From Gulosibacter sp. 10 (GTDB lineage Bacteria > Actinomycetota > Actinomycetes > Actinomycetales > Microbacteriaceae): DNA of 64,000 nucleotides. The DNA is taken from contig NZ_FUIC01000051.1 in the NCBI RefSeq assembly GCF_900163695.1, forward strand, positions 1 to 64,000, read 5' to 3'. The position numbers were made by a program, and so were the translations under genes. A model generated the notes under the pieces. That model saw only the letters and a program-made list of their open reading frames with translations. It was not told the DNA's origin and did no database searches. This document shows, piece after piece, positions 1-64,000 of the stretch; within the stretch, counting starts at the first letter, position 1, and every line of letters begins with the position of its first letter.

Positions 1-15
1 AGAAAACGCTTTCTT
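1..15. promoter_or_regulatory. LacI-type operator, first site
   Basis: AGAAAACGCTTTCTT at the window edge matches the operators at 8059-8074 and 13747-13764. It lies 26 bases before the start of the ABC importer operon, so it is the likely site through which the LacI regulator at 12642-13643 controls this unit. Its left end and the -35/-10 boxes fall outside or at the edge of the window. Confidence 0.7.
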
Positions 16-40
16 ACCTCAACGGAGAGGACGGTTCAGG

Positions 41-1150
41 ATGAACGAACAATCGAGGAGACGGCGCGGGCCGATGGCGGCGGCCGTCGCCGCATCGCTC
101 GCCCTCGCGCTGTCCGGGTGCGGCCCCGCCATCACCACGGGCGCCGAGGGCGTCGACGCGGGCACGTGCGCGCCGGAGGACATCTTCCTCGTGGACTCGG
201 GGCGGGGGCTGCAGAACGAGTACTACGTCGCGGTCGAGGCCGGGGCCAAGGCCTTCGCCGAGGAGATGGGCATGCTCGACCAGTACCAGTGGATCTCGAG
301 CGACGGCGACTCGTCGAAGCAGCTCTCGCAGATCAAGGCGATCCTCGCCAAGCACGGGCACTGCACCGTGCTCAACATCGACGCGAACGAGTCCTCCATC
401 GTCCCCGCCCTGGTGCACGAGGTCGAGAGCTACGGCGCGTGGCTCGTGACGCAGTGGAACAAGCCCGACGGCTCGAGCCCGCTGACGAGCAGCCCGCACT
501 GGGTGGCGCACATGTCGGTGAACGGCGTGCCCCAGGGCTACGAGACCGCCAAGGCGCTCTTCGAGGAGATGGGCGGCGAGGGCAGCGTCGTCGTGCTCCA
601 GGGCATCCTCGACAACCCGCCGGCGAAGGAGCGGTTCGAGGGCTTCCAGATGGCGCTCGAGGAGTACCCCGGCATCGAGATGATCGAGAACCAGACCGCG
701 GGCTGGGACCGCACCGAGGCCCAGAACATCACCGAGACGTGGATCACCGCGCACGGCGACGAGATCGGCGGCGTCTGGTCCGCCGGCGACGACATGGCGC
801 TCGGCGCCCGGGAGGCGCTGCTCAACGCCGGCATCGAGGCGCCGGTGACCGGCGTCGACGGGCTGAGCCAGGCGCAGCAGCTGGTCGCCGAGGGCAGCGG
901 CAGCCTCTACGTCGCGACCACCCAGTCCACCGGGGTGCTCCAGGGCGCCTACGGGCTGGCGATCGCCTACGCGGCGGCGACGGGCGAGGTCGATCCGGCC
1001 TCGCTGCCGCCCGAGCAGCGCGAGTTCTACCTCGAGGACCTCCCGGTCGTCACGAGGGAGAACGTGAACACCATCCGCGACGCGATGGACACCACCTTCT
1101 TGGAATTCGAGGACCCGTGGCAGTACGCGGGCGACCCGATCACGGACTGA
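41..1150 (+). CDS. Sugar ABC transporter substrate-binding lipoprotein
   Basis: Extracytoplasmic solute receptor of the ribose/LacI-like periplasmic-binding family (369 aa). The N-terminus has arginines, a hydrophobic stretch and a lipobox LSGC with the acylated cysteine at residue 27, so it should be a membrane-anchored lipoprotein. The rest has the two-lobe sugar-binding fold pattern, including a run near residue 245 (SAGDDMALGAREAL) typical of RbsB-like proteins. It is first in an operon with two permeases and a double ATPase. A purine-rich ribosome site lies just before the ATG and a LacI operator lies at the window start. The ligand is probably a sugar or polyol and is not determinable here. 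Confidence 0.9.
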   Translation: MNEQSRRRRGPMAAAVAASLALALSGCGPAITTGAEGVDAGTCAPEDIFLVDSGRGLQNEYYVAVEAGAKAFAEEMGMLDQYQWISSDGDSSKQLSQIKAILAKHGHCTVLNIDANESSIVPALVHEVESYGAWLVTQWNKPDGSSPLTSSPHWVAHMSVNGVPQGYETAKALFEEMGGEGSVVVLQGILDNPPAKERFEGFQMALEEYPGIEMIENQTAGWDRTEAQNITETWITAHGDEIGGVWSAGDDMALGAREALLNAGIEAPVTGVDGLSQAQQLVAEGSGSLYVATTQSTGVLQGAYGLAIAYAAATGEVDPASLPPEQREFYLEDLPVVTRENVNTIRDAMDTTFLEFEDPWQYAGDPITD

Positions 1151-1175
1151 CAGGAAAGAGCACACGAGGTCGACG

Positions 1176-2210
1176 ATGACGCAACAGACGACGAGCGCCG
1201 CTCCGGCGCCCAAGGCACCGCCGAAGGAGGCGGGCCGACGAGGATGGGGCGAGCTGCTGAGAAGCGAACGGGTGCCCGTTCCCGGAATACTCATCCTCCT
1301 GGCCATCGCGGTGATCATGACCGCCATCAACCCGCGCTTCCTCTCGGGGGAGAACCTGGTGTCGATCGCGCAGCAATCCGTCGCGCCGGTCGTCATCGCC
1401 GTCGGGCTCACGTTCGTCGTGCTCATGGGCGGCATCGACCTCTCCGTGGCCGGCATCATGGCCGCGAGCTCGATGTGCGTGGCGAGCCTCATCGCGAACA
1501 ACCAGAACGGCAACGACTTCGGGCTGCTGGGCGTGGGCATCGCGGTCGCGCTCGGCGCCGGCCTGGGCGCCGTCGCCGGGTTCTCGGTGGGGTGGCTGAA
1601 GATCCCCTCCTTCATCGTGACGATCGGCACGTGGCAGATCGGCCTCGGCATCGGGCAGCTGCTCTTCGCGGCGGCGCCGCCGCAGATCGAGGACGCGGCG
1701 CTGCGCACGGCCGTCTCGGCGCCGATCCTGGGCCTGCCCGGCATCGTGTGGATCGGCCTCGTCGTGGTGGCGCTCGGCGCGCTGCTGCAGACGATGACCC
1801 GCTTCGGCCGCTACGCCTTCGTCATCGGCGACAGCGAGGAGATCGCGCTGCAGTCCGGGATCCGGGTGCGGCGCTACCGGCTGGCCGGCTTCATCATCGC
1901 GGCCGCCTGCTCGGCGCTCGCGGCGGTGCTCGTCACCACCCGCGGCGGGGTGGGCGACGTGAACATCGGCGGGGACCTGCTGTTCACCACGATCGCGGGC
2001 GTCGTCATCGGCGGGACGTACCTCACCGGCGGGCGCGGCGGCGTCTTCCACTCGGTGGTCGGCGTGCTCATCGTCGTGGCGATCTCGAACGCCATGGTGC
2101 TCGGCGGCGTCGACCCCTATATCCAGCAGGCGGTGCAGGGCGGGGTCGTGATCGTCGCGGCCGTCGTGACCATGTGGCACCTGCGCGAACGACTGAGGGT
2201 AGTGAAGTAG
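1176..2210 (+). CDS. Sugar ABC transporter permease (RbsC type)
   Basis: Inner-membrane permease of the BPD_transp_2 family (344 aa). After a polar N-terminal tail of about 30 residues there are roughly 8-10 hydrophobic segments. The family hallmark VLMGGIDLSVAG lies near residue 85 and GTYLTGGRGG near residue 280. It begins 25 nt after the receptor gene and its stop directly abuts the ATPase start. It should pair with the second permease at 3738-4742 as a heterodimeric channel. Confidence 0.9.
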   Translation: MTQQTTSAAPAPKAPPKEAGRRGWGELLRSERVPVPGILILLAIAVIMTAINPRFLSGENLVSIAQQSVAPVVIAVGLTFVVLMGGIDLSVAGIMAASSMCVASLIANNQNGNDFGLLGVGIAVALGAGLGAVAGFSVGWLKIPSFIVTIGTWQIGLGIGQLLFAAAPPQIEDAALRTAVSAPILGLPGIVWIGLVVVALGALLQTMTRFGRYAFVIGDSEEIALQSGIRVRRYRLAGFIIAAACSALAAVLVTTRGGVGDVNIGGDLLFTTIAGVVIGGTYLTGGRGGVFHSVVGVLIVVAISNAMVLGGVDPYIQQAVQGGVVIVAAVVTMWHLRERLRVVK

Positions 2211-3737
2211 ATGAATACGACAGCAATCGAACCGGTGCTGGAGCTCGACGGCGTGGTCAAGTCCTACCGGGGCCACGACGCGCTCAGCGACGTCTCGATC
2301 GAGATCCGGCCGCACGAGGTGCTCGGGCTCATCGGCGAGAACGGCGCGGGCAAGTCGACGCTCCTGAAGATCCTCGCGGGGCTCGAGCGGCCCACCGCGG
2401 GCACCATGCGGCTGCGCGGGCAGGAGGTCGTGCTGCAGGGCGTGCGCGACGCCGCCCGGAAGGGCATCGCGATGGTGTTCCAGGAGCAGTCGCTCATCAG
2501 CAACGTGAGCGTGGCCGAGAACGTGCTGCTCGGTAGCGAGGGCGCCGGCGTCCGCGGCGGCATCATGCACTGGCCGCGGCTCCGCGAGAAGGCGCAGCAC
2601 TTCCTCGACCTCGTCGGCACGAACGTGCGCGCCGAGGAGCAGACCTCGAAGCTGAGCTTCGCGAAGCGGCAGATGGTCGAGGTCGCCAAGGCCCTCGCCC
2701 GCTGCGAGGCCGCCGGGGTCGAGCCCGTCGTGCTGCTCGACGAGCCCACCTCGGTGCTCGAGGACGAGGAGATCGCCCGTCTCTTCGACGTGATCCGGGA
2801 GCTGCGCACCAGGGCCTCGGTGGTCTTCGTCGGGCACCGGATGAACGAGGTCCTCGACGTCTGCGACCGCGTGTACATCCTGCGCGACGGCGAGGTCGTG
2901 GCCGAGCGCGACCCCGAGCGGGTGGACGAGGACGAGCTCTACTCGCTGCTGGTGGGCCGCGAGTTCGTGGACAACTACTACCACGAGGAGGACCGGGCCG
3001 AGGCCGCCGAGCGGCCGCGCATCGAGGTGCGCGGGCTCAGCGGGCGCGGGTTCGAGGACGTCTCGTTCACGGTGCACGAGGGCGAGGTGCTGGGGCTGCT
3101 CGGCGTGCAGGACTCCGGCGCCGACCACGTGGCCCGCGCGCTGTTCGGCGCGGTGCCGGTGGCCCGCGGCAGCATCGAGATCGACGGCCGGCGCTTCTCG
3201 CCCGGCAGCCCGACGGCGGCGGTGCGCCGCGGGGTCGGCTACGTCCCCTCGGACCGCAAGACCGACGGCTGCGTGCTCTCGCTGTCCGTGCAGGACAACA
3301 TGGTGCTCGCGCACCCCGAGGCGGTCTCGAGGCTGGGCGCCCTCGACCCGGTCCGCGGCCGGAAGACCGTGGACTCCTGGGTCGAGCGCCTGCACATCAA
3401 GATCCCCTCCGTCTGGGCGCCGCTGCGCTTCCTCTCGGGAGGCAACCAGCAGAAGGTCGTGCTCGCGAAGTGGATGCTCGACTCGGGGCTCAAGGCGATC
3501 ATCCTCGAGACCCCGACGCGCGGCCTCGACATCGGGGCGAAGGCCGACGTGTACCGCCTCATCCGCCGCCTCGCCCGGGAGGGCGTCGCGGTGATCCTCA
3601 TCGCCGACACCCTCGAGGAAGGGCTGTCGATGTCGCACCGCGTGCTCGCCATGAAGGACGGCAGGGTCAGCGCGGAGTTCGCGTGCACCCGGACGACGAA
3701 GCCGACGCGCGAAGAAGTTCTGGAGAAGATGATCTAG
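2211..3737 (+). CDS. Sugar ABC transporter ATP-binding protein (RbsA type, two domains)
   Basis: 508-aa cytoplasmic ATPase with two fused nucleotide-binding domains, as in RbsA/MglA. Domain 1 has a good Walker A (GENGAGKST, near residue 44) and Walker B (VVLLDEPTS) but an altered signature, LSFAKRQ. Domain 2 has the reverse: a degenerate Walker A (GVQDSGADH) but a canonical LSGGNQQ signature. Its Walker B region reads LETPTRG where LDEPTRG is usual, so the catalytic glutamate is displaced. This asymmetry is common in the family. The ATG follows the permease stop with no gap and the next gene follows in the same way, indicating tight translational coupling. Confidence 0.92.
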   Translation: MNTTAIEPVLELDGVVKSYRGHDALSDVSIEIRPHEVLGLIGENGAGKSTLLKILAGLERPTAGTMRLRGQEVVLQGVRDAARKGIAMVFQEQSLISNVSVAENVLLGSEGAGVRGGIMHWPRLREKAQHFLDLVGTNVRAEEQTSKLSFAKRQMVEVAKALARCEAAGVEPVVLLDEPTSVLEDEEIARLFDVIRELRTRASVVFVGHRMNEVLDVCDRVYILRDGEVVAERDPERVDEDELYSLLVGREFVDNYYHEEDRAEAAERPRIEVRGLSGRGFEDVSFTVHEGEVLGLLGVQDSGADHVARALFGAVPVARGSIEIDGRRFSPGSPTAAVRRGVGYVPSDRKTDGCVLSLSVQDNMVLAHPEAVSRLGALDPVRGRKTVDSWVERLHIKIPSVWAPLRFLSGGNQQKVVLAKWMLDSGLKAIILETPTRGLDIGAKADVYRLIRRLAREGVAVILIADTLEEGLSMSHRVLAMKDGRVSAEFACTRTTKPTREEVLEKMI

Positions 3738-4742
3738 ATGACTACCACCACGGCAACCGCGTCGCTCGACACGCAGACGCTCAAGGTCGAGAGCGAGCGG
3801 CGGAACCTCCGCTGGTTCCACGAGCGGGGATTCACCGCGCTGTTCATCCTGGCGCTGCTGGTCGTCGCCCTCGCGATCTACGAGCCGAGCTTCCTCCAGT
3901 GGCGCTCGCTCCGGGCGCTGCTCGAGCAGTCCACGGTGCTCGGGCTGATCGCCCTCTCCCAGGCGCTCGTCATCATGACCGGGCGGATCTCGCTCGCCAC
4001 GGCGGCGCTCACCTCGCTCGGCGGCGTGACGCTCGCGCTGCTCATCCCCGGCTTCGGGCTCCTCGGCGTCGCGATCGTCGTCGTCGGCTGCACGCTGCTC
4101 AACCTGGTGATCGGGATCGCCCACGTGACGGCGCAGATCCCCTCCTTCGTCGCGACGCTGGGCGGGATGGGCCTGTTCTCGGGCCTGGCGCTGGCCGTGT
4201 CCGGGGCCGACTCGGTCTTCGTCGCCACCGGGCACGAGACCATCGCCTGGCTGAACTGGCGCCTCTACGGCATCCCCTTCTCCTTCCTCCTGCTGCTGGT
4301 GGTGAGCGGCATCCTCATGGCGGTGTTCGCGCTCTTCCCGATCGGCCGGTCGCTCCGGGGCATCGGGTTCAACGAGCGCGCCACGGGGCTCTCCGGCGTG
4401 CGCACCGGCGCCGTCGTGATGACGGTCTTCGCGCTCTCGGGCGCGCTCTGCGGGCTCGCGGCCACCGTGCAGGTCGCGCAGCTGCAGTCCTCGGGGGCGA
4501 CGACGGCGGACTCGCTGCTGCTGCCGAGCATCGCGGCGGTGCTCATCGGCGGCAACGCCATCTCGGGAGGCCTGGGCGGCATCGGCCGGACGCTCATCGG
4601 CGTGCTCATCATCAGCGTGCTGCGCGTGGGCCTCGACCTCGCCGGCGTGCCGTCCGCGCTGCAGCCGGTGATCTTCGGGGTGCTCATCATCCTCACCGTC
4701 GCGGCGACCACGGACCGGAACCGCGGCGTCTCGGTCGCCTAG
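3738..4742 (+). CDS. Second sugar ABC transporter permease
   Basis: RbsC-like permease (334 aa) with about 8-10 hydrophobic segments and family motifs near residue 75 (VIMTGRISLATAAL, a variant of the usual MTGGIDLSVG) and near residue 270 (IGGNAISGGLGG). It abuts the ATPase gene. Two different permease genes in one operon suggest a heterodimer. The variant first motif, lacking the usual GGIDLSVG, marks it as the divergent partner of the pair. Confidence 0.9.
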   Translation: MTTTTATASLDTQTLKVESERRNLRWFHERGFTALFILALLVVALAIYEPSFLQWRSLRALLEQSTVLGLIALSQALVIMTGRISLATAALTSLGGVTLALLIPGFGLLGVAIVVVGCTLLNLVIGIAHVTAQIPSFVATLGGMGLFSGLALAVSGADSVFVATGHETIAWLNWRLYGIPFSFLLLLVVSGILMAVFALFPIGRSLRGIGFNERATGLSGVRTGAVVMTVFALSGALCGLAATVQVAQLQSSGATTADSLLLPSIAAVLIGGNAISGGLGGIGRTLIGVLIISVLRVGLDLAGVPSALQPVIFGVLIILTVAATTDRNRGVSVA

Positions 4743-4770
4743 CCATCATCACGAAACGAGAGGAACCACC

Positions 4771-5796
4771 GTGGATCCCACGCAACGACACCAGATCGGC
4801 AGTACCGAGGTGCGGGTCACCGCGCTCGGATTCGGCGCGACGATCATCGGCAACTTCATGCGCCCGATCGCCGAGGAGCGGGCCCGGGAGCTCGTGGACG
4901 ACGCCTGGGAGGCCGGCGTCCGCTACTTCGACACGGCGGGGCTCTACGGGCACGGCCTGAGCGAGTACCGCCTGGGCCACGCGCTCTACGAGCGCCCCCG
5001 GGACGAGTACGCGCTGCTCACGAAGGTGGGCCGGGTGCTGAGGCCCGCCCCGCGCGGCTCCTTCGACGCCGGGCTCTGGGCCGAGCCCGCGCCGATGGCG
5101 GCCGAATACGACTACAGCTACGACGGCGTGCTGCGCTCGGCCGAGGACGCGATGCAGCGCCTGCTCACGGACCATCTCGACATCGCGCTCATGCACGACG
5201 TCGACGTCTACACGCACGGCCGCGAGGCGCAGCCGGAGCACTTCGAGACGGCCACGCGGGACGGCTTCCGCGCGCTGGAGCGGCTGCGCGACGAGGGCGT
5301 GGTCGGCGCGATCGGCTTCGGCGTGAACGAGGCGGATGTGCTGGCGGAGGCGGTGCGGCGCACCGACTCCGACGTGGTGCTGCTCGCGGGGCGCTACACC
5401 CTGCTGGAGCAGGAGCCCCTCGACGACCTCTTCCCGCTGTGCGGCAACCGCGACGTGAGCGTGATCCTCGGCGGCGTCTACAACTCCGGCGTGCTCGCGA
5501 CCGGGCCGGTCGAGGGCGCGAAGTTCAACTACGGGCCCGCGCCCCGCGAGGTGCTCGAGCGGGCGGCGCGTATCCAGGCGGTCTGCGAGCGGTTCGACGT
5601 GCCGCTGCCCGCCGCCGCGCTGCAGTTCGCCGCCGCCCATCCCGTCGTGCAGAGCCTCTGCATCGGCTCGCGGACCACCGCCCAGCAGCGGCAGACCATC
5701 GAGCTCATGGGCCGGGCGCTCCCCGCCGAGCTCTGGCAGGCGCTGCGCGCCGAGGGGCTCATCCGCGAGGACGCGCCCGTCCCGGCGGGGAAGTAG
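4771..5796 (+). CDS. Aldo/keto reductase, aldose-dehydrogenase-like
   Basis: Cytoplasmic NAD(P)-dependent TIM-barrel oxidoreductase (341 aa). The AKR tetrad is visible: Asp in YFDTAG, Tyr in LYGHG, Lys in LLTKVGR and His in LMHDVD. The sequence style resembles D-threo-aldose 1-dehydrogenase/L-fucose dehydrogenase, which oxidise aldoses at C1 to lactones; that assignment is by resemblance only. The start is a GTG preceded by CGAGAGGA. It lies 28 nt after the second permease, so the imported sugar or a near derivative is its likely substrate. Confidence 0.85.
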   Translation: MDPTQRHQIGSTEVRVTALGFGATIIGNFMRPIAEERARELVDDAWEAGVRYFDTAGLYGHGLSEYRLGHALYERPRDEYALLTKVGRVLRPAPRGSFDAGLWAEPAPMAAEYDYSYDGVLRSAEDAMQRLLTDHLDIALMHDVDVYTHGREAQPEHFETATRDGFRALERLRDEGVVGAIGFGVNEADVLAEAVRRTDSDVVLLAGRYTLLEQEPLDDLFPLCGNRDVSVILGGVYNSGVLATGPVEGAKFNYGPAPREVLERAARIQAVCERFDVPLPAAALQFAAAHPVVQSLCIGSRTTAQQRQTIELMGRALPAELWQALRAEGLIREDAPVPAGK

Positions 5797-5804
5797 GGGA
5801 GCGG

Positions 5805-6887
5805 ATGCGCGAGGACGAGCGGCGGATGACCGCCGCGCGGTACTACGGCCCCGGATCCCTGCGGATCGAGGAGGCGCCGGTGCCCGAGCCCGAAGCCGAT
5901 CAGGTGCTCATCCGGCTCGAGCTCTGCGGCATCTGCGGCACGGACGTGCACGAGTACGTCGAGGGCCCCATCTTCTCGCCCACCGAGGCGCGGCCCGACC
6001 CGCTGACCGGGGAGCGCCCGCCCGTCGGCTTCGGCCACGAGTTCGTCGGCAGGGTGGTCGCGCGGGGCGAATCCGCGACGCGGATCCCGCTCGGCGCGCG
6101 CGTCGCGGTCGAGCCCCGGCGGACCTGCGGCGAATGCGAGGCCTGCCGCGGGGGATACCGCAACTGCTGCCCCTCGGCCGCGACCATCGGCCTGCAGGGC
6201 GGCGGCGGGGGCATCGCGGAGTTCATCGCCGTGGACGAGCGGCTCGCCTTCGACGTGGGCGGGATTCCCGCCCGCACGGCGGTCGCGATCGAGCCGATCG
6301 CGGTGGCGGTGCACGCGGTCTCCCGCGCGGGCGTCCCGATCGAGGGCGAAACCGCGCTCGTCGCGGGGGCGGGGCCGATCGGCGCGCTGGTCGCCTGGGT
6401 GCTCCGTGCCATGGGCGCGGCCGAGGTCGTCGTGGTCGAGCCGGGCGCGCGGCGGCGGGAGGCGGCGCGACGGTTCGGCGCCACGCGCACGATCGACCCC
6501 GGCGGGACGGACGTGCGGGCCCAGCTGACGGCGTGGGGCATCGCGCCCCGGCTCGCGTTCGACTGCGCCGGGCACGCCGCGACGCTGCAGACCTGCATCG
6601 AGGCGGTGCGGCCGCGGGGCGTCGTGGTGAACGTCGCGATCTCCGCCCGGCCCGCCGAGGTGCACTTCCTGCCGGTCACGACGAAGGAGGTGACGCTGCT
6701 GGGGACGATCTGCTACGCGGACGACCATCCGACCGCCATCCGGCTGCTCCAGGAGCGCGACTTCCCGACCGACGACTTCCTCACGGCCGTCTACCCGATG
6801 GAGCGGACCGTCGAGGCGATCGAGACGCTTCGGACCCGCGCCGGCGACCACATGAAGATCGCGATCGATGTCGGCGGCGCGGGCTGA
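5805..6887 (+). CDS. Zinc-dependent alcohol/polyol dehydrogenase
   Basis: Medium-chain dehydrogenase of the sorbitol/threonine/butanediol group (about 360 aa). Catalytic zinc ligands are in LCGICGTDVHEY and FGHEFVG. Structural-zinc cysteines are in RRTCGECEACRGGYRNCC. The Rossmann glycines are in AGAGPIGAL. Start is ATG 5805 or ATG 5826; both are in frame and neither has a decisive ribosome site. It follows the aldo/keto reductase by 8 nt and overlaps the kinase gene by 20 nt. It probably oxidises a secondary hydroxyl of a sugar intermediate. Confidence 0.88.
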   Translation: MREDERRMTAARYYGPGSLRIEEAPVPEPEADQVLIRLELCGICGTDVHEYVEGPIFSPTEARPDPLTGERPPVGFGHEFVGRVVARGESATRIPLGARVAVEPRRTCGECEACRGGYRNCCPSAATIGLQGGGGGIAEFIAVDERLAFDVGGIPARTAVAIEPIAVAVHAVSRAGVPIEGETALVAGAGPIGALVAWVLRAMGAAEVVVVEPGARRREAARRFGATRTIDPGGTDVRAQLTAWGIAPRLAFDCAGHAATLQTCIEAVRPRGVVVNVAISARPAEVHFLPVTTKEVTLLGTICYADDHPTAIRLLQERDFPTDDFLTAVYPMERTVEAIETLRTRAGDHMKIAIDVGGAG

Positions 6888-8019
6888 GTCGACGGCGGTC
6901 GTCGCCGTCGACAAGTTCAAGGGATCGGCCTCGGCGCTCGAGGCGTGCGCCGCGCTCGCGGAGGGGCTGGCCGAGGCCGGCCTGCGGGTGCGCGTCGCGC
7001 CGATCGCGGACGGCGGCGAGGGCACGGTGGACGCGGCCGTGAGCGCGGGCCACGCCCGCGTCGAGCGCCGGGTGCGCGGCCCGCTGGGCGAGCCCGTCGA
7101 GGCCTCCTTCGCGTGGCTCGCGGCGCCCGGCGTCGCCATCGTGGAGGCGGCGCAGGCCTGCGGCCTCGACCTGGTGCCGCAGGTGGACGGGGACTCGGGC
7201 ATGCGCGCCTCGACGCGCGGCGTCGGGGAACTGATCCGGCACTGCCTCGACCTCGGCGCCCGCACGGTCGTGATCGGGGCGGGCGGCAGCGCCTCCACCG
7301 ACGGCGGCGCGGGCCTGCTCCGGGGCCTCGGCGCGCGCATCCTCGACGATCGCGGCGCGCCGGTCGGCGAGGGCGCGCGCGGGCTCCTCGACGCGGCCGC
7401 GGTCGACCTGCGCGGGCTCGATCCGCGGCTCGCGGAGACGGAGCTCGTGCTCGCGGCCGATGTGGACAACCCCCTGTGCGGCCCCTCGGGGGCCGCCCGC
7501 GTCTACGGGCCGCAGAAGGGGCTCGCGCCTCCCGAGGCGGCGGCCGCGGATGCCGCGCTGGGGCGGTTCGCGGAGCTCGTCGAGGACGTGCTGCGGGTCG
7601 AGCGCGGCGCGCACGCGCTCGCCCGGGGCTCGGGTGCGGCCGGCGGCCTGGGATTCGGCCTGCTCGCCGCCTGCAGCGCGCGGCTGGAATCCGGCGCGGG
7701 GATGGTCCTCGACCTGGTCGGACTGGAGTCGGCGCTCGACGGCGCGGATCTCGTCGTCACCGGCGAGGGGCGCCTCGACCGGCAGACGCTGCACGGCAAG
7801 GGCCCCGCGGCGGTGATCGCGCTCGCGCGGGAACGGGGGCTGCCGGTCTACGCGGTGTGCGGCCGCAGCGAGCTCGGAGCCGAGGAGCTCGGCGCGACGC
7901 GCGTTCTCGAGCTCGTCGAGCTCGAGCCGGACGTGCGCCGCTGCATCGAGCGGCCGCTGCCGCTGCTGCGGGAGCTCGGCCGGATCATCGCGCGCGACCG
8001 GCGCAGCCGGGCCGGCTGA
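6868..8019 (+). CDS. Glycerate kinase
   Basis: Glycerate kinase of the GarK/GlxK family (383 aa, usual length). Family landmarks are DKFKGS near residue 15, PIADGGEGT near residue 46, GAGGSASTDGGAG near residue 133, DVDNPLCGP, and the C-terminal TGEGRLDRQTLHGKGP. It phosphorylates glycerate, in this family at O2, feeding 2-phosphoglycerate to lower glycolysis. As last gene of the first unit it is the best clue to the pathway: some product leaves as glycerate. The ATG lies inside the 3' end of the preceding dehydrogenase gene. Confidence 0.92.
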   Translation: MSAARAESTAVVAVDKFKGSASALEACAALAEGLAEAGLRVRVAPIADGGEGTVDAAVSAGHARVERRVRGPLGEPVEASFAWLAAPGVAIVEAAQACGLDLVPQVDGDSGMRASTRGVGELIRHCLDLGARTVVIGAGGSASTDGGAGLLRGLGARILDDRGAPVGEGARGLLDAAAVDLRGLDPRLAETELVLAADVDNPLCGPSGAARVYGPQKGLAPPEAAAADAALGRFAELVEDVLRVERGAHALARGSGAAGGLGFGLLAACSARLESGAGMVLDLVGLESALDGADLVVTGEGRLDRQTLHGKGPAAVIALARERGLPVYAVCGRSELGAEELGATRVLELVELEPDVRRCIERPLPLLRELGRIIARDRRSRAG

Positions 8020-8054
8020 GAGCCGTCCGCGCGGCGGGCTCCTGTCTCCGCGTA

Positions 8055-8083
8055 TTGCGAGAAAACGTTTTCTCACCTAGCGT
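8055..8083 (+). promoter_or_regulatory. Promoter with embedded LacI operator, second unit
   Basis: TTGCGA (8055-8060), a 17-nt spacer and TAGCGT (8078-8083) form a plausible sigma70-type promoter. The perfect 16-bp palindrome GAGAAAACGTTTTCTC (8059-8074) fills the spacer, so a bound LacI repressor would block RNA polymerase. It serves the gene starting at 8129. Confidence 0.8.
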
Positions 8084-8128
8084 TGAGCTCGTTCCCGGAA
8101 ACCGAACAACAACTCAAAGGGGAGTGGC

Positions 8129-9478
8129 ATGGGTAGCACTTCAGATCAATTCGACCTCATCGTCGTCGGCGCGGGCGCCGGCGGGCTGGCCGCGGCCAAC
8201 CGCGCGGTCAACCTCGGCGCGCGCGTCCTGGTGCTCGAGAAGTCCGGCGCCGTGGGCGGCTCCGCGATGCTCTCCGCGGGGATCCTGTGGACGGCGCCCG
8301 ACCTCGAGGTGCTCCGCCGGATCCAGCCGAACGGCGATGCGGAGCTCGGCGCGGCGGTCGTCCGGGACTACGACCTCGTGAAGTCCGACGTCGAGAAGAC
8401 GGGCGTCGCGGTCTCCGAGGAGTGGCACGACCACCTCGAATGGGGCCGGGCCTGCAAGATCGACATCCCGGCGCTGTTCGGCGCCTGGCAGCGCAAGATC
8501 GAGGGCTCCGGCCGGATCGACTTCGAGGTCGCCGACGTCGAGCTCCTCACCGCCTCGCGGCGGGTCGTCGGGGTGCGCTACACGGCGGGGGACGGGGCGA
8601 CCGTCGAGGCCTCGGCGCAGGGCGTCGTGCTCGCGACGGGCGGATTCCAGGGCGACCCGGAGCTGCGGGCCCAGCTCATCGGCCCGGGCGCCGACGAGGT
8701 GGCCGTGCGCTCGAACCCCCACTCGGTCGGGGACGGCTTCCGGCTGGGCAAGCGCGCCGGCGCGGGCGCGTCGACGCACCTGTCGCGCTTCTACGGGCAC
8801 ACCCTCCCGAGCCCGGTGCCGGTGACCGCCGAGGTGTTCCTGCGGCTGACGCTCTACTTCTCGGCCTACGGCATCGCGGTCAACCGCGAGGGCCGCCGAT
8901 TCACCGACGAGTCGCTCGGGGACGAGGTCACCAACCAGCGCCTCCTGGGCCAGACCGGCCAGCGCGGCGTGCTGATCTGGGACGACTCGGTGCAGCGGGA
9001 GCGCGCGCTCGCCGAGCCCTACCCTTCGGGGATGGTGCTCGACCGGCATGGGGAGGCGAAGAAGATCGGCGCGCGGACCGCCGAGACCGACACGCTCGAG
9101 GAGCTCGTCGAGACGATCGGCGGCTGGGGCGTCGACGGCGCCGCGCTCGCGCGGACGCTCGACGAGTACCGGCGCGCCGCCGACGGCGAGCCGGTCGCGC
9201 TCGACGCCCCGCTGCCGGAGCGCCCCTCGCCGCTGGCCCGGGGGCCCTTCCGAGCCCTCGAGATCCAGCCCTGCATGACCATCCCCTTCGGCGGGCTCCG
9301 CGTCGACGCCTCCTCGCGAGTGCTCGACCGCGACGGCGCCCCCGTCGCCGGGCTCTACGCGGCGGGCGCCGACGCCGGCGGGGCGCAGGACCTCCGCTAC
9401 GTCGGCGGCATCGTCTTCGGATTCGTCTTCGGCCGGCGCGCCGCCGACGCCGCCCTCACCGCGGACGGAGAGCGCTGA
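8129..9478 (+). CDS. FAD-dependent dehydrogenase, fumarate reductase flavoprotein family
   Basis: 449-aa FAD-binding-2 family protein. The dinucleotide motif GAGAGG is at about residues 13-18, followed by LEKSG (FAD ribose-binding acid). The C-terminal FAD site reads GLYAAGADAGG...RYVGGIVFG, as in ketosteroid and fumarate dehydrogenases. There is no signal peptide, so it is probably cytoplasmic or peripheral. Its substrate would be a keto or enol compound to be dehydrogenated. AAGGGGAG precedes the ATG and a LacI-controlled promoter lies about 45 bp upstream. First gene of a four-gene unit joined by 1-4 nt overlaps. Confidence 0.85.
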   Translation: MGSTSDQFDLIVVGAGAGGLAAANRAVNLGARVLVLEKSGAVGGSAMLSAGILWTAPDLEVLRRIQPNGDAELGAAVVRDYDLVKSDVEKTGVAVSEEWHDHLEWGRACKIDIPALFGAWQRKIEGSGRIDFEVADVELLTASRRVVGVRYTAGDGATVEASAQGVVLATGGFQGDPELRAQLIGPGADEVAVRSNPHSVGDGFRLGKRAGAGASTHLSRFYGHTLPSPVPVTAEVFLRLTLYFSAYGIAVNREGRRFTDESLGDEVTNQRLLGQTGQRGVLIWDDSVQRERALAEPYPSGMVLDRHGEAKKIGARTAETDTLEELVETIGGWGVDGAALARTLDEYRRAADGEPVALDAPLPERPSPLARGPFRALEIQPCMTIPFGGLRVDASSRVLDRDGAPVAGLYAAGADAGGAQDLRYVGGIVFGFVFGRRAADAALTADGER

Positions 9479-10623
9479 TGCCGGCGGCGCGGGTGCGCAT
9501 CGGCATCGTCGGCTGCGGCAAGATCTCGGACAACCACTTCCAGGCGTATCGGCGCAACCCGGCCGTCGAGGTGGCCGCGGTGTGCGACGTCGAGCCGGCG
9601 CGGGCGCGCGAGTTCGCCGCGGCGCGGGGCATCCCCGCCGCCGTGGGGTCGGTGCGCGAGCTCATCGGGCTCGGCGTCGACGCGATCAGCGTCTGCACCC
9701 CGCATCCGACCCACGAGGCCGTCGTGCTCGAGGCGGTGGAGCACGGCGTGCACGTGCTCTGCGAGAAGCCGCTGTCGATCACGAGCGGCTCCGTCGCGCG
9801 CATGATCGACGCGGCCGCCGAGCACGGCGTCGTCCTCGCCACGGTGTTCCAGCGCAGGTTCTGGGAGGCCGCCCGGCGCATCCGGTCGGCGCTCGACGAG
9901 GGCCTGCTCGGCACGCCGATGCTCGGCGGCGTGCAGGTGCTGCTCTCGCGCGGGGCCGAGTACTACGACTCCGCGCCGTGGCGCGGCACGTGGGCGGCGG
10001 ACGGCGGCGGGGCGCTCATGACCCAGTCGGTGCACTACATCGACCTGCTCACCTGGTACTTCGGCGCGCCGGTCGAGGTCTCGGCCAAGGCCGGGAACTT
10101 CACGCACGGCGACGCGATCGAGGTGGAGGACACGGCGGCGGCGGTCGTCACCTTCGCCTCGGGCGCGATCGCCACCGTCGCGGCCACGGTGTCGGCGTCC
10201 CCGAACATGGGCATGTCGCTGACGCTGACCGGCTCGAACGGCGCCACGGTCCGGCTCTCCGAATACCCGGAGGGCTCGGACGCGCGGATCGAGTTCTGGG
10301 CGGTGCCCGGAGCGCTCGAGGCGGGGGAGGCGCCGCTCGCCGCGGGCTTCCGCGCCGATAAGACGGTGGACGAGGTGAACGCCGACCTGCAGCCGCTGCA
10401 CGCGCGGCAGCTCGACGACTTCGTCGACGCGCTGCGCCACGGCCGGAGCCCGGCGGTGACCGGCGCGGACGCGATCCGCTCGCTGCACGTCATCGAGGCG
10501 ATCTACGAATCGGCGCGGACGGGGCGCGCGGTGCGCATCCCCGGGCCCGATGACGCACCCGAGTTCGAGCACCTCGCGGCGACGGCGGGCGCGGCGCCCG
10601 CGGAGGCGGTGACCGGCGCATGA
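9478..10623 (+). CDS. Gfo/Idh/MocA family oxidoreductase
   Basis: NAD(P)-dependent sugar oxidoreductase (381 aa). Rossmann motif GIVGCGKIS is at about residues 9-17, the EKP motif (CEKPLS) carrying the catalytic lysine near residue 100, and a conserved histidine in SVHYIDLLTWYFG near residue 185. Members oxidise or reduce sugars, inositols and glycosides, often at C3. Start ATG shares one base with the upstream stop. Adjacency to an isomerase-like TIM barrel and a DUF993 protein is typical of actinobacterial loci for unusual sugars or glycosides. Confidence 0.9.
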   Translation: MPAARVRIGIVGCGKISDNHFQAYRRNPAVEVAAVCDVEPARAREFAAARGIPAAVGSVRELIGLGVDAISVCTPHPTHEAVVLEAVEHGVHVLCEKPLSITSGSVARMIDAAAEHGVVLATVFQRRFWEAARRIRSALDEGLLGTPMLGGVQVLLSRGAEYYDSAPWRGTWAADGGGALMTQSVHYIDLLTWYFGAPVEVSAKAGNFTHGDAIEVEDTAAAVVTFASGAIATVAATVSASPNMGMSLTLTGSNGATVRLSEYPEGSDARIEFWAVPGALEAGEAPLAAGFRADKTVDEVNADLQPLHARQLDDFVDALRHGRSPAVTGADAIRSLHVIEAIYESARTGRAVRIPGPDDAPEFEHLAATAGAAPAEAVTGA

Positions 10624-11471
10624 GGCTCAGCCTGAACCAGGCCACCACGCGGCCCTACGGGCTCGCCGAGACCGCCCGCGCCGCCTCGGCGGCGGGCGTG
10701 CGGGACATCGGCCTCTGGCTCGAATCCGTCGCCGAGGTCGGCACGGCCGAGGCGGGGCGGATCCTCCGGGACACCGGCATGGCCCCGAGCTCGATGAGCC
10801 GGGTCGGCTTCGTCGCCGACAAGGAGGGCGTCGAGCTCGAGGCCGCGATCGACGCCTCGAAGCGGGCGCTCGACGTGTGCGCCGAGCTCGAGGTGCCCTA
10901 TCTCGCCTTCATCCCCGGCGGCCTGGGCGCGCCGGTACGGCAGAGCACGGATGCGGGCGAGGCCCGCGTCCGCGACGCGCTCGAGCGGCTCGCCCCGCAC
11001 GCGGCCGGCACGGGCGTCGCGCTCGCGGTCGAGCCGCTCCACCCGCTGCAGGTGTGCGACCGCTCCGTGATCTCGCGGGTGGCCCAGGCCCTGCGCGTGA
11101 TCGAGGGCCTGCCCGCGGAGCGCTTCGGCGTGCTCGTGGACGCCTGGGCGACGCACTGGGATCCGGAGCTCCGCGAGGCGATCCTGCTCGCGGGCGCGCA
11201 GGGGCGGCTGCGGGGGTACCAGATCGACGACTTCGTCCTGCCGCTCCCGACGCCCGACTACGCGAACGGCAGGGTCATGCCCGGGGAGGGGTGGATCGAT
11301 CTGCGGTCGATCTCCTCCTGGGTGGCCGAGGCCGGGTACTCCGGACCGGTCGAGGTCGAAGTATTCAACAAGGACATCTGGGCGCTGCCGCTCGAGGAGA
11401 TCATCGACCGGATGCGCTCCTCGGCCGCGGCGAGCATCCCGGGCATCGAGATCGAGGAGCGAGCACGATGA
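10620..11471 (+). CDS. Sugar phosphate isomerase/epimerase-like TIM barrel
   Basis: Xylose isomerase-like/AP-endonuclease-2 fold (283 aa). Likely metal-binding acids are Glu in AVEPLHP, Asp in VLVDAWATHWD, Asp in YQIDDF and Glu in VEVEVFN. Such enzymes isomerise, epimerise or lyse keto-sugars. It starts in an ATGA overlap with the MocA-like gene and ends in another with the DUF993 gene, so the three proteins probably act in sequence. The specific reaction is not deducible. Confidence 0.85.
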   Translation: MRLSLNQATTRPYGLAETARAASAAGVRDIGLWLESVAEVGTAEAGRILRDTGMAPSSMSRVGFVADKEGVELEAAIDASKRALDVCAELEVPYLAFIPGGLGAPVRQSTDAGEARVRDALERLAPHAAGTGVALAVEPLHPLQVCDRSVISRVAQALRVIEGLPAERFGVLVDAWATHWDPELREAILLAGAQGRLRGYQIDDFVLPLPTPDYANGRVMPGEGWIDLRSISSWVAEAGYSGPVEVEVFNKDIWALPLEEIIDRMRSSAAASIPGIEIEERAR

Positions 11472-12634
11472 CGAACGAAACCCGCCTCACCACCCGGTTC
11501 ATCGACGGGACCGCGCGCGAGTTCACGATCCGGGGGTCTGGCGGACTCGTGCCGCTCGACGGCAAGCCGCGGCGCCGACGGGTCTACTCCGCCGCCCACG
11601 TCGTGGCCGAGCCGCTCGGGGCGAGCCGCGGCGCGGGCGCCGTCGACTGGTCCGCGACCATGGCGATCCGGCACCGCCTCTGGGACCTCGGCCTCGGGGT
11701 CGCGGAGTCCATGGACACCGCGCAGCGGGGCATGGGGCTGTCCGCCGAGCAGGCGCTGCGGCTGGGGGAGGCGACGGTGCGCGAGGCCGCGGCGCGCGGC
11801 GCCGAGGCGGTCGTGGGCGTCACGACCGACGGGCTGGACTCGTCGGCCGCCGACCTCCGCGAGCTCGCGGATGCGTACATCGCGCAGCTGCGCCGAATCG
11901 AATCCGCCGGCGGCCGGGTCGTGCTCATGGCCAGTCGCCAGCTCGCCGTGGCCGCGTCCTCGCGGGAGGAGTACCTGCGCGTCTACGGCGACGTCATCGC
12001 GCGCTCGGAGCGCGGGGTGGTGCTGCACTGGCTCGGCGAGATGTTCGACCCCGCCCTGCGCGGGTACTGGGGCGCGGCGGATGCGGAGGCGGCCGCCGAG
12101 ACGGTCCTCGAGCTCATCCACGCGCACGCCGACCGCATCGACGGCATCAAGCTCTCGCTGCTGGACGAGGAGCTCGAGGTCGGCCTCCGCCGTCGCCTGC
12201 CGGCGGGCGTGCGCCTCTACACGGGCGACGACTACCACTACGCGGACCTCATCGCGGGCGACGAGGAGGGGCACAGCGATGCGCTGCTCGGCGCGTTCGC
12301 CGCGGTGCCCCGCCACGCGTCGGCGGCGTTCGCCGCGCTCGACGCCGGCGACGTCGAGGGGTTCCGCGAGATCCTCGGCCCGACGCAGGCGCTCGCACGG
12401 CTCGTCTTCGAGGCGCCCACGATGTACTACAAGACGGGCGTGGCCTGGCTCGCCTACCTGAACGGCTGGCAGGAGCACTTCCGGATGCTCGACGGGTTCG
12501 AGGCGGGGCGGAGCATCGCGCACCTCGTCGACGTGCTCGCCCTCGCCGGCGAGCTCGGGGTCTTCGACGACCCGGAGGCGACCGCGGCGCGCGCGGCGGC
12601 CTATCTCCGCGGCGTCGGCGTCGCGATCGGGTAG
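11468..12634 (+). CDS. DUF993 (dihydrodipicolinate-synthase-like) protein
   Basis: 388-aa protein matching the DUF993 family, predicted TIM barrel and often labelled a dihydrodipicolinate synthase family protein. Recognisable stretches are MDTAQRGMGL near residue 80 and GIKLSLLDEELE near residue 225, the latter with a lysine that could be the Schiff-base residue of an aldolase-like enzyme. It is last in the unit and converges on the LacI gene with only 7 bases between the two stops. A retro-aldol cleavage releasing C2/C3 units would fit the glycerate kinase, but that is inference. Confidence 0.8.
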   Translation: MTNETRLTTRFIDGTAREFTIRGSGGLVPLDGKPRRRRVYSAAHVVAEPLGASRGAGAVDWSATMAIRHRLWDLGLGVAESMDTAQRGMGLSAEQALRLGEATVREAAARGAEAVVGVTTDGLDSSAADLRELADAYIAQLRRIESAGGRVVLMASRQLAVAASSREEYLRVYGDVIARSERGVVLHWLGEMFDPALRGYWGAADAEAAAETVLELIHAHADRIDGIKLSLLDEELEVGLRRRLPAGVRLYTGDDYHYADLIAGDEEGHSDALLGAFAAVPRHASAAFAALDAGDVEGFREILGPTQALARLVFEAPTMYYKTGVAWLAYLNGWQEHFRMLDGFEAGRSIAHLVDVLALAGELGVFDDPEATAARAAAYLRGVGVAIG

Positions 12635-12641
12635 CGGCCGG

Positions 12642-13643
12642 TCAGGCCCCGGCGGCGGGGCCGGTCGAGCCCCGCACCGTGAGCGGGGTCGAGATGGGCG
12701 TCGAGGGCGGGACCCCGTCGCCCCGCAGCTGGGCGAGCAGGCCGATCCAGGCCTGCTCGCCCAGCTCCAGCTTGGGCGTGCCCACGGTCGTGATGGCCGG
12801 GCGCGAGAACCGCGCGAGCTCGATGTCGTCGAAGCCGGTCACGGACACGTCCTCGGGCACGCGGATGCCGCGGTCGTGCAGCCGCGTCATGACCCCGAAC
12901 GCATGGAGGTCGTTGAAGGCGATCACGGCCGTCGCCCCGGTCTCGAGGGCCTCGTCGGCGATCGCGTACCCGGCCTCGACGCCCTGCTCGGCCTCGAGGA
13001 CGGCGAGCTCGAGGCCGAGCCGCTGCGCCCCGCGCCGGAGCGCGGTGATGCGGGTGCGGGCCTGCCAGGACTCCGTCGGCCCGCACACGTGGACGAGGCG
13101 GCGGTGGCCGAGCGAGGCGAGGTGCTCGAGGATCTCCCAGCAGGCCCCGGCGTTGTCCGTGACGATCATGGGCGCGCTGATGCCGGGCTCCAGGCGGTTC
13201 ACGATCGAGACCGCGCCGGCCTTGGCGATGACGTCCGCGAGCTGCGCCTTCGACATGCGCGGCGAGAGGAGGATGATGCCGTCGACGTTCGGCACCTGCT
13301 GCAGGCAGGCCTCGTACTCCTCGTCGGCGTCGCCGATGGAGTCGATCACGACCACGCGGTAGCCGTCCTTCTTCGCCTCGGTGACGACCGCCTTGAGGAT
13401 GTCCTGGAAGTACGCGTTCCCGACATCGGGCATGACGAGGCCGATGGTGCGGAACCGGCCGCTGACGAGGCTCCGGGCGGCGGCGTTCGGGCGGTAGCCC
13501 ACCTCCGCCGCGGCGTCGAGCACGCGCCGGGACATCTCCTCGTTCACCTTCTGGGAGCCCCCCAGCACCCGGGAGACCGTCGCGATCGACACGCCCGCCC
13601 GGTTGGCGACATCGTGGATCGTCGTTCGTTTGGGTGGGCTCAC
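12642..13643 (-). CDS. LacI-family transcriptional regulator
   Basis: 333-aa repressor. The N-terminal helix-turn-helix (TIHDVANRAGVSIATVSRVL, about residues 8-27) includes the hinge-proximal AARSLVSG typical of LacI/PurR. The remainder is a periplasmic-binding-like effector domain. The start is GTG at 13643, preceded by GAGGAGGAAAT, with TAGATT (13680-13685, minus strand) as a likely -10. It is divergent from the aldehyde dehydrogenase gene, with an operator in the shared gap. The same operator recurs at 8059 and 1, so it probably controls all three units and responds to a pathway sugar. Confidence 0.93.
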   Translation of the reverse strand: MSPPKRTTIHDVANRAGVSIATVSRVLGGSQKVNEEMSRRVLDAAAEVGYRPNAAARSLVSGRFRTIGLVMPDVGNAYFQDILKAVVTEAKKDGYRVVVIDSIGDADEEYEACLQQVPNVDGIILLSPRMSKAQLADVIAKAGAVSIVNRLEPGISAPMIVTDNAGACWEILEHLASLGHRRLVHVCGPTESWQARTRITALRRGAQRLGLELAVLEAEQGVEAGYAIADEALETGATAVIAFNDLHAFGVMTRLHDRGIRVPEDVSVTGFDDIELARFSRPAITTVGTPKLELGEQAWIGLLAQLRGDGVPPSTPISTPLTVRGSTGPAAGA

Positions 13644-13717
13644 AGGATTTCCTCCTCGAGAAATTCGGAGTCGTGTCGGAATCTACCGCAAGACCAGTGT
13701 CGCCCAGACTCGAGGTT

Positions 13718-13745
13718 TTGCGGCGCGGAATCCCTCTGCTATCGT
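13718..13745 (+). promoter_or_regulatory. Promoter of the aldehyde dehydrogenase/GMC unit
   Basis: TTGCGG (13718-13723), 16-nt spacer, TATCGT (13740-13745). The LacI operator begins 2 nt downstream, covering the expected transcription start. Confidence 0.6.
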
Positions 13746-13746
13746 T

Positions 13747-13764
13747 TGAGAAAGCGTTTTCTCA
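13747..13764. promoter_or_regulatory. LacI-type operator, third site
   Basis: TGAGAAAGCGTTTTCTCA is an 18-bp palindrome with one mismatched pair and the same core as the sites at 1-15 and 8059-8074. It lies in the divergent gap between the LacI gene and the aldehyde dehydrogenase, so it may serve both repression of the unit and autoregulation. Confidence 0.85.
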
Positions 13765-13804
13765 ATCTGGTCCGGGGAACGTTGCAACCTCGAGGAGGAG
13801 GAAC

Positions 13805-15307
13805 ATGTCGATCTCGGCAGCGAGCGAAAATACTATCCGGTCCTACGGGCTCATCATCGCCGGCGAGGAGGAGCCGGGCGCGGAGACCTCGACCCGGAGC
13901 GATCCCGCGACCGGCCGCGAGGTCGCCCGATTCGCGCGGGCCTCCCGCGAGGACGTCGAGCGCGCGATCGCCGAGGCGAGGCGGGTGTTCGACGAAGGGG
14001 ACTGGCCGCGGTGGACCGGGCCGCGACGCTCGGCCGCGCTGCTCCGGCTCGCGGACCTCATGGCGCGCGACGCGGAGCGGCTCGCGCGGATCGAGACCGA
14101 GGAGGTGGGCAAGCCCATCCGCCTGGCGCGCGGGGACGTCGCCGGCTCGATCGCCATGGCGCGGTACGCGGCGGCCGTCGCGCAGACCGAGACGGGCGAG
14201 GTCGTCGACAACGTGGACGCCGACGTCGTGTCCATGGTCGTGCGCGAGCCCGCCGGCGTCATCGGCATGATCACGCCCTGGAACTTCCCGCTGCTGCAGC
14301 TCATGCAGAAGCTGCCGTACGCGCTGGCCGCCGGCTGCACCGCGGTGGTCAAGCCCGCCGAGGTCACGGCGGGCACGACCGTCGAGGTGGCGAGGCTCTG
14401 CAAGGAGGCCGGCATCCCGGCCGGCGTCGTGAACATCGTCACCGGGCGCGGCTCGGTGGTCGGGACGGCCCTCGCCGAGTCGCCCGACGTCGACGTGCTC
14501 TCCTTCACGGGCAGCACCGAGGTCGGCGCCGAGATCACGCGGGCCTCGGCGAGCACCACGAAGCGGCTCTCGATGGAGCTGGGCGGCAAGGCGGCGGCGA
14601 TCGTGCTGCCGGACGCCGACCTCGAGCAGGCGGCCACGGGCATCATCACCGGCGCCATGTACAACTCGGGGGAGTGCTGCGTCGCGACGACCCGGCTGCT
14701 CGTCCACGAATCCGTGGCCGACGAGTTGCTCGCCGTGCTCGTCGAGGCCTTCGCCAGGGTGCGCGTCGGCGACCCGAAGGACGAGTCCACCGACGTCGGC
14801 GCGATGATCCACGCCGGCCACCTCGAGACGGTGCTCGGCTACGTCGAGGACGCCCGGGCGCGCGGACTCGACATCGTGTTCGGCGGCGAGGCCCTCGCCG
14901 AGGGCCCGCTCGCGGACGGCTACTTCGTGCGCCCCGCGCTCATCGACGGCGTCGATCGCCGCGACCCGATCTTCCAGGAGGAGATTTTCGGCCCGGTGCT
15001 CGCCGTCACGCGCTTCTCGACGGCCGAGGAGGCGATCTCCCTCGCGAACGACGTCGACTACGGCCTCGCGAACACCGTGTGGTCCGCGGGCATGCAGACC
15101 GCGCTGCCGGTCGCCCGCGCCATCCGCTCGGGCACCGTGTGGGTCAACACCACGCTCGAGAACGCGCCGCAGATGCCCACGGGCGGGCTGAAGCGCTCCG
15201 GGTACGGCCGCGAGATGGGCCGCGCCGGCTACGAGGAGTTCACCGAGCCCAAGACCATCACGGTGCGGCTCGCGCCCGCGGCCCCCGTGTTCGGCGTCGA
15301 GCAGTAG
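13805..15307 (+). CDS. Aldehyde dehydrogenase (NAD(P)+)
   Basis: ALDH superfamily enzyme (500 aa, usual length). PWNFPLLQ (substrate/cofactor region) is near residue 158, FTGSTEVG near 238, the general-base Glu in MELGGK near 259, and the nucleophilic Cys in NSGECCVATTR near 293. The start is fixed by an unusually strong AGGAGGAGG four bases before the ATG. It is first gene of the third LacI-controlled unit, followed 42 nt later by the GMC oxidoreductase. It probably oxidises an aldehyde intermediate, possibly a glyceraldehyde-like compound given the glycerate kinase. Confidence 0.92.
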   Translation: MSISAASENTIRSYGLIIAGEEEPGAETSTRSDPATGREVARFARASREDVERAIAEARRVFDEGDWPRWTGPRRSAALLRLADLMARDAERLARIETEEVGKPIRLARGDVAGSIAMARYAAAVAQTETGEVVDNVDADVVSMVVREPAGVIGMITPWNFPLLQLMQKLPYALAAGCTAVVKPAEVTAGTTVEVARLCKEAGIPAGVVNIVTGRGSVVGTALAESPDVDVLSFTGSTEVGAEITRASASTTKRLSMELGGKAAAIVLPDADLEQAATGIITGAMYNSGECCVATTRLLVHESVADELLAVLVEAFARVRVGDPKDESTDVGAMIHAGHLETVLGYVEDARARGLDIVFGGEALAEGPLADGYFVRPALIDGVDRRDPIFQEEIFGPVLAVTRFSTAEEAISLANDVDYGLANTVWSAGMQTALPVARAIRSGTVWVNTTLENAPQMPTGGLKRSGYGREMGRAGYEEFTEPKTITVRLAPAAPVFGVEQ

Positions 15308-15349
15308 CGCCGGCGCCGGACCGATATCGATCTCGAAGGAGAGAAGACC

Positions 15350-16963
15350 TTGTCGAAGCTGAAGGAATCGTACGACTACGTCATCGCGGGCGGCGGCACC
15401 GGAGGGTGCGTGCTCGCGAGCCGGCTCACGGAGCGGCCGGACGTGACGGTGCTGCTGCTCGAGGCGGGCGGCGCCGACCGGCACCCGTTCATCCACATCC
15501 CGCTCGGGTTCGCGAAGCTGTCCTCGGGCAGATACGGCTGGGGCTACGAGACGGTGCCGCAGGTGCACGCGGACGCCAAGCGGGTGCCGTTCTCGCAGGG
15601 CCGCGTGCTCGGCGGCGGCGGATCGATCAACGCGCAGGTCTACACGCGCGGCATCCCGTCCGACTACGACGGCTGGGCCGAGCAGTCCGGCTACGAGGAC
15701 TGGGACTGGGCGCACCTGCTCGAGTACTTCGTGAGATCCGAGGGCAACGAGCACCTCTCCGGGCCGCTGCACGGCAACGACGGCCCGCTCAAGGTCTCGA
15801 ACCTCATGGCCCCGCACCCCCTCACGCAGGCGTTCGTGCAGGCCGCCCAGCAGCACGGGCTGCCGTTCAACGGCGACTTCAACAGCGGGGATCCGATCGG
15901 CGCGGGATTCTACCAGCGGACCACCACCCCGGACGGGCTGCGATGCTCGGCCGCCACCGGCTACCTGCCCCGCCGGGTGCGGAGCCGCCCGAACCTCACC
16001 GTCCTCACCGGCGCTGACGTGCGGCGCATCGAACTCTCGGGCGGGCGGGCGACGGGCGTCACCGCGATCGTCGGCGGGGAGGCCCGCCGGTTCGAGGCCG
16101 ACCGCGAGGTGGTCGTGACCGCGGGGGCCATCGGGACGCCGCGGCTGCTGCAGCTCTCCGGCATCGGCGACCCCGCCGTGCTCTCGGCCGCGGGGGTCGA
16201 GACCCGCCACGCGCTGACCGGGGTGGGCAAGAACCTGCAGGACCACTGCGACCTCGACATCATCTACGAGCTCAAGGAGTTCGGCTCGCTCGACCGCATC
16301 CAGCGCGTCGGCCCGGGCATGGTCTCCGCCGGGCTGCAGTACCTCGCCTTCCGCTCGGGCCCGCTCACCTCGACCGGCGTCGAGGGCGGGGCCTTCAGCC
16401 AGGGCGACCCGGACGACCCGAGGCCGAACCTGCAGTTCCACTTCCTGCCGGCATCCGGGTCGGAGGCGGGCATCGCCTCCGCGCCGGTGGGCCGCGGGGT
16501 CACCATCAACTCCTACTTCCTCCGGCCGCGGAGCCGGGGCACGGTCGCCATCGCCTCCGCGGATCCCCGGGTGATGCCGAAGATCGACCCGAACTACCTC
16601 GCCGACGACTACGACGTCGAGATGAGCGCGGAGGGGGTGCGGCAGACGCGCGAGATGATGCAGGAGCCCGCCATGGCGAAGCACATCGCGCGGGAGCTCA
16701 TCGACGACGAGTTCTCCTTCCGGACGAAGGACGACTACATCCGCTTCGCCCGCCGCTTCGGCCGCACCGGATACCACCCGGTCGGCACGTGCCAGATGGG
16801 CGACCACGACGAGGCGGTGGTGGACGGACGGCTCCGCGTGCACGGGATGGAAGGGCTCCGCATCGTCGACGCCTCGGTCATGCCCTCGATCAACTCCTCG
16901 AACACGCAGGCCCCGACCGTGGCCATCGCCGAGAAGGCGGCCGATCTCATGCGGGTCTCGTAA
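15350..16963 (+). CDS. GMC-family flavin oxidoreductase
   Basis: Choline dehydrogenase-like FAD enzyme (537 aa). FAD motif GGGTGG is near residue 16, GMC signature 1 appears as GRVLGGGGSINAQVYTRG near residue 84, signature 2 as GAIGTPRLLQLSGIG near 262, and the C-terminal active site has a His in GYHPVGTC with SSNTQAPT. The start is TTG at 15350, supported by GAAGGAGAG 7-8 nt upstream. It oxidises alcohols or sugars using a quinone or oxygen as acceptor. In this locus it could carry out the first oxidation of the imported compound. Confidence 0.9.
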   Translation: MSKLKESYDYVIAGGGTGGCVLASRLTERPDVTVLLLEAGGADRHPFIHIPLGFAKLSSGRYGWGYETVPQVHADAKRVPFSQGRVLGGGGSINAQVYTRGIPSDYDGWAEQSGYEDWDWAHLLEYFVRSEGNEHLSGPLHGNDGPLKVSNLMAPHPLTQAFVQAAQQHGLPFNGDFNSGDPIGAGFYQRTTTPDGLRCSAATGYLPRRVRSRPNLTVLTGADVRRIELSGGRATGVTAIVGGEARRFEADREVVVTAGAIGTPRLLQLSGIGDPAVLSAAGVETRHALTGVGKNLQDHCDLDIIYELKEFGSLDRIQRVGPGMVSAGLQYLAFRSGPLTSTGVEGGAFSQGDPDDPRPNLQFHFLPASGSEAGIASAPVGRGVTINSYFLRPRSRGTVAIASADPRVMPKIDPNYLADDYDVEMSAEGVRQTREMMQEPAMAKHIARELIDDEFSFRTKDDYIRFARRFGRTGYHPVGTCQMGDHDEAVVDGRLRVHGMEGLRIVDASVMPSINSSNTQAPTVAIAEKAADLMRVS

Positions 16964-16993
16964 CGACGGCGCGCACCGGTGCGCACGGAGGAA

Positions 16994-17021
16994 GGGGCGC
17001 CCCGCAGAAGCGGGACGCCCC
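16994..17021. terminator. Bidirectional hairpin terminator
   Basis: GGGGCGCCCCGC (16994-17005), loop AGAA, GCGGGACGCCCC (17010-17021): a 12-bp stem with one mismatch between the convergent GMC and universal stress genes. No long T-run follows, as is common in high-GC actinobacteria. Confidence 0.75.
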
Positions 17022-17039
17022 TCCTCGTCGGCCGGGCGG

Positions 17040-17879
17040 CTACCGGACGACCGCCGTCGGCAGCGCGACGTTCCAGAGCAGGTCGTGGCTCACCGAGCCC
17101 AGCAGCAGCCGGCGGAAGGCGCCGCGGCCGTGGGTGCCGACGACGAGCAGCCGGGCGTTCTCGGCGGCGGCGCTCAGCACCGCGGCGGGGCGGCCCTCGG
17201 CGACCACGCGCCGGATCTCCAGACCCGGATGGTTCGAGGCCGTCGACTCGAGCGCCGTCTCGAGCTCCTGCCGCGAGTGGCCGTCCAGCGTCAGCTGGAA
17301 GCGCTCCACCGAGGCGTAGCCGTAGCCGTACGAGATGTCGCTCTGCCAGGCCATGACGGCGATGAGCGGCTCCCCGACGGCGGCGGCCTCGGCCGCGGCG
17401 AACTCGAGCGCGTTGGCGGAGACCTCGGAGCCGTCGACGCCGACGACGACGCCGCTGCGCCCGGACACGTCCACATCCGGGACGGCGACGACGGGGCATT
17501 CGCTCACGGCCGCGATGCGGACGGTGCCGGGCCGCTTCTCCCCGCGCTCCTCGTCGGTGTCGCCGCCGATCACGAGCAGGTCGACGCGGCTCGACACCTT
17601 CTCGAACGCGGCGGGCAGGCTCGTGGAGCGCTCGACCTCGGTGTGCACCTCGACGTCGGGCTCCAGCGCCCGGGCGGCGGCCGCGTGCTCGGAGAGCAGG
17701 CCGTCGACCCAGTGCTCGAGGTTCTTCACCTCGACGGCGGTGCCGCCCTCGGGCAGCGGGTTCATCGCGGCGAAGACGGTCAGCGCGGCGCCGTCGCGGG
17801 CGGCGCGGCGCGCCGCCCACTCGACGGCGCGGGCATCCGCGGGGGAGCCGTTGATCCCGACGGCGATGCGGGTGGTCAT
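17040..17879 (-). CDS. Universal stress protein, two UspA domains
   Basis: 279-aa cytoplasmic protein made of two UspA folds. Domain 1 starts RIAVGINGSPADARAVEWAARRAA. Domain 2 starts at about residue 147 with VVVGVDGSEVSANALEF and ends with the ATP-binding glycine loop VVGTHGRGAFRRLLLGSVSH near residue 250. It is a close paralogue of the next gene, which lies 56 nt upstream in the same direction. Known relatives bind ATP and respond to hypoxia or stasis; its own trigger is unknown. Confidence 0.9.
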   Translation of the reverse strand: MTTRIAVGINGSPADARAVEWAARRAARDGAALTVFAAMNPLPEGGTAVEVKNLEHWVDGLLSEHAAAARALEPDVEVHTEVERSTSLPAAFEKVSSRVDLLVIGGDTDEERGEKRPGTVRIAAVSECPVVAVPDVDVSGRSGVVVGVDGSEVSANALEFAAAEAAAVGEPLIAVMAWQSDISYGYGYASVERFQLTLDGHSRQELETALESTASNHPGLEIRRVVAEGRPAAVLSAAAENARLLVVGTHGRGAFRRLLLGSVSHDLLWNVALPTAVVR

Positions 17880-17935
17880 GAGAGGCCTCCTCGGTTCTGG
17901 CGGGGCCGGCTCCCGCCGGCCGCGGGCGGTTTCGG

Positions 17936-18787
17936 TTAGCGGACGACGGCGGTCGGCACCACGATCGAGCCGAGCAGCTCGTGGCTCACGGAGCCGAGCA
18001 GCAGGCGGCGGAAGGCGCCGCGGCCGTGCGAGCCGACCACGAGCATCCGCGCCGCCGCCGCGGCCTCGTTCAGGACGGCCGACGGGCGGCCCTCGGCGAT
18101 CACCCGCTGGATCTCGAGATCCGGGTAGGTGGAGGTGACGCGCTCGAGCGCGACGTCGAGCTCCTCCTGGCAGCTCGCCTCCATCGCCTGCTGGAAGTCG
18201 TCCACGTAGGCGAAGGCGTAGCCGTAGCCGTAGCCGTACGCCACGTCGCTCTGCCAGGACATCACGGCGATGAGGGGCTCGCCGCTCGCGGCGGCCTCGG
18301 CGGCGGCGAAGTCGATCGCCTTGGCGGAGGTGTCGGAGCCGTCCGCGCCGACCACGACGCCCCGGCGGCCCGAGACGTCCTCGTCGGGCACCGCCACGAC
18401 CGGGCACTTGCTGACGGCCGCGATGCGGATGCTGCCCGGGTGTCTGCCCCGCAGCTCATCGCCCGCGTCGCTGCCGATCACCAGCAGACTCGCGCGGCTC
18501 GACACCTCCTCGAACGTGGCGGGGAGGCTCGACGTGCGCTGCACCTCGGTGCGGAGCTCGACATCCGGAGCGATCTTGCGGGCGGCCTCGGCGTGACCCG
18601 ACAGGAGATCGTTCGCCCACTCCTCGACGCTCTCGACGCCCTCCACGGTGCCGACGCGGGGGAGCGGGTCGACGGCGGTGAACAGGAGCAGGGAGCCGCC
18701 CTCCCGAGCCGCGAGACGGGCGGCCCATGCGACCGCGCTGCCATCCGCATGGGAACCATTGATTCCGACGACGATTCGACTGGTCAT
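17936..18787 (-). CDS. Universal stress protein, two UspA domains (paralogue)
   Basis: 283 aa, same architecture as the neighbouring gene and clearly a tandem duplicate: N-terminal RIVVGINGSHADGSAVAWAARLAA, second domain beginning VVVGADGSDTSAKAIDF, and C-terminal glycine loop VVGSHGRGAFRRLLLGSVSHELLGS. A small Tyr-Gly repeat (AYGYGYGYAFAY) lies in the second domain, from the repeated GTAGCC at 18215-18238. ATG at 18787 is preceded by GAGGAGGACGT. Divergent from the MFS gene, 89 bp before its GTG. Confidence 0.9.
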   Translation of the reverse strand: MTSRIVVGINGSHADGSAVAWAARLAAREGGSLLLFTAVDPLPRVGTVEGVESVEEWANDLLSGHAEAARKIAPDVELRTEVQRTSSLPATFEEVSSRASLLVIGSDAGDELRGRHPGSIRIAAVSKCPVVAVPDEDVSGRRGVVVGADGSDTSAKAIDFAAAEAAASGEPLIAVMSWQSDVAYGYGYGYAFAYVDDFQQAMEASCQEELDVALERVTSTYPDLEIQRVIAEGRPSAVLNEAAAAARMLVVGSHGRGAFRRLLLGSVSHELLGSIVVPTAVVR

Positions 18788-18863
18788 GACGTCCTCCTCT
18801 ATGAGGTCCGGGTGCTTTCTCCCATCGTAGGATGCGCAACTTGGAGCCGAATGTGCGGCGGGG

Positions 18864-18869
18864 TAGGGT
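18864..18869 (+). promoter_or_regulatory. -10 box of a probable leaderless transcript (MFS gene)
   Basis: TAGGGT lies 7 nt before GTG 18877. This spacing puts transcription start at the start codon, and no ribosome site precedes the GTG. Confidence 0.5.
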
Positions 18870-18876
18870 CGCCCCT

Positions 18877-20070
18877 GTGAGACGCGAAGCGAACCTCGCG
18901 TCGTGGCAGGGGGCGATGGCGCTCGCCGCGGCGATGGGGGTGGGGAGATTCGTCTATACCCCGGCGCTCGGGGCCATGACCGCGCAGGGCGCGATCGGCG
19001 CCGAGGCGGGTGCGGCGCTCGCCTCGGCGAACTATCTGGGATACCTCGTCGGGGCGCTCGTCATGCTCGTCGGGCGACGGCTGCAGCGGCCCTGGCCGTT
19101 CCGGCTCTCGCTCCTCGCGCTCGCGGCCACGCTGGCGCTCATGGCCTCGCCCTCGATCGCGCTGTGGTTCGTCGCGCGCATCCTCGCCGGCATCGCGAGC
19201 GCGATCGTCTTCGTCTCGGTCGCGCAGGCCGTGGCATCGAGGCGCAGCCAGGGCGTGGACCCCGGGCGCGTCTACGCCGGCCTCGGCGCGGGGGTGGCGC
19301 TCACCGGCCTCGTGGGCGGCATCACCGCCGACATGCCCTGGCAGACGCAGTGGTGGGTCGCCTTCGGCTTCCTCCTGCTCGCCGCCGCGGTCGTCTGGGG
19401 CTTCGACCCGCGGCCGGCCGCGACCCCTTCCGCACCGACCGCGACCCGTCCCGCGTCGGCAGAGCCCGAGCGCGCCCAGGCGCCGACCCCCGGGCCGGCG
19501 AGGCGCGAGCGCCCGCCCCGCGCGTCCTGGCCGCTCCTGCTCGGCAGCTACGGGCTCCTCGGCGCGGGCTACATCATCCTCGGCACCTTCCTCGTGGTGC
19601 TCGTCGACACGCAGCTCGGCCAGGGGCTCGGCTCCTGGTTCTGGGTGGTCGCCGGCCTCGCGGCGGTGCCCTCGACGGCGCTGTGGCGGAGCATCGCCGA
19701 CCGCATCGGCCCGGCGGCGGCCTACGCCCTCACGCTCGTGCTGCAGGTGGTCGCCGGCGTGCTGCCGGTGCTGGTGGGCGGCGTGGCCGCCACGGTCGTC
19801 TCGGCCGCGCTCTACGGCGGCACCTTCACCGCCGCCGTCATGCTCGCCACCGGGATGATCCATCTGGGGGTCCGTGCGGCGGCCGCCAAGCTCACCGCGC
19901 TGTACAGCCTGGGGCAGCTGCTCGGGCCGCTCGCGGTGGTGCCGCTGCTCGACGACGGCTACACCGGCGCCTTCGTCGTCGCGGCCGCGATCAACGGAGC
20001 CTCGCTGCTGCTCGGGCTCGCGCTCGTGCTCTCGCTGCGGCGCCGCGGCGGGGAGCGCGCGGCGGACTGA
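18877..20070 (+). CDS. MFS transporter, YbfB/YjiJ-like
   Basis: Twelve-helix major facilitator (about 397 aa from GTG 18877; an in-frame ATG at 18832 would add 15 residues). The N-terminal GAMALAAAMGVGRFVYTPALGAM is typical of the YbfB/YjiJ subgroup. A charged, proline-rich loop at about residues 180-210 separates the two six-helix halves. GTG 18877 is preferred because of the -10 box 7 nt upstream. Substrate unknown. Lies alone between divergent universal stress genes and dacB. Confidence 0.82.
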   Translation: MRREANLASWQGAMALAAAMGVGRFVYTPALGAMTAQGAIGAEAGAALASANYLGYLVGALVMLVGRRLQRPWPFRLSLLALAATLALMASPSIALWFVARILAGIASAIVFVSVAQAVASRRSQGVDPGRVYAGLGAGVALTGLVGGITADMPWQTQWWVAFGFLLLAAAVVWGFDPRPAATPSAPTATRPASAEPERAQAPTPGPARRERPPRASWPLLLGSYGLLGAGYIILGTFLVVLVDTQLGQGLGSWFWVVAGLAAVPSTALWRSIADRIGPAAAYALTLVLQVVAGVLPVLVGGVAATVVSAALYGGTFTAAVMLATGMIHLGVRAAAAKLTALYSLGQLLGPLAVVPLLDDGYTGAFVVAAAINGASLLLGLALVLSLRRRGGERAAD

Positions 20071-20145
20071 GCGCGGATCGGCGCGCGTCCCGGGCCCCGC
20101 CGATCCCCGGGGCCGTTCCGCCTCCCGCGGGCGCGCTCCGCCGCC

Positions 20146-20151
20146 TAGGAT
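20146..20151 (+). promoter_or_regulatory. -10 box upstream of the carboxypeptidase gene
   Basis: TAGGAT about 55 nt before GTG 20206, consistent with actinobacterial housekeeping promoters. No convincing -35 was seen. Confidence 0.45.
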
Positions 20152-20205
20152 GGTGCTGGTTCGGAATCGCGGGCGGTCGCGCCCGGAACCATCGGAGGGA
20201 GCGCC

Positions 20206-21579
20206 GTGGGCAAACACGGTTCGTCGCAGGGCGGGATGCTGCGCCGTCTCATCGGCGCCGCGGTCATCGCCGTGCTCGGCATCGGCTCGGCCGCGGGTGG
20301 CGCGCTCGCCGCGCAGGAGCTGCGCGTCGAACCGCCCGCCGAGGACCTCGCGCCCAGGCCCGCGCAGCTGCTCGAGGCGGCGGCGCAGCCCGAGGCGGCG
20401 CTCGCGGCCGCGCCGCGGACGTGCTCGGTGGACGGGGAGACCGCGGACCCTGCCGCTCTCGACTTCCACGGCCTCGTGCTCGACAACGAGACGGGCGAGG
20501 TGCTGTTCCAGCGCGACCCGACGGGGACGCATCCCACCGCATCCGTGATGAAGCTCATCACGACCACGAGCGCGCTCGTCACCCTCGGCCCCGATACGCG
20601 CATCCCCACCCGCGTGTACCCCGGAGACCAGCCCGGCAGCGTCGTCATCGTCGGCGGCGGCGACCCCACGCTGAAGTCCTCGACGACCAGCTACTACTCC
20701 GGCGCCACCGCCTCGGTGCTCGACCTCGCCGCGGCCGTGCAGGGCGCCGGCGGGGCCACCGCGGTCGGCTACGACTCGTCGGTGTTCGGCGGCGAGGCCT
20801 GGCATCCCAGCTGGAACGACTCCGACCGGCGCGACGGCTACGTCACGCCGATCACCGGCCTGATGACGGATGCGGGGCGCGAGAACCCCGCGCAGATCTA
20901 CTCCGAGCGCAGCCGCACGCCCGATCAGGACGCGGCCGCGGCCTTCGCCGACGCGCTCGGCGCGAGCGTGGACCCGGGCATCGGCATCGAGCCCGGCTCC
21001 GAGCCCATCGCCGAGGTCTGGTCGCAGCCCGTGTCCGAGCTCGTGGACTACGTGCTCCTCGACAGCGACAACGTCGTGGCCGAGGCGCTCGCCCGGCTCG
21101 TCGCCATCGAGCGCGGCACCGGGAACACCTTCGACGCGATCAGCGAGGCCGCCGACGCCTCGCTCGCCGAGCTCGGCGTCGAGGCGCCGGGCTTCCACGG
21201 CGCCGACGGCTCGGGGCTCTCGCGCGACAACCGCGCCTCCTCCCTCACGATCATCGAGGTGCTGCAGCGGATGCAGGAGGACCCCGAGCTCGCGGGGCTC
21301 ATGGACCTGCTGCCGCGCAACCGCATCGACGGCACCCTGAAGGACCGGCTGCCGGGCGTGACCGAGGGGGCGATCACCGCCAAGACCGGCTGGATCGACC
21401 AGGTCTACTCGCTCGCGGGCACCATGGAGGCCGAGGACGGCACCGAGCTGCTGTTCGCGATCTTCACCCCGGTCGCCGACCCCGACGGCTCCGCGAAGGC
21501 GGGCGTGGCCAATCGCAACCAGCTCGATGCGATCGCCACCGCCGTGTGGCACTGCGGCGGCCGGCTCTCGAACTACTAG
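20206..21579 (+). CDS. dacB: D-alanyl-D-alanine carboxypeptidase/endopeptidase (S13, PBP4 type)
   Basis: 457-aa secreted or membrane-anchored peptidase of family S13. An N-terminal hydrophobic segment (residues 12-35, ending ALAA) serves as signal or anchor. Catalytic motifs are SxxK in TASVMK near residue 110, SxN in LDSDN near 287, and KTG in ITAKTG near 392. It trims peptidoglycan stem peptides outside the membrane. GTG start is supported by CGGAGGGA 6 nt upstream. The neighbours give no functional link. Confidence 0.92.
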   Translation: MGKHGSSQGGMLRRLIGAAVIAVLGIGSAAGGALAAQELRVEPPAEDLAPRPAQLLEAAAQPEAALAAAPRTCSVDGETADPAALDFHGLVLDNETGEVLFQRDPTGTHPTASVMKLITTTSALVTLGPDTRIPTRVYPGDQPGSVVIVGGGDPTLKSSTTSYYSGATASVLDLAAAVQGAGGATAVGYDSSVFGGEAWHPSWNDSDRRDGYVTPITGLMTDAGRENPAQIYSERSRTPDQDAAAAFADALGASVDPGIGIEPGSEPIAEVWSQPVSELVDYVLLDSDNVVAEALARLVAIERGTGNTFDAISEAADASLAELGVEAPGFHGADGSGLSRDNRASSLTIIEVLQRMQEDPELAGLMDLLPRNRIDGTLKDRLPGVTEGAITAKTGWIDQVYSLAGTMEAEDGTELLFAIFTPVADPDGSAKAGVANRNQLDAIATAVWHCGGRLSNY

Positions 21580-21681
21580 CCGATCGATCCCGGCGGTCGG
21601 CACCGGGGGCTCCCCGAGCGGCGGCATCCGGTCGCGCCCGAGCCCGAGTCCGAGCCGGGTGCGGATCCGGCGCCGATGCGG

Positions 21682-21687
21682 GACAAT
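21682..21687 (+). promoter_or_regulatory. -10 box of a probable leaderless transcript (nicotinamidase operon)
   Basis: GACAAT, then 6 nt, then ATG 21694. It would drive the nicotinamidase-moaE-moaA operon. Confidence 0.5.
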
Positions 21688-21693
21688 GGGCGA

Positions 21694-22266
21694 ATGGCTC
21701 GAGCGCTTCTCATCGTCGACGTGCAGAACGACTTCACCGAGGGCGGCGCCCTCGGCACGGAGGGCGGCGCGCAGGTCGCCGCGGACGTGACCGCCCACGC
21801 CCGCGCCCATCGGGACGAGTACGCCCTCGTCCTCGCCTCGCGCGACTGGCACGACGCCGATGGCGACAACGGCGGCCACTTCGCGGCCGAGCCGGACTAC
21901 GTCGACACCTGGCCCGTGCACTGCGTGGCCGGCACGGACGGGGCCGACTACCACCCGGGCCTCGACCGCGCGCTCATCGACGTCGAGGTCTTCAAGGGCC
22001 AGGGCGCCCCGCACTACTCCGCGTTCCAGGGCAGGACCGAATCCGGGCAGCGGCTCGCGGAGGTGCTCGCCGAGCGCGGCATCCGCGAGCTCGACGTCGT
22101 CGGCATCGCGACCGACCACTGCGTGCGCGCCTCCGCGCTCGACGCCCTCGAGGCCGGCCTCGATGTGCGCGTGCTCGACGGGCTCACCTCCGCCGTGGGC
22201 GAGGAGTCGCGCGCCGCGGCGCTCGCCGAGGTGCGGGCGGCCGGCGGGAGCGTCGTCGACCGATGA
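21694..22266 (+). CDS. pncA: Nicotinamidase/isochorismatase-family hydrolase
   Basis: 190-aa cysteine hydrolase. The triad is visible as Asp in DVQNDF (near residue 9), Lys in VFKGQG (near 103) and Cys in ATDHCVRAS (near 143). Metal-ligand residues are in ASRDWHDADGDNGGHF (Asp and His). The pattern favours nicotinamide to nicotinate conversion in NAD salvage over isochorismatase. It overlaps moaE by 4 nt, so it is co-transcribed with Moco genes without an obvious metabolic link. ATG 21694 is chosen because a -10 box lies exactly 6 nt upstream; ATG 21676 is the alternative. Confidence 0.85.
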   Translation: MARALLIVDVQNDFTEGGALGTEGGAQVAADVTAHARAHRDEYALVLASRDWHDADGDNGGHFAAEPDYVDTWPVHCVAGTDGADYHPGLDRALIDVEVFKGQGAPHYSAFQGRTESGQRLAEVLAERGIRELDVVGIATDHCVRASALDALEAGLDVRVLDGLTSAVGEESRAAALAEVRAAGGSVVDR

Positions 22267-22682
22267 GCGTCGCGATCGCCGCCCTCGCCGACGAGCCGCT
22301 CGACATCGGGCGGCACTTCGAGGCCGTGAGCCGCCCCGACGCCGGGGCCGTCGCGTCCTTCGTGGGCGTCGTGCGCGACCACGACCCCGAGGCGGAGGGC
22401 GCGGTCGAGCTGCTCGAATACTCCGCGCATCCCGAGGCCGGGCGGCGCCTGCGAGAGCTCGCCGGGCGCGTCGACGCGCCGGCGCTGACGATCGCCGTCA
22501 CGCACCGCGTCGGCGCCCTGCGGGTGGGCGATGCGGCGATCGCCGCGTTCGTCTCCTCGCCGCACCGGGCCGAGGCCTTCGACGCCTGCCGCGAGCTGGT
22601 GGAGCTCGTGAAGCGCGAGCTGCCCGTGTGGAAGCGGCAGCGCACCGCCGACGGCGCCTCGCACTGGGTCGGGATCTCCTGA
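22263..22682 (+). CDS. moaE: Molybdopterin synthase large subunit
   Basis: 139-aa MoaE. It joins two MoaD thiocarboxylates to cyclic pyranopterin monophosphate to make molybdopterin. Landmarks are ASFVGVVRDHD near residue 32, LEYSAHPEAGRRLRELA near 56, AVTHRVGALRVGD near 80, FVSSPHRAEAFDACRELVE near 100, and the active-site lysines in VKRELPVWKRQ near 120. The ATGA overlap with the nicotinamidase and TGATG junction with moaA show an operon. Its partner MoaD is 1.7 kb downstream on the other strand. Confidence 0.95.
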   Translation: MSVAIAALADEPLDIGRHFEAVSRPDAGAVASFVGVVRDHDPEAEGAVELLEYSAHPEAGRRLRELAGRVDAPALTIAVTHRVGALRVGDAAIAAFVSSPHRAEAFDACRELVELVKRELPVWKRQRTADGASHWVGIS

Positions 22683-23758
22683 TGGCGGTCTCGCTCGGCA
22701 TCCCCCTCATCCGCGCCGCGGAGCCGGCCCCGGCGGAGGTGCCCCAGGACGGGCCGCTCGTCGACCGCTACGGGCGGGCGCACCGGGACCTGCGCATCTC
22801 GCTCACCGACCGGTGCTCGCTGCGCTGCACGTACTGCATGCCGGTGACCGGGGTGCCGTGGCTGCCGAAGGACACGCTGCTCACCACCGACGAGCTCGTG
22901 CGCGTCGCCGAGGTCTCGGCCTCGCTCGGCATCGTCGAGATGCGCCTCACCGGCGGCGAGCCCCTGCTGCGGCCCGACGTCGTGACGGTGGTGCGGCGGC
23001 TCGCGGCGATCGAGACGGAGGCGGGGCGGATGCGCGTCTCGATCACCACGAACGGCCTCGCGCTGCCGAAGATGATGGACGACCTCGTGGACGCGGGGCT
23101 CGAGCGGCTCAACGTGTCGATCGACACGCTCGACCGCGAGAAGTACCGGGACCTCACGCGGCGCGACCGCCTCGACGACGCGCTCGAGGGCATCCGGGCG
23201 GCGCGGGCCAGCGGGCTGCGGCCGCTCAAGCTCAACGCGGTGGCCATGCGCGGCGTCAACGACGACGAGCTGCGCGACCTGCTGCGCTTCGCGGTCGAGC
23301 ACGAGGCCGAGCTGCGGTTCATCGAGCAGATGCCGCTCGACGCGGGCCACACGTGGCGGCGCGACGCGATGGTCGAGGGCGAGGAGATCCTCGCCGAGCT
23401 GCGGCGCGAGTTCTCGCTCGAGCGGGTCGCGGGGCGCGGCGCCTCGCCCGCCGAGGTGTTCGCCGTGGACGGCGGGCCGGCCACGGTCGGCGTCATCGCC
23501 TCGGTCACGGCGCCGTTCTGCGGGGCCTGCGATCGCGTCCGGCTCACCGCCGACGGGCAGATCCGCAACTGCCTCTTCGCCCGCGAGGAGTCGGACCTCC
23601 GCGCCGTGCTGCGCGACGAGGCGCTCGACGAGCCGGGGCGGGACGCGGCGATCGCGCGGATCATCCGCGGCTCGATCGCGGCGAAGCGGCCGGGGCACGG
23701 CATCGACGAGCCCGGCTTCCTGCAGCCGCAGCGCCCGATGTCGGCGATCGGCGGCTAG
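22682..23758 (+). CDS. moaA: GTP 3',8-cyclase
   Basis: 358-aa radical SAM enzyme for the first step of molybdenum cofactor synthesis. The SAM cluster motif is in DRCSLRCTYCMP near residue 50. The C-terminal second cluster is in FCGACDRVRL...IRNCLF near residues 280-300. The protein ends in the Gly-Gly tail required by MoaA (SAIGG). Start ATG shares one base with the moaE stop. Downstream lies a 618-bp gene-free stretch carrying repeats. Confidence 0.96.
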   Translation: MAVSLGIPLIRAAEPAPAEVPQDGPLVDRYGRAHRDLRISLTDRCSLRCTYCMPVTGVPWLPKDTLLTTDELVRVAEVSASLGIVEMRLTGGEPLLRPDVVTVVRRLAAIETEAGRMRVSITTNGLALPKMMDDLVDAGLERLNVSIDTLDREKYRDLTRRDRLDDALEGIRAARASGLRPLKLNAVAMRGVNDDELRDLLRFAVEHEAELRFIEQMPLDAGHTWRRDAMVEGEEILAELRREFSLERVAGRGASPAEVFAVDGGPATVGVIASVTAPFCGACDRVRLTADGQIRNCLFAREESDLRAVLRDEALDEPGRDAAIARIIRGSIAAKRPGHGIDEPGFLQPQRPMSAIGG

Positions 23759-23854
23759 CCGGAGCCGACCGGCCGCGGGCGGGGTGCACGCTTGCGGGGG
23801 CGCGGGTCTGCATTATCAGCGCGGTGGCTGTCCGCCGGGGCCCGGAGTGTGGCG

Positions 23855-23960
23855 CGGTGCCCGTTTGGAGGCGTGGTGTCTGCGGTCGGGGCTCCCGGGG
23901 CGTGATGCGGTGCCTGTTTGGAGGCGCGGTGTTGCTGTCGGGGCTCCGGGAGGTTGGCGC
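23855..23960. repeat. Two tandem copies of a 53-bp unit
   Basis: Units begin CGGTGCCCGTTTGGAGGCG (23855) and CGGTGCCTGTTTGGAGGCG (23908) and both contain GTCGGGGCTCC. A degraded part-copy seems to lie just upstream (23822-23854). The period equals the length of the hairpin elements, but the sequence is different. Confidence 0.7.
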
Positions 23961-23990
23961 GGGTCTCCACGCGCGACGCGCGGCCGCTGT

Positions 23991-24043
23991 GGGGCGCATG
24001 GCGCCGCGATGACGGATGCGGGCTCCGGCGGGCTATTCGTCCC
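23991..24043. repeat. 53-bp hairpin element, copy 1
   Basis: Left arm GGGGCGCATGGCG, 27-nt interior, right arm GGCTATTCGTCCC. The left arm has diverged and pairs only with wobbles and mismatches. Confidence 0.75.
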
Positions 24044-24135
24044 AGCGCGGGAGGGACCGGGCCGCCGTGCTGGGAGCCGGGCCGGCGTCGTCCGGCGCGG
24101 TCCGTCGTCCGGTGCGGCCGGGCTGCTGCGGCATC

Positions 24136-24188
24136 GGGACGCATGACTCCGCCGAGGAGGATGGGGCGCTCGCCCGGCTATCCGTCGC
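24136..24188. repeat. 53-bp hairpin element, copy 2
   Basis: Left arm GGGACGCATGACT, 27-nt interior, right arm GGCTATCCGTCGC. A degenerate copy of exact family length. Confidence 0.7.
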
Positions 24189-24219
24189 AATCCGGGCGCC
24201 GGGAGTAGCCCGAGGCGCT

Positions 24220-24366
24220 GGACCGCGGAGATTGAAAACCGCGGAGACCGGAAACCGCGGAGGCCGGGACCCGGAAACCTCGAAGACTGGAAACCACGGG
24301 GCCCGGGACCTGGAATCCACGGGGCCCGGGACCTGGAAACCGCGGAGGCCAGGACCGCGGAGACCG
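24220..24366. repeat. Degenerate 16/23-bp tandem repeats
   Basis: A run of units built on GGAAACCGCGGAGACC, some extended by GGGACCT to 23 bp. The clearest units are 24289-24311, 24312-24334 and 24335-24357. Non-coding; the block ends just after the moaD stop. Confidence 0.7.
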
Positions 24367-24376
24367 GCGGGCGTGC

Positions 24377-24607
24377 TCAGCCGCCGGCGAAGGGCGGCAG
24401 CACGTCCACCCGACCGGGCGGCAGCGGCCCGGCGTCGATCATCCTGCCCTCGGCGAGCAGGGAGCACTGCTCGAGCACGTGCGCGAACTCGGGCCCGAAG
24501 CGCTCGGCGAGCTCCGAGCGCAGCGCCTCGACCGTGCCGGCCTCGGCGCGCGTCTCCTCGAGCCCGGCCGCATCCGCCGCCGCGGCGAAGAGCCGGACCT
24601 CACGCAT
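24377..24607 (-). CDS. moaD: Molybdopterin synthase sulfur carrier subunit
   Basis: 76-aa ubiquitin-fold protein ending in Gly-Gly (PPFAGG), the tail adenylated and thiocarboxylated for transfer by MoaE. It begins VRLFAAAADAAG, typical of MoaD. It is the last gene of the minus-strand series thiF-moeA-moaC-DUF6457-moaD, and its start overlaps the DUF6457 stop by 8 nt. The ThiF-like protein encoded at the head of the same operon is its likely activating enzyme. Confidence 0.92.
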   Translation of the reverse strand: MREVRLFAAAADAAGLEETRAEAGTVEALRSELAERFGPEFAHVLEQCSLLAEGRMIDAGPLPPGRVDVLPPFAGG

Positions 24608-24899
24608 CGCGCAATTCCCCGTCCGGCCGCGCCTCGCCCGCGAGAAGGGGTTCGGCCTCGAGCGAGGCGACGAGGGCGCGGATCGCCGCATCCCCCGCCT
24701 CATCCGAGGGCACCGTGCCCCGGCCCACCGCGAGGCCGAGCAGGTAGGCGGTGACCGGCGCGGCGGGGCGCACGACGCCGTGCGCGACCACGCCGGTCAT
24801 GCCGAGCAGCTCGGCGATCGGCACGTCGGCGGGGTCGAGGCCGAGCGCGGGCGCGCAGCGGTCGACCCATTCCTGCAGGCCTTCGGGGAGGGATTTCAT
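24600..24899 (-). CDS. DUF6457 domain protein (Moco-associated)
   Basis: 99-aa acidic protein of the DUF6457 family, usually encoded beside, or fused to, MobA-type guanylyltransferases in actinobacteria. Visible features are LPEGLQEWVDRCAPALGL at the N-terminus and the central helical VTAYLLGLAVGRG. Here it stands alone, between moaC and moaD, and no mobA lies in this window. Its biochemical role is not established; a helper function in molybdopterin dinucleotide formation is inferred from context. Confidence 0.8.
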   Translation of the reverse strand: MKSLPEGLQEWVDRCAPALGLDPADVPIAELLGMTGVVAHGVVRPAAPVTAYLLGLAVGRGTVPSDEAGDAAIRALVASLEAEPLLAGEARPDGELRDA

Positions 24900-24942
24900 G
24901 GCGGCTCCTTGTCGGTGCGGTCGGCGGCGGGCGATGCTCGGC

Positions 24943-25473
24943 TCAGTCCTCGACGGGGATGGTGGGGATCGCACCGGTCAGCGGCGAGGACTGGTCGCTC
25001 GGGCGGCGCCACATGCCGGACTTGCCGCCCGTCTTCTCGACGAGCTCGATGCGCTCGATCGCGACGCCCTTGTCGATGCCCTTCACCATGTCGACGATCG
25101 AGAGCGCCGCCACGGATACCGCGGTGAGCGCCTCCATCTCGACGCCGGTGCGGTCGGCGGTGCGGACGGTGGCGCGCAGCTGCACGCCCTCCGCGGTGAG
25201 CGAGAGGTCCACGGTCGCGCCGTGCACGCCGATGATGTGCGCGAGCGGCAGCAGCTCGGCGGTGCGCTTGGCGCCGGCGATGCCGGCGATGCGCGCGGCC
25301 GCGAACACGTCGCCCTTCGGCACGGCGCGGTCGCCCAGCGCCTCCACGACCCGGGGCGAGCAGCGCACGAAGCCGCGGGCGGTGGCGCTGCGAACGGTCG
25401 GCTCCTTGTCGGTGACGTCGACCATGCGCACATGGCCCGAGCGGTCGAGGTGGGTGAAGTCGGATGCGGTCAT
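24943..25473 (-). CDS. moaC: Cyclic pyranopterin monophosphate synthase
   Basis: 176-aa MoaC, which with MoaA makes cyclic pyranopterin monophosphate from GTP. Recognisable blocks are MVDVTDKEPTVRSATARG near residue 17, KGDVFAAARIAGIAGAKRTAELLPLAH near 53-79, TGVEMEALTAVSVAALSIVDMVKGID near 112-137, and VEKTGGKSG near 146-154 with catalytic lysines. The usual LCHP after ELLP reads LAHI here. ATGA overlap with the upstream moeA gene. Confidence 0.94.
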   Translation of the reverse strand: MTASDFTHLDRSGHVRMVDVTDKEPTVRSATARGFVRCSPRVVEALGDRAVPKGDVFAAARIAGIAGAKRTAELLPLAHIIGVHGATVDLSLTAEGVQLRATVRTADRTGVEMEALTAVSVAALSIVDMVKGIDKGVAIERIELVEKTGGKSGMWRRPSDQSSPLTGAIPTIPVED

Positions 25474-26711
25474 GGCAGGATCTCCCAGATCGTCAGTCGG
25501 TCGCCCGCGCGGACGGCGTCGACCTCGGCGGGTACGAGGGCGATGGCCTCGGCGGCCGCGAGGCGGCTCACGAGGTGCGACCCCGAGCCGCCGGCGGTGG
25601 CGGGGACCACACGCCCCGGTGCCGAGAATCGTACCGGCATGAACTGCAACCGGCCCGGAGGGCACCGCCAGCCCTCCGCCGCCTCGGCCTCGGAGACGCG
25701 GCGGGGCTCGGGGCCGTCGCCGCGGAGCACGCCGAGCGCGGGCCGCACGAACGCCTCGAACGAGGTGAACACGCTCACGGGGTTGCCGGGCAGCGCGAAG
25801 ACGAGGGCCCCCGAGGCGAGGCGGCCGAAGCCCTGCGGCTTGCCCGGCTGCATCGCGACCTTGTCGAAGCGGACGCCGGCCGTCGCATCCGCCGCGCCCT
25901 CGAGCTCGATCCGCACCACGTCGAAGGCGCCGACGCTCACCCCGCCGGTGGTCACGATCACGTCGGCGAGCCCAGCCGCGCGCTCCACCGCGGTCGCGAA
26001 CTCCCCGCCCCCGTCGCCGGCGCGGAACTCGCCGACGAGCTCCGCGTCGGCCTCCTCGACGAGCCCGCGCACGAGCGTCGTGTTCGAGTCGTAGAGCCGT
26101 CCGTGCTCGAGTTCCCCGCCCGGCCGCACGAGCTCGTCGCCGGTCGCGATGAGCGCGACCCGCGGGCGGGGGCGTACGGCGATCTCCGCGACCCCGACCG
26201 CGGCGATGCCCGCGAGCACGCGGGCACCCAGCCGCTCGCCCGGTTCGGCGACGACCGCGCCGACGGGCGCATCCTCGCCGCGGCGGCGGATGTGGGCGCC
26301 GGGCTTCGGCTCGGCCAGCACAGCGACGGCCGACGCGGCCTCGGCGCGCACGTCGACGCCCTGCGCGGTGGCCTCGAAAGGCACGATCGCGTCGGCGTCC
26401 GCGGGCACGGGCGAGCCGGTCATGACGCGCGCGCACTCGCCCGGGCCGAGCGGCGGATTCGCGCCGGAGCCGGCGGGGACGTCGGCGACCACCCGCAGCT
26501 CGACCGGGGCGTCCTCGCCCGCGCCCAGCACATCCTCGCGCCGTACGGCGAAGCCGTCCATCGCGGAGTTGTCGAAGCCGGGCAGCGGCACGCTCGAGAC
26601 GACGCGCTCTGCGAGGCGGAGGCCGCGCGCCTCGGCGAGCGGCACGCGCCTCGGGGCGAGGGGCTCGGCGGCGGCGATGACCGCGGCGAGCTGGCCGTCG
26701 AAGGGGATCAT
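25470..26711 (-). CDS. moeA: Molybdopterin molybdenumtransferase
   Basis: 413-aa MoeA, which inserts molybdate into adenylated molybdopterin. Blocks: GFDNSAMDGFAV near residue 46, RVMTGSPVPADADAIVPFE near 96, IATGDELV...YDSNTTLV near 190-210, TTGGVSVGAFDVV near 246, and PGKPQGFGRL...ALPGNPVSVFTSFE near 285-315. Starts in an ATGA overlap with the thiF-like gene and ends in one with moaC, so translation of the three is coupled. Confidence 0.95.
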   Translation of the reverse strand: MIPFDGQLAAVIAAAEPLAPRRVPLAEARGLRLAERVVSSVPLPGFDNSAMDGFAVRREDVLGAGEDAPVELRVVADVPAGSGANPPLGPGECARVMTGSPVPADADAIVPFEATAQGVDVRAEAASAVAVLAEPKPGAHIRRRGEDAPVGAVVAEPGERLGARVLAGIAAVGVAEIAVRPRPRVALIATGDELVRPGGELEHGRLYDSNTTLVRGLVEEADAELVGEFRAGDGGGEFATAVERAAGLADVIVTTGGVSVGAFDVVRIELEGAADATAGVRFDKVAMQPGKPQGFGRLASGALVFALPGNPVSVFTSFEAFVRPALGVLRGDGPEPRRVSEAEAAEGWRCPPGRLQFMPVRFSAPGRVVPATAGGSGSHLVSRLAAAEAIALVPAEVDAVRAGDRLTIWEILP

Positions 26712-28219
26712 GCGTACTCCTGATGCGGGGGTTCGGGCCGGGCCTCGGGCGGGGCCTGGGATTCGGAGGGGATCTGGGAAGCGAAGAGGCTCTGGGAAGC
26801 CGAGGGGTTCCGAGGACCGGAGGGGACCTGAGCCGGGGCCGGCGCCGGGCGCGGCTGCGGGGACCCGGCGAGCAGGGGCGCGAGCGCGGGGATCCCGCCG
26901 GGCAGCGCCTCGACGCGCTCCGCTCCGAGTTCGCGGAGCAACCCGACGGCGTACCGGGCGCGGGGGCCCTGCGCGCACACGACTCGGAGCGGCCGCGAGA
27001 GATCGAGTCCGGGCAGGTCGCGGCCGGAGGCGAGCGCCTCGGCGATGGATTCGAGGGGTACGCGCGCGGCCTCGCGGTCGAGCGCGAGTTCGGGATGGGC
27101 CGCGGGGCGCACATCGACGATGAGGGCGTCCGCGGGCAGCGCGAGACCTGGAGGCGTGGGATCCGGTGACGTGCGATCTGGCAGCGTGGGATCTGGCAGC
27201 GCGGAATCCGGCAGCTCGGGATCCGGCAGCTCGGGATCCGGCAGCGCGGAATCTGGCGGCGCGGGATCCGCCGGCGTGGCGGCTGGCAGCGCGGGATCTG
27301 CCCCGTGCCCCGGCGCGTCCGCATCCGGCCGGGTGGGCGGATGCGCGTGTCCATCCCCTGCGTCGCGAATGCTCGAGGGGTGCGCGTCCGGTCCCGGTCG
27401 CGCATCCGCCCTCGCACGCGCGTGCGCATTCGCATCCGTCCGTGCATCCGTTCGCGCCCGTGCGACGAGCGGGATCTCGCGCACCCGCCCCGTGCGCGCG
27501 TTCCAGGACCGCACGACGCCGATCATCGGCTTACCCGAGCCTGTGACGAGCTTGAGCGCCTCGCCGGCCATCGCCGCGCCGATCTCGCCCACGAGCGGCG
27601 CGAACACGCCCGCGGCGGCGCAGTCCGGGCCGGGCGTCGCGAGCTGCCGATCGCGGTCGAGTAGATCGTCCAGCCCCGGATCGCCGGGCCGGCCCGAGAG
27701 CACCGTGAGCATCCCGTCCCAGCCGAGCACGCTGCCCCAGACGAGCGGGATGCCCGCCGCGCGGCAGGCGTCGGCCACGGCGAACCGCGTGGGCCAGTGG
27801 TCCGTGGTGTCGAGCACCGCATCCGCGCCCTCGACCAGCGCCGCCGCATTGCCGCGGTCGAGCACGACGCGCATCGGGCGGACCTCGGCACCGGGCCCGA
27901 GCCCGGCGAGGGCGCGCGCCGCGACCTCGGCCTTGGGCAGCCCGAGGTCGGCCTCGCGGAAGAGGATCTGCCGGGCGAGGTTCGAGCGCTCGACCTCGTC
28001 GTGGTCGACGACGTCGAGGGCGCCGATGCCGGAGGAGGCGAGCAGCTGCAGCGCGGGGCAGCCGAGCCCGCCCGCGCCGATCACGACCACGCGCGCCGCC
28101 GCGGCGCGGGCGAGGCCCGGGGCGCCGTAGCCGAGCAGCCGCTCGTGGCGGGCCTGGCGCTCGCGCCGCTCCGCGGACGCGAGAGGGCCGGCTGACTGCT
28201 GCGGGGCGCTGGACGGCAT
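26708..28219 (-). CDS. ThiF/MoeB-type E1 enzyme fused to a rhodanese domain
   Basis: 503-aa protein. Residues ~20-270 are an E1-like adenylating domain: GAGGLGCPALQLLASSGIG near 48, DTTDHWPTR near 137, and the region with the likely acceptor cysteine in DCAAAGVFAPL near 198. The C-terminal part (~375-460) is a rhodanese domain with a catalytic Cys in VVCAQGPRA. The linker (~285-365) is very long and low complexity, with LPDPE-like pentapeptides from a 15-bp repeat. A second Ser/Pro-rich tail follows. It should adenylate MoaD and supply sulfur. No CxxC zinc pairs were seen, unlike classical MoeB. A -10 box lies 6 nt before the ATG. Confidence 0.88.
   Translation of the reverse strand: MPSSAPQQSAGPLASAERRERQARHERLLGYGAPGLARAAAARVVVIGAGGLGCPALQLLASSGIGALDVVDHDEVERSNLARQILFREADLGLPKAEVAARALAGLGPGAEVRPMRVVLDRGNAAALVEGADAVLDTTDHWPTRFAVADACRAAGIPLVWGSVLGWDGMLTVLSGRPGDPGLDDLLDRDRQLATPGPDCAAAGVFAPLVGEIGAAMAGEALKLVTGSGKPMIGVVRSWNARTGRVREIPLVARARTDARTDANAHARARADARPGPDAHPSSIRDAGDGHAHPPTRPDADAPGHGADPALPAATPADPAPPDSALPDPELPDPELPDSALPDPTLPDRTSPDPTPPGLALPADALIVDVRPAAHPELALDREAARVPLESIAEALASGRDLPGLDLSRPLRVVCAQGPRARYAVGLLRELGAERVEALPGGIPALAPLLAGSPQPRPAPAPAQVPSGPRNPSASQSLFASQIPSESQAPPEARPEPPHQEYA
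27177..27298. repeat. 15-bp coding minisatellite in the thiF-rhodanese gene
   Basis: About eight imperfect copies of a 15-bp unit (plus-strand GGCAGCGCGGGATCT and variants) encode the LPDPE/LPDSA linker on the minus strand. The period is a multiple of three, so copy-number change would keep the frame. Confidence 0.8.
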
Positions 28220-28225
28220 GGCACC

Positions 28226-28231
28226 AACCTA
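28226..28231 (-). promoter_or_regulatory. -10 box of a probable leaderless transcript (thiF-moeA-moaC-moaD operon)
   Basis: On the minus strand TAGGTT is followed by 6 nt and the ATG at 28219, with no ribosome site between. Confidence 0.55.
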
Positions 28232-28296
28232 TCGGAACCCGTGCGGGCGCCGCCCGGCGGGGGACGGCCACGGTCTCGGCCCTGCCCCGGGCCGGA

Positions 28297-28302
28297 TAGA
28301 CT
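28297..28302 (+). promoter_or_regulatory. -10 box for modABC
   Basis: TAGACT about 63 nt before the modA ATG, with AGAGGGAC as ribosome site near 28353. No -35 or ModE-type palindrome could be assigned with confidence. Confidence 0.4.
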
Positions 28303-28364
28303 CGACGGTGCGGCCGCCGTGCGCTTCGCGCCGCATGTTCCGAAGACGCGACAGAGGGACCACG

Positions 28365-29120
28365 ATGAAGACGATCCGCAGCGGACTGGCCATCGCCTCG
28401 GGAGCGGCGCTGCTCCTCGGCACGAGCGCGTGCAGCGCGCAGGACGGGGGCGAGGGCGAGACCCTGCACATCCTCGCCGCCGCCTCGCTCGATCAGGCGT
28501 TCACGCAGATCATCGACGACTTCTCTGCCGAGCATCCCGACGTCGAGGTCGCACCGCTCGTGACGGCCGGCTCGCAGGACCTCGTGCAGCAGGTGATCGA
28601 GGGCGCGCCCGCCGATGTCCTCGCGCTCGCGAGCGAACCGAGCGCGGCGCCGCTCGAGGAGGCAGGGGTCGAGACCGACTTCTCGATCTTCGCCGAGAAC
28701 ACGCTCGTCATCGCGGTGCAGCCGGGCAACCCGCACGACATCCAGGGGCTCGAGGACCTCGAGGCCGAGGACCTGCGCATCGCGATCTGCGCGGTCGAGG
28801 TACCCTGCGGCGCCGCGACCGAGGAGCTGCTCGGCCTCGCGGGGGTCGAGATCGCCGGCGCCACCGAGGAGACGAGCGTGTCCTCGGTACTCGCCAAGGC
28901 GGAGCTCGGCGAGGTGGACGCGGCGCTCGTCTACCGCAGCGACGTGGTGACCTCGAGCGGCGACCTGGAGGCCGTCGAGCCCGAGCAGGCCGCCGAGGTC
29001 GTCAACCGCTACCCGATCACCGCGCTCGGCGACAGCCCCGCCGCCACCGCCTTCGTCGAGTACGTCCGCTCCGAGGCGGGGCGCGAGGTGCTCGAAGAGG
29101 CCGGCCTGATCGTGCCGTGA
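28365..29120 (+). CDS. modA: Molybdate ABC transporter substrate-binding lipoprotein
   Basis: 251-aa molybdate/tungstate receptor. Signal peptide with a lipobox TSAC places the lipid-modified Cys at residue 23. The mature protein opens LHILAAASLDQAF, typical of ModA, with QPGNPHDIQGLEDL near 125 and EVPCGAATEELL near 147. Divergent from the Moco operon across a 145-bp gap and followed by modB in a GTGA overlap. It captures molybdate outside the cell for Moco-dependent enzymes such as the FdhF-like protein nearby. Confidence 0.95.
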   Translation: MKTIRSGLAIASGAALLLGTSACSAQDGGEGETLHILAAASLDQAFTQIIDDFSAEHPDVEVAPLVTAGSQDLVQQVIEGAPADVLALASEPSAAPLEEAGVETDFSIFAENTLVIAVQPGNPHDIQGLEDLEAEDLRIAICAVEVPCGAATEELLGLAGVEIAGATEETSVSSVLAKAELGEVDAALVYRSDVVTSSGDLEAVEPEQAAEVVNRYPITALGDSPAATAFVEYVRSEAGREVLEEAGLIVP

Positions 29121-29926
29121 CCCCCGCGCGCAGCCTCCACCGGGGCGGTACGCCCTGGCCCGTCGCCGTGCTCGCGGGGCTCGCGCTGCTCGCGATCATC
29201 GCCCCGCTCGCGGCGCTGCTGCTGCGCGTCGACTGGGTCGAGTTCCCGGGCATCCTCGCCTCGCCGACCGTGCTCGGCGCGCTCGGGCTCTCCTTCGGCA
29301 CCGCGCTCATCGCGACCATCGCCTGCATCCTGCTCGGCGTGCCGCTCGGCACGGCGCTCGCCCGAGCCCGGCCGCGTCCCGCGAGCCTCGGCCGGGCACT
29401 CGTGCTCGTGCCGCTGCTCATGCCCCCGCTCGTGGGCGGCCTCGCGCTGCTCTCGCTGTTCGGCCGCACCGGCGCGGTCGGCGGGCTGCTCGCCTCGCTC
29501 GGCATCGCGCTGCCGTTCACGACACCGGCCGTGGTGATCGCGCAGACCTTCGTGGCGCTGCCCTTCCTCGTGATCTCGGTCGAGCAGGCCGTGCGCGCCA
29601 TCGACCCCCGGCTCGAGCCGGTCGCGCGCACCCTGGGTGCTGGGCGCGGCGGCGTGTTCGCCCGGGTCACGCTGCCGCTCATCCGGCCGGCCATCCTCGC
29701 CGGGGCCACCATGAGCTTCTCCCGCGCGCTCGCTGAGTTCGGCGCCACGGCCCTGTTCGCGGGGAATGTCGAAGGGGTCACCCGCACGATGCCGCTCGCG
29801 ATCTACTCGGTGTTCAACGGCGCGGTCGGCGGGCCCGAGCAGGCCTACGCGCTCGCGGTGATCCTGGTTGCCTCGGCCGTGGCCGTGCTCATCGCCGTCC
29901 GCGGATGGCGGGTGCAGGGCGTATGA
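29117..29926 (+). CDS. modB: Molybdate ABC transporter permease
   Basis: 269-aa inner-membrane permease with about six hydrophobic helices. The cytoplasmic ATPase-coupling loop is seen in the region around FSRALAEFGATALFAGN near residue 200, the ModB hallmark. GTG start in a GTGA overlap with modA. It ends in an ATGA overlap with modC. Confidence 0.94.
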   Translation: MTPARSLHRGGTPWPVAVLAGLALLAIIAPLAALLLRVDWVEFPGILASPTVLGALGLSFGTALIATIACILLGVPLGTALARARPRPASLGRALVLVPLLMPPLVGGLALLSLFGRTGAVGGLLASLGIALPFTTPAVVIAQTFVALPFLVISVEQAVRAIDPRLEPVARTLGAGRGGVFARVTLPLIRPAILAGATMSFSRALAEFGATALFAGNVEGVTRTMPLAIYSVFNGAVGGPEQAYALAVILVASAVAVLIAVRGWRVQGV

Positions 29927-31269
29927 GCGGGAGGACCCGGGAGGACGGCGCGCCGGGCGCACGGGCATCGACGGCGACGGCATCCGGCGGAGGTGCGGAC
30001 CCGACGCTGGCCGGCCGGGCGATCGTGCGCCGGGGAGGGTTCGCCCTGGATGTGGAGCTCGCGCTGGGCGCCGGGGAGCGGCTCGCGGTGATCGGCCCTA
30101 ACGGCTCGGGCAAGTCGACGCTGCTCGCGGGCATCGCCGGGCTCGCGGAGCTGTCGCCCGAGAGCACCCTCGAGCTCGGCGGCAGGGCGCTGCGCGGCAC
30201 CCGGATCGAGGATCGCGGCATCGGCTTCCTCGCGCAGGACGGTCTGCTCTTCCCGCACCTGAGGGTGCTCGACAACGTCGCCTTCGGCCCGCGCTCGGCC
30301 GGCGCCCGCCGCCCGGACGCTCGGGCCTGTGCGCTCGAGCTGCTGCGCGAGGTGCAGGCGGAGCATCTCGCGGATGCGCGACCGGCCACGCTCTCGGGCG
30401 GCGAGCGGCAGCGGGTGGCGCTCGCCCGGGCGCTCGCGACCGATCCGGGGCTGCTCGTCCTCGACGAGCCCTTCGCCGCGCTCGACGTGGACGCGACGGT
30501 GCAGGTGCGCGAGCTCATTGCCGCGCAGGTCGAGGCGCGGGGGCTCTCGCTGCTGCTCGTCACGCACGACCTCGTCGACGCGCTCCGGCTCGCGGAGCGG
30601 GCGCTCGTGCTCGAACGCGGCCGCGTGGTCGAGTCGCTCGGCACCCGCGACCTCGCGCGGGCCCCGGCCGGCCGCTTCGCCGCGTCCTTCGCCGGGCTCG
30701 CGCGGCTGACGGGGACGATCGAGGCGGGCTGCTTCGCGACCGGCACGGGGGTGCGCATCCCGCTGCGAGGTGCGGGTGGGGATGGAGTCGGGCCGGGGCC
30801 GGGATCGGGGGCCGAGTCGGGATCGGCGGCCGAACCTGGCACGGGTTCCGAGGCCGGACTGGGGCACGGTGTCGACTCCGGGCCGAGGCGCGGGCCGGTG
30901 GCCGAACCTGGGCTCGAACCGGGCGATGCGGCGCTGCTGCTGGTGCGGCCGGATGAGGTGCGGCTCGAGGAGGCCGCCGGCGAAGAGGATCGAGACAGGG
31001 CTGGGATGGCTGTCGGTGTTCCTGGCATTCCCGGTACCCCCGGTGCCACTGGTGTTTCGGAGGCGCGGGCTGGGGCTCCGGGAGCCGAGGATCGCGTCGA
31101 GTCGCTCGTCGGCGACGGCTCGGCCGTGCTGGCGCGGCTCGAGAGCGGGCTGCTCGCCAGGGTTCCGGCGGATGCGGCGCCCGCCTCCGGGACGCCCGTG
31201 CGGGTCTCGGTGCTCGGCGGTCGGATCCGGCCCGCTGCCCCGGAGCCGGATGAGCGGCTGAGTAGCTAA
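29923..31269 (+). CDS. modC: Molybdate ABC transporter ATP-binding protein
   Basis: 448-aa ATPase, longer than usual ModC (~350 aa). Walker A GPNGSGKST is near residue 61, signature LSGGERQ near 155, Walker B LLVLDEPFAALD near 180, and the switch His in LLVTHDLVD near 211. The C-terminal TOBE-like half is broken by two Gly/Pro/Glu-rich insertions (about residues 285-330 and 362-385), whose DNA looks like degenerate repeats (for example GGTGTTCCTGGCATTCCCGG). Core motifs are intact, so it is likely active. Confidence 0.92.
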   Translation: MSGRTREDGAPGARASTATASGGGADPTLAGRAIVRRGGFALDVELALGAGERLAVIGPNGSGKSTLLAGIAGLAELSPESTLELGGRALRGTRIEDRGIGFLAQDGLLFPHLRVLDNVAFGPRSAGARRPDARACALELLREVQAEHLADARPATLSGGERQRVALARALATDPGLLVLDEPFAALDVDATVQVRELIAAQVEARGLSLLLVTHDLVDALRLAERALVLERGRVVESLGTRDLARAPAGRFAASFAGLARLTGTIEAGCFATGTGVRIPLRGAGGDGVGPGPGSGAESGSAAEPGTGSEAGLGHGVDSGPRRGPVAEPGLEPGDAALLLVRPDEVRLEEAAGEEDRDRAGMAVGVPGIPGTPGATGVSEARAGAPGAEDRVESLVGDGSAVLARLESGLLARVPADAAPASGTPVRVSVLGGRIRPAAPEPDERLSS

Positions 31270-31304
31270 GCCGCTGAACCGGTCAGCTGCCGGTCCGGGG
31301 CGGT

Positions 31305-31336
31305 CTGCCGGTTCGAGGGCCTGCCGGTTCGAGGGC
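31305..31336. repeat. Two exact copies of a 16-bp unit
   Basis: CTGCCGGTTCGAGGGC twice in tandem, with a third partial copy leading into hairpin element copy 3. Confidence 0.8.
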
Positions 31337-31346
31337 CTGCCGGTTC

Positions 31347-31399
31347 GGGACGAATAGCCTTGCCGGCTCAGATGCATGGTTCGCGGGGCTATTCGTCGC
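31347..31399. repeat. 53-bp hairpin element, copy 3
   Basis: Left arm GGGACGAATAGCC, 27-nt interior, right arm GGCTATTCGTCGC; 12 of 13 arm positions pair. Lies 78 bp after modC. Confidence 0.85.
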
Positions 31400-31479
31400 T
31401 GTTCGGGTTGGGAGTGTTCTGGTCTGCGGGGCAGCCGGTGGATTGGTGGTCTGCTGGTTCGGGGGCAGCCTGCCGGTTC

Positions 31480-31532
31480 GGGGCGAATAGCCTCGCGGGC
31501 TCAGATGTGTGCTTCGCGGGGCTATTCGTCGC
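31480..31532. repeat. 53-bp hairpin element, copy 4
   Basis: Left arm GGGGCGAATAGCC, right arm GGCTATTCGTCGC. Part of the second 133-bp unit. Confidence 0.85.
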
Positions 31533-31611
31533 TGTTCGGGTTGGGAGTGTTCTGGTCTGCGGCGCGGCCGGTGGATGGGCAGTCTGCTGGTTCGGGGGCG
31601 TCTGCCGGTTC

Positions 31612-31664
31612 GGGGCGAATAGCCTTGCCGACGCGGAGAGCTGCTTTGCCCGGCCATCCGCCCC
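31612..31664. repeat. 53-bp hairpin element, copy 5
   Basis: Left arm GGGGCGAATAGCC, right arm GGCCATCCGCCCC, same 53-bp span although the interior and right arm have diverged. Confidence 0.75.
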
Positions 31665-31720
31665 ATCCGCGCAGCCCCGCCCCATCCGCGCAGCCCTAGT
31701 TCCTTTCCCGCGGCTCTATC

Positions 31721-31758
31721 CCAATCCCCGAAACTCTGTCCAATCCCCGAAACCCTGT
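31721..31758. repeat. Two copies of a 19-bp unit
   Basis: CCAATCCCCGAAACTCTGT (31721) and CCAATCCCCGAAACCCTGT (31740), followed by a degraded third copy. Confidence 0.7.
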
Positions 31759-31908
31759 CCAACTCCCGCAGCCTCCTTCTCTCCCGCGCCCCCGCTGTCC
31801 GGTCGTCTGGTTCCTCTATCGATCCCGTCTCGCTCCGCAGGTCTCGCCCGGTGCACCCGGCACGCCCAACCCGTCCGGCACGCCCGGCGCGAGGCCATCG
31901 CCGGCTCG

Positions 31909-31914
31909 TAGAAT
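31909..31914 (+). promoter_or_regulatory. -10 box upstream of the DUF2207 gene
   Basis: TAGAAT 37 nt before GTG 31952, with ACGAAGGCGGA as ribosome site. Confidence 0.45.
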
Positions 31915-31951
31915 CAGGCGACTCGGCCGAACGACACGAAGGCGGAACCCC

Positions 31952-33052
31952 GTGCCCAGCTATGTCGACTCGACGCTCCTCGTGATCGCCGCCATCGCCG
32001 CGGTGCTCCTCTCGGCAGTGCAGATCGCCGTCTTCATCGTCTATCTGCATCAGCGGACGCGCGCGTTCTCGGTGAAGGACCGCGCGATCTATCCGCGCTA
32101 CGAGCCGCCCGAGGGCGTCTCGCCCCTGCAGGCGGCCACACTGCTCCCGAAGGGCCGGCACGGCGTCGCGGGCGAGCTGCTCGAGCTCGCGGTGCTGGGC
32201 GCGATCCGGATCGTGGCGCTCACCCGGGGCGCCGGCCGCGGCACCCGGTGGGGGATCGAGCTCGCGCATCCCCTCCCGCACGGCCTGCCCGGCCAGGCCG
32301 GGACGGTGCTCACCACGTTCTTCCCCTCCCCGTCCGCACCACTCGTCGAACTCGACCGCGTCGACCAGGCGACGAGACGACGGCTGCGGACGCTCGTGCG
32401 GGACATCCGCGAGGACCCGACCATGTCGAGCTCAGCGAACACGGGCGTCATGATGCTCTTCCCGGTCTTCATGGCGGTGCTGGCGCTCGGCGGCAACGTC
32501 CCCCTCGGCCTGTGGATCATCCGCAATCTGCCCGAGCCGTTCGACGTGCTCCTCGCACTGCTCTGCTGGGCGGCCGGCGCGCTGCAGCTGCTCGGGATCC
32601 GGCGCATTCACGGGGCGCGGCGCCCCACCGAGCACGGCAGGGCCGTGCTCGAGCACCTGGAGGGACTGCGGATGTTCATGACGATCGCCGAGGTCGACCG
32701 GCTGCGCATGCTGCAGGCCCCGGCCACGGCGCATCGCGATCCGCACTCGGCCGGGCAGCTGCTCCACCTGTACGAGCGGCTCCTGCCCTACGCGGCGGTG
32801 TTCGGCATCCTCGCCGAATGGGGCGACCTGGTGCGCGGGCTCTCGCTCGCCGCGGGGCAGGGCGAGCCCAACTGGTGCACGGGCGCCGACGGCGGGTTGC
32901 CCGACACGGGCCTCGGGTCGTTCGGCGGCTCCCTGGACAGCTTCTCGGACAGCCTCGAGAGCAGCGGCGCCGACAGCAATGGGGACGGCGGCCTCGGCGG
33001 CGACGGCGGAGGAGACGGCGGTGGCGGAGACGGCGGCGGTGGCGGCGACTGA
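31952..33052 (+). CDS. DUF2207-like membrane protein
   Basis: 366-aa membrane protein. One N-terminal helix (residues 8-32) is followed by YEPPEGVSPLQAATLL, the hallmark of the DUF2207 C-terminal half; two more helices lie at about residues 167-210. The tail is Ser/Gly/Asp rich and ends in a run of GGD repeats, comparable to the glycine-rich tails of this family. The large extracellular N-terminal domain usual in DUF2207 proteins is absent, so this is a short form. Function is unknown. GTG start with AAGGCGGA upstream. Confidence 0.75.
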   Translation: MPSYVDSTLLVIAAIAAVLLSAVQIAVFIVYLHQRTRAFSVKDRAIYPRYEPPEGVSPLQAATLLPKGRHGVAGELLELAVLGAIRIVALTRGAGRGTRWGIELAHPLPHGLPGQAGTVLTTFFPSPSAPLVELDRVDQATRRRLRTLVRDIREDPTMSSSANTGVMMLFPVFMAVLALGGNVPLGLWIIRNLPEPFDVLLALLCWAAGALQLLGIRRIHGARRPTEHGRAVLEHLEGLRMFMTIAEVDRLRMLQAPATAHRDPHSAGQLLHLYERLLPYAAVFGILAEWGDLVRGLSLAAGQGEPNWCTGADGGLPDTGLGSFGGSLDSFSDSLESSGADSNGDGGLGGDGGGDGGGGDGGGGGD

Positions 33053-33155
33053 GCCGAACAGGAGCAGGGACCCGAATTCGCCGGCGGACTGCGTGGACAC
33101 GGGCCGCCTCGTCGCGGCATCCTTCGAGGTCTGAACGCCAGGTGCATGCTCGACC

Positions 33156-33208
33156 GGGACGAATAGCCTCGCCGAGTCGAATACTCGGATGCGTCGGCCA
33201 TACAACCC
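33156..33208. repeat. 53-bp hairpin element, copy 6
   Basis: Left arm GGGACGAATAGCC, right arm GGCCATACAACCC (degraded). An inner stem CCGAGT-CGAAT-ACTCGG is intact. In the 296-bp gap after the DUF2207 gene, where nothing else was recognised. Confidence 0.75.
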
Positions 33209-33348
33209 GGCGCGGGCGGACCGGCAGCCCGGATCGTACACGCGGGAACGACTGCCGCGCGTTCGCCCCTGCGGCTGGGGATGCGCAGTCCTCCACAGGC
33301 CGAAGCCGGCGCCGGGAAAAGATGGCCCGATTCGGGTCGACTGGTGCC

Positions 33349-34233
33349 ATGGACCGACGCTTCGACCGACATCTCGCCGAGCACGACGGCGTGGCGACGA
33401 CGGCGCAGCTCCGCGGCCTCGGCGCGACCCGCCACGACCTTCGCCGGTGGGCCGAGACCGGGACGCTGATCAGGCTGCGGCCGGGGTGGTACGCCCGGCC
33501 CGATGTCGAGCAGGATGTCCGATGCGCGGTCGCGGCGGGCGGCGCGATGAGCGGCTCGGCGGCTCTCGCGAGGCACGGGCTCTGGATCCCGGCGGGCGAG
33601 CCGTTCCAGGTGCGAGCGCGCGAACGGGCGCGGGTCGCGCGGCTGACGATCCCGGCGCCACCCGGAGGGGAACCCGCGGCGATCGAGCCGTATGCGCTGC
33701 CGCGCTCGAGGGACCTGCCGGTGGTCCGCGCGGTCGACGAGGCGCCCACCGCGCTGCTCGCCGCGATGCTGAGCCGTCCGCGGGATACGGCGGTGATCCT
33801 CGCGGATTCGGCGCTGCACACGCGGAGGATCACGTGGGGTCTGCTCCGCCGGGTCGCGGAACGCGCCGGCTACAAGGGCGGCGAGGTGCTGTCGCGGGTC
33901 GCCGGGACGGCGGAATCCGGCACCGAGACCTGCTTCCGCCTCTGGCTCGTCGCCCACGGCATCCGGTTCCGGGCCCAGGCGCGGATCTGCCGCGGCTGCC
34001 GGGTGGACTTCCTCATCGGCGACCGCCTCATCGTGGAGATCGACAGCCGGATGCATCACACCGATCCCTCGGCCTACGCGAAGGACCGCGCCCGGGACCG
34101 GATGCTGTTGCGGATGGGATACCGGGTGCTGCGGCTCACCTACGCCGAGGCGATGCACGGGCTGGACGAGGTGGGCCGCGATGTCCTCGCCCTCATCCGG
34201 CGGCGGGAGCACCTCGGCCCGCTCGCGGCCTGA
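33349..34233 (+). CDS. AbiEi-like N-terminal domain plus DUF559 endonuclease-like domain
   Basis: 294-aa protein. The N-terminal part (DGVATTAQLRGLGATRHDLRRWAETGTLIRLRPGWYA) is the winged-helix module seen in type IV toxin-antitoxin AbiEi antitoxins. The C-terminal part is DUF559, related to Vsr-type/restriction-like nucleases, with a PD-(D/E)XK-like core VDFLIGDRLIVEIDS near residue 222 and a following histidine pair. Such fusions are common in actinobacteria and their role is unproven. No toxin partner gene lies beside it. ATG 33349 gives the expected family length. Confidence 0.82.
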   Translation: MDRRFDRHLAEHDGVATTAQLRGLGATRHDLRRWAETGTLIRLRPGWYARPDVEQDVRCAVAAGGAMSGSAALARHGLWIPAGEPFQVRARERARVARLTIPAPPGGEPAAIEPYALPRSRDLPVVRAVDEAPTALLAAMLSRPRDTAVILADSALHTRRITWGLLRRVAERAGYKGGEVLSRVAGTAESGTETCFRLWLVAHGIRFRAQARICRGCRVDFLIGDRLIVEIDSRMHHTDPSAYAKDRARDRMLLRMGYRVLRLTYAEAMHGLDEVGRDVLALIRRREHLGPLAA

Positions 34234-34476
34234 CGGTTGCGGCGAGCCCCTCCGCCGTGCGCGCCGAACAGTCCACCCCGGTGCGCTGCGGCATGCCGCC
34301 CTCCCGAGCCTCTCCGCCGTGTGTGCCGAACAGCCTGCGGCAGGCGTTCTTCGGCGATGGCGCAGGCCGGACAGGGAGGGCGGCGCATTAGGGCGTGTCG
34401 AGACGGCCGAATGGGGATGGACGGGCGTCGGGAAACCACCCTGCCCTGCACTCTGGGAGCGCGGGATGGCCGGATG

Positions 34477-34529
34477 GGGATGCATGGCTGCGCGGCGGAG
34501 CAACGGTGGATGCCGCGGCTATTCGTCGC
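34477..34529. repeat. 53-bp hairpin element, copy 7
   Basis: Left arm GGGATGCATGGCT, interior 27 nt, right arm GGCTATTCGTCGC. The inner bases GCGCGG and CCGC can extend the stem. Confidence 0.75.
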
Positions 34530-34652
34530 ATCGCCGTCCGCGATCCGCCGCATGCGGTGGCTGCAGGGACTCGGCCGGCGTGCCCAGGGGGCGAGGGCTA
34601 CGGGCGGGGGCGCCGGTGAGCCCGCTGCAAGGTAAGCGACAGAAGCCGGGAT

Positions 34653-34705
34653 GGGGCGCATGGCGGCGCGGCGCCGAGTATGGGGATGCGGCGGCTATTC
34701 ATCCC
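34653..34705. repeat. 53-bp hairpin element, copy 8
   Basis: Left arm GGGGCGCATGGCG (identical to copy 1), right arm GGCTATTCATCCC. Confidence 0.75.
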
Positions 34706-34741
34706 GGACTCGGCGTAGGGCAGGACGGGCGGGACGCCCGG

Positions 34742-34893
34742 TGCAGGGCAGGGCGCCGAGTGCAGGGCAGGGCGCCGAGTGCAGGGCAGGGCGCCGAGTG
34801 CAGGGCAGGGCGCCGAGTGCAGGGCAGGGCGCCGAGTGCAGGGCAGGGCGCCGAGTGCAGGGCAGGGCGCCGAGTGCAGGATAGGGCGTCGAG
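34742..34893. repeat. 19-bp minisatellite, seven exact copies plus one degenerate
   Basis: TGCAGGGCAGGGCGCCGAG is repeated exactly seven times (34742-34874), followed by TGCAGGATAGGGCGTCGAG (34875-34893). It is non-coding and 3' of the FdhF-like gene. The lack of variation suggests recent expansion. Confidence 0.95.
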
Positions 34894-34959
34894 CGTCGGG
34901 ATCCGGGCTCGCCACGCGCCACGCGCCGCGCGCCGGCGAGGAGCGGCCCGGACCCGACC

Positions 34960-37269
34960 CTAGGACATCTGCGGCGCGTGCACCCGCTCGAAGCGCACCG
35001 TGATCGCCTTGAACCCGGGGGTGTTCGACTCCCGCGCCTTGAGGTCCCGGTGCACGAGCGCGTTCGCCTCCGGGAAGTAGGCGGCCGCGCAGCCGCGCGC
35101 CGTGGGGTAGGAGACGAGGCGGAACGCATCCGCCCGCCGCTCCTCGCCGCGGAACACGCTCACCACGTCCACGAGCTCGCGATCCTCGAAGCCGAGCGCG
35201 GCGAGGTCGTCCGGGTGCACGAGGATGACCCGCCGGCCGTTCTTGATGCCCCGGTAGCGGTCGTCGAGCCCGTAGAACGTGGTGTTGTACTGGTCGTGCG
35301 AGCGCATGGTCTGCAGGATGAGGTAGCCCTCGGGCGCCTCCAGGTACTCGAGCGGACTCACGGTGAACTGCGCGCGCTTCGTGGGCGTCGCGAAGGTGCG
35401 GGTATCGCGCGGCGGGCTCGGCAGCTGGAATCCGTTGCGCTGCCGCACGCGGCGGTTGAAGTCCTCGAATCCGGGCAGCGTGCGCGAGATGCGGTCGCGG
35501 ATGACGTCGTAGTCGTCGGCCATCGCGCGCCAGTCGATCACGTGGTCGGGGCCGAAGGTCGCCTCGGCCATGCGCGCGACGATGACGGGCTCGGCGAGCA
35601 GGTGCGGGGACACGGGCTTGAGGCGCCCTTGCGTGGAGTGGACCATCGACATCGAGTCCTCGACGGAGAGGAACTGGGCGCCGCCGGGATGCTTGTCGTC
35701 GATGTCGGTGCGGCCCAGCGTGGGCAGGATGATCGAGGTCCTGCCGTGCACGACGTGCGAGCGGTTCGGCTTGGTCGAGATGTGGACCGTGAGGCCCGCC
35801 CGCTGCATCCCCGCCTCGAGCCGCTCGGTCTCGGCGTTCGCGCTCGCGAAGTTGCCGCCCATCGAGACGAAGACGTCGACCTCGTCATTCTCGAACGCGG
35901 CGATGGAGTCGGTCGAGTCGTAGCCGTGCTCGCGCGGCGAGGCGATGCCGAACTCCTCGTCGATGGCGTCGAGCAGCCAGGGCGCGGGCTTCTCCCAGAT
36001 GCCCATCGTGCGGTCGCCCTGCACGTTCGAGTGGCCGCGCACGGGGCACGCGCCGGCGCCGGGCTTGCCGAAGTTGCCCTGCAGCAGCAGGATGTTCACG
36101 AACTCGCGCAGCGTGTCGACCGAGTGCGGCTGCTGCGTGACGCCGAGCGCCCAGCAGATGATCGTCGCGTCGGAGTCCGCGAGCATCCGCGCGACCTTCG
36201 CGATCTCGTCTCGGCCGAGGCCCGTGGCGCGCTCGGTCTCGTCCCAGTCGATCGTCCGCCGCGCCTCGCGGTAGGCCTCGAAGTGCTCGGTGCGGGTCTC
36301 GACGAACTCGCGGTCCACGATGGTGCCGGGTGCCGCCTCCTCGAATGAGAGCAGGAGGTGGCCGAAGGCCTGGAAGAGCGCGAGATCCCCGCCGACCCTG
36401 ACCTGCAGGAACTCGTCCGAGATGCGCACGCCCTTGCCCACGACCCCGCGCGGCGTCTGCGGGTCCTTGAAGTTCATGAGGCCCGTCTCGGGCAGCGGGT
36501 TGACCGAGACGACCCGGCCGCCGTTCTCGCGGCACTCGGCGAGGGCCGAGAGCATGCGCGGGTGGTTGGTGCCGGGGTTCTGGCCGACCACGAGCACGAG
36601 CTTCGCCCGGTGGATGTCCTCGAGGTCGACGGTGCCCTTGCCCACGCCGATCGTGGGGTTGAGGGCGCTGCCGGAGGACTCGTGGCACATGTTCGAGCAG
36701 TCGGGCAGGTTGTTCGTGCCGACGGAGCGGGCGAAGAGCTGGTACATGAAGGCCGTCTCGTTCGCCGTGCGGCCCGAGGTGTAGAACACGCAGCGGTCGG
36801 GGGTGGTGGCGCGGATGCGCTCGCCGATGAGCTCGAAGGCCTCCTGCCAGGGGATGGGGGAGTAGTGCGTCTCGCCGGGCCGGATGATCATCGGCTCGGT
36901 GATGCGCCCCTGCTGGCCCAGCCAGTACTCGGTCCTGTCCGCGAGGTCCGCGATCGAGTACTCGGCCCAGAACGCCCGGTCGGCCCGGCGCTTGGTGTTC
37001 TCCTCGGCGAAGGCCTTCGCGCCGTTCTCGCAGAACTCCGCGGTCTTGCGGCGCCCGTTGGGCTCGGGCCAGGCGCAGCCGGGGCAGTCGAAGCCGCCGC
37101 GCTGGTTGATGCGGAGCATCGAGCGGGCCGTGCGTGCGAGGCCGCCCTGCTCGAGACCGCGTTGGAAGGCGACGGTCACGCCCTTGACGCCCGCTGCCGC
37201 CTGCTTCGGCTTGCCGACCTCGAGATCGTCCTCGTTGATGTCCTGGACCGGCGACTTGTAGCGCTTCAC
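34960..37269 (-). CDS. FdhF/YdeP-family molybdopterin oxidoreductase
   Basis: 769-aa formate dehydrogenase alpha-like protein. Near the N-terminus a cysteine group CPGC (residues 62-65) and Cys80 could serve as iron-sulfur ligands. The molybdopterin domain follows, with NLPDCSNMCHESSG near residue 186 where the Mo-ligand Cys would lie, VLVVGQNPGTNHPRM near 225, and a C-terminal molydop-binding domain (LQTMRSHDQYNTTFYGLDDRYRG near 650). GTG start overlaps the fdhD stop (GTGA). FdhD dependence, ModABC and Moco genes nearby fit a bis-MGD enzyme. The reaction may be formate oxidation but is not proven. Confidence 0.88.
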   Translation of the reverse strand: MKRYKSPVQDINEDDLEVGKPKQAAAGVKGVTVAFQRGLEQGGLARTARSMLRINQRGGFDCPGCAWPEPNGRRKTAEFCENGAKAFAEENTKRRADRAFWAEYSIADLADRTEYWLGQQGRITEPMIIRPGETHYSPIPWQEAFELIGERIRATTPDRCVFYTSGRTANETAFMYQLFARSVGTNNLPDCSNMCHESSGSALNPTIGVGKGTVDLEDIHRAKLVLVVGQNPGTNHPRMLSALAECRENGGRVVSVNPLPETGLMNFKDPQTPRGVVGKGVRISDEFLQVRVGGDLALFQAFGHLLLSFEEAAPGTIVDREFVETRTEHFEAYREARRTIDWDETERATGLGRDEIAKVARMLADSDATIICWALGVTQQPHSVDTLREFVNILLLQGNFGKPGAGACPVRGHSNVQGDRTMGIWEKPAPWLLDAIDEEFGIASPREHGYDSTDSIAAFENDEVDVFVSMGGNFASANAETERLEAGMQRAGLTVHISTKPNRSHVVHGRTSIILPTLGRTDIDDKHPGGAQFLSVEDSMSMVHSTQGRLKPVSPHLLAEPVIVARMAEATFGPDHVIDWRAMADDYDVIRDRISRTLPGFEDFNRRVRQRNGFQLPSPPRDTRTFATPTKRAQFTVSPLEYLEAPEGYLILQTMRSHDQYNTTFYGLDDRYRGIKNGRRVILVHPDDLAALGFEDRELVDVVSVFRGEERRADAFRLVSYPTARGCAAAYFPEANALVHRDLKARESNTPGFKAITVRFERVHAPQMS

Positions 37270-38117
37270 GATGCGGCTCCTCGGCTGACGGCGGATGGGG
37301 TGGCCCCGACGCGGTCGGGATGGGTGTAGATCGTCACGCGGTCGCCCCGGCTGAACCCCGCGAGGGTGATGCCGACCTCGTCGGCGAGGTCGGCGGCGAG
37401 CGAGGAGGGCGCGCTGACGGCGGACATGATCGGGATGCCCGCGAGGTGGCACTTCTGCACGAGCTCGAAGGACGCGCGGCCGGACACCTGCAGCACGGTG
37501 TCGCGCAGCGGGAGGCGGTGCTCGCGGAGCGCCCAGCCGACGACCTTGTCCACGGCGTTGTGCCGGCCCACGTCCTCGCGGGCGCACAGGAGCTCGCCGT
37601 CGAGGGCGAACAGGCCCGCGGCGTGGAGGCCGCCGGTGGAGTCGAACAGCGCCTGGGCCTCGCGGAGGCGGTCGGGCAGCGCGAGCAGCGCATCCACGTC
37701 GATGCTCCCCGAGGGCTCGGCGGGGAAGCGGGACTGCCGCCGCACCTCGTCGATCGACGTGGTGCCGCAGACCCCGCAGGCACTCGTGGTGACGACTCGC
37801 CGCTCGGCGATGGAGTCTGGATCGAGGCCGAGCACGGCGGCGTCGATCACGTTGAAGGTCTGCTCGCCCCGCTCGTCCTTGCCCGCGCAGTAGCGCATGG
37901 TCGCGAGCGCCCGCGCATCGGCGAGGAAACCCTCGGAGACGAGGTTGCCGGCCACGAGGTCGAAGTCGTGGCCCGGGGTGCGCATCGTGACGGCCAGCGG
38001 CCGCCCGTTCACGCGGATCTCGAGCGGCTCCTCGCCCGCGAGCGTCTCGCGCACCGGTCTCGCGCCGGAATCCGCGCGCACGAGCACGGCGCGACGACGC
38101 GACGTGACCCTCGACAT
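37266..38117 (-). CDS. fdhD: Formate dehydrogenase accessory sulfurtransferase
   Basis: 283-aa FdhD, which passes sulfur to the Mo centre of formate dehydrogenase-type enzymes. The functional CxxC is in SACGVCGTTSIDE (Cys114 and Cys117). Other blocks are GHDFDLVAGNLVSEGF near residue 50, GGLHAAGLF near 163, REDVGRHNAVDKVVGW near 180, and SGRASFELVQKC near 208. ATG is preceded by GGGAGGCGG, with TAGGCT at 38155-38160 (minus strand) as a likely -10. It is translated just before the FdhF-like partner. Confidence 0.95.
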   Translation of the reverse strand: MSRVTSRRRAVLVRADSGARPVRETLAGEEPLEIRVNGRPLAVTMRTPGHDFDLVAGNLVSEGFLADARALATMRYCAGKDERGEQTFNVIDAAVLGLDPDSIAERRVVTTSACGVCGTTSIDEVRRQSRFPAEPSGSIDVDALLALPDRLREAQALFDSTGGLHAAGLFALDGELLCAREDVGRHNAVDKVVGWALREHRLPLRDTVLQVSGRASFELVQKCHLAGIPIMSAVSAPSSLAADLADEVGITLAGFSRGDRVTIYTHPDRVGATPSAVSRGAAS

Positions 38118-38243
38118 CGTTCCGCCTCCCTGCGCTCGAGACCAGATCCGTCCCAGCCTATCGGGTGCGGCGGGGCGCCGGCTCACGGGCTCGGGGACGT
38201 TCCGGCGGCACCCGGCCGACGTGCCGCGCGACGCGGACTCTGC

Positions 38244-38249
38244 TAGATT
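38244..38249 (+). promoter_or_regulatory. -10 box of the MFS gene
   Basis: TAGATT followed 6 nt later by ATG 38256, the leaderless spacing seen elsewhere here. The same promoter would also give a 60-70 nt leader for the alternative start at 38316. Confidence 0.5.
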
Positions 38250-38261
38250 CTCCCGATGGAA

Positions 38262-38294
38262 GGATTCCCCGATCAGCGGGGTATTTCTCGAATC
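38262..38294 (+). promoter_or_regulatory. Leader hairpin before the MFS gene
   Basis: GGATT (38262-38266) pairs with AATCC (38290-38294), and inside it CCCCG (38267-38271) pairs with CGGGG (38277-38281). If translation begins at 38316 this is a 5' leader structure; if at 38256 it is coding. Confidence 0.4.
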
Positions 38295-38315
38295 CTCCGA
38301 GGGAAGGGCGAAGGC

Positions 38316-39542
38316 ATGCGGGAGCACTCTCCGAACGGCATGCGTCCGGTTCCCACCGCACTCGTCGTCGCCGGGCTGCTGCTGGTCGCGGGCAACCTGC
38401 GGGCGGCGATCACCACCGTCGGACCCGTGCTGCCCGGCATCGAGGCGGCGCTCGGCCTCTCCTCGGTGGCGGCGTCCGTGCTGGTGAGCCTGCCGCTGCT
38501 CGCCTTCGCGGCGGTCTCGCCCATCGCCCCGCGCCTCGCGCACCGGATCGGCCTGGAGCGGGCCATCGGGCTCGGCCTGGCGGTGCTGGCCGTCGGCCTC
38601 GTCGTGCGCTCGACGCCGCCGCTCGCGCTGCTGTGGGTCGGCACGGCGCTGATCGGCATCGCGATCGCGGTGCTCAACGTCGTGCTCCCGGCGCTCGTCA
38701 AGCGCGACTTCCCGCGGCGGATCGGCCAGATCACGGGCGCCTATTCGGCGGTGCAGTCGGCGTTCGCGGCCATCGCGGCGGGCGTCGCGGTGCCGGTGGC
38801 GGGAGCGACCTCCCTCGGCTGGCGGCTGCCGTTGGGGATGTGGGCGGGCCTCGCGCTCATCGCCCTCGGCGTGCTCCTGCCGCAGCTGCGGCGCGGGCCC
38901 GTGCGTCCCGGCGGGAGCCGGGCGCCGCGCGCGGAGGCGGCCGGGGGCACCGGCCCGGTCGCGCAGGCCGTCCGCTCGCCCTGGGGCAGCGCGCTCGGCT
39001 GGCAGGTCACCGCCTTCATGGGGCTGCAGTCGGTGCTCTTCTACGTCTTCATCACCTGGCTGCCTGCGATCGAGGCCTCCGCCGGGATCGACGAGGCGGT
39101 GGCGGGCGCGCACCAGTTCCTCTACAACGCCTGCGCCATCGCGGGCAGCCTGGCGTGCTCGACGGCCATCGGCAGGCTGCGCGATCAGCGGGCGCTCGGC
39201 GTGCTCGTCCCGACGGTCTACCTGATCGCCACGCTCGGCGTGCTCCTCGCGCCCGGCGCATCAGCGGTGTGGGCGAGCATCGGCGGCGTCGCGGGCGGCG
39301 CGAGCATCGTGCTGGCGCTCTCCTTCCTCGGCCTCCGGAGCGCGCACCACGCGCAGGCCGCCTCGCTCTCCGGGATGGCGCAGTCGATCGGCTACCTCTT
39401 CGCGGCCGCCGGCCCCGTGGCCTTCGGCGCCATCCATGACGCCACCGGCTCCTGGACGCCCGCGCTGCTCCTGCTCCTCGCGGTCGAGGCGGTGCTCATC
39501 GGCTTCGGCTACCTCTCCGGCCGGGACCGGACGATCGGCTAG
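38316..39542 (+). CDS. MFS transporter, CynX/NimT-like
   Basis: About 408 aa from ATG 38316, with 12 predicted membrane helices and the subgroup-typical first helix RPVPTALVVAGLLLVAGNLRAAITTVGPVLP. Relatives handle cyanate, nitroimidazoles and other small organics; the substrate here is unknown. ATG 38316 has GAGGGAAGGGCGAAGG upstream and gives the usual family length. ATG 38256, exactly 6 nt after a -10 box, would add 20 residues and is a real alternative. Convergent with the next gene, with CCGCGCGTCCGCGCGG (39545-39560) as a possible weak terminator. Confidence 0.83.
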   Translation: MREHSPNGMRPVPTALVVAGLLLVAGNLRAAITTVGPVLPGIEAALGLSSVAASVLVSLPLLAFAAVSPIAPRLAHRIGLERAIGLGLAVLAVGLVVRSTPPLALLWVGTALIGIAIAVLNVVLPALVKRDFPRRIGQITGAYSAVQSAFAAIAAGVAVPVAGATSLGWRLPLGMWAGLALIALGVLLPQLRRGPVRPGGSRAPRAEAAGGTGPVAQAVRSPWGSALGWQVTAFMGLQSVLFYVFITWLPAIEASAGIDEAVAGAHQFLYNACAIAGSLACSTAIGRLRDQRALGVLVPTVYLIATLGVLLAPGASAVWASIGGVAGGASIVLALSFLGLRSAHHAQAASLSGMAQSIGYLFAAAGPVAFGAIHDATGSWTPALLLLLAVEAVLIGFGYLSGRDRTIG

Positions 39543-39595
39543 CGCCGCGCGTCCGCGCGGCTCCATACGGGCCCGCGCGTCTCCGGCCGCGTCCG

Positions 39596-40585
39596 TCAGC
39601 GATCGCGGATCAGGCGCGGGACGAGTCGCACGAACAGCACCATGATCAGCAGCTCGACGAGGGTCTGCGTCACCACCGCGAGCGGGGCGAGGTCGAAGGC
39701 GCTCGGCAGCGCGAGCACGAGGGGCAGCACCACGAGCGAATTGCGCGTGACGCCGCTGAAGACCGTCGCCCGGGCGGCGGGCGCGTCGAGCCGGGTCCAC
39801 CGGGCGACGCCGGCGCCGATCGCGGTCATCGCGGCGGCGAAGAGCAGGTACACGGGCACCGCCAGCAGCAGCGAACCGAGCTGGCGCCCCACGCCGCCGA
39901 TCTGCGAGGCGACGACGGCCGCGAGCGTGAGCATCATGAGCGGCACCATCGCCCCGAGGCCCGCCGAGCGCAGCGCGCGGCCGGCCCGGCTTCGGCGCGC
40001 GGCCAGCTGCGTGAGCCACGCCGCGAGCAGGGGCAGCAGGATCAGCGCGGCGAACGCCTCGGCGAAGGGCGCGAGGTCCACCGCCGCGACGAATCCGGGG
40101 CCCAGGAACAGCCAGAGGTAGACCGGCAGCAGGAGCATCTGCGCGAGCATGAGCAGCGGCGCGGCCGCGAGCAGCAGGGCGCTCGCACCGCCGGCGAGGC
40201 CGGTGAACACGATCACGTAGTCGACGCAGGGGGTGAGCAGCACGAACAGCACGCCGACGAGCAGCGCCTGCTCGTGGGCCACGATCCTCGAGAGCGGCCA
40301 GACGACGAGCGGCGCGGCCGCGAAGTTCACGAGCAGCACCGCGCCGAGGAATCGCCGGTCGCGGAACGCGCCGCGGATCTCGGCGAAGGGCACGCCGAGG
40401 AACGTCGCGTAGAGCAGGAGCCCGAGCACCGGCGTGACGGCGAATCCTGCCGGCGCGGCCAGCCCCGGCAGCAGCGCGCCCGCGAGCCCGCCGACGAGGA
40501 GGGCGAGCAGGTACAGGGCGACCTGATGCCGCTCCATCCACCGCACGGCCGCTCGCATGTTCGCCATTCTCGCAGGTCGGTGCAT
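39596..40585 (-). CDS. Arsenic-resistance/bile acid:sodium symporter family carrier
   Basis: Ten-helix carrier (329 aa from 40585; ATGs at 40567 and 40558 are equally plausible). It resembles the arsenic resistance protein branch of the BASS/ACR3 superfamily, with VLFVLLTPCVDYVIVFTGLAGG near residue 113 containing a conserved cysteine in a middle helix, as ACR3 uses for arsenite. No arsR or arsC lies beside it, so substrate is uncertain and the call rests on sequence resemblance. Confidence 0.75.
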   Translation of the reverse strand: MHRPARMANMRAAVRWMERHQVALYLLALLVGGLAGALLPGLAAPAGFAVTPVLGLLLYATFLGVPFAEIRGAFRDRRFLGAVLLVNFAAAPLVVWPLSRIVAHEQALLVGVLFVLLTPCVDYVIVFTGLAGGASALLLAAAPLLMLAQMLLLPVYLWLFLGPGFVAAVDLAPFAEAFAALILLPLLAAWLTQLAARRSRAGRALRSAGLGAMVPLMMLTLAAVVASQIGGVGRQLGSLLLAVPVYLLFAAAMTAIGAGVARWTRLDAPAARATVFSGVTRNSLVVLPLVLALPSAFDLAPLAVVTQTLVELLIMVLFVRLVPRLIRDR

Positions 40586-40683
40586 TCGCCCGGCATCGGT
40601 GGAAGTTCGCGTAATGGTTGACGTTCCCGCACATCGACCGGCCCTTCGTGCTGAGCGTCTCGGCGCGGGACGGGCCGCCGTGC

Positions 40684-41865
40684 TCAGATCCGAGGCGGCG
40701 GAAAATCGCCCCAGGGGTCGGCTGGGGGTCTGCTCCCGCGAGCTTCCTCGTCGATCAGCGACTTGATGTACTGGTCGAGATACGGGAGCGAGAACTCGAC
40801 ATAGCCGTGACCCGCGCTCTGCACATAGCCCGTGTCGATGAGCCGCCGCTTGTACACCTGCACGTACTGGTCATAGGCGTCCATCCGCGCCTTGAGGTCC
40901 GCGATGCGCGTCCGGCCTTCGTCCTGCGCCATCGCTCTGAGGAAGTCCTTGTCCCTCTCGGACAGATCGTCGTAGACCCTGCTGATGACGCGGTCCTGCA
41001 CAGCCTTGATCCCGCGCTCCAAAGCGTAGTCGGCATCCTCGATCGAGATGACGGGGGCGTCGGGTGTGCGGCGCCATGCGTAGTCGCCTACCAACTGGAT
41101 GAGGTAGGGGTAGCCCTGTGAGATCGAGGTCAGATGGTCGAGTGCCGCCGGTGCCACGGACCGTCCGCCGAGGCTGGTGGTCTCGGCGATCACATACCTC
41201 GTCTCATCCGGGGTGAGGCGACGGAAGTCGAGCCGGCGCGAGCGGCGCAGAAACGTGTTGTGCTCGTGCTTCAAGAGCTCGTTGAGGTCGACTTGGATGC
41301 CTGCGAAGACGACCATGATGTTCGCTCCTGAGGTGAGGGCATGCTGGATTTCGAGAGCGAAACGCGACAGCTCTCGCAACCGTGTCCTGCCGGAAGAGAC
41401 CTCATCGATCGTGATCAGCAGACCTCCGCGGCCTTCGAGCGCATCCGAGAGCGCTTTCAGGTCGTGCCGAAGCAGAGGCGCGGCTTCCCGTGCGGCTCCA
41501 GCCTGCTCCCACGAGACTCCGAACTGCCCGATGCTGAACGAGGACAGCCGGTTGTGCGCGGGTTCGGACAAGGCATTGCGGATCCTGGGAATCGTCGACT
41601 TCATCACTCGGTCCATGAGGCCACGGCTCGCATCATCGCTGATGACGAGCCAGCCGTGTCCCATAGCATGGTCCTGGAGCAGCGACAGCATGGCCGTCTT
41701 GCCGGCTCCGCGAAGTCCTGAGACGAGAACCGACTGGTTTTCTCCGAAATCCAGGGTCTCGAAGACGGCGGAGAGTTCGCTGATCGCCTGCCGATGCCCG
41801 CCGAATACCGCGGGTTTGCGTCCGTATCCGGGGTTGAACGGACTGGGCTGATGGTTGCGGATCAC
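40684..41865 (-). CDS. Orphan AAA-type ATPase, ORC/archaeal-ATPase-like
   Basis: About 393 aa from GTG 41865. Walker A GLRGAGKT is at about residues 50-57, Walker B LLITIDEVS near 167, a sensor-1-like stretch MVVFAGIQVDL near 200, and a C-terminal winged-helix-like part (RMDAYDQYVQVYKRRLIDTGYV). GTG is chosen because CGGAGGGA lies 11 nt upstream; an ATG at 42036 would run through hairpin copy 9 and is unlikely. GC is clearly lower than its neighbours (35 of 60 bases in two lines counted), suggesting transfer. Function is unknown; no partner gene is adjacent. Confidence 0.78.
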   Translation of the reverse strand: MIRNHQPSPFNPGYGRKPAVFGGHRQAISELSAVFETLDFGENQSVLVSGLRGAGKTAMLSLLQDHAMGHGWLVISDDASRGLMDRVMKSTIPRIRNALSEPAHNRLSSFSIGQFGVSWEQAGAAREAAPLLRHDLKALSDALEGRGGLLITIDEVSSGRTRLRELSRFALEIQHALTSGANIMVVFAGIQVDLNELLKHEHNTFLRRSRRLDFRRLTPDETRYVIAETTSLGGRSVAPAALDHLTSISQGYPYLIQLVGDYAWRRTPDAPVISIEDADYALERGIKAVQDRVISRVYDDLSERDKDFLRAMAQDEGRTRIADLKARMDAYDQYVQVYKRRLIDTGYVQSAGHGYVEFSLPYLDQYIKSLIDEEARGSRPPADPWGDFPPPRI

Positions 41866-41930
41866 GTCAGCGGCGTCCCTCCGTTGGTATTTAGTTTTTT
41901 TATTTATCGGCTTCTGACACTGTGCAGGCG
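41866..41930 (-). promoter_or_regulatory. AT-rich promoter region of the orphan ATPase
   Basis: The minus strand reads GATAAATAAAAAAACTAAATACC, one of the few strongly AT-rich stretches in the window. Several -10-like hexamers are possible (for example TAAATA). Confidence 0.5.
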
Positions 41931-41990
41931 AACGGCCAACTGTCCGATCGGGGGCGGAGCGACGGTCGGGGCTTGCGAAGAACCCGGAAA

Positions 41991-42043
41991 GCGACGAATG
42001 GCCCCGCGGAACCGGATGAGGGTTCCGCCGGGCCATTCGTCCC
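41991..42043. repeat. 53-bp hairpin element, copy 9 (probable terminator)
   Basis: Left arm GCGACGAATGGCC, right arm GGCCATTCGTCCC, with an inner perfect stem GCGGAACC/GGTTCCGC around loop GGATGAG. It is the best-paired copy. It lies 17 bp beyond the E2 stop and would terminate that minus-strand operon. Confidence 0.9.
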
Positions 42044-42060
42044 CGACAGGCAGGCGGTCG

Positions 42061-43512
42061 CTACACCAGCAGCGACATGGGCTCCTCGATGCGGCGCACG
42101 AACGCCGCGAGCCACTGGGCGGCGAGCGCCCCGTCGAGCACGCGGTGATCGGCCGAGAGGGTCACGGTCATGACCTTCGCGACCTCGAGCGCGCCGCCCT
42201 CGCCCACGACCGGCCGGTCGGCGGCCGCGCCGACGGCGAGGATGCCCGACTGCGGCGGGTTGAGGATGGCCGAGAACTCCTCCGTGCCGTACATGCCGAG
42301 GTTCGACACCGAGAACGAACCGCCCTCGAGCTCGTGCTGCTTGAGCCGGCCCTCGCGGCCGCGCCCGGCGAGCTCGCGGATCTCCGCGCTCAGCGCCGAG
42401 AGCGACTTGCGCTGCACGTCCCGCACCACCGGGGTCACGAGCCCGTTCGGCACGGACACGGCGACCGCGATGTCGACGGCCTCGAAGCGGCGCACGGCCG
42501 TGTCGGTCCAGATGGAGTTCGCCTCGGGCACCTCGACGAAGGCGGCGGCTGCCGCCTTCACGACGAGGTCGTTCACCGAGATCTTCACCGGCGAGACCTC
42601 GTTGAGCCGCGCGCGCAGATCCAGCAGCGCGCCGACCCGAAGGTCGGCCTTCAGGTAGAAGTGCGGCACGCTCGACTTGCTCTCGGTGAGCCGCCGGGCG
42701 ATCGCGCGGCGCATGCCGGTGTGCGGGATGTCCTCGTGCGGCCGGTCTGTGCCCGGCGCCGGTGCGCCCGACACGGCGGCCGGCCCCGTGGCGGCCGGCC
42801 CCGCGGCGGCCTGGCCCGTGGGGGCCGGATCCGCAGGGGCGGATTCGGAGGGGGCGGACTCGGTGAGGGCGTGCCCGGCGGCGGGAGCGGCCGGGACGGA
42901 GGCGCTCGCGGGCCCCTCCGCGAGGTGGCGCTCGATATCGCGGCGCACGATGCGGCCGTTCGGGCCGGTGCCGGTCAGCTCGGCGACGTCGACGCCCGCC
43001 TCCTTCGCGAGCTTGCGCGCGAGCGGACTCGAGAAGATGCGCGCGCCGGCGGCAGACGCGGCGGCGGCAGACGCGGCGGCGTCCGTCGCGGCCCCGGCCG
43101 GGGTCGCCGCGCGCTCGGGTGCGGGCGCATCCGCGGGGCGCTCGGGCGCGGGCGCATCCGCCTCGGGCGCCGAGTCGGCGTCCGGTCGGCCCGACCCGTC
43201 CGGTCGGTCCGAACCGTCCGAGCCGTCCGCCCCGACCGGCGCGTGCTCCGCCAGCGCGTCCGCCGTCGACTCGCCCTCCGCGGCGATCACCGCGATGCCG
43301 GTGCCCACGGGGATGGGCGACCCGGCCTCGACCAGGGCGCCGGCGAAGACGCCCTCGTGCTGGGCCTCGTACTCCACGACGGCCTTCTCCGTCTCGATCT
43401 CGGCCAGCGGCCGGCCGACGGCGATCGCGTCGCCCGCCTGCACGAGCCAGGCGACGATCGTCGCATCCTCGCCTCCCGCGGCGAGCTGCGGCATCCGGAT
43501 GAGCTCCGACAT
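42061..43512 (-). CDS. 2-oxoacid dehydrogenase complex E2 (dihydrolipoyl acyltransferase)
   Basis: 483-aa E2. The lipoyl domain has the lipoylated Lys43 in EIETEKAVVEYEA. An Ala/Pro/Asp-rich linker follows. The E3/E1-binding domain (SSPLARKLAKEAGVDVAELTGTGPNGRIVRRDIE) is near 150. A second linker precedes the catalytic domain with DHRVLDGA near 455. It transfers the acyl group made by E1 to CoA. Its start shares one base with the E1 stop. No E3 gene is in this operon, so lipoamide dehydrogenase must come from elsewhere. The substrate may be pyruvate, acetoin or a branched 2-oxoacid. Confidence 0.92.
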   Translation of the reverse strand: MSELIRMPQLAAGGEDATIVAWLVQAGDAIAVGRPLAEIETEKAVVEYEAQHEGVFAGALVEAGSPIPVGTGIAVIAAEGESTADALAEHAPVGADGSDGSDRPDGSGRPDADSAPEADAPAPERPADAPAPERAATPAGAATDAAASAAAASAAGARIFSSPLARKLAKEAGVDVAELTGTGPNGRIVRRDIERHLAEGPASASVPAAPAAGHALTESAPSESAPADPAPTGQAAAGPAATGPAAVSGAPAPGTDRPHEDIPHTGMRRAIARRLTESKSSVPHFYLKADLRVGALLDLRARLNEVSPVKISVNDLVVKAAAAAFVEVPEANSIWTDTAVRRFEAVDIAVAVSVPNGLVTPVVRDVQRKSLSALSAEIRELAGRGREGRLKQHELEGGSFSVSNLGMYGTEEFSAILNPPQSGILAVGAAADRPVVGEGGALEVAKVMTVTLSADHRVLDGALAAQWLAAFVRRIEEPMSLLV

Positions 43513-45698
43513 CAGTTCCCTCCCCAGGCCTGGCGCACGCGCTCGAGCCCCGCGACGACCTCTTCGGTGCCGGCGATCGCGGCGCGCTCGAGCACCTTCG
43601 AGATCGACGGCGAGGCCTCGCCGCCGGTGACCCGCTCGATCGGCTGATCGAGGTAGTCGAAGTAGCGGCGCTGGATCTCGTCGGCGAGCCACGCGCCGTA
43701 GGACGTGCCGCGCGCGCCCTGCTCGACGATCAGCACGTTGCCGGTCTTGCGGATCGACTCGCCGATGGTGTCCCAGTCGAGGGAGGCGCGGTCGAGCCAG
43801 CGCAGGTCGACGACCTCGGCGTCCACGCCCGTCCGCTCCACGGCCTCGAGGGAGCGGTCGACCATCGACAGGTACGTGAGGACGGTGGCTTCCGAGCCCT
43901 CGCGGCGCACCGCGGCGCTGCCGGGCGGGATGACGTAGTCGAGCCCGCCCGCGGGCACGCTGTCCTTCTTGCCGTAGAGGTCCACGTGCTCGATCACGAG
44001 CACCGGGTCGTTCAGCGCGAGCGCCGCGTTCATGAGGCCCACGTAGTCGGCCGCCGTGGAGGCGGCGACGATGCGCCAGCCCGGGTGCGCGGCGTAGATG
44101 CCGGCCGGGTCCATGAGGTGCTGCGAGCCGTAGCCCGAGCCCATCGCGACCTTGGAGCGGAGCACGAGCGGCACGTCGCTCTCGCCGCCGAACATGTGGC
44201 GGATCTTGCCGGCCTGGTTGAACACCTGATCGGCGGCCACCCACATGAAGTCGGCGTACATGAACTCCACCACTGGGCGGTAGCGCCCGTCGAGCGCGAT
44301 GCCGGTGGCGAGGCCGAAGAAGCCGTTCTCGCTGATGGGGGTGCCGATGACGCGCTCCGCGCCGAACCGGTCCACGAGGCCCTTGGTGGCGCCGTTCGTG
44401 CCGCCGCCGAGGTGCTGGACGTCCTCGCCCATCACGACGATGCGGTCGTCCGCCGCCATCCGCTCGCCCATGACCTCGGCCACGGCGTCGACGAACGCGA
44501 TGTCGCGCCACTCCTGGGCCTCGGCGGGCTCGGCCGCGCGCAGCGGCTCGAGCTCCTCGCCCGAGGAGCGGATGCCGACGTCCACGAAGGCGGGGTCGGG
44601 CCAGAGCTCGGGGCGGATGCGGCGGGCGCCGGTCTTCGACTCCGGGTCGGGTTCGACGAGCGCCTCGACGATGCCGCGCATCGCATCCACGGCCTGGGCG
44701 CGGACGGCGGCGACGCCCTCCTCGTCGATGCGGCCGAGCCGCTGCATCTCGTCGGCCACCCGCTGCAGCGGGTCGCGCCGCCGCCATTCCTGCTCCTCGT
44801 CCTTGCTGCGGTAGCCGAACGCGCTGCCGGGGAAGGGGCCGTTCTGGTGGAAGAAGCGGTAGACCTCGGCCTCGATGATCGCGGGGCCCTCGCCCGCGCG
44901 CATCCGCTCGAGCGCCTCCTGGGTCGCGAGGTGCACGGCGAGGGGGTCCATCCCGTCCACCTGCCAGGAGGGGACGGCGAAGCCCTGACCGCGGATCGAG
45001 AACCGGGTGTCTGCGGCGATCTCGGCCGCGTGGGTCGAGACGGCGTACTGGTTGTTCTCGATGAAGTAGGCCACCGGGAGCTTCCACGCCGCCGCGAGGT
45101 TGAAGGATTCGAGCACCGAGCCGATCTGGCTCGAGCCGTCGCCGAAGTAGTTGATCGTGACGCCGTCGGTGCCGGCGCGCCGCTGGGCCCACGCGTTGCC
45201 CGCGGCCATCGGGGCGCCGCCGCCGACGATCGCGTTGGTGCCGAGCGCGCCGGCCTCGAGCCACTGCAGGTGCATCGAGCCGCCGCGGCCGTGCGAGAAG
45301 CCCTGGTCGAGGCCGAGGATCTCGGCGAGGGTGCGCTGCAGCACCTCGCGCAGCTCGGGGCCGACGAGGGCCCCGAGGTCGAGGTCGGGGGCGACGTGGC
45401 CGATGACCTTCGCGAGGAACTGGTGATGGCCGCGATGCGAGCCGCTCACGCCGTCCTCGCTGGTCAGACCCAGGATGGATCCAACCGCGCCGCCCTCCTG
45501 GCCGATGCTCGAGTGCGCCGGGCCGTGGACGAGGCCCTCGCCGGCGAGCTGCAGGACGGCCTCCTCGAACGCGCGGACGAGGTGGAGCCGGCCCAGCATG
45601 TTGGCGAGCAGCTGGGGGTCTGCGGCCTCCCAGTCTTCGGGAGTGGTCTCGAGCCGGACCCAGGGGACTCCGGTCTCGAGCGGGATTCGTGTGGGCAT
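43512..45698 (-). CDS. 2-oxoacid dehydrogenase E1, alpha and beta fused
   Basis: 728-aa thiamine-diphosphate enzyme with E1-alpha (about 1-340) joined to E1-beta (about 395-728). The alpha part has GRGGSMH near residue 138 and the ThDP motif GDGSSQIG...FNLAAAWKLPVAYFIENN near 190. The beta part has VMGEDVQHLGG near 420, GTPISENGFFGLATGIAL near 454 and the transketolase C-terminal domain. Fused E1 of this size occurs in branched-chain and acetoin-type complexes. It is first gene of a two-gene operon, divergent from the VOC gene across a GntR-type operator. Confidence 0.9.
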   Translation of the reverse strand: MPTRIPLETGVPWVRLETTPEDWEAADPQLLANMLGRLHLVRAFEEAVLQLAGEGLVHGPAHSSIGQEGGAVGSILGLTSEDGVSGSHRGHHQFLAKVIGHVAPDLDLGALVGPELREVLQRTLAEILGLDQGFSHGRGGSMHLQWLEAGALGTNAIVGGGAPMAAGNAWAQRRAGTDGVTINYFGDGSSQIGSVLESFNLAAAWKLPVAYFIENNQYAVSTHAAEIAADTRFSIRGQGFAVPSWQVDGMDPLAVHLATQEALERMRAGEGPAIIEAEVYRFFHQNGPFPGSAFGYRSKDEEQEWRRRDPLQRVADEMQRLGRIDEEGVAAVRAQAVDAMRGIVEALVEPDPESKTGARRIRPELWPDPAFVDVGIRSSGEELEPLRAAEPAEAQEWRDIAFVDAVAEVMGERMAADDRIVVMGEDVQHLGGGTNGATKGLVDRFGAERVIGTPISENGFFGLATGIALDGRYRPVVEFMYADFMWVAADQVFNQAGKIRHMFGGESDVPLVLRSKVAMGSGYGSQHLMDPAGIYAAHPGWRIVAASTAADYVGLMNAALALNDPVLVIEHVDLYGKKDSVPAGGLDYVIPPGSAAVRREGSEATVLTYLSMVDRSLEAVERTGVDAEVVDLRWLDRASLDWDTIGESIRKTGNVLIVEQGARGTSYGAWLADEIQRRYFDYLDQPIERVTGGEASPSISKVLERAAIAGTEEVVAGLERVRQAWGGN

Positions 45699-45750
45699 CC
45701 TTGCCTCGCCTTCGTGGTCGATCTTCCCTCGCGGGGTGACTGCTCCGCTT

Positions 45751-45764
45751 GATTGGATACAATC
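45751..45764. promoter_or_regulatory. GntR/FCD-type operator in the E1/VOC divergent region
   Basis: GATTGGATACAATC is a 14-bp palindrome with one mismatched pair, matching the TTG-N4-CAA form of FCD-type GntR sites. It overlaps TACAAT (45758-45763), a likely -10 for the plus-strand VOC gene. The regulator at 46505-47182 is the nearest candidate. Confidence 0.65.
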
Positions 45765-45836
45765 TTAGGCGACATGCGCGCTCCAGAGCAACGACGACGG
45801 CGAGGCGCGCACGAACGAGCAGCGACAGGAGCAGGC

Positions 45837-46358
45837 ATGATCCCAGGCATCCGCGGTACCGACCACTTCGGCATCACCGTTCCCGATATGGCCGAGGCGC
45901 ACGAATTCCTCACCCGCATCCTCGGCGCGGTGCCGATCTACGAGCTCGGCGGGAAATCCGCCGAGGACGACTGGATGGCCGTGCAGCTCGGCGTGCACCC
46001 GCGGACCACGATCACGGACATCCGCTTCTACCGGCTCGGCAACGGCTCGAACATCGAGCTGTTCGCCTACGATTCGGCGGACGGGCAGCGCCCCCAGCCC
46101 CGCAACAGCGACATCGGCGGGCATCACCTCGCCTTCTACGTCGACGACATCGATGCCGCGGTCGCGTGGCTGCGAGGCGAGGGCGTCGAGGTGATGGGGG
46201 AGCCGGTGGCGAGCGCCGAGGCCGCGGCCGGCCAGCGCTGGGTCTACTTCCGGGCCCCGTGGGGGCTGCAGTTCGAGCTCGTGAGCTACCCGGAGGGGAA
46301 GGCCTACGAGGCGGATGCCGACGTGCTGCTCTGGCATCCGGCGCATCCGGCCCGCTGA
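45837..46358 (+). CDS. VOC (glyoxalase/bleomycin-resistance-like) protein
   Basis: 173-aa vicinal-oxygen-chelate protein with two beta-alpha-beta-beta-beta modules: GTDHFGITVPDMAEAHEFL near residue 6 and GGHHLAFYVDDIDAAVAWL near 90. Metal-ligand candidates are the His of DHFG, the Glu of SNIELFAY, His92/93 and the Glu of QFELVSYPEG. It may be a lyase, dioxygenase or epimerase. ATG 45837 is favoured by ACAGGAG upstream; ATG 45774 is closer to the -10 and would add 21 residues. The E1-E2 operon is divergent and a GntR gene follows. Confidence 0.82.
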   Translation: MIPGIRGTDHFGITVPDMAEAHEFLTRILGAVPIYELGGKSAEDDWMAVQLGVHPRTTITDIRFYRLGNGSNIELFAYDSADGQRPQPRNSDIGGHHLAFYVDDIDAAVAWLRGEGVEVMGEPVASAEAAAGQRWVYFRAPWGLQFELVSYPEGKAYEADADVLLWHPAHPAR

Positions 46359-46392
46359 TCCCCGCTGCTCCTCCGCGCACGCCGGGTCGGTG

Positions 46393-46480
46393 TTCGGCTC
46401 GCGGCGCGGTTCGGCTCGCGGCGCTGCCCGGTTCGCGGCACCGCCCGGTTCCCGGCGGCGCCCGGTTCGCGACGGCCCGG
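46393..46480. repeat. Degenerate 17-bp repeats upstream of a GntR gene
   Basis: Five imperfect units of the type TTCGCGGCACCGCCCGG (17, 22, 17, 17 and 15 bp) fill the gap between the VOC and GntR genes, ending 12 bp before the -10 box. Confidence 0.65.
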
Positions 46481-46492
46481 GCGCCGCGCCGC

Positions 46493-46498
46493 TAGATT
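46493..46498 (+). promoter_or_regulatory. -10 box of a probable leaderless transcript (GntR gene)
   Basis: TAGATT, then 6 nt, then GTG 46505, with no ribosome site. Confidence 0.6.
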
Positions 46499-46504
46499 GG
46501 TGCT

Positions 46505-47182
46505 GTGAGCACTTCCATTCCACGAGCGGACCGCGTCGCCCACGGCAGCGCCGGCAGCCACGTCGCCCGGCGGCTGCGCGAGGCGATCCTCGAGGGCGGC
46601 TTCGCCCCGGGCTCGCGGCTGCGGCAGGAGGAGCTGGCGGAGCGCTTCGAGGCGTCCCGGGTGCCGGTGCGCGAGGCGCTCCGGCTGCTCGAGGCCGAGG
46701 GGCTCGTGACCAACGTGCCCAACAAAGGGTCCTGGGTGGCGAGGCTCAACCACGCCGAGTGCGACGAGCTCTACCGCGTGCGCGAGCGGCTCGAGCCGCT
46801 CCTGCTGACGATGAGCATCCCCGGGCTCACGCCCGAGGTCGTCGACGAGCTGCGCCGCCTCGCCGACGCGATGGGCGGGGCGGTCTCGCCCGAGGAGTTC
46901 CTGCGGCTCGACACCGAATTCCACGCGCTCACCTACTCGGGCGCGGGCACGATCTGGCTCGGCGAGCAGGTGCGCCGGCTGTGGAACCGCACCCAGCACT
47001 ACCGGCGGGCGTTCGCCGTCCTCGTGCGCGCGGAGGGCGACGAGGTCGTGGACCACGACCACCAGCTGCTCGTGGCCGCGATCGCCGCGGGCGACGCCGA
47101 GGAGGCGGGCTCGGTGCTCGCGTTCCACATCCGCCGCACGCGCCTGCAGCTCGCCGAGCACCCCGAGATCTTCACGGCCTAG
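46505..47182 (+). CDS. GntR-family regulator (FCD type)
   Basis: 225-aa regulator. The winged helix occupies about residues 15-80 (VARRLREAILEGGFAPGSRL and FEASRVPVREALRLLEAEGLV). The FCD effector domain follows with metal-site residues Asp in LDTEFHALTY near 138 and the histidines in DHDHQLLVAAI and LAFHIRRTR. Such proteins sense organic acids. It probably binds the operator at 45751-45764 and controls the 2-oxoacid dehydrogenase operon and VOC gene; that link is positional. Confidence 0.88.
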   Translation: MSTSIPRADRVAHGSAGSHVARRLREAILEGGFAPGSRLRQEELAERFEASRVPVREALRLLEAEGLVTNVPNKGSWVARLNHAECDELYRVRERLEPLLLTMSIPGLTPEVVDELRRLADAMGGAVSPEEFLRLDTEFHALTYSGAGTIWLGEQVRRLWNRTQHYRRAFAVLVRAEGDEVVDHDHQLLVAAIAAGDAEEAGSVLAFHIRRTRLQLAEHPEIFTA

Positions 47183-47212
47183 CCGTCCCCGGGCGGCGCC
47201 GGCGCCCCGACT

Positions 47213-47265
47213 GGGACGGATAGCCCGCCGGAGCGTCATCGCGCCTCGACGCGGCTATCCGTCCC
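47213..47265. repeat. 53-bp hairpin element, copy 10
   Basis: Left arm GGGACGGATAGCC, right arm GGCTATCCGTCCC: all 13 positions pair, with a compensatory A-T to G-C change at position 7 relative to other copies. It lies 30 bp after the GntR stop, in a 254-bp gap that otherwise holds only low-complexity GC-rich sequence. Confidence 0.9.
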
Positions 47266-47436
47266 GATCCGGGCGGCACGAGGCCGGTCCGTGCAAGGCC
47301 GGTCGGCACGAGACTGGGCGGCACGAAGCTGGGCGGCGCGGCCTCGGGGAAGAAGCCGGGACCGGGGAAGAGGCCGGGCGCGGGGCCGGATGCGGCGCCC
47401 ACGCCCGGCACCCGCACCCGCACCCGCGCGGGCGGC

Positions 47437-48657
47437 TCAGCGCCCGGAGCCCAGCGAGAGCTCCTCCGAGAGGTGGTCGGCGAGGTGCTCCGCGATCGCG
47501 AGGGAGCTGGTCGCGCCGGGGGAGGGCGCGTTGCGCACGAAGATGCTGCGGCCCGAGCGCTGGATGACGAAGTCGTCCACCAGGGTGCCGTCGGAGTTCA
47601 TCGCCTGGGCGCGGACGCCGCGGGTGAGGCGGGTGACCTTCGCATCGGCGAGCTCCGGCACGAACCTCGCCGCGCCGCTGAGGAAGCGCTTCGTCGAGAG
47701 CACGCCGCCGAACTCCTCGAACGCCGAGGCGATGTTCTTGCCCGCGAAGCGCCAGAATCCCGGGTTCGCGGCGACCGCGAGCAGGTCCTTCGGATTGAGC
47801 GACCAGTCGCGGTAGCCCTCGCGCGCGAACGAGAGGAAGGCGTTGGGGCCGATCATCACGTTGCCGTCCACGCGGCGGGTGATGTGCACGCCGAGGAACG
47901 GGTACGCCGGATCCGGCACCGGGTAGACGAGGCCGTTCGTGGCGCCGTTGAAGCGCTCCTCGAGCAGCAGGTACTGGCCGAAGAAAGGCACGATGGCCGG
48001 GTCGCGCTCGGCGCCCGAGGCGCGCGCGATGCGGTCCGACTGCAGCCCGCCGCACACCACCGCGGCGTCGAAGCGATCGCCGCCGCGGTTCGTCTCGACG
48101 ATCACGGTGGCGCCGTCGTCCACGATGCGCTCCACCTCGGTGGACATCCGCAGCTCGCCGCCGTTCGCGGCGAAGTCCCGCGCGAGCGCCGCGGTGACGC
48201 GGCCGTAGTCGATGATGGCGGTCTCGGGGGAGTGGACCGCCGCGAGGCCCTCCACGCGGGGCTCGATCTCGCGCAGCTCGGCCCGGTCGACGAGCCGCAC
48301 GCCCGGCACGCCGTTCGCCTTCGCGCGCCGGTGGATGTCGTCGAGCCGCTCGCGCTCCAGCTCGTCGGTGGCGACGACGACCTTGCCGCAGGCCTCGTAG
48401 GGCACGTCGTTCGCCTCCGCGAACTCCCGGAGCAGGTCGACCCCGCGCCGGGTCAGCCGCGCCTTGAGGCCGCCCGGCTCGTAGTACAGGCCCGCGTGCA
48501 CGACGCCCGAGTTGTGGCCGGTCTGATGGCCCGCGACGCGGTGCTCCTTCTCGAACAGCACGACCCGGGAGTCCGGGAAGCGGCGGTGGAGCTCGCGGGC
48601 GGTTGCGGTGCCGATGATGCCGCCGCCGACGACGGCGATGGAGCGGGGAGCGGGCAT
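47437..48657 (-). CDS. lhgO: L-2-hydroxyglutarate oxidase-like FAD enzyme
   Basis: 406-aa DAO-fold flavoenzyme. The FAD motif VVGGGIIGTATARELHRRFP is at about residues 8-28, and the family signature GHNSGVVHAGLYYEPGGLKARL near 46-67 is characteristic of LhgO. The C-terminal region has LTRGVRAQAM. It oxidises L-2-hydroxyglutarate (or a related 2-hydroxyacid) to the 2-oxoacid with electrons going to quinone or oxygen. It is divergent, 53 bp from a GntR gene that probably regulates it, and convergent with the preceding GntR gene. Confidence 0.88.
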   Translation of the reverse strand: MPAPRSIAVVGGGIIGTATARELHRRFPDSRVVLFEKEHRVAGHQTGHNSGVVHAGLYYEPGGLKARLTRRGVDLLREFAEANDVPYEACGKVVVATDELERERLDDIHRRAKANGVPGVRLVDRAELREIEPRVEGLAAVHSPETAIIDYGRVTAALARDFAANGGELRMSTEVERIVDDGATVIVETNRGGDRFDAAVVCGGLQSDRIARASGAERDPAIVPFFGQYLLLEERFNGATNGLVYPVPDPAYPFLGVHITRRVDGNVMIGPNAFLSFAREGYRDWSLNPKDLLAVAANPGFWRFAGKNIASAFEEFGGVLSTKRFLSGAARFVPELADAKVTRLTRGVRAQAMNSDGTLVDDFVIQRSGRSIFVRNAPSPGATSSLAIAEHLADHLSEELSLGSGR

Positions 48658-48698
48658 GGTGCGGTTCCTGTTCTACGAATGCTCTGCGAGGGATGGGG

Positions 48699-48704
48699 GA
48701 TACT
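48699..48704 (+). promoter_or_regulatory. -10 box of a probable leaderless transcript (second GntR gene)
   Basis: GATACT, 6 nt, ATG 48711. It sits in the 53-bp gap shared with lhgO, whose own -10 may be TAGAAC at 48670-48675 on the minus strand. Confidence 0.5.
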
Positions 48705-48710
48705 GGCGGG

Positions 48711-49421
48711 ATGGAATCGATCTCTCGTCCGCCGAGCCTGAGCGAGCTCGCGACCGAGCGGCTCCGCCGCGCGATCATGACCGGACAGCTCGAGGTCGGG
48801 GAGCGCTACTCGGCCACCGAGCTCGGGGAGGAGATCGGGGTGTCGCGGACGCCGATCCGCGAGGCGGCGCAGGAGCTCGCGCGGATCGGGATGGTCGAGG
48901 TCGAGCGCAACCGGGGCATCCGCATCCTGCCCACGAGCATCGATTCGCTGCTCGAGGGATTCGAGGTGCGGCTCATGCTTGAGGTGCCGCTCGCGCGCCG
49001 TGCGGCGATGGTGCGGTCGGAGGCCGACATCGAGCGGCTGCGGGAGTGCTACGAGCGGTTCCGCGAGGCCGCCGAGGCGGAGGACGCGGACGCGACCCTG
49101 CGCGTGGACCGCGACCTCCACACGCTGCTGCTGCGGATCGCGGGCAACGCCCGCGCCTCGCGGCTGTTGCACGACCAGCGCAGCATGGTGCTCCGCACGG
49201 GCGTCGGCACGGTGCCGCGCAGCCGCACGGCGCGCGAGTGCTACGAGGACCACGCGGACCTCGTGCGCGCCGTCGTCGACGGCGACGCCGAAGCCGCGGG
49301 CCGGGCCATGAACCGGCACATCCTCAACACCGCCGACCTGCTCATCCGGCAGGAGACCGCCGAGGACGGCGAATTCGCCCGCGAGGGGGCGATCCGCCGG
49401 CTCGATTGGCTGCGCGAGTAG
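48711..49421 (+). CDS. GntR-family regulator (FCD type)
   Basis: 236-aa regulator. DNA-binding part: LATERLRRAIMTGQLEVGERY and LGEEIGVSRTPIREAAQELARIGMVEV. FCD domain: RVDRDLHTLLLRIAGN near residue 132, EDHADLVRAVVDGD near 180, and AMNRHILNTADLL near 202 supplying Asp and His ligands. Divergent from lhgO, so it likely controls 2-hydroxyacid oxidation. Convergent with an SDR gene; a strong hairpin separates them. Confidence 0.88.
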   Translation: MESISRPPSLSELATERLRRAIMTGQLEVGERYSATELGEEIGVSRTPIREAAQELARIGMVEVERNRGIRILPTSIDSLLEGFEVRLMLEVPLARRAAMVRSEADIERLRECYERFREAAEAEDADATLRVDRDLHTLLLRIAGNARASRLLHDQRSMVLRTGVGTVPRSRTARECYEDHADLVRAVVDGDAEAAGRAMNRHILNTADLLIRQETAEDGEFAREGAIRRLDWLRE

Positions 49422-49457
49422 CACGGGGCGCCTCCAGCTTCGGTCATGGATTCGGTG

Positions 49458-49501
49458 CGCCCACTCTCGCACGTGTTGCATGCAACGTGCAAGAGTGGGC
49501 G
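49458..49501. terminator. Bidirectional terminator-like hairpin with GTTGCATGCAAC core
   Basis: CGCCCACTCT (49458-49467) pairs with AGAGTGGGCG (49492-49501), and the middle contains the perfect 12-bp palindrome GTTGCATGCAAC (49475-49486). It lies between convergent GntR and SDR genes, so termination is the simplest role. Confidence 0.75.
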
Positions 49502-49508
49502 ACCGAGA

Positions 49509-50249
49509 TCAGCCCGCCATGTAGAGGCCGCCGTTCACATCCAGCTGCGCGCCGGAGACGAAGGCGGCGTGATCCGAGAGCAGGAAGGCGACGGCGGTCG
49601 CCACCTCCTCGGGGCGGCCGTTGCGGCGCAGCGCGGTCTGCTGCTCCCACGTCTCGCCCTGCTGCGAGATCGCGGTCTCGGTCATCCGGGTGGCGATGAT
49701 GCCGGGCGCCACGCAGTTCGCGCGGATGCCGCGATGGCCGAGCTCGAGCGCGAGGCTCCGGGTGAAGGCGACGACCGCGCCCTTGGTCGCCGCGTAGTGC
49801 GCGTGCCGCGCCGAGCCGCGCTCGCCGGCGATGGAGGCGAAGTTCACGATCGAGGCGCGATCGTTGAGCACCGGGAGGAGCGCGCGGGTGAGGGAGAACA
49901 CCGCGTCCAGGTTGATCGTCATGGTGCGGCGCCACTGCGCCTCGGTCATGTCGGCGAAGGCCACCTCCTCGTAGATGCCGGCGGCCGGGGCGAGGCCGTC
50001 GACGCCGCCGAGGGCCCGCGCCGCCTCGACGAGGGCGTCGACGACGCCGGCATCGGCGATGTCGCCGGCCACGGCGCGGATGCGCTCGGGCGCCGCGAGG
50101 TCCGCGGCGAGCGCCTCGAGCCCGGCCGCGTCGAGGTCGTGGAGGACGAGGCTCGCGCCGTCCGCCACGAGCATCCGCGCGAGGGCGGAGCCGATGCCGC
50201 CGGCCGCGCCGGTGATGACGATGGTCTTGTCGCTGAAGTCGTAGGTCAT
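49509..50249 (-). CDS. Short-chain dehydrogenase/reductase
   Basis: 246-aa SDR. Cofactor motif TGAAGGIG is near residue 14, NFASIAG carries the catalytic Ser region near 135, the active-site YxxxK is YAATKGA near 152, and the C-terminal DVNGGLYMAG is typical. The HD pair in VLHDLD after beta-2 favours NAD(H). It starts 13 nt after the next SDR gene with GGAAG upstream, so the two form an operon. Substrate is unknown. Confidence 0.85.
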   Translation of the reverse strand: MTYDFSDKTIVITGAAGGIGSALARMLVADGASLVLHDLDAAGLEALAADLAAPERIRAVAGDIADAGVVDALVEAARALGGVDGLAPAAGIYEEVAFADMTEAQWRRTMTINLDAVFSLTRALLPVLNDRASIVNFASIAGERGSARHAHYAATKGAVVAFTRSLALELGHRGIRANCVAPGIIATRMTETAISQQGETWEQQTALRRNGRPEEVATAVAFLLSDHAAFVSGAQLDVNGGLYMAG

Positions 50250-50262
50250 GTCGTGCTGCTTC

Positions 50263-51039
50263 CTATCGCTCGTCGGGGTACCACTCGCCGGCCACGGTCA
50301 TGCCGCCGTCGACCATCAGGGTGTGGCCGGTCACATAGCTCGCATCGGGGCCGAGCAGCCACGCGATGGGCTTCGCGATCTCCTCTGCGCCGGCGAGGCG
50401 CCGGACGGGGATGCGCTGCTCGAGCGGGGCGGTGTCGAGCTCGCCGCGCTCCTTGAGCATCGCGGTGGAGGGCGTGAGCACGTACCCGGGGCCCACCGCG
50501 TTGACCCGGATGCCGTGCGCGGCCCATTCGACCGCGAGCGACTTGGTCAGGCCCACGATGCCGTGCTTGGCGCTGTTGTAGCTCGCGCGCCGGGGCATGC
50601 CGAGCACGGCGGCCACCGAGGCGAGGTTCACGATCGCGCCGCGCGTCGCGGCGAGGAGGTCGTGCGCGGCGCGGCTCGCGCGGAGGGTGCCGCCGAGGTG
50701 GATGTCGATGAGCCGCCCCCAGTCCTCGTCCTCGAGCTCGGTGGTCGTCGCCGGGCTGAAGTTGCCCGCGCAGTTCACGAGTCCGTGCAGGGCGCTCTCG
50801 GTCTCGGCGATCGACGCGAACGCCGCGTCCACGGAGGCGCGGTCGGTGACGTCGGTCGCGACGCCCCGGGCGCGGTCGCCGAGCCGGCCGACCGCCTCGT
50901 CGAGCGTGTCGGGGCGCAGGTCCAGCAGCACGACGCGGGCGGCCGGATCCTGCGCGAGCCAGTGCGTCGCGGTCGCGAGGCCGATGCCGCTCGCGCCGCC
51001 GGTCACGGCGAGGACGCGGGGAGGGGTGGGTGCGGTCAA
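50263..51039 (-). CDS. Short-chain dehydrogenase/reductase
   Basis: 258-aa SDR. TGGASGIG is near residue 14, LLDLRPD after beta-2 suggests NAD preference, NCAGNF is near 92, and the catalytic YNSAKHG near 158. Starts at TTG 51039, supported by AAGGAGT 6 nt upstream; an ATG at 51078 lies beyond that ribosome site. It heads the two-SDR operon, divergent from a GntR gene, with TTTTGGATCCTAAA in the shared region. Confidence 0.85.
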   Translation of the reverse strand: MTAPTPPRVLAVTGGASGIGLATATHWLAQDPAARVVLLDLRPDTLDEAVGRLGDRARGVATDVTDRASVDAAFASIAETESALHGLVNCAGNFSPATTTELEDEDWGRLIDIHLGGTLRASRAAHDLLAATRGAIVNLASVAAVLGMPRRASYNSAKHGIVGLTKSLAVEWAAHGIRVNAVGPGYVLTPSTAMLKERGELDTAPLEQRIPVRRLAGAEEIAKPIAWLLGPDASYVTGHTLMVDGGMTVAGEWYPDER

Positions 51040-51171
51040 GTGGGACTCCTTCGTCGGGGGCGGTCGGGATTCGTGCACGGGCGCCGCGGCCGCGTCGTCG
51101 CGGGCGCCCCGGGGCCGGCCGGCGGGCGGGACCGCGTCCGGGCGGATGCGGGTGCAGAGGACGAGTGTACG

Positions 51172-51185
51172 TTTTGGATCCTAAA
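51172..51185. promoter_or_regulatory. GntR-type operator between the SDR operon and a GntR gene
   Basis: TTTTGGATCCTAAA is a 14-bp palindrome with one mismatched pair, in a locally AT-rich spot of the 225-bp divergent gap. The form TTGGATCC resembles the operator at 45751-45764. Confidence 0.6.
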
Positions 51186-51264
51186 TCACGGAAATCGAAG
51201 GTTGTTCCGGAATACTGGATGCGGGGCCGAAGGCGGCCTCGCACGGGCGAGGGACGGGGGAGCG

Positions 51265-51963
51265 ATGGCACTGCAACGCGCCGGCAACGAGGGGGAGCGC
51301 ATCGCCGCGGCGCTGCGCGAGCGCATCCTCAAGGGCGAGCTCAAGCCCGGGCAGCGCATCCGGCAGGAGGCGGTGGCCGAGCGCTTCGACTCGAGCAGGA
51401 TGCCCGTGCGGGCGGCGCTGCAGCAGCTCGCCGCCGAGCAGCTCGTGGTGCTGGAGCCGCGGGTCGGCGCCCGCGTGGCCGAGCTCGACGCCGAGGAGTT
51501 CATCCGCATCTACCGGCTGCGCGAATCGCTCGAGCCGCTCGTGGCGCGGGTCTCCGCGGAGCGCATCACGGATGCGCAGATCGCGAGGGTGCTCGCGCTC
51601 GCGGAGGAGCTCCACGCCGTGACCGGCATCCCCGAGCGGCTCGACGAGTTCCACCGCGTCGACCGCGCGTTCCACCTCGCGACCTACGCGGGGGCCGACT
51701 TCCCCGGGTACCTCGACCGGATCGAGCAGCTGAGCAACCGCGCCCAGTGCTACCGCTTCGCGATCGTGCCCGGCTTCCTCGAATCCGACTTCACCGCGAC
51801 GATCGCGGATCATCAGCTCATCTGCTCGTACCTGGCGGAGCGCGACGGGGAGGGGCTCGGCGAGATGGTGCGGCTGCACATCCGCCGCACGAGGCGGATC
51901 GCGGAGCGGAGCCCGTGGCTGCACGAGCCGCGGCCGGCGGGCCTGCGGGGCCGCCGGTACTGA
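51265..51963 (+). CDS. GntR-family regulator (FCD type)
   Basis: 232-aa regulator. DNA-binding half: RIAAALRERILKGELKPGQRI and FDSSRMPVRAALQQLAAEQLVVL. FCD half: EFHRVDRAFHLATYAGA near residue 130, DHQLICSYLAERD near 182, and MVRLHIRRTRRI near 200, with Asp/His metal ligands. ATG preceded by GGGGGAGCG. It sits between the divergent SDR operon and the downstream alcohol dehydrogenase cluster and could regulate either or both. Confidence 0.87.
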   Translation: MALQRAGNEGERIAAALRERILKGELKPGQRIRQEAVAERFDSSRMPVRAALQQLAAEQLVVLEPRVGARVAELDAEEFIRIYRLRESLEPLVARVSAERITDAQIARVLALAEELHAVTGIPERLDEFHRVDRAFHLATYAGADFPGYLDRIEQLSNRAQCYRFAIVPGFLESDFTATIADHQLICSYLAERDGEGLGEMVRLHIRRTRRIAERSPWLHEPRPAGLRGRRY

Positions 51964-52004
51964 CTCCGCCGGGCGCATGGGTTGACCGCACCCGCCGGGG
52001 GTGG

Positions 52005-52036
52005 TTTCATATATCGAAATGAGTGCTGCATGCAGC
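52005..52036. promoter_or_regulatory. Two operator-like palindromes before the Fe-ADH cluster
   Basis: TTTCATATATCGAAA (52005-52019, imperfect) and GCTGCATGCAGC (52025-52036, perfect) lie side by side about 75-100 bp before ATG 52108. The first resembles TTTC-N7-GAAA sites of catabolic regulators. The second shares the TGCATGCA core with 49475-49486. Together they mark the control region of the second catabolic cluster. Confidence 0.55.
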
Positions 52037-52107
52037 GAATGGATCCAAAGCAGGGTCCTAGCCGCTCCCGCACTCCCGCCGACCCACACCGAAAGGTCTC
52101 GACGACG

Positions 52108-53298
52108 ATGTCCTGGTGGCCCCGAGCCCGAACCGATTCCCAGTACCTGAGCCCCGCCAAGGTGATCGGCGGCGAGGGCGCGGCCCAGCGCCTGCCCGAG
52201 CTGCTCGACCGGCTCCCCGGCTACGACGGCGGCGCCGTGCTGCTCGCCGTCGACGACGCCGTGGCGGACGCGGGGCACATCGACCCCATCCGCGCCTCGC
52301 TCGAACAGGCGGGTGCGACCGTGCTGCAGCGCGGCGGATTCGGCGCGGAGCCGACCGCCGAGATCGTCGACGCCATCGCCCGGGAGGCCCGCGAGGCCGG
52401 CGCCGCCGCCGTGATCGGCGTGGGCGGCGGCTCGGTGCTGGACTCCTCGAAGATCATCGCGCTCATCCTCCGCCACGGGGGCGCCTCGGCCGACTGGATC
52501 GGCCCGGTGGACCCGACCCTCGAGCTCGCGCCGCACATCCTCATCCCGACCACGGTGGGCACCGGCTCCGAGGCGACGAACATCGCGATGGTGACCGTCG
52601 ACGGGGCCAAGCGCGCCAGCATGTGCGACCGCTACGTGCCCCCGGTCGCGGTGCTCGACCCGCTGCTCGTGGACTCGCTGCCGCCCCGCATCATCGCGGC
52701 GACCGGGCTCGACGCCCTCGCGCACGCGGTCGAGGCGCTCATGTCCACCAAGGCGTCGATGCTCTCGGCGCACGCCTCCTTCCACGCGATGGAGCTGCTC
52801 GTCGCGAACCTCGAGCGCGCCTTCGAGGGCGACCGCGAGGCGCTCGGGCTGACGATGTGGGGCTCCCACCTCGGCGGCCAGGCGCTCAACGCGGGCGTCG
52901 TGGTCGGCCACTCGATCGCCTACACCTTCGCCCACGCCACCCCGATGCCGCACGGCGTCTCGTGCGCGCTCGCGCTGCCCTACTGCATCGCCTACAACCA
53001 GAACATCGACGAGCGGCTGGCCCGGCGCATCGCCCTCGCCCTGACCGGCGGCGAGAGCGGCTCGCTCCGCGACGCGGCGGAGGCCGTGCAGGCGCTCGCG
53101 CGCCGGATGGGCCTCCCGACCACGCTCGCGGAGGCGCGCATCGGCGCCGAGGAGGTGGACGGGATGGCGAGCTACTGCAACGCCGAGTACCAGCGCCCCA
53201 CCAACCCGGAGCCCATGGACGAGCCGCGGCTTCGCGACCTGTTCGCGGCCGTCGAGACCGGCGACCTCGACCGCGCCTTCGCCGTCACCGCGCGCTGA
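52108..53298 (+). CDS. Iron-containing alcohol dehydrogenase
   Basis: Group III alcohol dehydrogenase (396 aa). NAD-binding GVGGGSVLDSSK is near residue 108. Metal ligands are seen in GLDALAHAVEAL near 200 (Asp, His) and GHSIAYTFAHATPMPHGVSCAL near 268-289 (two His). ATG 52108 is chosen because GAAAGG precedes it and homologues begin here; an in-frame upstream extension would run through the operators. First gene of a probable nine-gene cluster, feeding an aldehyde or keto product to the next enzymes. Confidence 0.9.
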   Translation: MSWWPRARTDSQYLSPAKVIGGEGAAQRLPELLDRLPGYDGGAVLLAVDDAVADAGHIDPIRASLEQAGATVLQRGGFGAEPTAEIVDAIAREAREAGAAAVIGVGGGSVLDSSKIIALILRHGGASADWIGPVDPTLELAPHILIPTTVGTGSEATNIAMVTVDGAKRASMCDRYVPPVAVLDPLLVDSLPPRIIAATGLDALAHAVEALMSTKASMLSAHASFHAMELLVANLERAFEGDREALGLTMWGSHLGGQALNAGVVVGHSIAYTFAHATPMPHGVSCALALPYCIAYNQNIDERLARRIALALTGGESGSLRDAAEAVQALARRMGLPTTLAEARIGAEEVDGMASYCNAEYQRPTNPEPMDEPRLRDLFAAVETGDLDRAFAVTAR

Positions 53299-53373
53299 CG
53301 CGCCACCGCCCCCGACCATCCGGCGCCGCGCCGCGGCCGACCGGCACCGACGATCGATGGAGATTCGAACGCC

Positions 53374-54825
53374 ATGACCGCACGTCACCTGAACAACCTC
53401 GTCGACGGCCAGTTCGTCGACGCCTCGAGCGGCGACCGCATCGAGGTCGCCGACCCCTCGACGGCGGGCGCCGTCGTGGGGAGCGTGCCCTCGATGAGCG
53501 CCGCCGACCTCGGCCCCGTCTTCGACGCCGCCGCGCGCGGTGCGAAGACCTGGCGCGCGGCCGACGGCCTCGCGCGCGGAGCCGTGCTGCTCGCCGCCGC
53601 GAGGATCATGCGCGAGCGCGCCGAGGAGCTCCGCGACACGATCGTGGCCGAGCTCGGCAAGACGCGGGCCGACGCGGCCGGCGAGGTCGAGAAGTCCGCG
53701 CAGTTCCTCGAGTTCTACGGCGGCATGGGCCGCGACGAGTTCGGCGGGCTGCTGCACGACGGCCGCGAGCACACGGTGGCGATGCGCATCGTCGAGCCGC
53801 TCGGCGTCGTCGTGCTGATCACGCCGTGGAACGACCCGCTGCTCACCCCGTGCCGCAAGCTCGGCCCGGCGCTCATCTCCGGCAACGCCGTGGTGATCAA
53901 GCCGGCCACGGTCACGCCGCTCATCGTGCTCAAGCTCGCCGAGATCCTGCACGAGGCGGGCCTGCCCGCGGGCGTGCTCGGCACCGTCACCGGCCGCGGC
54001 GGCGAGATCGGCGACGCGCTGCTCGAGCACGAGGCCGTCAAGGCGGTCTCCTTCACCGGCTCGACCGAGGTCGGGCTGGGCCTGCAGCGGCAGCTCGCGG
54101 GCCGCAACATCCGCATCCAGACCGAGATGGGCGGCAAGAACGCCTCGGTGATCATGGCGGACGCCGACCTCGACGTCGCGATCCCCACCGTCGCGGCGGG
54201 CGCCTTCGGGCAGGCCGGCCAGCGCTGCACCGCCACGAGCCGGCTGCTCGTGCAGCGGGAGGTCGCCGACCGCGTGCGCGAGCTGCTCGCCGAGCGGGTG
54301 CGCGGCCTGGTGGTGGCGCCCGCCGACGGCGAGGGCGTGACGATGGGGCCGGTCGTGGACTTCCGCGCCCAGGAGTCCATCCGCGCGCACGTCTCGCGGG
54401 CGCTCGAGGAGGGCGCCACGGTGGTGGCCCGCCGCGAGCTCGAGGGTCCCGCAGCGGCCGAGGGCGCCTTCGTCGAGCCCACCCTGCTGGACATCTCGAC
54501 CGAGCACGAGATCTGGCGCGCCGAGGTGTTCGGCCCGGTCCTCGGCATCGTCGAGTTCGACACGCTCGACGAGGCGATCGACGCGGTGAACGACTCCGCC
54601 TACGGGCTCTCCTCCTCCATCTTCACGACGAGCCTCGCCGCCTCCGGCGAGTTCGTGGCGGCGGTGGACACCGGCCAGGTCTCGGTGAACCAGCCCACGA
54701 GCGGCTGGGACATCCACCACCCCTTCGGCGGCTTCAAGGACTCCGGCTCGGGCTACAAGGAGCAGGGCCGTGTCGGGCTCGAGTTCTACACCCGCGTCAA
54801 GACCGCCGCGATCCGCACCCGCTAG
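53374..54825 (+). CDS. Aldehyde dehydrogenase (NAD(P)+)
   Basis: 483-aa ALDH. PWNDPLLTPCRKL is near residue 150 (Asp replaces the usual Phe of PWNFP), FTGSTEVG near 227, catalytic Glu in TEMGGKNASV near 250, and catalytic Cys in GQRCTATSR near 285. It follows the Fe-ADH by 75 nt and precedes an SDR by 9 nt, consistent with alcohol to aldehyde to acid oxidation within the cluster. Substrate unassigned. Confidence 0.92.
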   Translation: MTARHLNNLVDGQFVDASSGDRIEVADPSTAGAVVGSVPSMSAADLGPVFDAAARGAKTWRAADGLARGAVLLAAARIMRERAEELRDTIVAELGKTRADAAGEVEKSAQFLEFYGGMGRDEFGGLLHDGREHTVAMRIVEPLGVVVLITPWNDPLLTPCRKLGPALISGNAVVIKPATVTPLIVLKLAEILHEAGLPAGVLGTVTGRGGEIGDALLEHEAVKAVSFTGSTEVGLGLQRQLAGRNIRIQTEMGGKNASVIMADADLDVAIPTVAAGAFGQAGQRCTATSRLLVQREVADRVRELLAERVRGLVVAPADGEGVTMGPVVDFRAQESIRAHVSRALEEGATVVARRELEGPAAAEGAFVEPTLLDISTEHEIWRAEVFGPVLGIVEFDTLDEAIDAVNDSAYGLSSSIFTTSLAASGEFVAAVDTGQVSVNQPTSGWDIHHPFGGFKDSGSGYKEQGRVGLEFYTRVKTAAIRTR

Positions 54826-54834
54826 GAGTTCCCG

Positions 54835-55605
54835 ATGACCGAACCCACCTCACTGCACGACCGCTTCTCGCTCGAGGGGAAGACCGCGCTCGTCACCGGC
54901 GGCAGCCGCGGCCTCGGCTTCGGCATGGCCCGGGGCCTCGCGGACGCCGGCGCGCGGGTCGTCCTCGTCGCGCGCACCGAGGCGGCCGTCGAGGCCGCCG
55001 CGCGGGAGATCGACGGCCTCGGCATCGCCTTCGACGTGAGCCGCACCGACGCGGTCGCCGAGCTGGTCGACCTCGCCGAGGAGGCGGCGGGCGCGCCGAT
55101 CGACCTGGTCGTGCACGGCGCCGGCGTCCAGCACCGCGAGGAGGCCGAGTACTTCTCGGCCTCGGAGTGGGAGCGGGTCGTCCGCGTCAACCTCACGGCG
55201 CCCTTCGCGCTCAGCCAGGAGATCGGCAGGCGCCAGCTCGAGGCGGGCCGCGGCGGCAGCCACCTCTTCGTGGGCTCCCTGACGAGCCTCATCTCGATGC
55301 CGAACATCGCCGCGTACACCGCCTCCAAGTCGGGCATCTACGGCATCACCCGCCAGCTGAGCACCGAGTGGTCGGGCCGCGGCATCCGCGCCAACGCGAT
55401 CGCCCCCGGCTACTACCGCACCGAGCTCACCGAGGCGGTGTTCTCGGACCCGAAGCGCTACGAGGAGATGCTCGCGCGCATCCCGATGGGCCGCTTCGGC
55501 GACCCCGACGAGCTCGCCGGGGCCGCGGTCTTCCTGCTCTCGGACGCCTCGAAGTACCTCACCGGACAGCTCATCGCCGTCGACGGCGGCTGGACCGCGG
55601 CCTAG
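54835..55605 (+). CDS. Short-chain dehydrogenase, gluconate 5-dehydrogenase-like
   Basis: 256-aa SDR. TGGSRGLG is near residue 21, HGAGVQHREEAEY near 95 is typical of the gluconate/2-deoxygluconate dehydrogenase subgroup, catalytic YTASKSG near 161, and APGYYRTELTEAVFSDP near 190. VLVARTEA after beta-2 permits NADP. The ATG is 9 nt after the ALDH stop. It probably interconverts a hydroxy and keto group on the pathway compound. Confidence 0.87.
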   Translation: MTEPTSLHDRFSLEGKTALVTGGSRGLGFGMARGLADAGARVVLVARTEAAVEAAAREIDGLGIAFDVSRTDAVAELVDLAEEAAGAPIDLVVHGAGVQHREEAEYFSASEWERVVRVNLTAPFALSQEIGRRQLEAGRGGSHLFVGSLTSLISMPNIAAYTASKSGIYGITRQLSTEWSGRGIRANAIAPGYYRTELTEAVFSDPKRYEEMLARIPMGRFGDPDELAGAAVFLLSDASKYLTGQLIAVDGGWTAA

Positions 55606-55658
55606 CCGCGCCCGCCGCCCATCCACCGATCACCCCCTATTCGAACAACGGAGTTCCC

Positions 55659-56927
55659 ATGTCACTACGGGATACCGCCTTCTCCAGGCGCGATCTCTTC
55701 CGCTTCGGCGGGCTGGCGTCGCTGGCCGCGATCGCCGGGCCGTCGCTCGCGGCCTGCGCCTCTCCCGGCACCACGGACGACGTCCTGCGCATCGGCGTGC
55801 TCATGCCGCTGAGCGGCACCAACGCCCTGCTCGGCCAGAGCTCCTGGGAGGGCGTGCAGATGGCCGTCAACGAGCGCAACGAGCGCGGCGGCGTCGGCGG
55901 CAAGCGCCTCGAGGTCGTGCTCGCCGACGTGCCCGACGTCAACACGGCCGTGAGCGAGGCCCGCCGGCTGGTGTTCAACAACAACATCAAGCTCGGCCTC
56001 GGCACCTACGGCTCCGCCCTCTCGACGGCGGCGAGCGAGGTCTTCGCCCGCACCGGCAACTCGTTCGTCGAGCTGGGCGCGGTCGCGGCCGAGATCACCC
56101 AGCGCGGCTACGACCGCGTGTACCGCATCAACGCGGCCTCGGACAAGATGACGCAGCAGGCGCTGCGCTTCGCCGCCGAGTACCTCGCGCCCCAGCTCGG
56201 CAAGCCGCCGGCGGACCTGAACGTGATGATGGTCTATGAGGACTCGAACTACGGCCAGTCGGTGACCGCCTCCGCGGAGGCGGCCGCGACCGAGCACGGG
56301 ATCACGATCTCGGAGCACGAGGCCTACTCGGCCAAGCAGACCGACCTCTCCTCCACGGTCGCGCGCATCAAGGCCGCGCAGCCCGACGTCGTGGTCGCCG
56401 TCTCCTACGCGGCCGACGCGGTGCTCCTCGGCCGGCAGATGCGCGACGCCGGCGTGAAGGTCGGCGCCTTCATCGGCTGCGGTGGCGGCTACACGCTCTC
56501 CGAGTTCCGCGAGGCGCTCGGCGACATCGCGGACGGGGTCTTCGACGCCGACTTCCCGCAGCCGCTCATCAACCCCGACGCCGCGCCCGGCATCGAGGAG
56601 TTCCTCGACCGGTACCAGCAGGCCTACGGCAAGATGCCCGACGCGGGCTATCCGCAGGTCAACTACACGGGCGCGAGCTGGGTGTTCGACATGCTCGACT
56701 CGCTCGCGGGCGACGACGACCCGGACCGCTTCCACGAGGCCGCGACCTCGTTCAAGGCGCCCGTCGGCTCCTCGGTCGCCGCGTGGGGGTACGAGCTCGA
56801 CGAGCACAACCAGAACACGCTCGCGGACCACTACATCATGCAGTGGCAGGACGGGGAGCTGCGGACGGTCTTCCCGTCCGAGGTCGCCGTGGCCGAGCCG
56901 CAGCTCATCACCCCCTTCGGAGCGTGA
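55659..56927 (+). CDS. Branched-chain amino acid-type ABC transporter receptor
   Basis: 422-aa type-I periplasmic-binding protein (LivJ/AmiC group). The N-terminus SRRDLFRFGGLASLAAIAGP looks like a Tat signal, followed by a lipobox LAAC around residue 33, so a lipoprotein exported by Tat is possible. Mature fold: LRIGVLMPLSGTNALLGQSSWEG near 45, VMMVYEDSNYG near 190, VGAFIGCGGGYT near 268. Relatives bind amino acids, urea, amides or aromatic acids. Encoded with its two permeases and two ATPases. Confidence 0.9.
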   Translation: MSLRDTAFSRRDLFRFGGLASLAAIAGPSLAACASPGTTDDVLRIGVLMPLSGTNALLGQSSWEGVQMAVNERNERGGVGGKRLEVVLADVPDVNTAVSEARRLVFNNNIKLGLGTYGSALSTAASEVFARTGNSFVELGAVAAEITQRGYDRVYRINAASDKMTQQALRFAAEYLAPQLGKPPADLNVMMVYEDSNYGQSVTASAEAAATEHGITISEHEAYSAKQTDLSSTVARIKAAQPDVVVAVSYAADAVLLGRQMRDAGVKVGAFIGCGGGYTLSEFREALGDIADGVFDADFPQPLINPDAAPGIEEFLDRYQQAYGKMPDAGYPQVNYTGASWVFDMLDSLAGDDDPDRFHEAATSFKAPVGSSVAAWGYELDEHNQNTLADHYIMQWQDGELRTVFPSEVAVAEPQLITPFGA

Positions 56928-56935
56928 TCCCCACC

Positions 56936-57823
56936 ATGGAATTCCTCATCCAAGCACTCGTCTCCGGGCTCCTGCTCGGCGGCGTCTACGCCCTCATCGC
57001 GGTCGGCCTCAACATCATCTTCGGCGTCGTGAAGGTCACGAACTTCGCGCACGGCGAGCTCGTCATGATCGCGATGTACGCCACCTGGTTCCTGTGGACC
57101 ACGTGGCACATCAACCCCTACGTGTCGCTGTTCATCGTCACCCCGCTCATGTTCCTCTCCGGCGTGGTGCTGCAGAAGGTCGTGCTCGAGCCGATGCAGG
57201 ACTCCTCGGCGAACATGAAGATCTTCGTGACGCTGGGGCTCTCGGTGTTCCTGCAGAACCTCGTCCTGTTCATCTGGGGCGGCCAGTTCCGCACGGTCTC
57301 GGTGGGCTGGGCGGAGCAGTCGCTCGCGCTCGGGCCGATCTCCACGACCAACGGCCGGCTGCTCGCCTTCGTCGTCGCCATCCTGCTCGTCATCGGGCTG
57401 TTCTGGATGATGAAGCGCACGATGGTCGGCAAGGTGCTCGGCGCGATCGCCGAGGACCGCGAGACGGCCCGGATGCTCGGCATCCCGGTCCGCCGCTTCT
57501 ACCTGCTCGCGATGGGCCTCGGCGCGGCGATGACCGGCGTGGCCGGGGTGCTGATCATCCCGTTCCAGGCGGCCTATCCGCTGGTCGGGGCGCACTACAC
57601 GCTCATGGCCTTCGTGGTCGTCATCCTCGGCGGCCTCGGCAACATGACCGGCGCGCTCATCGGCGGCCTGCTGCTCGGCGTGATCGAGACCCTGACCGGC
57701 GCCTACATCGACCCCGCGCTGCAGCAGGTTGCGGTGTTCCTGGTCTTCATCATCGTGCTCATCGTTCGGCCGCAGGGCCTCTTCGGCGGGTCTGCACGCA
57801 ACGCGGAAGTGGGGCTGAAGTAA
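56936..57823 (+). CDS. ABC transporter permease (LivH type)
   Basis: 295-aa permease with about eight hydrophobic segments. The LivH hallmark GVYALIAVGLNIIFGVVKVTNFAHGELVM lies in residues 16-45, and AFVVVILGGLGNMTGALIGGLLLG near 225 is the coupling region. ATG 56936 is 8 nt after the receptor stop. It ends immediately before livM-type gene 57824. Confidence 0.92.
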   Translation: MEFLIQALVSGLLLGGVYALIAVGLNIIFGVVKVTNFAHGELVMIAMYATWFLWTTWHINPYVSLFIVTPLMFLSGVVLQKVVLEPMQDSSANMKIFVTLGLSVFLQNLVLFIWGGQFRTVSVGWAEQSLALGPISTTNGRLLAFVVAILLVIGLFWMMKRTMVGKVLGAIAEDRETARMLGIPVRRFYLLAMGLGAAMTGVAGVLIIPFQAAYPLVGAHYTLMAFVVVILGGLGNMTGALIGGLLLGVIETLTGAYIDPALQQVAVFLVFIIVLIVRPQGLFGGSARNAEVGLK

Positions 57824-58839
57824 ATGTCGAAACGCAACATCATGCTGCTCGCGATCGCCGGAGCGATCGCCCTGCTGCTGCCGCTGGTCGTGCACGACCA
57901 GTACATCCTGCACATCGCCGTCGTGACGTTCATCTACATCGGCATCACCGTAGCCTGGAATCTCATGGCCATCGGCGGCACGCTCTCGCTCGGCCACGCG
58001 GCCTTCTTCGGCGTCGGCGCCTACACCGTGGCGATCCTCTACGTGGACTACGGCGTCAACCCCTGGATCGGCATCGCGGCGGGCATGGTCATGGCGGGGC
58101 TCGTCTCGCTGCTGCTCGCGATCCCGCTGCTGCGGCTGCGGGGGCCGTTCTTCACGCTCTCCTCGCTCGCCTTCGTCGAGATCCTGCGCCTGCTCGCGAT
58201 CTGGGCCACCGAGCTCACCAACGGCTCGGTCGGCATCACGACGCCGCCGGACCAGGGCTTCGCCTTCATCTCCTTCGAGCGCCGCGAGCCCTACTACTTC
58301 ATCATCCTGGCCTTCGTGATCCTCACGGTCGCGTTCTCGGTCTGGCTCTACAACTCGCGCACCGGCTACCACCTGCGCGCGATGAAGATCGACGAGGAGG
58401 CGGTGCGCGCCCTCGGCGTGCGCAGCAGCGGCCTCAAGGTCGGCACGATGATCATCTCGGCCGCGATCACCGGCGCGTTCGGCGCCTTCGCCGCGCTGTA
58501 CTTCTTCGTGATCGAGCCGGAGACGCAGTTCTCGATGACGCTGTACTCGGTGCAGCCCGCGCTGAACGGCATCATCGGCGGCATGGGCACGGTGGTCGGC
58601 CCCATCATCGGCGCGATCATCATGACCCCGCTCGGCGAGTGGCTGCGCACGTCCTTCGCAGGCGTCCAGGGCCTCAACTTCATGATCTACGGCCTCGCGC
58701 TCATCCTCATCGTGCGCCTCATGCCCGGCGGCCTCGTGGACGGCTTCCAGAAGGTCGTCCGCCGCTTCCGCAAGAAGGGCGGCGCGGCGAAGGCGCCGGA
58801 GTCCGAGGCCGTTCCCGCAAAGAAAGGTGGTGAGCAGGA

Positions 58840-58843
<4 letters not shown>
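57824..58843 (+). CDS. ABC transporter permease (LivM type)
   Basis: 339-aa permease, about 8-10 helices, with LivM features TVAWNLMAIGGTLSLGHAAFFGVGAY near residue 42, RLRGPFFTLSSLAF near 104, and IIGGMGTVVGPIIGAII near 249. The C-terminal tail is charged (KKGGAAKAPESEAVPAKK). ATG follows the LivH stop directly, and the end overlaps the ATPase gene by 4 nt. Confidence 0.92.
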
Positions 58844-59622
<779 letters not shown>

Positions 59623-59640
59623 GACGAGGAAGGACCACTC

Positions 59641-60345
59641 ATGCTCGAAGTCAAGAACGTATCGGCCTACTACGGCGATGCGCAGGCGCTCGAAGACGTC
59701 TCGCTCACGCTGCCCGACACCGGGATCACGGCCTTCCTCGGGCCCAACGCGGCGGGGAAGACCACCACGCTCAAGGTCATCTCGGGCCTCATCAGGCCCG
59801 CGAGCGGCTCGGTGTGGTTCGAGGGCGAGGACATCACGAGGCTCACGCCGATGAAGCGCGTCGACCTCGGCATCGTGCAGGTGCCCGAGGGGCGCAAGCT
59901 CTTCGGCTCCCGCACGGTCGAGGACAACCTGCTGCTCGGCGGGTACACGAGCCGCAAGGACGGCAAGACCAAGGAGCGGCTCGACTACGTGTACGAGTGC
60001 TTCCCGCGGCTGCTCGAGCGGCGCACCCAGGAGGCCGGGCTGCTCTCCGGCGGCGAGCAGCAGATGGTCGCGATCGGGCGCGGGCTCATGGCGCGCCCGA
60101 AGGTGCTGATGATCGACGAGATGTCGCTCGGCCTCGCGCCCGTCGTGGTGGAGCAGATGTTCGAGCTCATCGGCAGCATCGCCACGAGCGACATGTCCGT
60201 GCTGCTCGTCGAGCAGCACGTGCAGAACGCCCTCGAGGTCGCGAACGTCGGCACCGTCATCGAGGGCGGCCAGACCCGCCTGACGGGCACCGCCGAGGAG
60301 CTGCTCGCGAGCGACGTCGTGCGGGAGTCCTACTTTGGCGGCTGA
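59641..60345 (+). CDS. ABC transporter ATP-binding protein (LivF type)
   Basis: 234-aa ATPase. Walker A GPNAAGKTT near residue 34, signature LSGGEQQM near 136, Walker B VLMIDEMSLGLAP near 155 and VEQHVQNALEVA near 191. VQVPEGRKLFGSRTVEDNL near 78 is LivF-like. Together with the LivG-type protein it powers import. It overlaps the following dehydrogenase gene if that gene starts at TTG 60335. Confidence 0.93.
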   Translation: MLEVKNVSAYYGDAQALEDVSLTLPDTGITAFLGPNAAGKTTTLKVISGLIRPASGSVWFEGEDITRLTPMKRVDLGIVQVPEGRKLFGSRTVEDNLLLGGYTSRKDGKTKERLDYVYECFPRLLERRTQEAGLLSGGEQQMVAIGRGLMARPKVLMIDEMSLGLAPVVVEQMFELIGSIATSDMSVLLVEQHVQNALEVANVGTVIEGGQTRLTGTAEELLASDVVRESYFGG

Positions 60346-61318
60346 CGTGCGGGCGGTGCGGCTGCGGTCGCGGACGCCGTGGGACGTCGCCGTCGAGGAG
60401 ACGGCGCGCCCCGAGCCGGGCCCGGGGCAGGTGGCCATCCGCACCGAGGCGGTGGGGCTCTGCGGCAGCGACGTGCACGCGGTGCGCGCCGATGCCGGCT
60501 ACGAGTGGGTGCCCGCCGGGGTCGTGCTCGGCCACGAGGCGGTGGGCACGGTCCTGTCGGGCCCGCTCGCCGGCACGCGCGTGGTGCCGATCTCGATCGA
60601 CGGCTGCGGCGCCTGCGCGGACTGCCGCGCGGGCGACACCCACTACTGCGCCGACCGGGACTGCGCCGGCATGCACTTCGACGGCGGCCTCGCCGAGGTC
60701 TTCGTCTACCCCGCCGACCGGCTGCACGTGCTCGCGGACCAGTCGCTGCCCGCCCCGGTGGCCGCGCTGCTCGAGCCGGCCGCGGTCGCGGCGCAGGCGC
60801 TGAGCCGGCTCGGCGGCCCGCTCGCGGGCCGGCGCATCGGCATCAGCGGGCCGGGCGCGATCGGCCTGCTCTCGGGCGCGCTGGCGCTCTTCGAGGGCGC
60901 CGAGGTCACGATCGTCGGCCCGCCCGAGGGGGCGGAGTCGCGGATGGCCTCGGCGCTCGCCCTCGGCATGCGCCCCGACACAGGCGAGACCGGCTTCGAC
61001 TACTGGCTCGACGCGTCGGGCGCGGGGATCGCGGTCGCCGCCGCGCTCCCGCGCATCCGCCGCGGCGGCGCCATGGTCGTGCCGGCGATGTTCCCCCGCC
61101 CCGTGGAGCTCGACTTCAACCTCCTCGTCCGCGGGCAGGTGCGGCTGCAGGGCACGTACGCCGCGGTGCGGGAGGACTACGCCCGCGCCGAGCGCATGCT
61201 GAGCGCGCGGGCCGGGGACCTCGCCGGGATCGTCGAGGAGTTCGCGCTCGAGGACGCGGTGACGGCGCTCCGCAAGGCCGCGGCCGCGGAGGTGGTCAAG
61301 CCCGTCGTCGTGCTCTGA
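60335..61318 (+). CDS. Zinc-type alcohol dehydrogenase
   Basis: 327-aa medium-chain dehydrogenase, somewhat short. Catalytic zinc region is GLCGSDVHAV near residue 38 and GHEAVG near 62. A cysteine loop CGACADCRAGDTHYC near 88 can hold the structural zinc. Rossmann motif ISGPGAIGLLSG is near 168. Start is TTG 60335, overlapping the LivF gene by 11 nt; GTG 60347 just after the stop is an alternative. It probably oxidises the imported hydroxy compound before the ThDP enzyme acts. Confidence 0.82.
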   Translation: MAADVRAVRLRSRTPWDVAVEETARPEPGPGQVAIRTEAVGLCGSDVHAVRADAGYEWVPAGVVLGHEAVGTVLSGPLAGTRVVPISIDGCGACADCRAGDTHYCADRDCAGMHFDGGLAEVFVYPADRLHVLADQSLPAPVAALLEPAAVAAQALSRLGGPLAGRRIGISGPGAIGLLSGALALFEGAEVTIVGPPEGAESRMASALALGMRPDTGETGFDYWLDASGAGIAVAAALPRIRRGGAMVVPAMFPRPVELDFNLLVRGQVRLQGTYAAVREDYARAERMLSARAGDLAGIVEEFALEDAVTALRKAAAAEVVKPVVVL

Positions 61319-61379
61319 TCCTCGCGGCGCCCCGCCGCGGAGCCCGTGCCCGGTGCCGGCCTCTGCGGCGATTCCCGAT

Positions 61380-61558
61380 GCCCGGGGCTTTGCTATCGGA
61401 CTCGCGGATGAGGACTATTCGCGAATACGGATATCGATTCCTTGACTCTCGCCCTCGGGGTGCGAACTATTGAATGCGTAGGCAGAGCCGTTATCGGATT
61501 TCGTGACGAATTCGAATGGATAACGGCCGTATTCGTAATTCCTGAAGAAGCGAGAATC
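61380..61558 (+). promoter_or_regulatory. AT-rich control region before the ThDP enzyme gene
   Basis: The last 60 bases are only 43% GC (26 of 60 counted). It contains the perfect palindrome TATTCGCGAATA (61416-61427), TTGACT (61442-61447) as a possible -35, and an inverted repeat CCGTTATC (61488-61495)/GATAACGG (61519-61526). It probably binds the LysR regulator encoded at the window end or another regulator, giving the ThDP gene its own promoter. Confidence 0.6.
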
Positions 61559-61626
61559 ATGTCGAACGCGAGCCAGTCCGTGAACAACCCGGAGGCGGGC
61601 GGCCCCGCCCCCTCGTCGCCGAGCGG
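61559..61626 (+). other. Out-of-frame 5' end of the ThDP enzyme gene (apparent one-base deletion)
   Basis: ATG 61559, with GAAGAAGCGA upstream, opens MSNASQSVNNPEAGGPAP and then shifts out of frame at a run of five Cs (61608-61612). One more C would continue as LVAERVAEAMSERSA, joining the downstream ThDP frame. There is no ATG, GTG or TTG in the downstream frame between 61474 and 61627. Confidence 0.7.
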
Positions 61627-63246
61627 GTGGCGGAGGCGATGTCCGAGCGCTCGGCCGCGACCTTCGGCGTCATGGGCAACGGCAACGCGTTCGTCGTGGG
61701 CTGGCTCGTGCGCCACGGGCATCGCTACGTCAAGGCGAGGCACGAGGCCGGCGCGATGTCGATGGCGCAGGGGTACTACCTGGCCACCGGCGAGATCGCC
61801 ACCGTGACGACCACGTACGGCCCCGGCTACACGAACATCCTCACGGTGCTCGCCGAGGCGGCCGTCGCGCGCACGCCCATGGTGGTCGTCGTGGGGGAGG
61901 GGCCGCGCGTCAAGCGGCCCTTCGACGTCGACCAGGCCATGGCGGCCCGCGCGATGGGCGTCGACACCCTCACGGTCGCCGCGGACGACGCGGCCGCGCT
62001 CACGCGCCGCGCCTTCGAGCTGGCGGCGCGGGACCTCAAGCCGGTCATCGTCTCCATCCCCTACGACATCGCGGAGACCCCGGCGGCGCCCGAGCGCGCG
62101 GTCGATCCGGTCGAGCCGCGGCCGAAGGCCCCCGTCGCGGAGGCCGACGTGGCGCGCGTCGCCGAGCTCCTCGCCGCGGCCGAGCGCCCGCTCGTGATCT
62201 CGGGCCGGGGCGCGCTGCTGTCCGGCGCGGCCGAGGCCGCGCACCGGCTCGGCGACCGTCTCGGCGCGCTCTTCGCGACCTCCGTCATGGCCCGGCGCGC
62301 GGTGCCCTCGGAGTGGGACCTCGGGATCGCCGGCGGCTTCGCCACGCTCGGCGCGGCGGCGCTCATGCGGCAGGCGGACGCGGTGCTCGTGCTCGGCGCA
62401 TCGATGAACACCTTTCAGATGCGCTACGGCACGCTGCTCTCGGGCGCGCGGCACGTCGTCCAGGTGGACGAGCGCGAGGCGGCCACCAGCCCCCTCGTCA
62501 CCGAGTTCGTCCGCGCCGATGCGCGCGACTTCGCGGAGCGGCTCGCGGAGGCGGTGCCGCGCGCCTCGGGGGAGACCTGGCGCGACCGCGTCCCCGGGGT
62601 GGCGGACGGCTCGATCCACGCGCCCGAGTCGCTGCCCGAGACGGATGCGGAGGGCCGCATCAACCCGCGCGCGCTGGCGCTGCGCCTCGATGAGCTGCTG
62701 CCTGCCGAGCGCACGATCGTGCAGGACGGCGGGCACTTCCTCGGCTGGCTCGCGATGCACGGCAGCGCGCCGGACCCCTACGGCCTGCAGCACCCGGGGC
62801 TCGCCTTCCACTCGATCGGGATGGGCTTCCCCTCGGCGCTCGGCGCGAGCATCGGGCGGCCCGACCGGCTCACGCTCCTGACCTGCGGCGACGGCGGCGG
62901 CATGATGACGCTGCCCGACCTCGAGACGCTCGTGCGGGAGGCCGAGCGCGCCGTCGTGGTGGTGTTCAACGACGCGGCCTACGGCATGGAGGTGCACCAG
63001 TACGAGCACCGCGGCATCAGCGCGGAGCCCATGGTGTTCGAGGACGTCGACCTCGCCGCGGTGGCCCGGGCGTTCGGGGCGGAGGCGCACACCGTCACCG
63101 AGCTCGGGCAGCTCGACCGCCTCGGCGAATGGCTCGCCGCCGGGGGCGCCGGCACGCTCTTCTTCGACGTGAAGATCTCGGGCCGGTTCGTCGCGGAGTA
63201 CGTGGCCGAGAAGGTCGAGCACGAGGCGGCGCGCGCCGCGGACTAG
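61627..63246 (+). CDS. Thiamine-diphosphate-dependent enzyme (decarboxylase/acetolactate synthase family)
   Basis: 539 aa from GTG 61627. N-terminal Pyr domain contains the activating Glu in KARHEAGAMSMAQGYY near residue 41. The middle domain has PLVISGRGALLSGA near 182. The C-terminal PP domain has the ThDP-Mg motif GDGGGMMTLPDL...FND near 419-449. Probable function is decarboxylation or ligation of a 2-oxoacid. GTG 61627 has no ribosome site and coding-like sequence extends upstream without a start, so the true start is probably ATG 61559 interrupted by a one-base loss in a C-run. Stop overlaps the convergent LysR stop (CTAG). Confidence 0.85.
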   Translation: MAEAMSERSAATFGVMGNGNAFVVGWLVRHGHRYVKARHEAGAMSMAQGYYLATGEIATVTTTYGPGYTNILTVLAEAAVARTPMVVVVGEGPRVKRPFDVDQAMAARAMGVDTLTVAADDAAALTRRAFELAARDLKPVIVSIPYDIAETPAAPERAVDPVEPRPKAPVAEADVARVAELLAAAERPLVISGRGALLSGAAEAAHRLGDRLGALFATSVMARRAVPSEWDLGIAGGFATLGAAALMRQADAVLVLGASMNTFQMRYGTLLSGARHVVQVDEREAATSPLVTEFVRADARDFAERLAEAVPRASGETWRDRVPGVADGSIHAPESLPETDAEGRINPRALALRLDELLPAERTIVQDGGHFLGWLAMHGSAPDPYGLQHPGLAFHSIGMGFPSALGASIGRPDRLTLLTCGDGGGMMTLPDLETLVREAERAVVVVFNDAAYGMEVHQYEHRGISAEPMVFEDVDLAAVARAFGAEAHTVTELGQLDRLGEWLAAGGAGTLFFDVKISGRFVAEYVAEKVEHEAARAAD

Positions 63247-64000
63247 CGCGGCTCGAGCATGGTGGCCGGGATGGGCTCCGCGAGGATGCGCTCGAGCACG
63301 AGCCGGGTCGCCGCCGACTGGTAGCGATCCGGATCCCACCACACGCCCACGCTGCGGCCGTCGTGCTCGCGTCCCGCGCGGCGCGCGTGCAGCCCGGTCG
63401 TATCCGAGACCTCCATCGCGAGGGCGTTGATGAGGCCGATGCCGAGCCCGGCCTTCACCATGTTCACGACGGTCTGGGGCTGCTCGGTCTGCTGCGCGAA
63501 CTCGACGTCGATGCCCCAGTCGTCCACCACCCGCCCGATCTCGGGCTCGATCTGCTTGCCGGGCCGGCCGATCGAGATGATGCGCCGCCCGGCCAGGTGC
63601 TCGGGGGCGATCGGCTCGGGCAGCTCGAGCAGCTCGTGCCCGGGCGGCAGGACGACGACGAAGGGCTCCTGCCACAGCACCCGGTGGGCGAGCTCGAGCT
63701 CGGGCTGCACCGGCCAGGAGTTGCGGATCGCGATGTTGATGGTGCCCGCGAGCAGCTTGTCGGTGAGCGCGTTCGTCGTCCCCTCGGTGAGCTGCACCTC
63801 CACCTGCGGATGCGTCTCGCGGAGCTTCGCGATGATGCCGACGAGGAAGCCGGCGCTCGCGCTCACGTGGCCGCCGACGACCACCACGCCCCGGATCTCC
63901 TCCGAGAGGTTCGCCACGGCCTCGCCGCCGTCGTCGAGGGACTGCAGGGCGCCGCGGGCGAAGGGGAGGTAGGCCTCTCCCGCGTCGGTGAGCTGCACCG
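63243..64000 (-). CDS. LysR-family regulator, 5' end outside the window
   Basis: At least 252 codons are present. The N-terminal helix-turn-helix is beyond the window edge; what remains begins at the end of the linker (QLTDAGEAYLPFARGALQSL) and continues as the LysR effector domain, with GVVVVGGHVSASAGFLVGIIAKLRETHPQVEVQL at about 35-70 and VNMVKAGLGIGLINALAM near 190. Convergent with the ThDP enzyme gene; the two TAG stops share the bases CTAG. It is a candidate regulator of the second catabolic cluster. Confidence 0.88.
   Translation of the reverse strand, partial: VQLTDAGEAYLPFARGALQSLDDGGEAVANLSEEIRGVVVVGGHVSASAGFLVGIIAKLRETHPQVEVQLTEGTTNALTDKLLAGTINIAIRNSWPVQPELELAHRVLWQEPFVVVLPPGHELLELPEPIAPEHLAGRRIISIGRPGKQIEPEIGRVVDDWGIDVEFAQQTEQPQTVVNMVKAGLGIGLINALAMEVSDTTGLHARRAGREHDGRSVGVWWDPDRYQSAATRLVLERILAEPIPATMLEPR

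What the first reader, a model, noticed from the sequence alone, without database searches (positions are those of the whole stretch)
23991..47265. Ten intergenic copies of an exactly 53-bp hairpin element with covarying 13-bp arms
Seen directly: copies at 23991, 24136, 31347, 31480, 31612, 33156, 34477, 34653, 41991 and 47213, each spanning exactly 53 bp as 13-nt arm + 27 nt + 13-nt arm, consensus GGGACGAATAGCC ... GGCTATTCGTCCC. None lies in a gene. Copy 10 has a paired A-T to G-C change at arm position 7 and copy 9 one at position 10, so the structure seems conserved rather than the sequence. Interiors differ almost completely. Inference: a dispersed REP-like or terminator-like family, or a small non-autonomous element. 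Fixed length with a variable interior is unusual for intrinsic terminators. No known element name was recognised.
Basis: partly seen in the sequence, partly recalled or inferred. Interest (0 to 1): 0.85.

Follow-up and report, generated by a model that had tools for sequence, protein, structure and literature searches.

The report
Fixed-length dispersed DNA palindrome family
This bacterium carries about a hundred copies of a 53-base DNA palindrome whose length hardly ever varies although its middle does, lying mostly on the origin side of the chromosome and, in this window, on both sides of a nuclease-like gene that may help it spread.

Summary
The ten 53-bp copies are real and intergenic. Genome-wide this "type I" family has at least 105 copies in 39 clusters, often tandem arrays (52 of 66 neighbour spacings are 86-150 bp). 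Length is constrained: with relaxed arms and gaps of 15-45 allowed, all 88 strand-matches in 1.04 Mb share one gap. The interior is partly conserved (core CGNATAT). The same genome holds type II (79 bp, 20 copies), type III (59 bp, at least 72 loci) and a small type IV. Type I was not found in 59 relatives; two siblings carry type III-like palindromes with different arms. On contigs I could place, types I-III lie almost wholly on the origin side (29/1 clusters, 16/0 copies, 35/0 loci, near/far). No Y1/RAYT transposase was found. All four AbiEi-DUF559 nuclease-like genes detected in the DNA fetched from this genome and sibling G003 (one at window 33349-34233) have a palindrome, each of a different family, ending 93-143 bp upstream of the start. 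A follow-up prediction for type III failed at both loci fetched. Best reading: REP-like selfish palindromes, perhaps served by these nucleases. New variant of a known kind; the nuclease link is only suggestive.

The parts
23991..24043 (+). type I copy 1 (53 bp)
   Evidence: convergent gap 23758/24377
24136..24188 (+). type I copy 2
   Evidence: same convergent gap
31347..31399 (+). type I copy 3, first of a 3-copy head-to-tail array
   Evidence: tandem gap 31269/31952
31480..31532 (+). type I copy 4 (array)
31612..31664 (+). type I copy 5 (array)
33156..33208 (+). type I copy 6; ends 140 bp before the start codon of the nuclease-like gene
33349..34233 (+). AbiEi_4 + DUF559 nuclease-like gene flanked by type I copies on both sides; candidate cognate protein (association only)
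   Evidence: Pfam DUF559 2e-9, AbiEi_4 2e-7; flanking; alignment with three homologues
34477..34529 (+). type I copy 7, downstream of the nuclease-like gene
   Evidence: convergent gap 34233/34960
34653..34705 (+). type I copy 8
   Evidence: same convergent gap
41991..42043 (+). type I copy 9
   Evidence: tandem gap 41316/42061
47213..47265 (+). type I copy 10 (13 of 13 arm pairs)
   Evidence: convergent gap 47182/47437

Best explanation
Type I is a REP-like, non-coding, DNA-level palindromic repeat. SHOWN: it is dispersed and multi-copy; its total length is held at 53 bp while the 27 interior bases diverge; copies within an array resemble each other more than copies elsewhere; it prefers gene 3' ends; on placed contigs it is confined to one side of the chromosome; and the genome holds other palindrome families of other fixed lengths. 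INFERRED: a protein recognises the two arms at a fixed spacing, which is why substitutions but not length changes survive in the interior. INFERRED, less certain: that protein is an AbiEi-DUF559 nuclease-like protein, one per family, whose own gene carries an element 93-143 bp upstream of its start. Its AbiEi-type N-terminal domain would bind the arms and its DUF559 domain would nick or cut, so that repair copies the palindrome into nearby sites (homing-like, mainly local) and binding perhaps also regulates the gene. The confinement would then reflect spread mainly near the nuclease locus, or an independent constraint set by distance from the origin.
For: Fixed length: 24 of 30 loose forward matches have gap 27 and the other six look like background; 88 of 88 relaxed-arm strand-matches have one gap out of 31 tested; type II arms were found independently 50 bp apart in 19 of 20 copies. 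Local growth: interior identity 0.70 within arrays, 0.48 between clusters. Insertion or expansion: a 1,665-bp gap with 8 copies against 169 bp between the same two orthologues in G003, and 638 bp with 4 copies against 128 bp. Domain: near/far type I clusters 29/1, type II copies 16/0, type III loci 35/0. Nuclease link: the 2 of 2 such genes detected in 1.04 Mb of own DNA are flanked on both sides by elements, while 12 of 846 predicted genes are; 2 of 2 homologues in the 1.2-Mb G003 sample have a family element upstream; gaps to the start 93, 119, 140, 143 bp (background 32 of 846 own and 5 of 683 G003 predicted genes with an element within 200 bp upstream; the two G003 homologues are not among the 683). 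G003 TAGGACGCA family: 7 other copies of span 63-64 lie on average 59 kb, at most 227 kb, from that gene; with one looser copy of span 65 that I had left out, 8 copies average 87 kb, at most 288 kb.
Against: The prediction written down, that a type III pair about 1.1-1.3 kb apart brackets a nuclease gene, failed: the C33 and C38 loci encode other proteins, and the C12 pair was already known not to fit. A homologue on a Tsukamurella plasmid, the one of four plasmid hits that I examined, has no comparable palindrome beside it. Only four genes support the link, it was noticed after the fact, and the own DNA was fetched largely around elements. Type II pairs also flank a lipoprotein gene and an orphan gene, so flanking is not specific to nucleases. 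Type II reaches about 0.7 Mb from its nuclease contig. In 5 of 9 syntenic element-bearing gaps the G003 gap is the longer one (my G003 gene calls are incomplete). The predicted structure was too poor to use (mean pLDDT 42). No target-site duplication was seen by eye.
Confidence: 0.45

Rival explanations
1. Chromosome-domain sites: the palindromes are binding sites of a DNA-organising or nucleoid-occlusion-like protein and are kept out of the terminus half, as Noc and SlmA sites are.
For: Three families lie almost wholly on the origin side of placed contigs; gap supply is equal, 24 gaps of at least 60 bp in 60 kb proximal against 64 in 160 kb distal; type II is non-polar (8 with, 8 against the fork among 16 placed copies; hand tally); Noc and SlmA sites are palindromic and under-represented near Ter (PMC4726725, passages).
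Against: Type I was not found in 10 of 10 siblings or 49 wider relatives, the type II pattern in 0 of 10 siblings; three unrelated families share the pattern; arrays and species-specific arms look selfish.
Confidence: 0.15
2. RNA-level 3'-UTR hairpins (terminators or mRNA stabilisers) selected in transcripts.
For: Type I bias to convergent and tandem gaps; strong folding of many of 20 copies; G-T against A-C arm mismatches within one copy tend to be on one strand (with one copy per cluster mean z 3.1, 5-95% range 1.4-4.9).
Against: No T-run; the wobble sense does not consistently follow transcription in tandem gaps (66 against 34 in total, mixed by region); strand-biased deamination or shared ancestry explains it too; the type I interior stem is not kept; type II is not at 3' ends; no Rfam match in the window.
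Confidence: 0.15
3. Relics of ordinary REP/RAYT or MITE transposition by an enzyme now lost or unrecognised, with arrays from slippage and palindromes tidied by template switching.
For: REP-like placement and copy number; template switching can keep hairpins perfect (PMC8794818, search listing only); CGTC REPs also lack a known transposase (PMC3733652, abstract and passages).
Against: No Y1_Tnp match in the genome, though only that family was searched; no unpaired GTAG/CGTC tag; copies mostly in one orientation, not alternating; neutral drift alone would not hold length while the interior diverges (inference).
Confidence: 0.25

Closest known systems
REP / BIME elements (GTAG- and CGTC-tagged palindromes)
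   Same: Short extragenic palindromes in high copy, several families per genome, mainly between tandem or convergent genes, some clustered; CGTC REPs also lack a known transposase (PMC3733652: abstract, passages and section 15 read). The same paper mentions untagged REP-like families in other bacteria, M. tuberculosis among them (passage).
   Different: No unpaired GTAG/CGTC tag; long variable interior at constant length; 79 bp for type II, against 20-40 bp (PMC3733652) or 21-65 nt (PMC6006769, passage); copies mostly in one orientation; no Y1 match; confined to one side of the chromosome on placed contigs, whereas most REP families in PMC3733652 are spread throughout the genome.
RAYT / REPtron
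   Same: A nuclease-like gene bracketed by copies of the palindrome family (window and C27).
   Different: The protein matches AbiEi_4 + DUF559, not Y1_Tnp; activity untested. One paper says that the Actinobacteridae of its sample carry only the IS200-type subclass 1.1 (PMC6006769, passage).
Vsr-like homing endonucleases
   Same: Weak sequence hits to 3hrl 'endonuclease-like protein' (E 0.019) and 3r3p 'mobile intron protein' (E 0.99); possible break-driven copying. The Vsr/EDxHD label is recalled.
   Different: Not in an intron or intein; a REP-like palindrome instead of a homing site; neither hit is significant at the default cut-off.
Noc / SlmA sites
   Same: Palindromic sites restricted to part of the chromosome (PMC4726725, passages).
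   Different: Noc sites have a 14-bp consensus; these elements are longer, often in arrays, and species-specific.

Membership tests
REP (GTAG/CGTC-tagged) | palindromic, multi-copy, extragenic | tested here: met
   105 type I copies, 0 overlapping a predicted gene
REP (GTAG/CGTC-tagged) | size | tested here: inconclusive
   53 bp: outside 20-40 bp (PMC3733652) but inside 21-65 nt (PMC6006769)
REP (GTAG/CGTC-tagged) | unpaired GTAG or CGTC tag at one end | tested here: not met
   CGTC in the right arm is base-paired; flanks carry no conserved tag
REP (GTAG type) | RAYT (Y1_Tnp) gene in the genome | tested here: not met
   PF01797: 0 matches at E 0.001 in the 99% complete own genome; rings in 5 of 14 controls
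BIME | copies in alternating orientation | tested here: not met
   22 of 24 gaps with two or more type I copies have one orientation by model score (counted; elements are near-symmetric)
Intrinsic terminator | G+C stem followed by a T-run | tested here: not met
   no T-run conserved within 40 bp of either side
MITE / IS derivative | terminal inverted repeats with target-site duplication and a related transposase | tested here: inconclusive
   no duplication seen by eye; gaps compared with G003 by length only; of transposases only Y1 was searched
Rfam RNA family | match above gathering score | tested here: not met
   0 in window; at E up to 1 over 11 loci only two miRNA models below their gathering scores
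Noc/SlmA-like domain sites | palindromic and confined to part of the chromosome | tested here: met
   contig order inferred by synteny with G003
Noc/SlmA-like domain sites | a dedicated DNA-binding protein | not testable with these tools
   needs binding or ChIP data
DUF559 and AbiEi_4 Pfam families (window protein 33349-34233) | match over curated cut-off | tested here: met
   DUF559 37.8 bits (cut-off 20.6), AbiEi_4 31.4 (cut-off 25); MTES_1575 32.7 is under its 38.2

The most novel reading that the evidence does not exclude
A nuclease-palindrome system parallel to REP/RAYT but built on a different enzyme: several families of fixed-length palindromes in this genus, each spread and regulated by its own AbiEi-DUF559 protein that measures the distance between the two arms, spreading mainly near its own gene and so painting one chromosomal domain.
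Probability: 0.35. Interest if true: 0.85.

Novelty: new variant of a known kind. Interest (0 to 1): 0.7.

Why it matters
Palindromic repeats without a known mobiliser are an open problem (CGTC REPs are reported as lacking a dedicated transposase, PMC3733652). A genome with palindrome families of set lengths lying on one side of the chromosome, and nuclease-like genes each beside a different family in this genus, gives directly testable candidates. Constant length with a drifting interior would be an unusual natural read-out of a DNA-binding complex that measures spacing. DUF559 is a Pfam family of unknown function, and a plasmid homologue is annotated only as an AbiEi-family antitoxin-domain protein.

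Tried and rejected
RAYT/Y1 mobiliser: no match. Rfam: nothing above threshold. The genome-contig scan gave one hit, Solibacteraceae, which lacks the GGG/CCC arm ends and was judged chance; the 24 viral contig hits lack the full arms, many are variants of one sequence at 53-54% G+C, and were judged chance. Integron attC: ends do not fit RYYYAAC/GTTRRRY (recalled). KOPS-like polarity: type II 8 with, 8 against the fork. DNA between G003 TAGGACGCA copies holds ordinary-looking genes. The type III nuclease prediction failed. Structure prediction unusable, so no fold search was made. Type III-model matches in 11 of 198 other genomes of the family may only be long perfect hairpins and are not claimed as homologues. 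G003's other repeat families lean to the origin side only weakly (rank p 0.02 to 0.34). Literature: ten searches. In the listings I saw no paper joining DUF559 with palindromic repeats or describing such repeats in this bacterial family, but this is weak evidence of absence: one search matched 35,733 papers and listed 15, one search listed 12 of 43, one search listed 15 of 72. Four papers were opened: PMC2817692 (passages), PMC4726725 (passages), PMC3733652 (abstract, passages, section 15), PMC6006769 (passages).
Full report
OBSERVATION. They score 21-24 of 24 on the arm consensus; nothing else in the window exceeds 17, and 20 simulated sequences reach at most 19. All are intergenic in my gene prediction, a home-made GC-frame predictor, not a curated annotation. 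Arm pairing is 8-13 of 13 Watson-Crick pairs per copy. The window is nearly all of a 64,432-bp contig (C41) of a 3.65-Mb, 55-contig draft genome; no tool names the organism, and from the sizes of its relatives and its gene content I think of Microbacteriaceae (inference, untested).

GENOME-WIDE. A covariance model of the arms returns 150 rows (the cap; both strands) at E up to 1. A PWM scan of 424 kb fetched around those hits gives 114 elements and no hit scoring between 8 and 20: 105 of the window's kind (type I) and 9 of a second kind. Type I falls into 39 clusters; 52 of 66 spacings between neighbours in a cluster are 86-150 bp, and 22 of 24 gaps with two or more copies have one orientation by model score. 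Interiors are 70% identical within arrays and 48% between clusters.

FIXED LENGTH. Allowing gaps of 15-45, 24 of 30 forward matches genome-wide have gap 27; the other six have the background-like form ATCGCC or GGCGAT on a side. With a more relaxed arm pattern in 1.04 Mb, 88 of 88 strand-matches (both strands counted) have one single gap. Against this, a few rows are 52 or 54 long or partial, and one copy (C2:1267) scores low without gaps and may carry an indel. Conservation is at sequence level in the arms and at a central CGNATAT. In type I only pair 7-47 stands out as covarying after weighting by cluster; the interior stem is not maintained.

OTHER FAMILIES. Type II is 79 bp, GGCTGCYGTTCCG-53-CGGAACRGCAGCC, 20 copies; arms were found separately 50 bp apart in 19 of 20. 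Type III is 59 bp, CAGATGCGTCGCAG...CTGCGACGCATCTG: 25 copies in fetched DNA and 72 distinct loci in the capped and truncated genome list, with compensatory pairs inside (pairs 16, 17, 19, 20: 15, 19, 17, 15 of 25 paired against 10.5, 11.1, 12.8, 9.3 expected). Type IV is TAGGAGGGC...GCCCTCCTA, 64-65 bp, 5 copies in fetched DNA; sibling G003 has TAGGACGCA...TGCGTCCTA of mostly 63-64 bp. The type III model gives 32 rows in G007, 17 in G008, 2 in G005, 1 in G001, none in six others; the six G007/G008 loci I looked at are near-perfect 58-60 bp palindromes with quite different arms, while the G005 and G001 loci are not convincing. Type I: 0 of 59 relatives at E 1e-5, 10 of them siblings. Type II pattern: 0 of 10 siblings.

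POSITION. Twelve parS-like sites (consensus recalled) lie at C27:56.8-62.2 kb and nowhere else, taken as marking the origin. Contigs were placed on complete sibling G003 by 132 reciprocal best hits against 60 sampled 20-kb pieces. Among the 21 contigs with two or more concordant hits, near (under 0.8 Mb) against far: type I clusters 29 in 1,320 kb / 1 in 1,078 kb; type II 16 / 0; type III 35 / 0 (contig permutation p at most 2.5e-4, 0.0018, at most 2.5e-4). Limits: 9 type I clusters, 4 type II copies and 37 type III loci, the window's included, lie on contigs not placed. C22 (1 type II; two discordant hits, one on the far side) and C51 (2 type III, 1 type IV; one far-side hit) were left out and would count against confinement. 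Type I and III absence from far contigs rests on capped whole-genome lists and 20-kb samples; the type II arm search and the type I right-arm search (47 matches, none on a far contig) were genome-wide. Gap supply is equal on both sides. The order is inferred by synteny, not observed.

GENE CONTEXT. Type I: 41 gaps, of which 20 convergent, 17 tandem, 3 divergent, 1 edge; background 69/216/115 of 400; Fisher 9e-6 for convergent, 0.002 for divergent, the edge gap dropped. Type II is not biased (3 convergent, 11 tandem, 4 divergent, 1 overlap region). Type III: 6 convergent, 8 tandem, 2 divergent, 1 edge. Of nine element-bearing gaps between neighbouring orthologues in G003, four are shorter in G003, most clearly 1,665/169 and 638/128 bp, and five are longer, my G003 gene calls being incomplete.

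THE NUCLEASE LEAD. The gene at 33349-34233 between copies 6 and 7 encodes an AbiEi_4 + DUF559 protein; the longer ORF 33189-34391 in another frame has no Pfam match and is not taken as the gene. Of 846 genes predicted in fetched own DNA, 12 are flanked on both sides by elements. The only two DUF559 genes found there are both among them: this one (type I) and C27:25660-26577 (type II; Pfam), 60% identical. G003's sample has two homologues (47% and 33% to the C27 protein); one has a TAGGACGCA element, the other a 61-bp TGCGGCAC-family element (left arm with two mismatches) directly upstream. Element-to-start gaps are 140, 93, 119 and 143 bp; 32 of 846 own and 5 of 683 G003 predicted genes have an element within 200 bp upstream. 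The four proteins share invariant D220, E230, D232, H237 and a DRxRD stretch, which I read as a nuclease-like site from recalled family knowledge. In G003 seven other TAGGACGCA copies of span 63-64 lie on average 59 kb, at most 227 kb, from the gene; with a looser copy of span 65 included the eight average 87 kb, at most 288 kb. Neighbouring copies collapsed, chance is about 0.0016 and 0.0008 respectively. Type I cluster density is highest on C41 and type II density on C27, C41 being biased because the window was chosen for its copies.

AGAINST IT. I wrote down a prediction for type III before looking: it failed at both loci fetched, and a third pair was already known not to fit. The Tsukamurella plasmid homologue, the one of four plasmid hits examined, has no such palindrome. 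The association is post hoc, on four genes, in DNA fetched largely around elements.

VERDICT. A real REP-like repeat with an unusual length rule and an apparent chromosomal confinement, accompanied by further families; a nuclease link worth testing but not shown.

Noticed in passing
window 34741-34893: Minisatellite of 19 bp, 8.1 copies, 97% matches, just after copy 8.
   Followed up: partly
G000 C27:26554-26584: The type II copy after the C27 nuclease-like gene supplies its last seven codons and the stop (protein ends GCCSGCV), so the gene abuts the element.
   Followed up: partly
upstream of the four AbiEi-DUF559 genes and in L272: A TCCACAG motif resembling a DnaA box (recalled) lies between palindrome and start at C41 and G3a, more loosely at C27 and G3b, and also upstream of the Tsukamurella homologue.
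   Followed up: no
G003 samples and own DNA: GGATGCGC is greatly over-represented (869 against 57 for the reversed motif in 1.2 Mb of G003), inside and outside genes, with no strand skew between replichores.
   Followed up: partly
G000 C16:28613-29530 and C33:18957-19484: Single genes (an orphan and a Myco_19_kDa lipoprotein) bracketed by type II copies like cassettes.
   Followed up: partly
G000 C49:49576-50241: An HNH_repeat (homing-endonuclease-associated repeat) protein next to a type II copy.
   Followed up: no
G003, e.g. 1860078, 2901675, 3092919: Another intergenic palindrome family, TGAGTAGC..CGTATCGAA, with variable span and more matches on the origin side (40 in 27 samples against 15 in 33).
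   Followed up: partly
type I arms genome-wide: G-T and A-C arm mismatches within one copy tend to share a strand; cause open: strand-biased mutation, shared ancestry or selection.
   Followed up: partly
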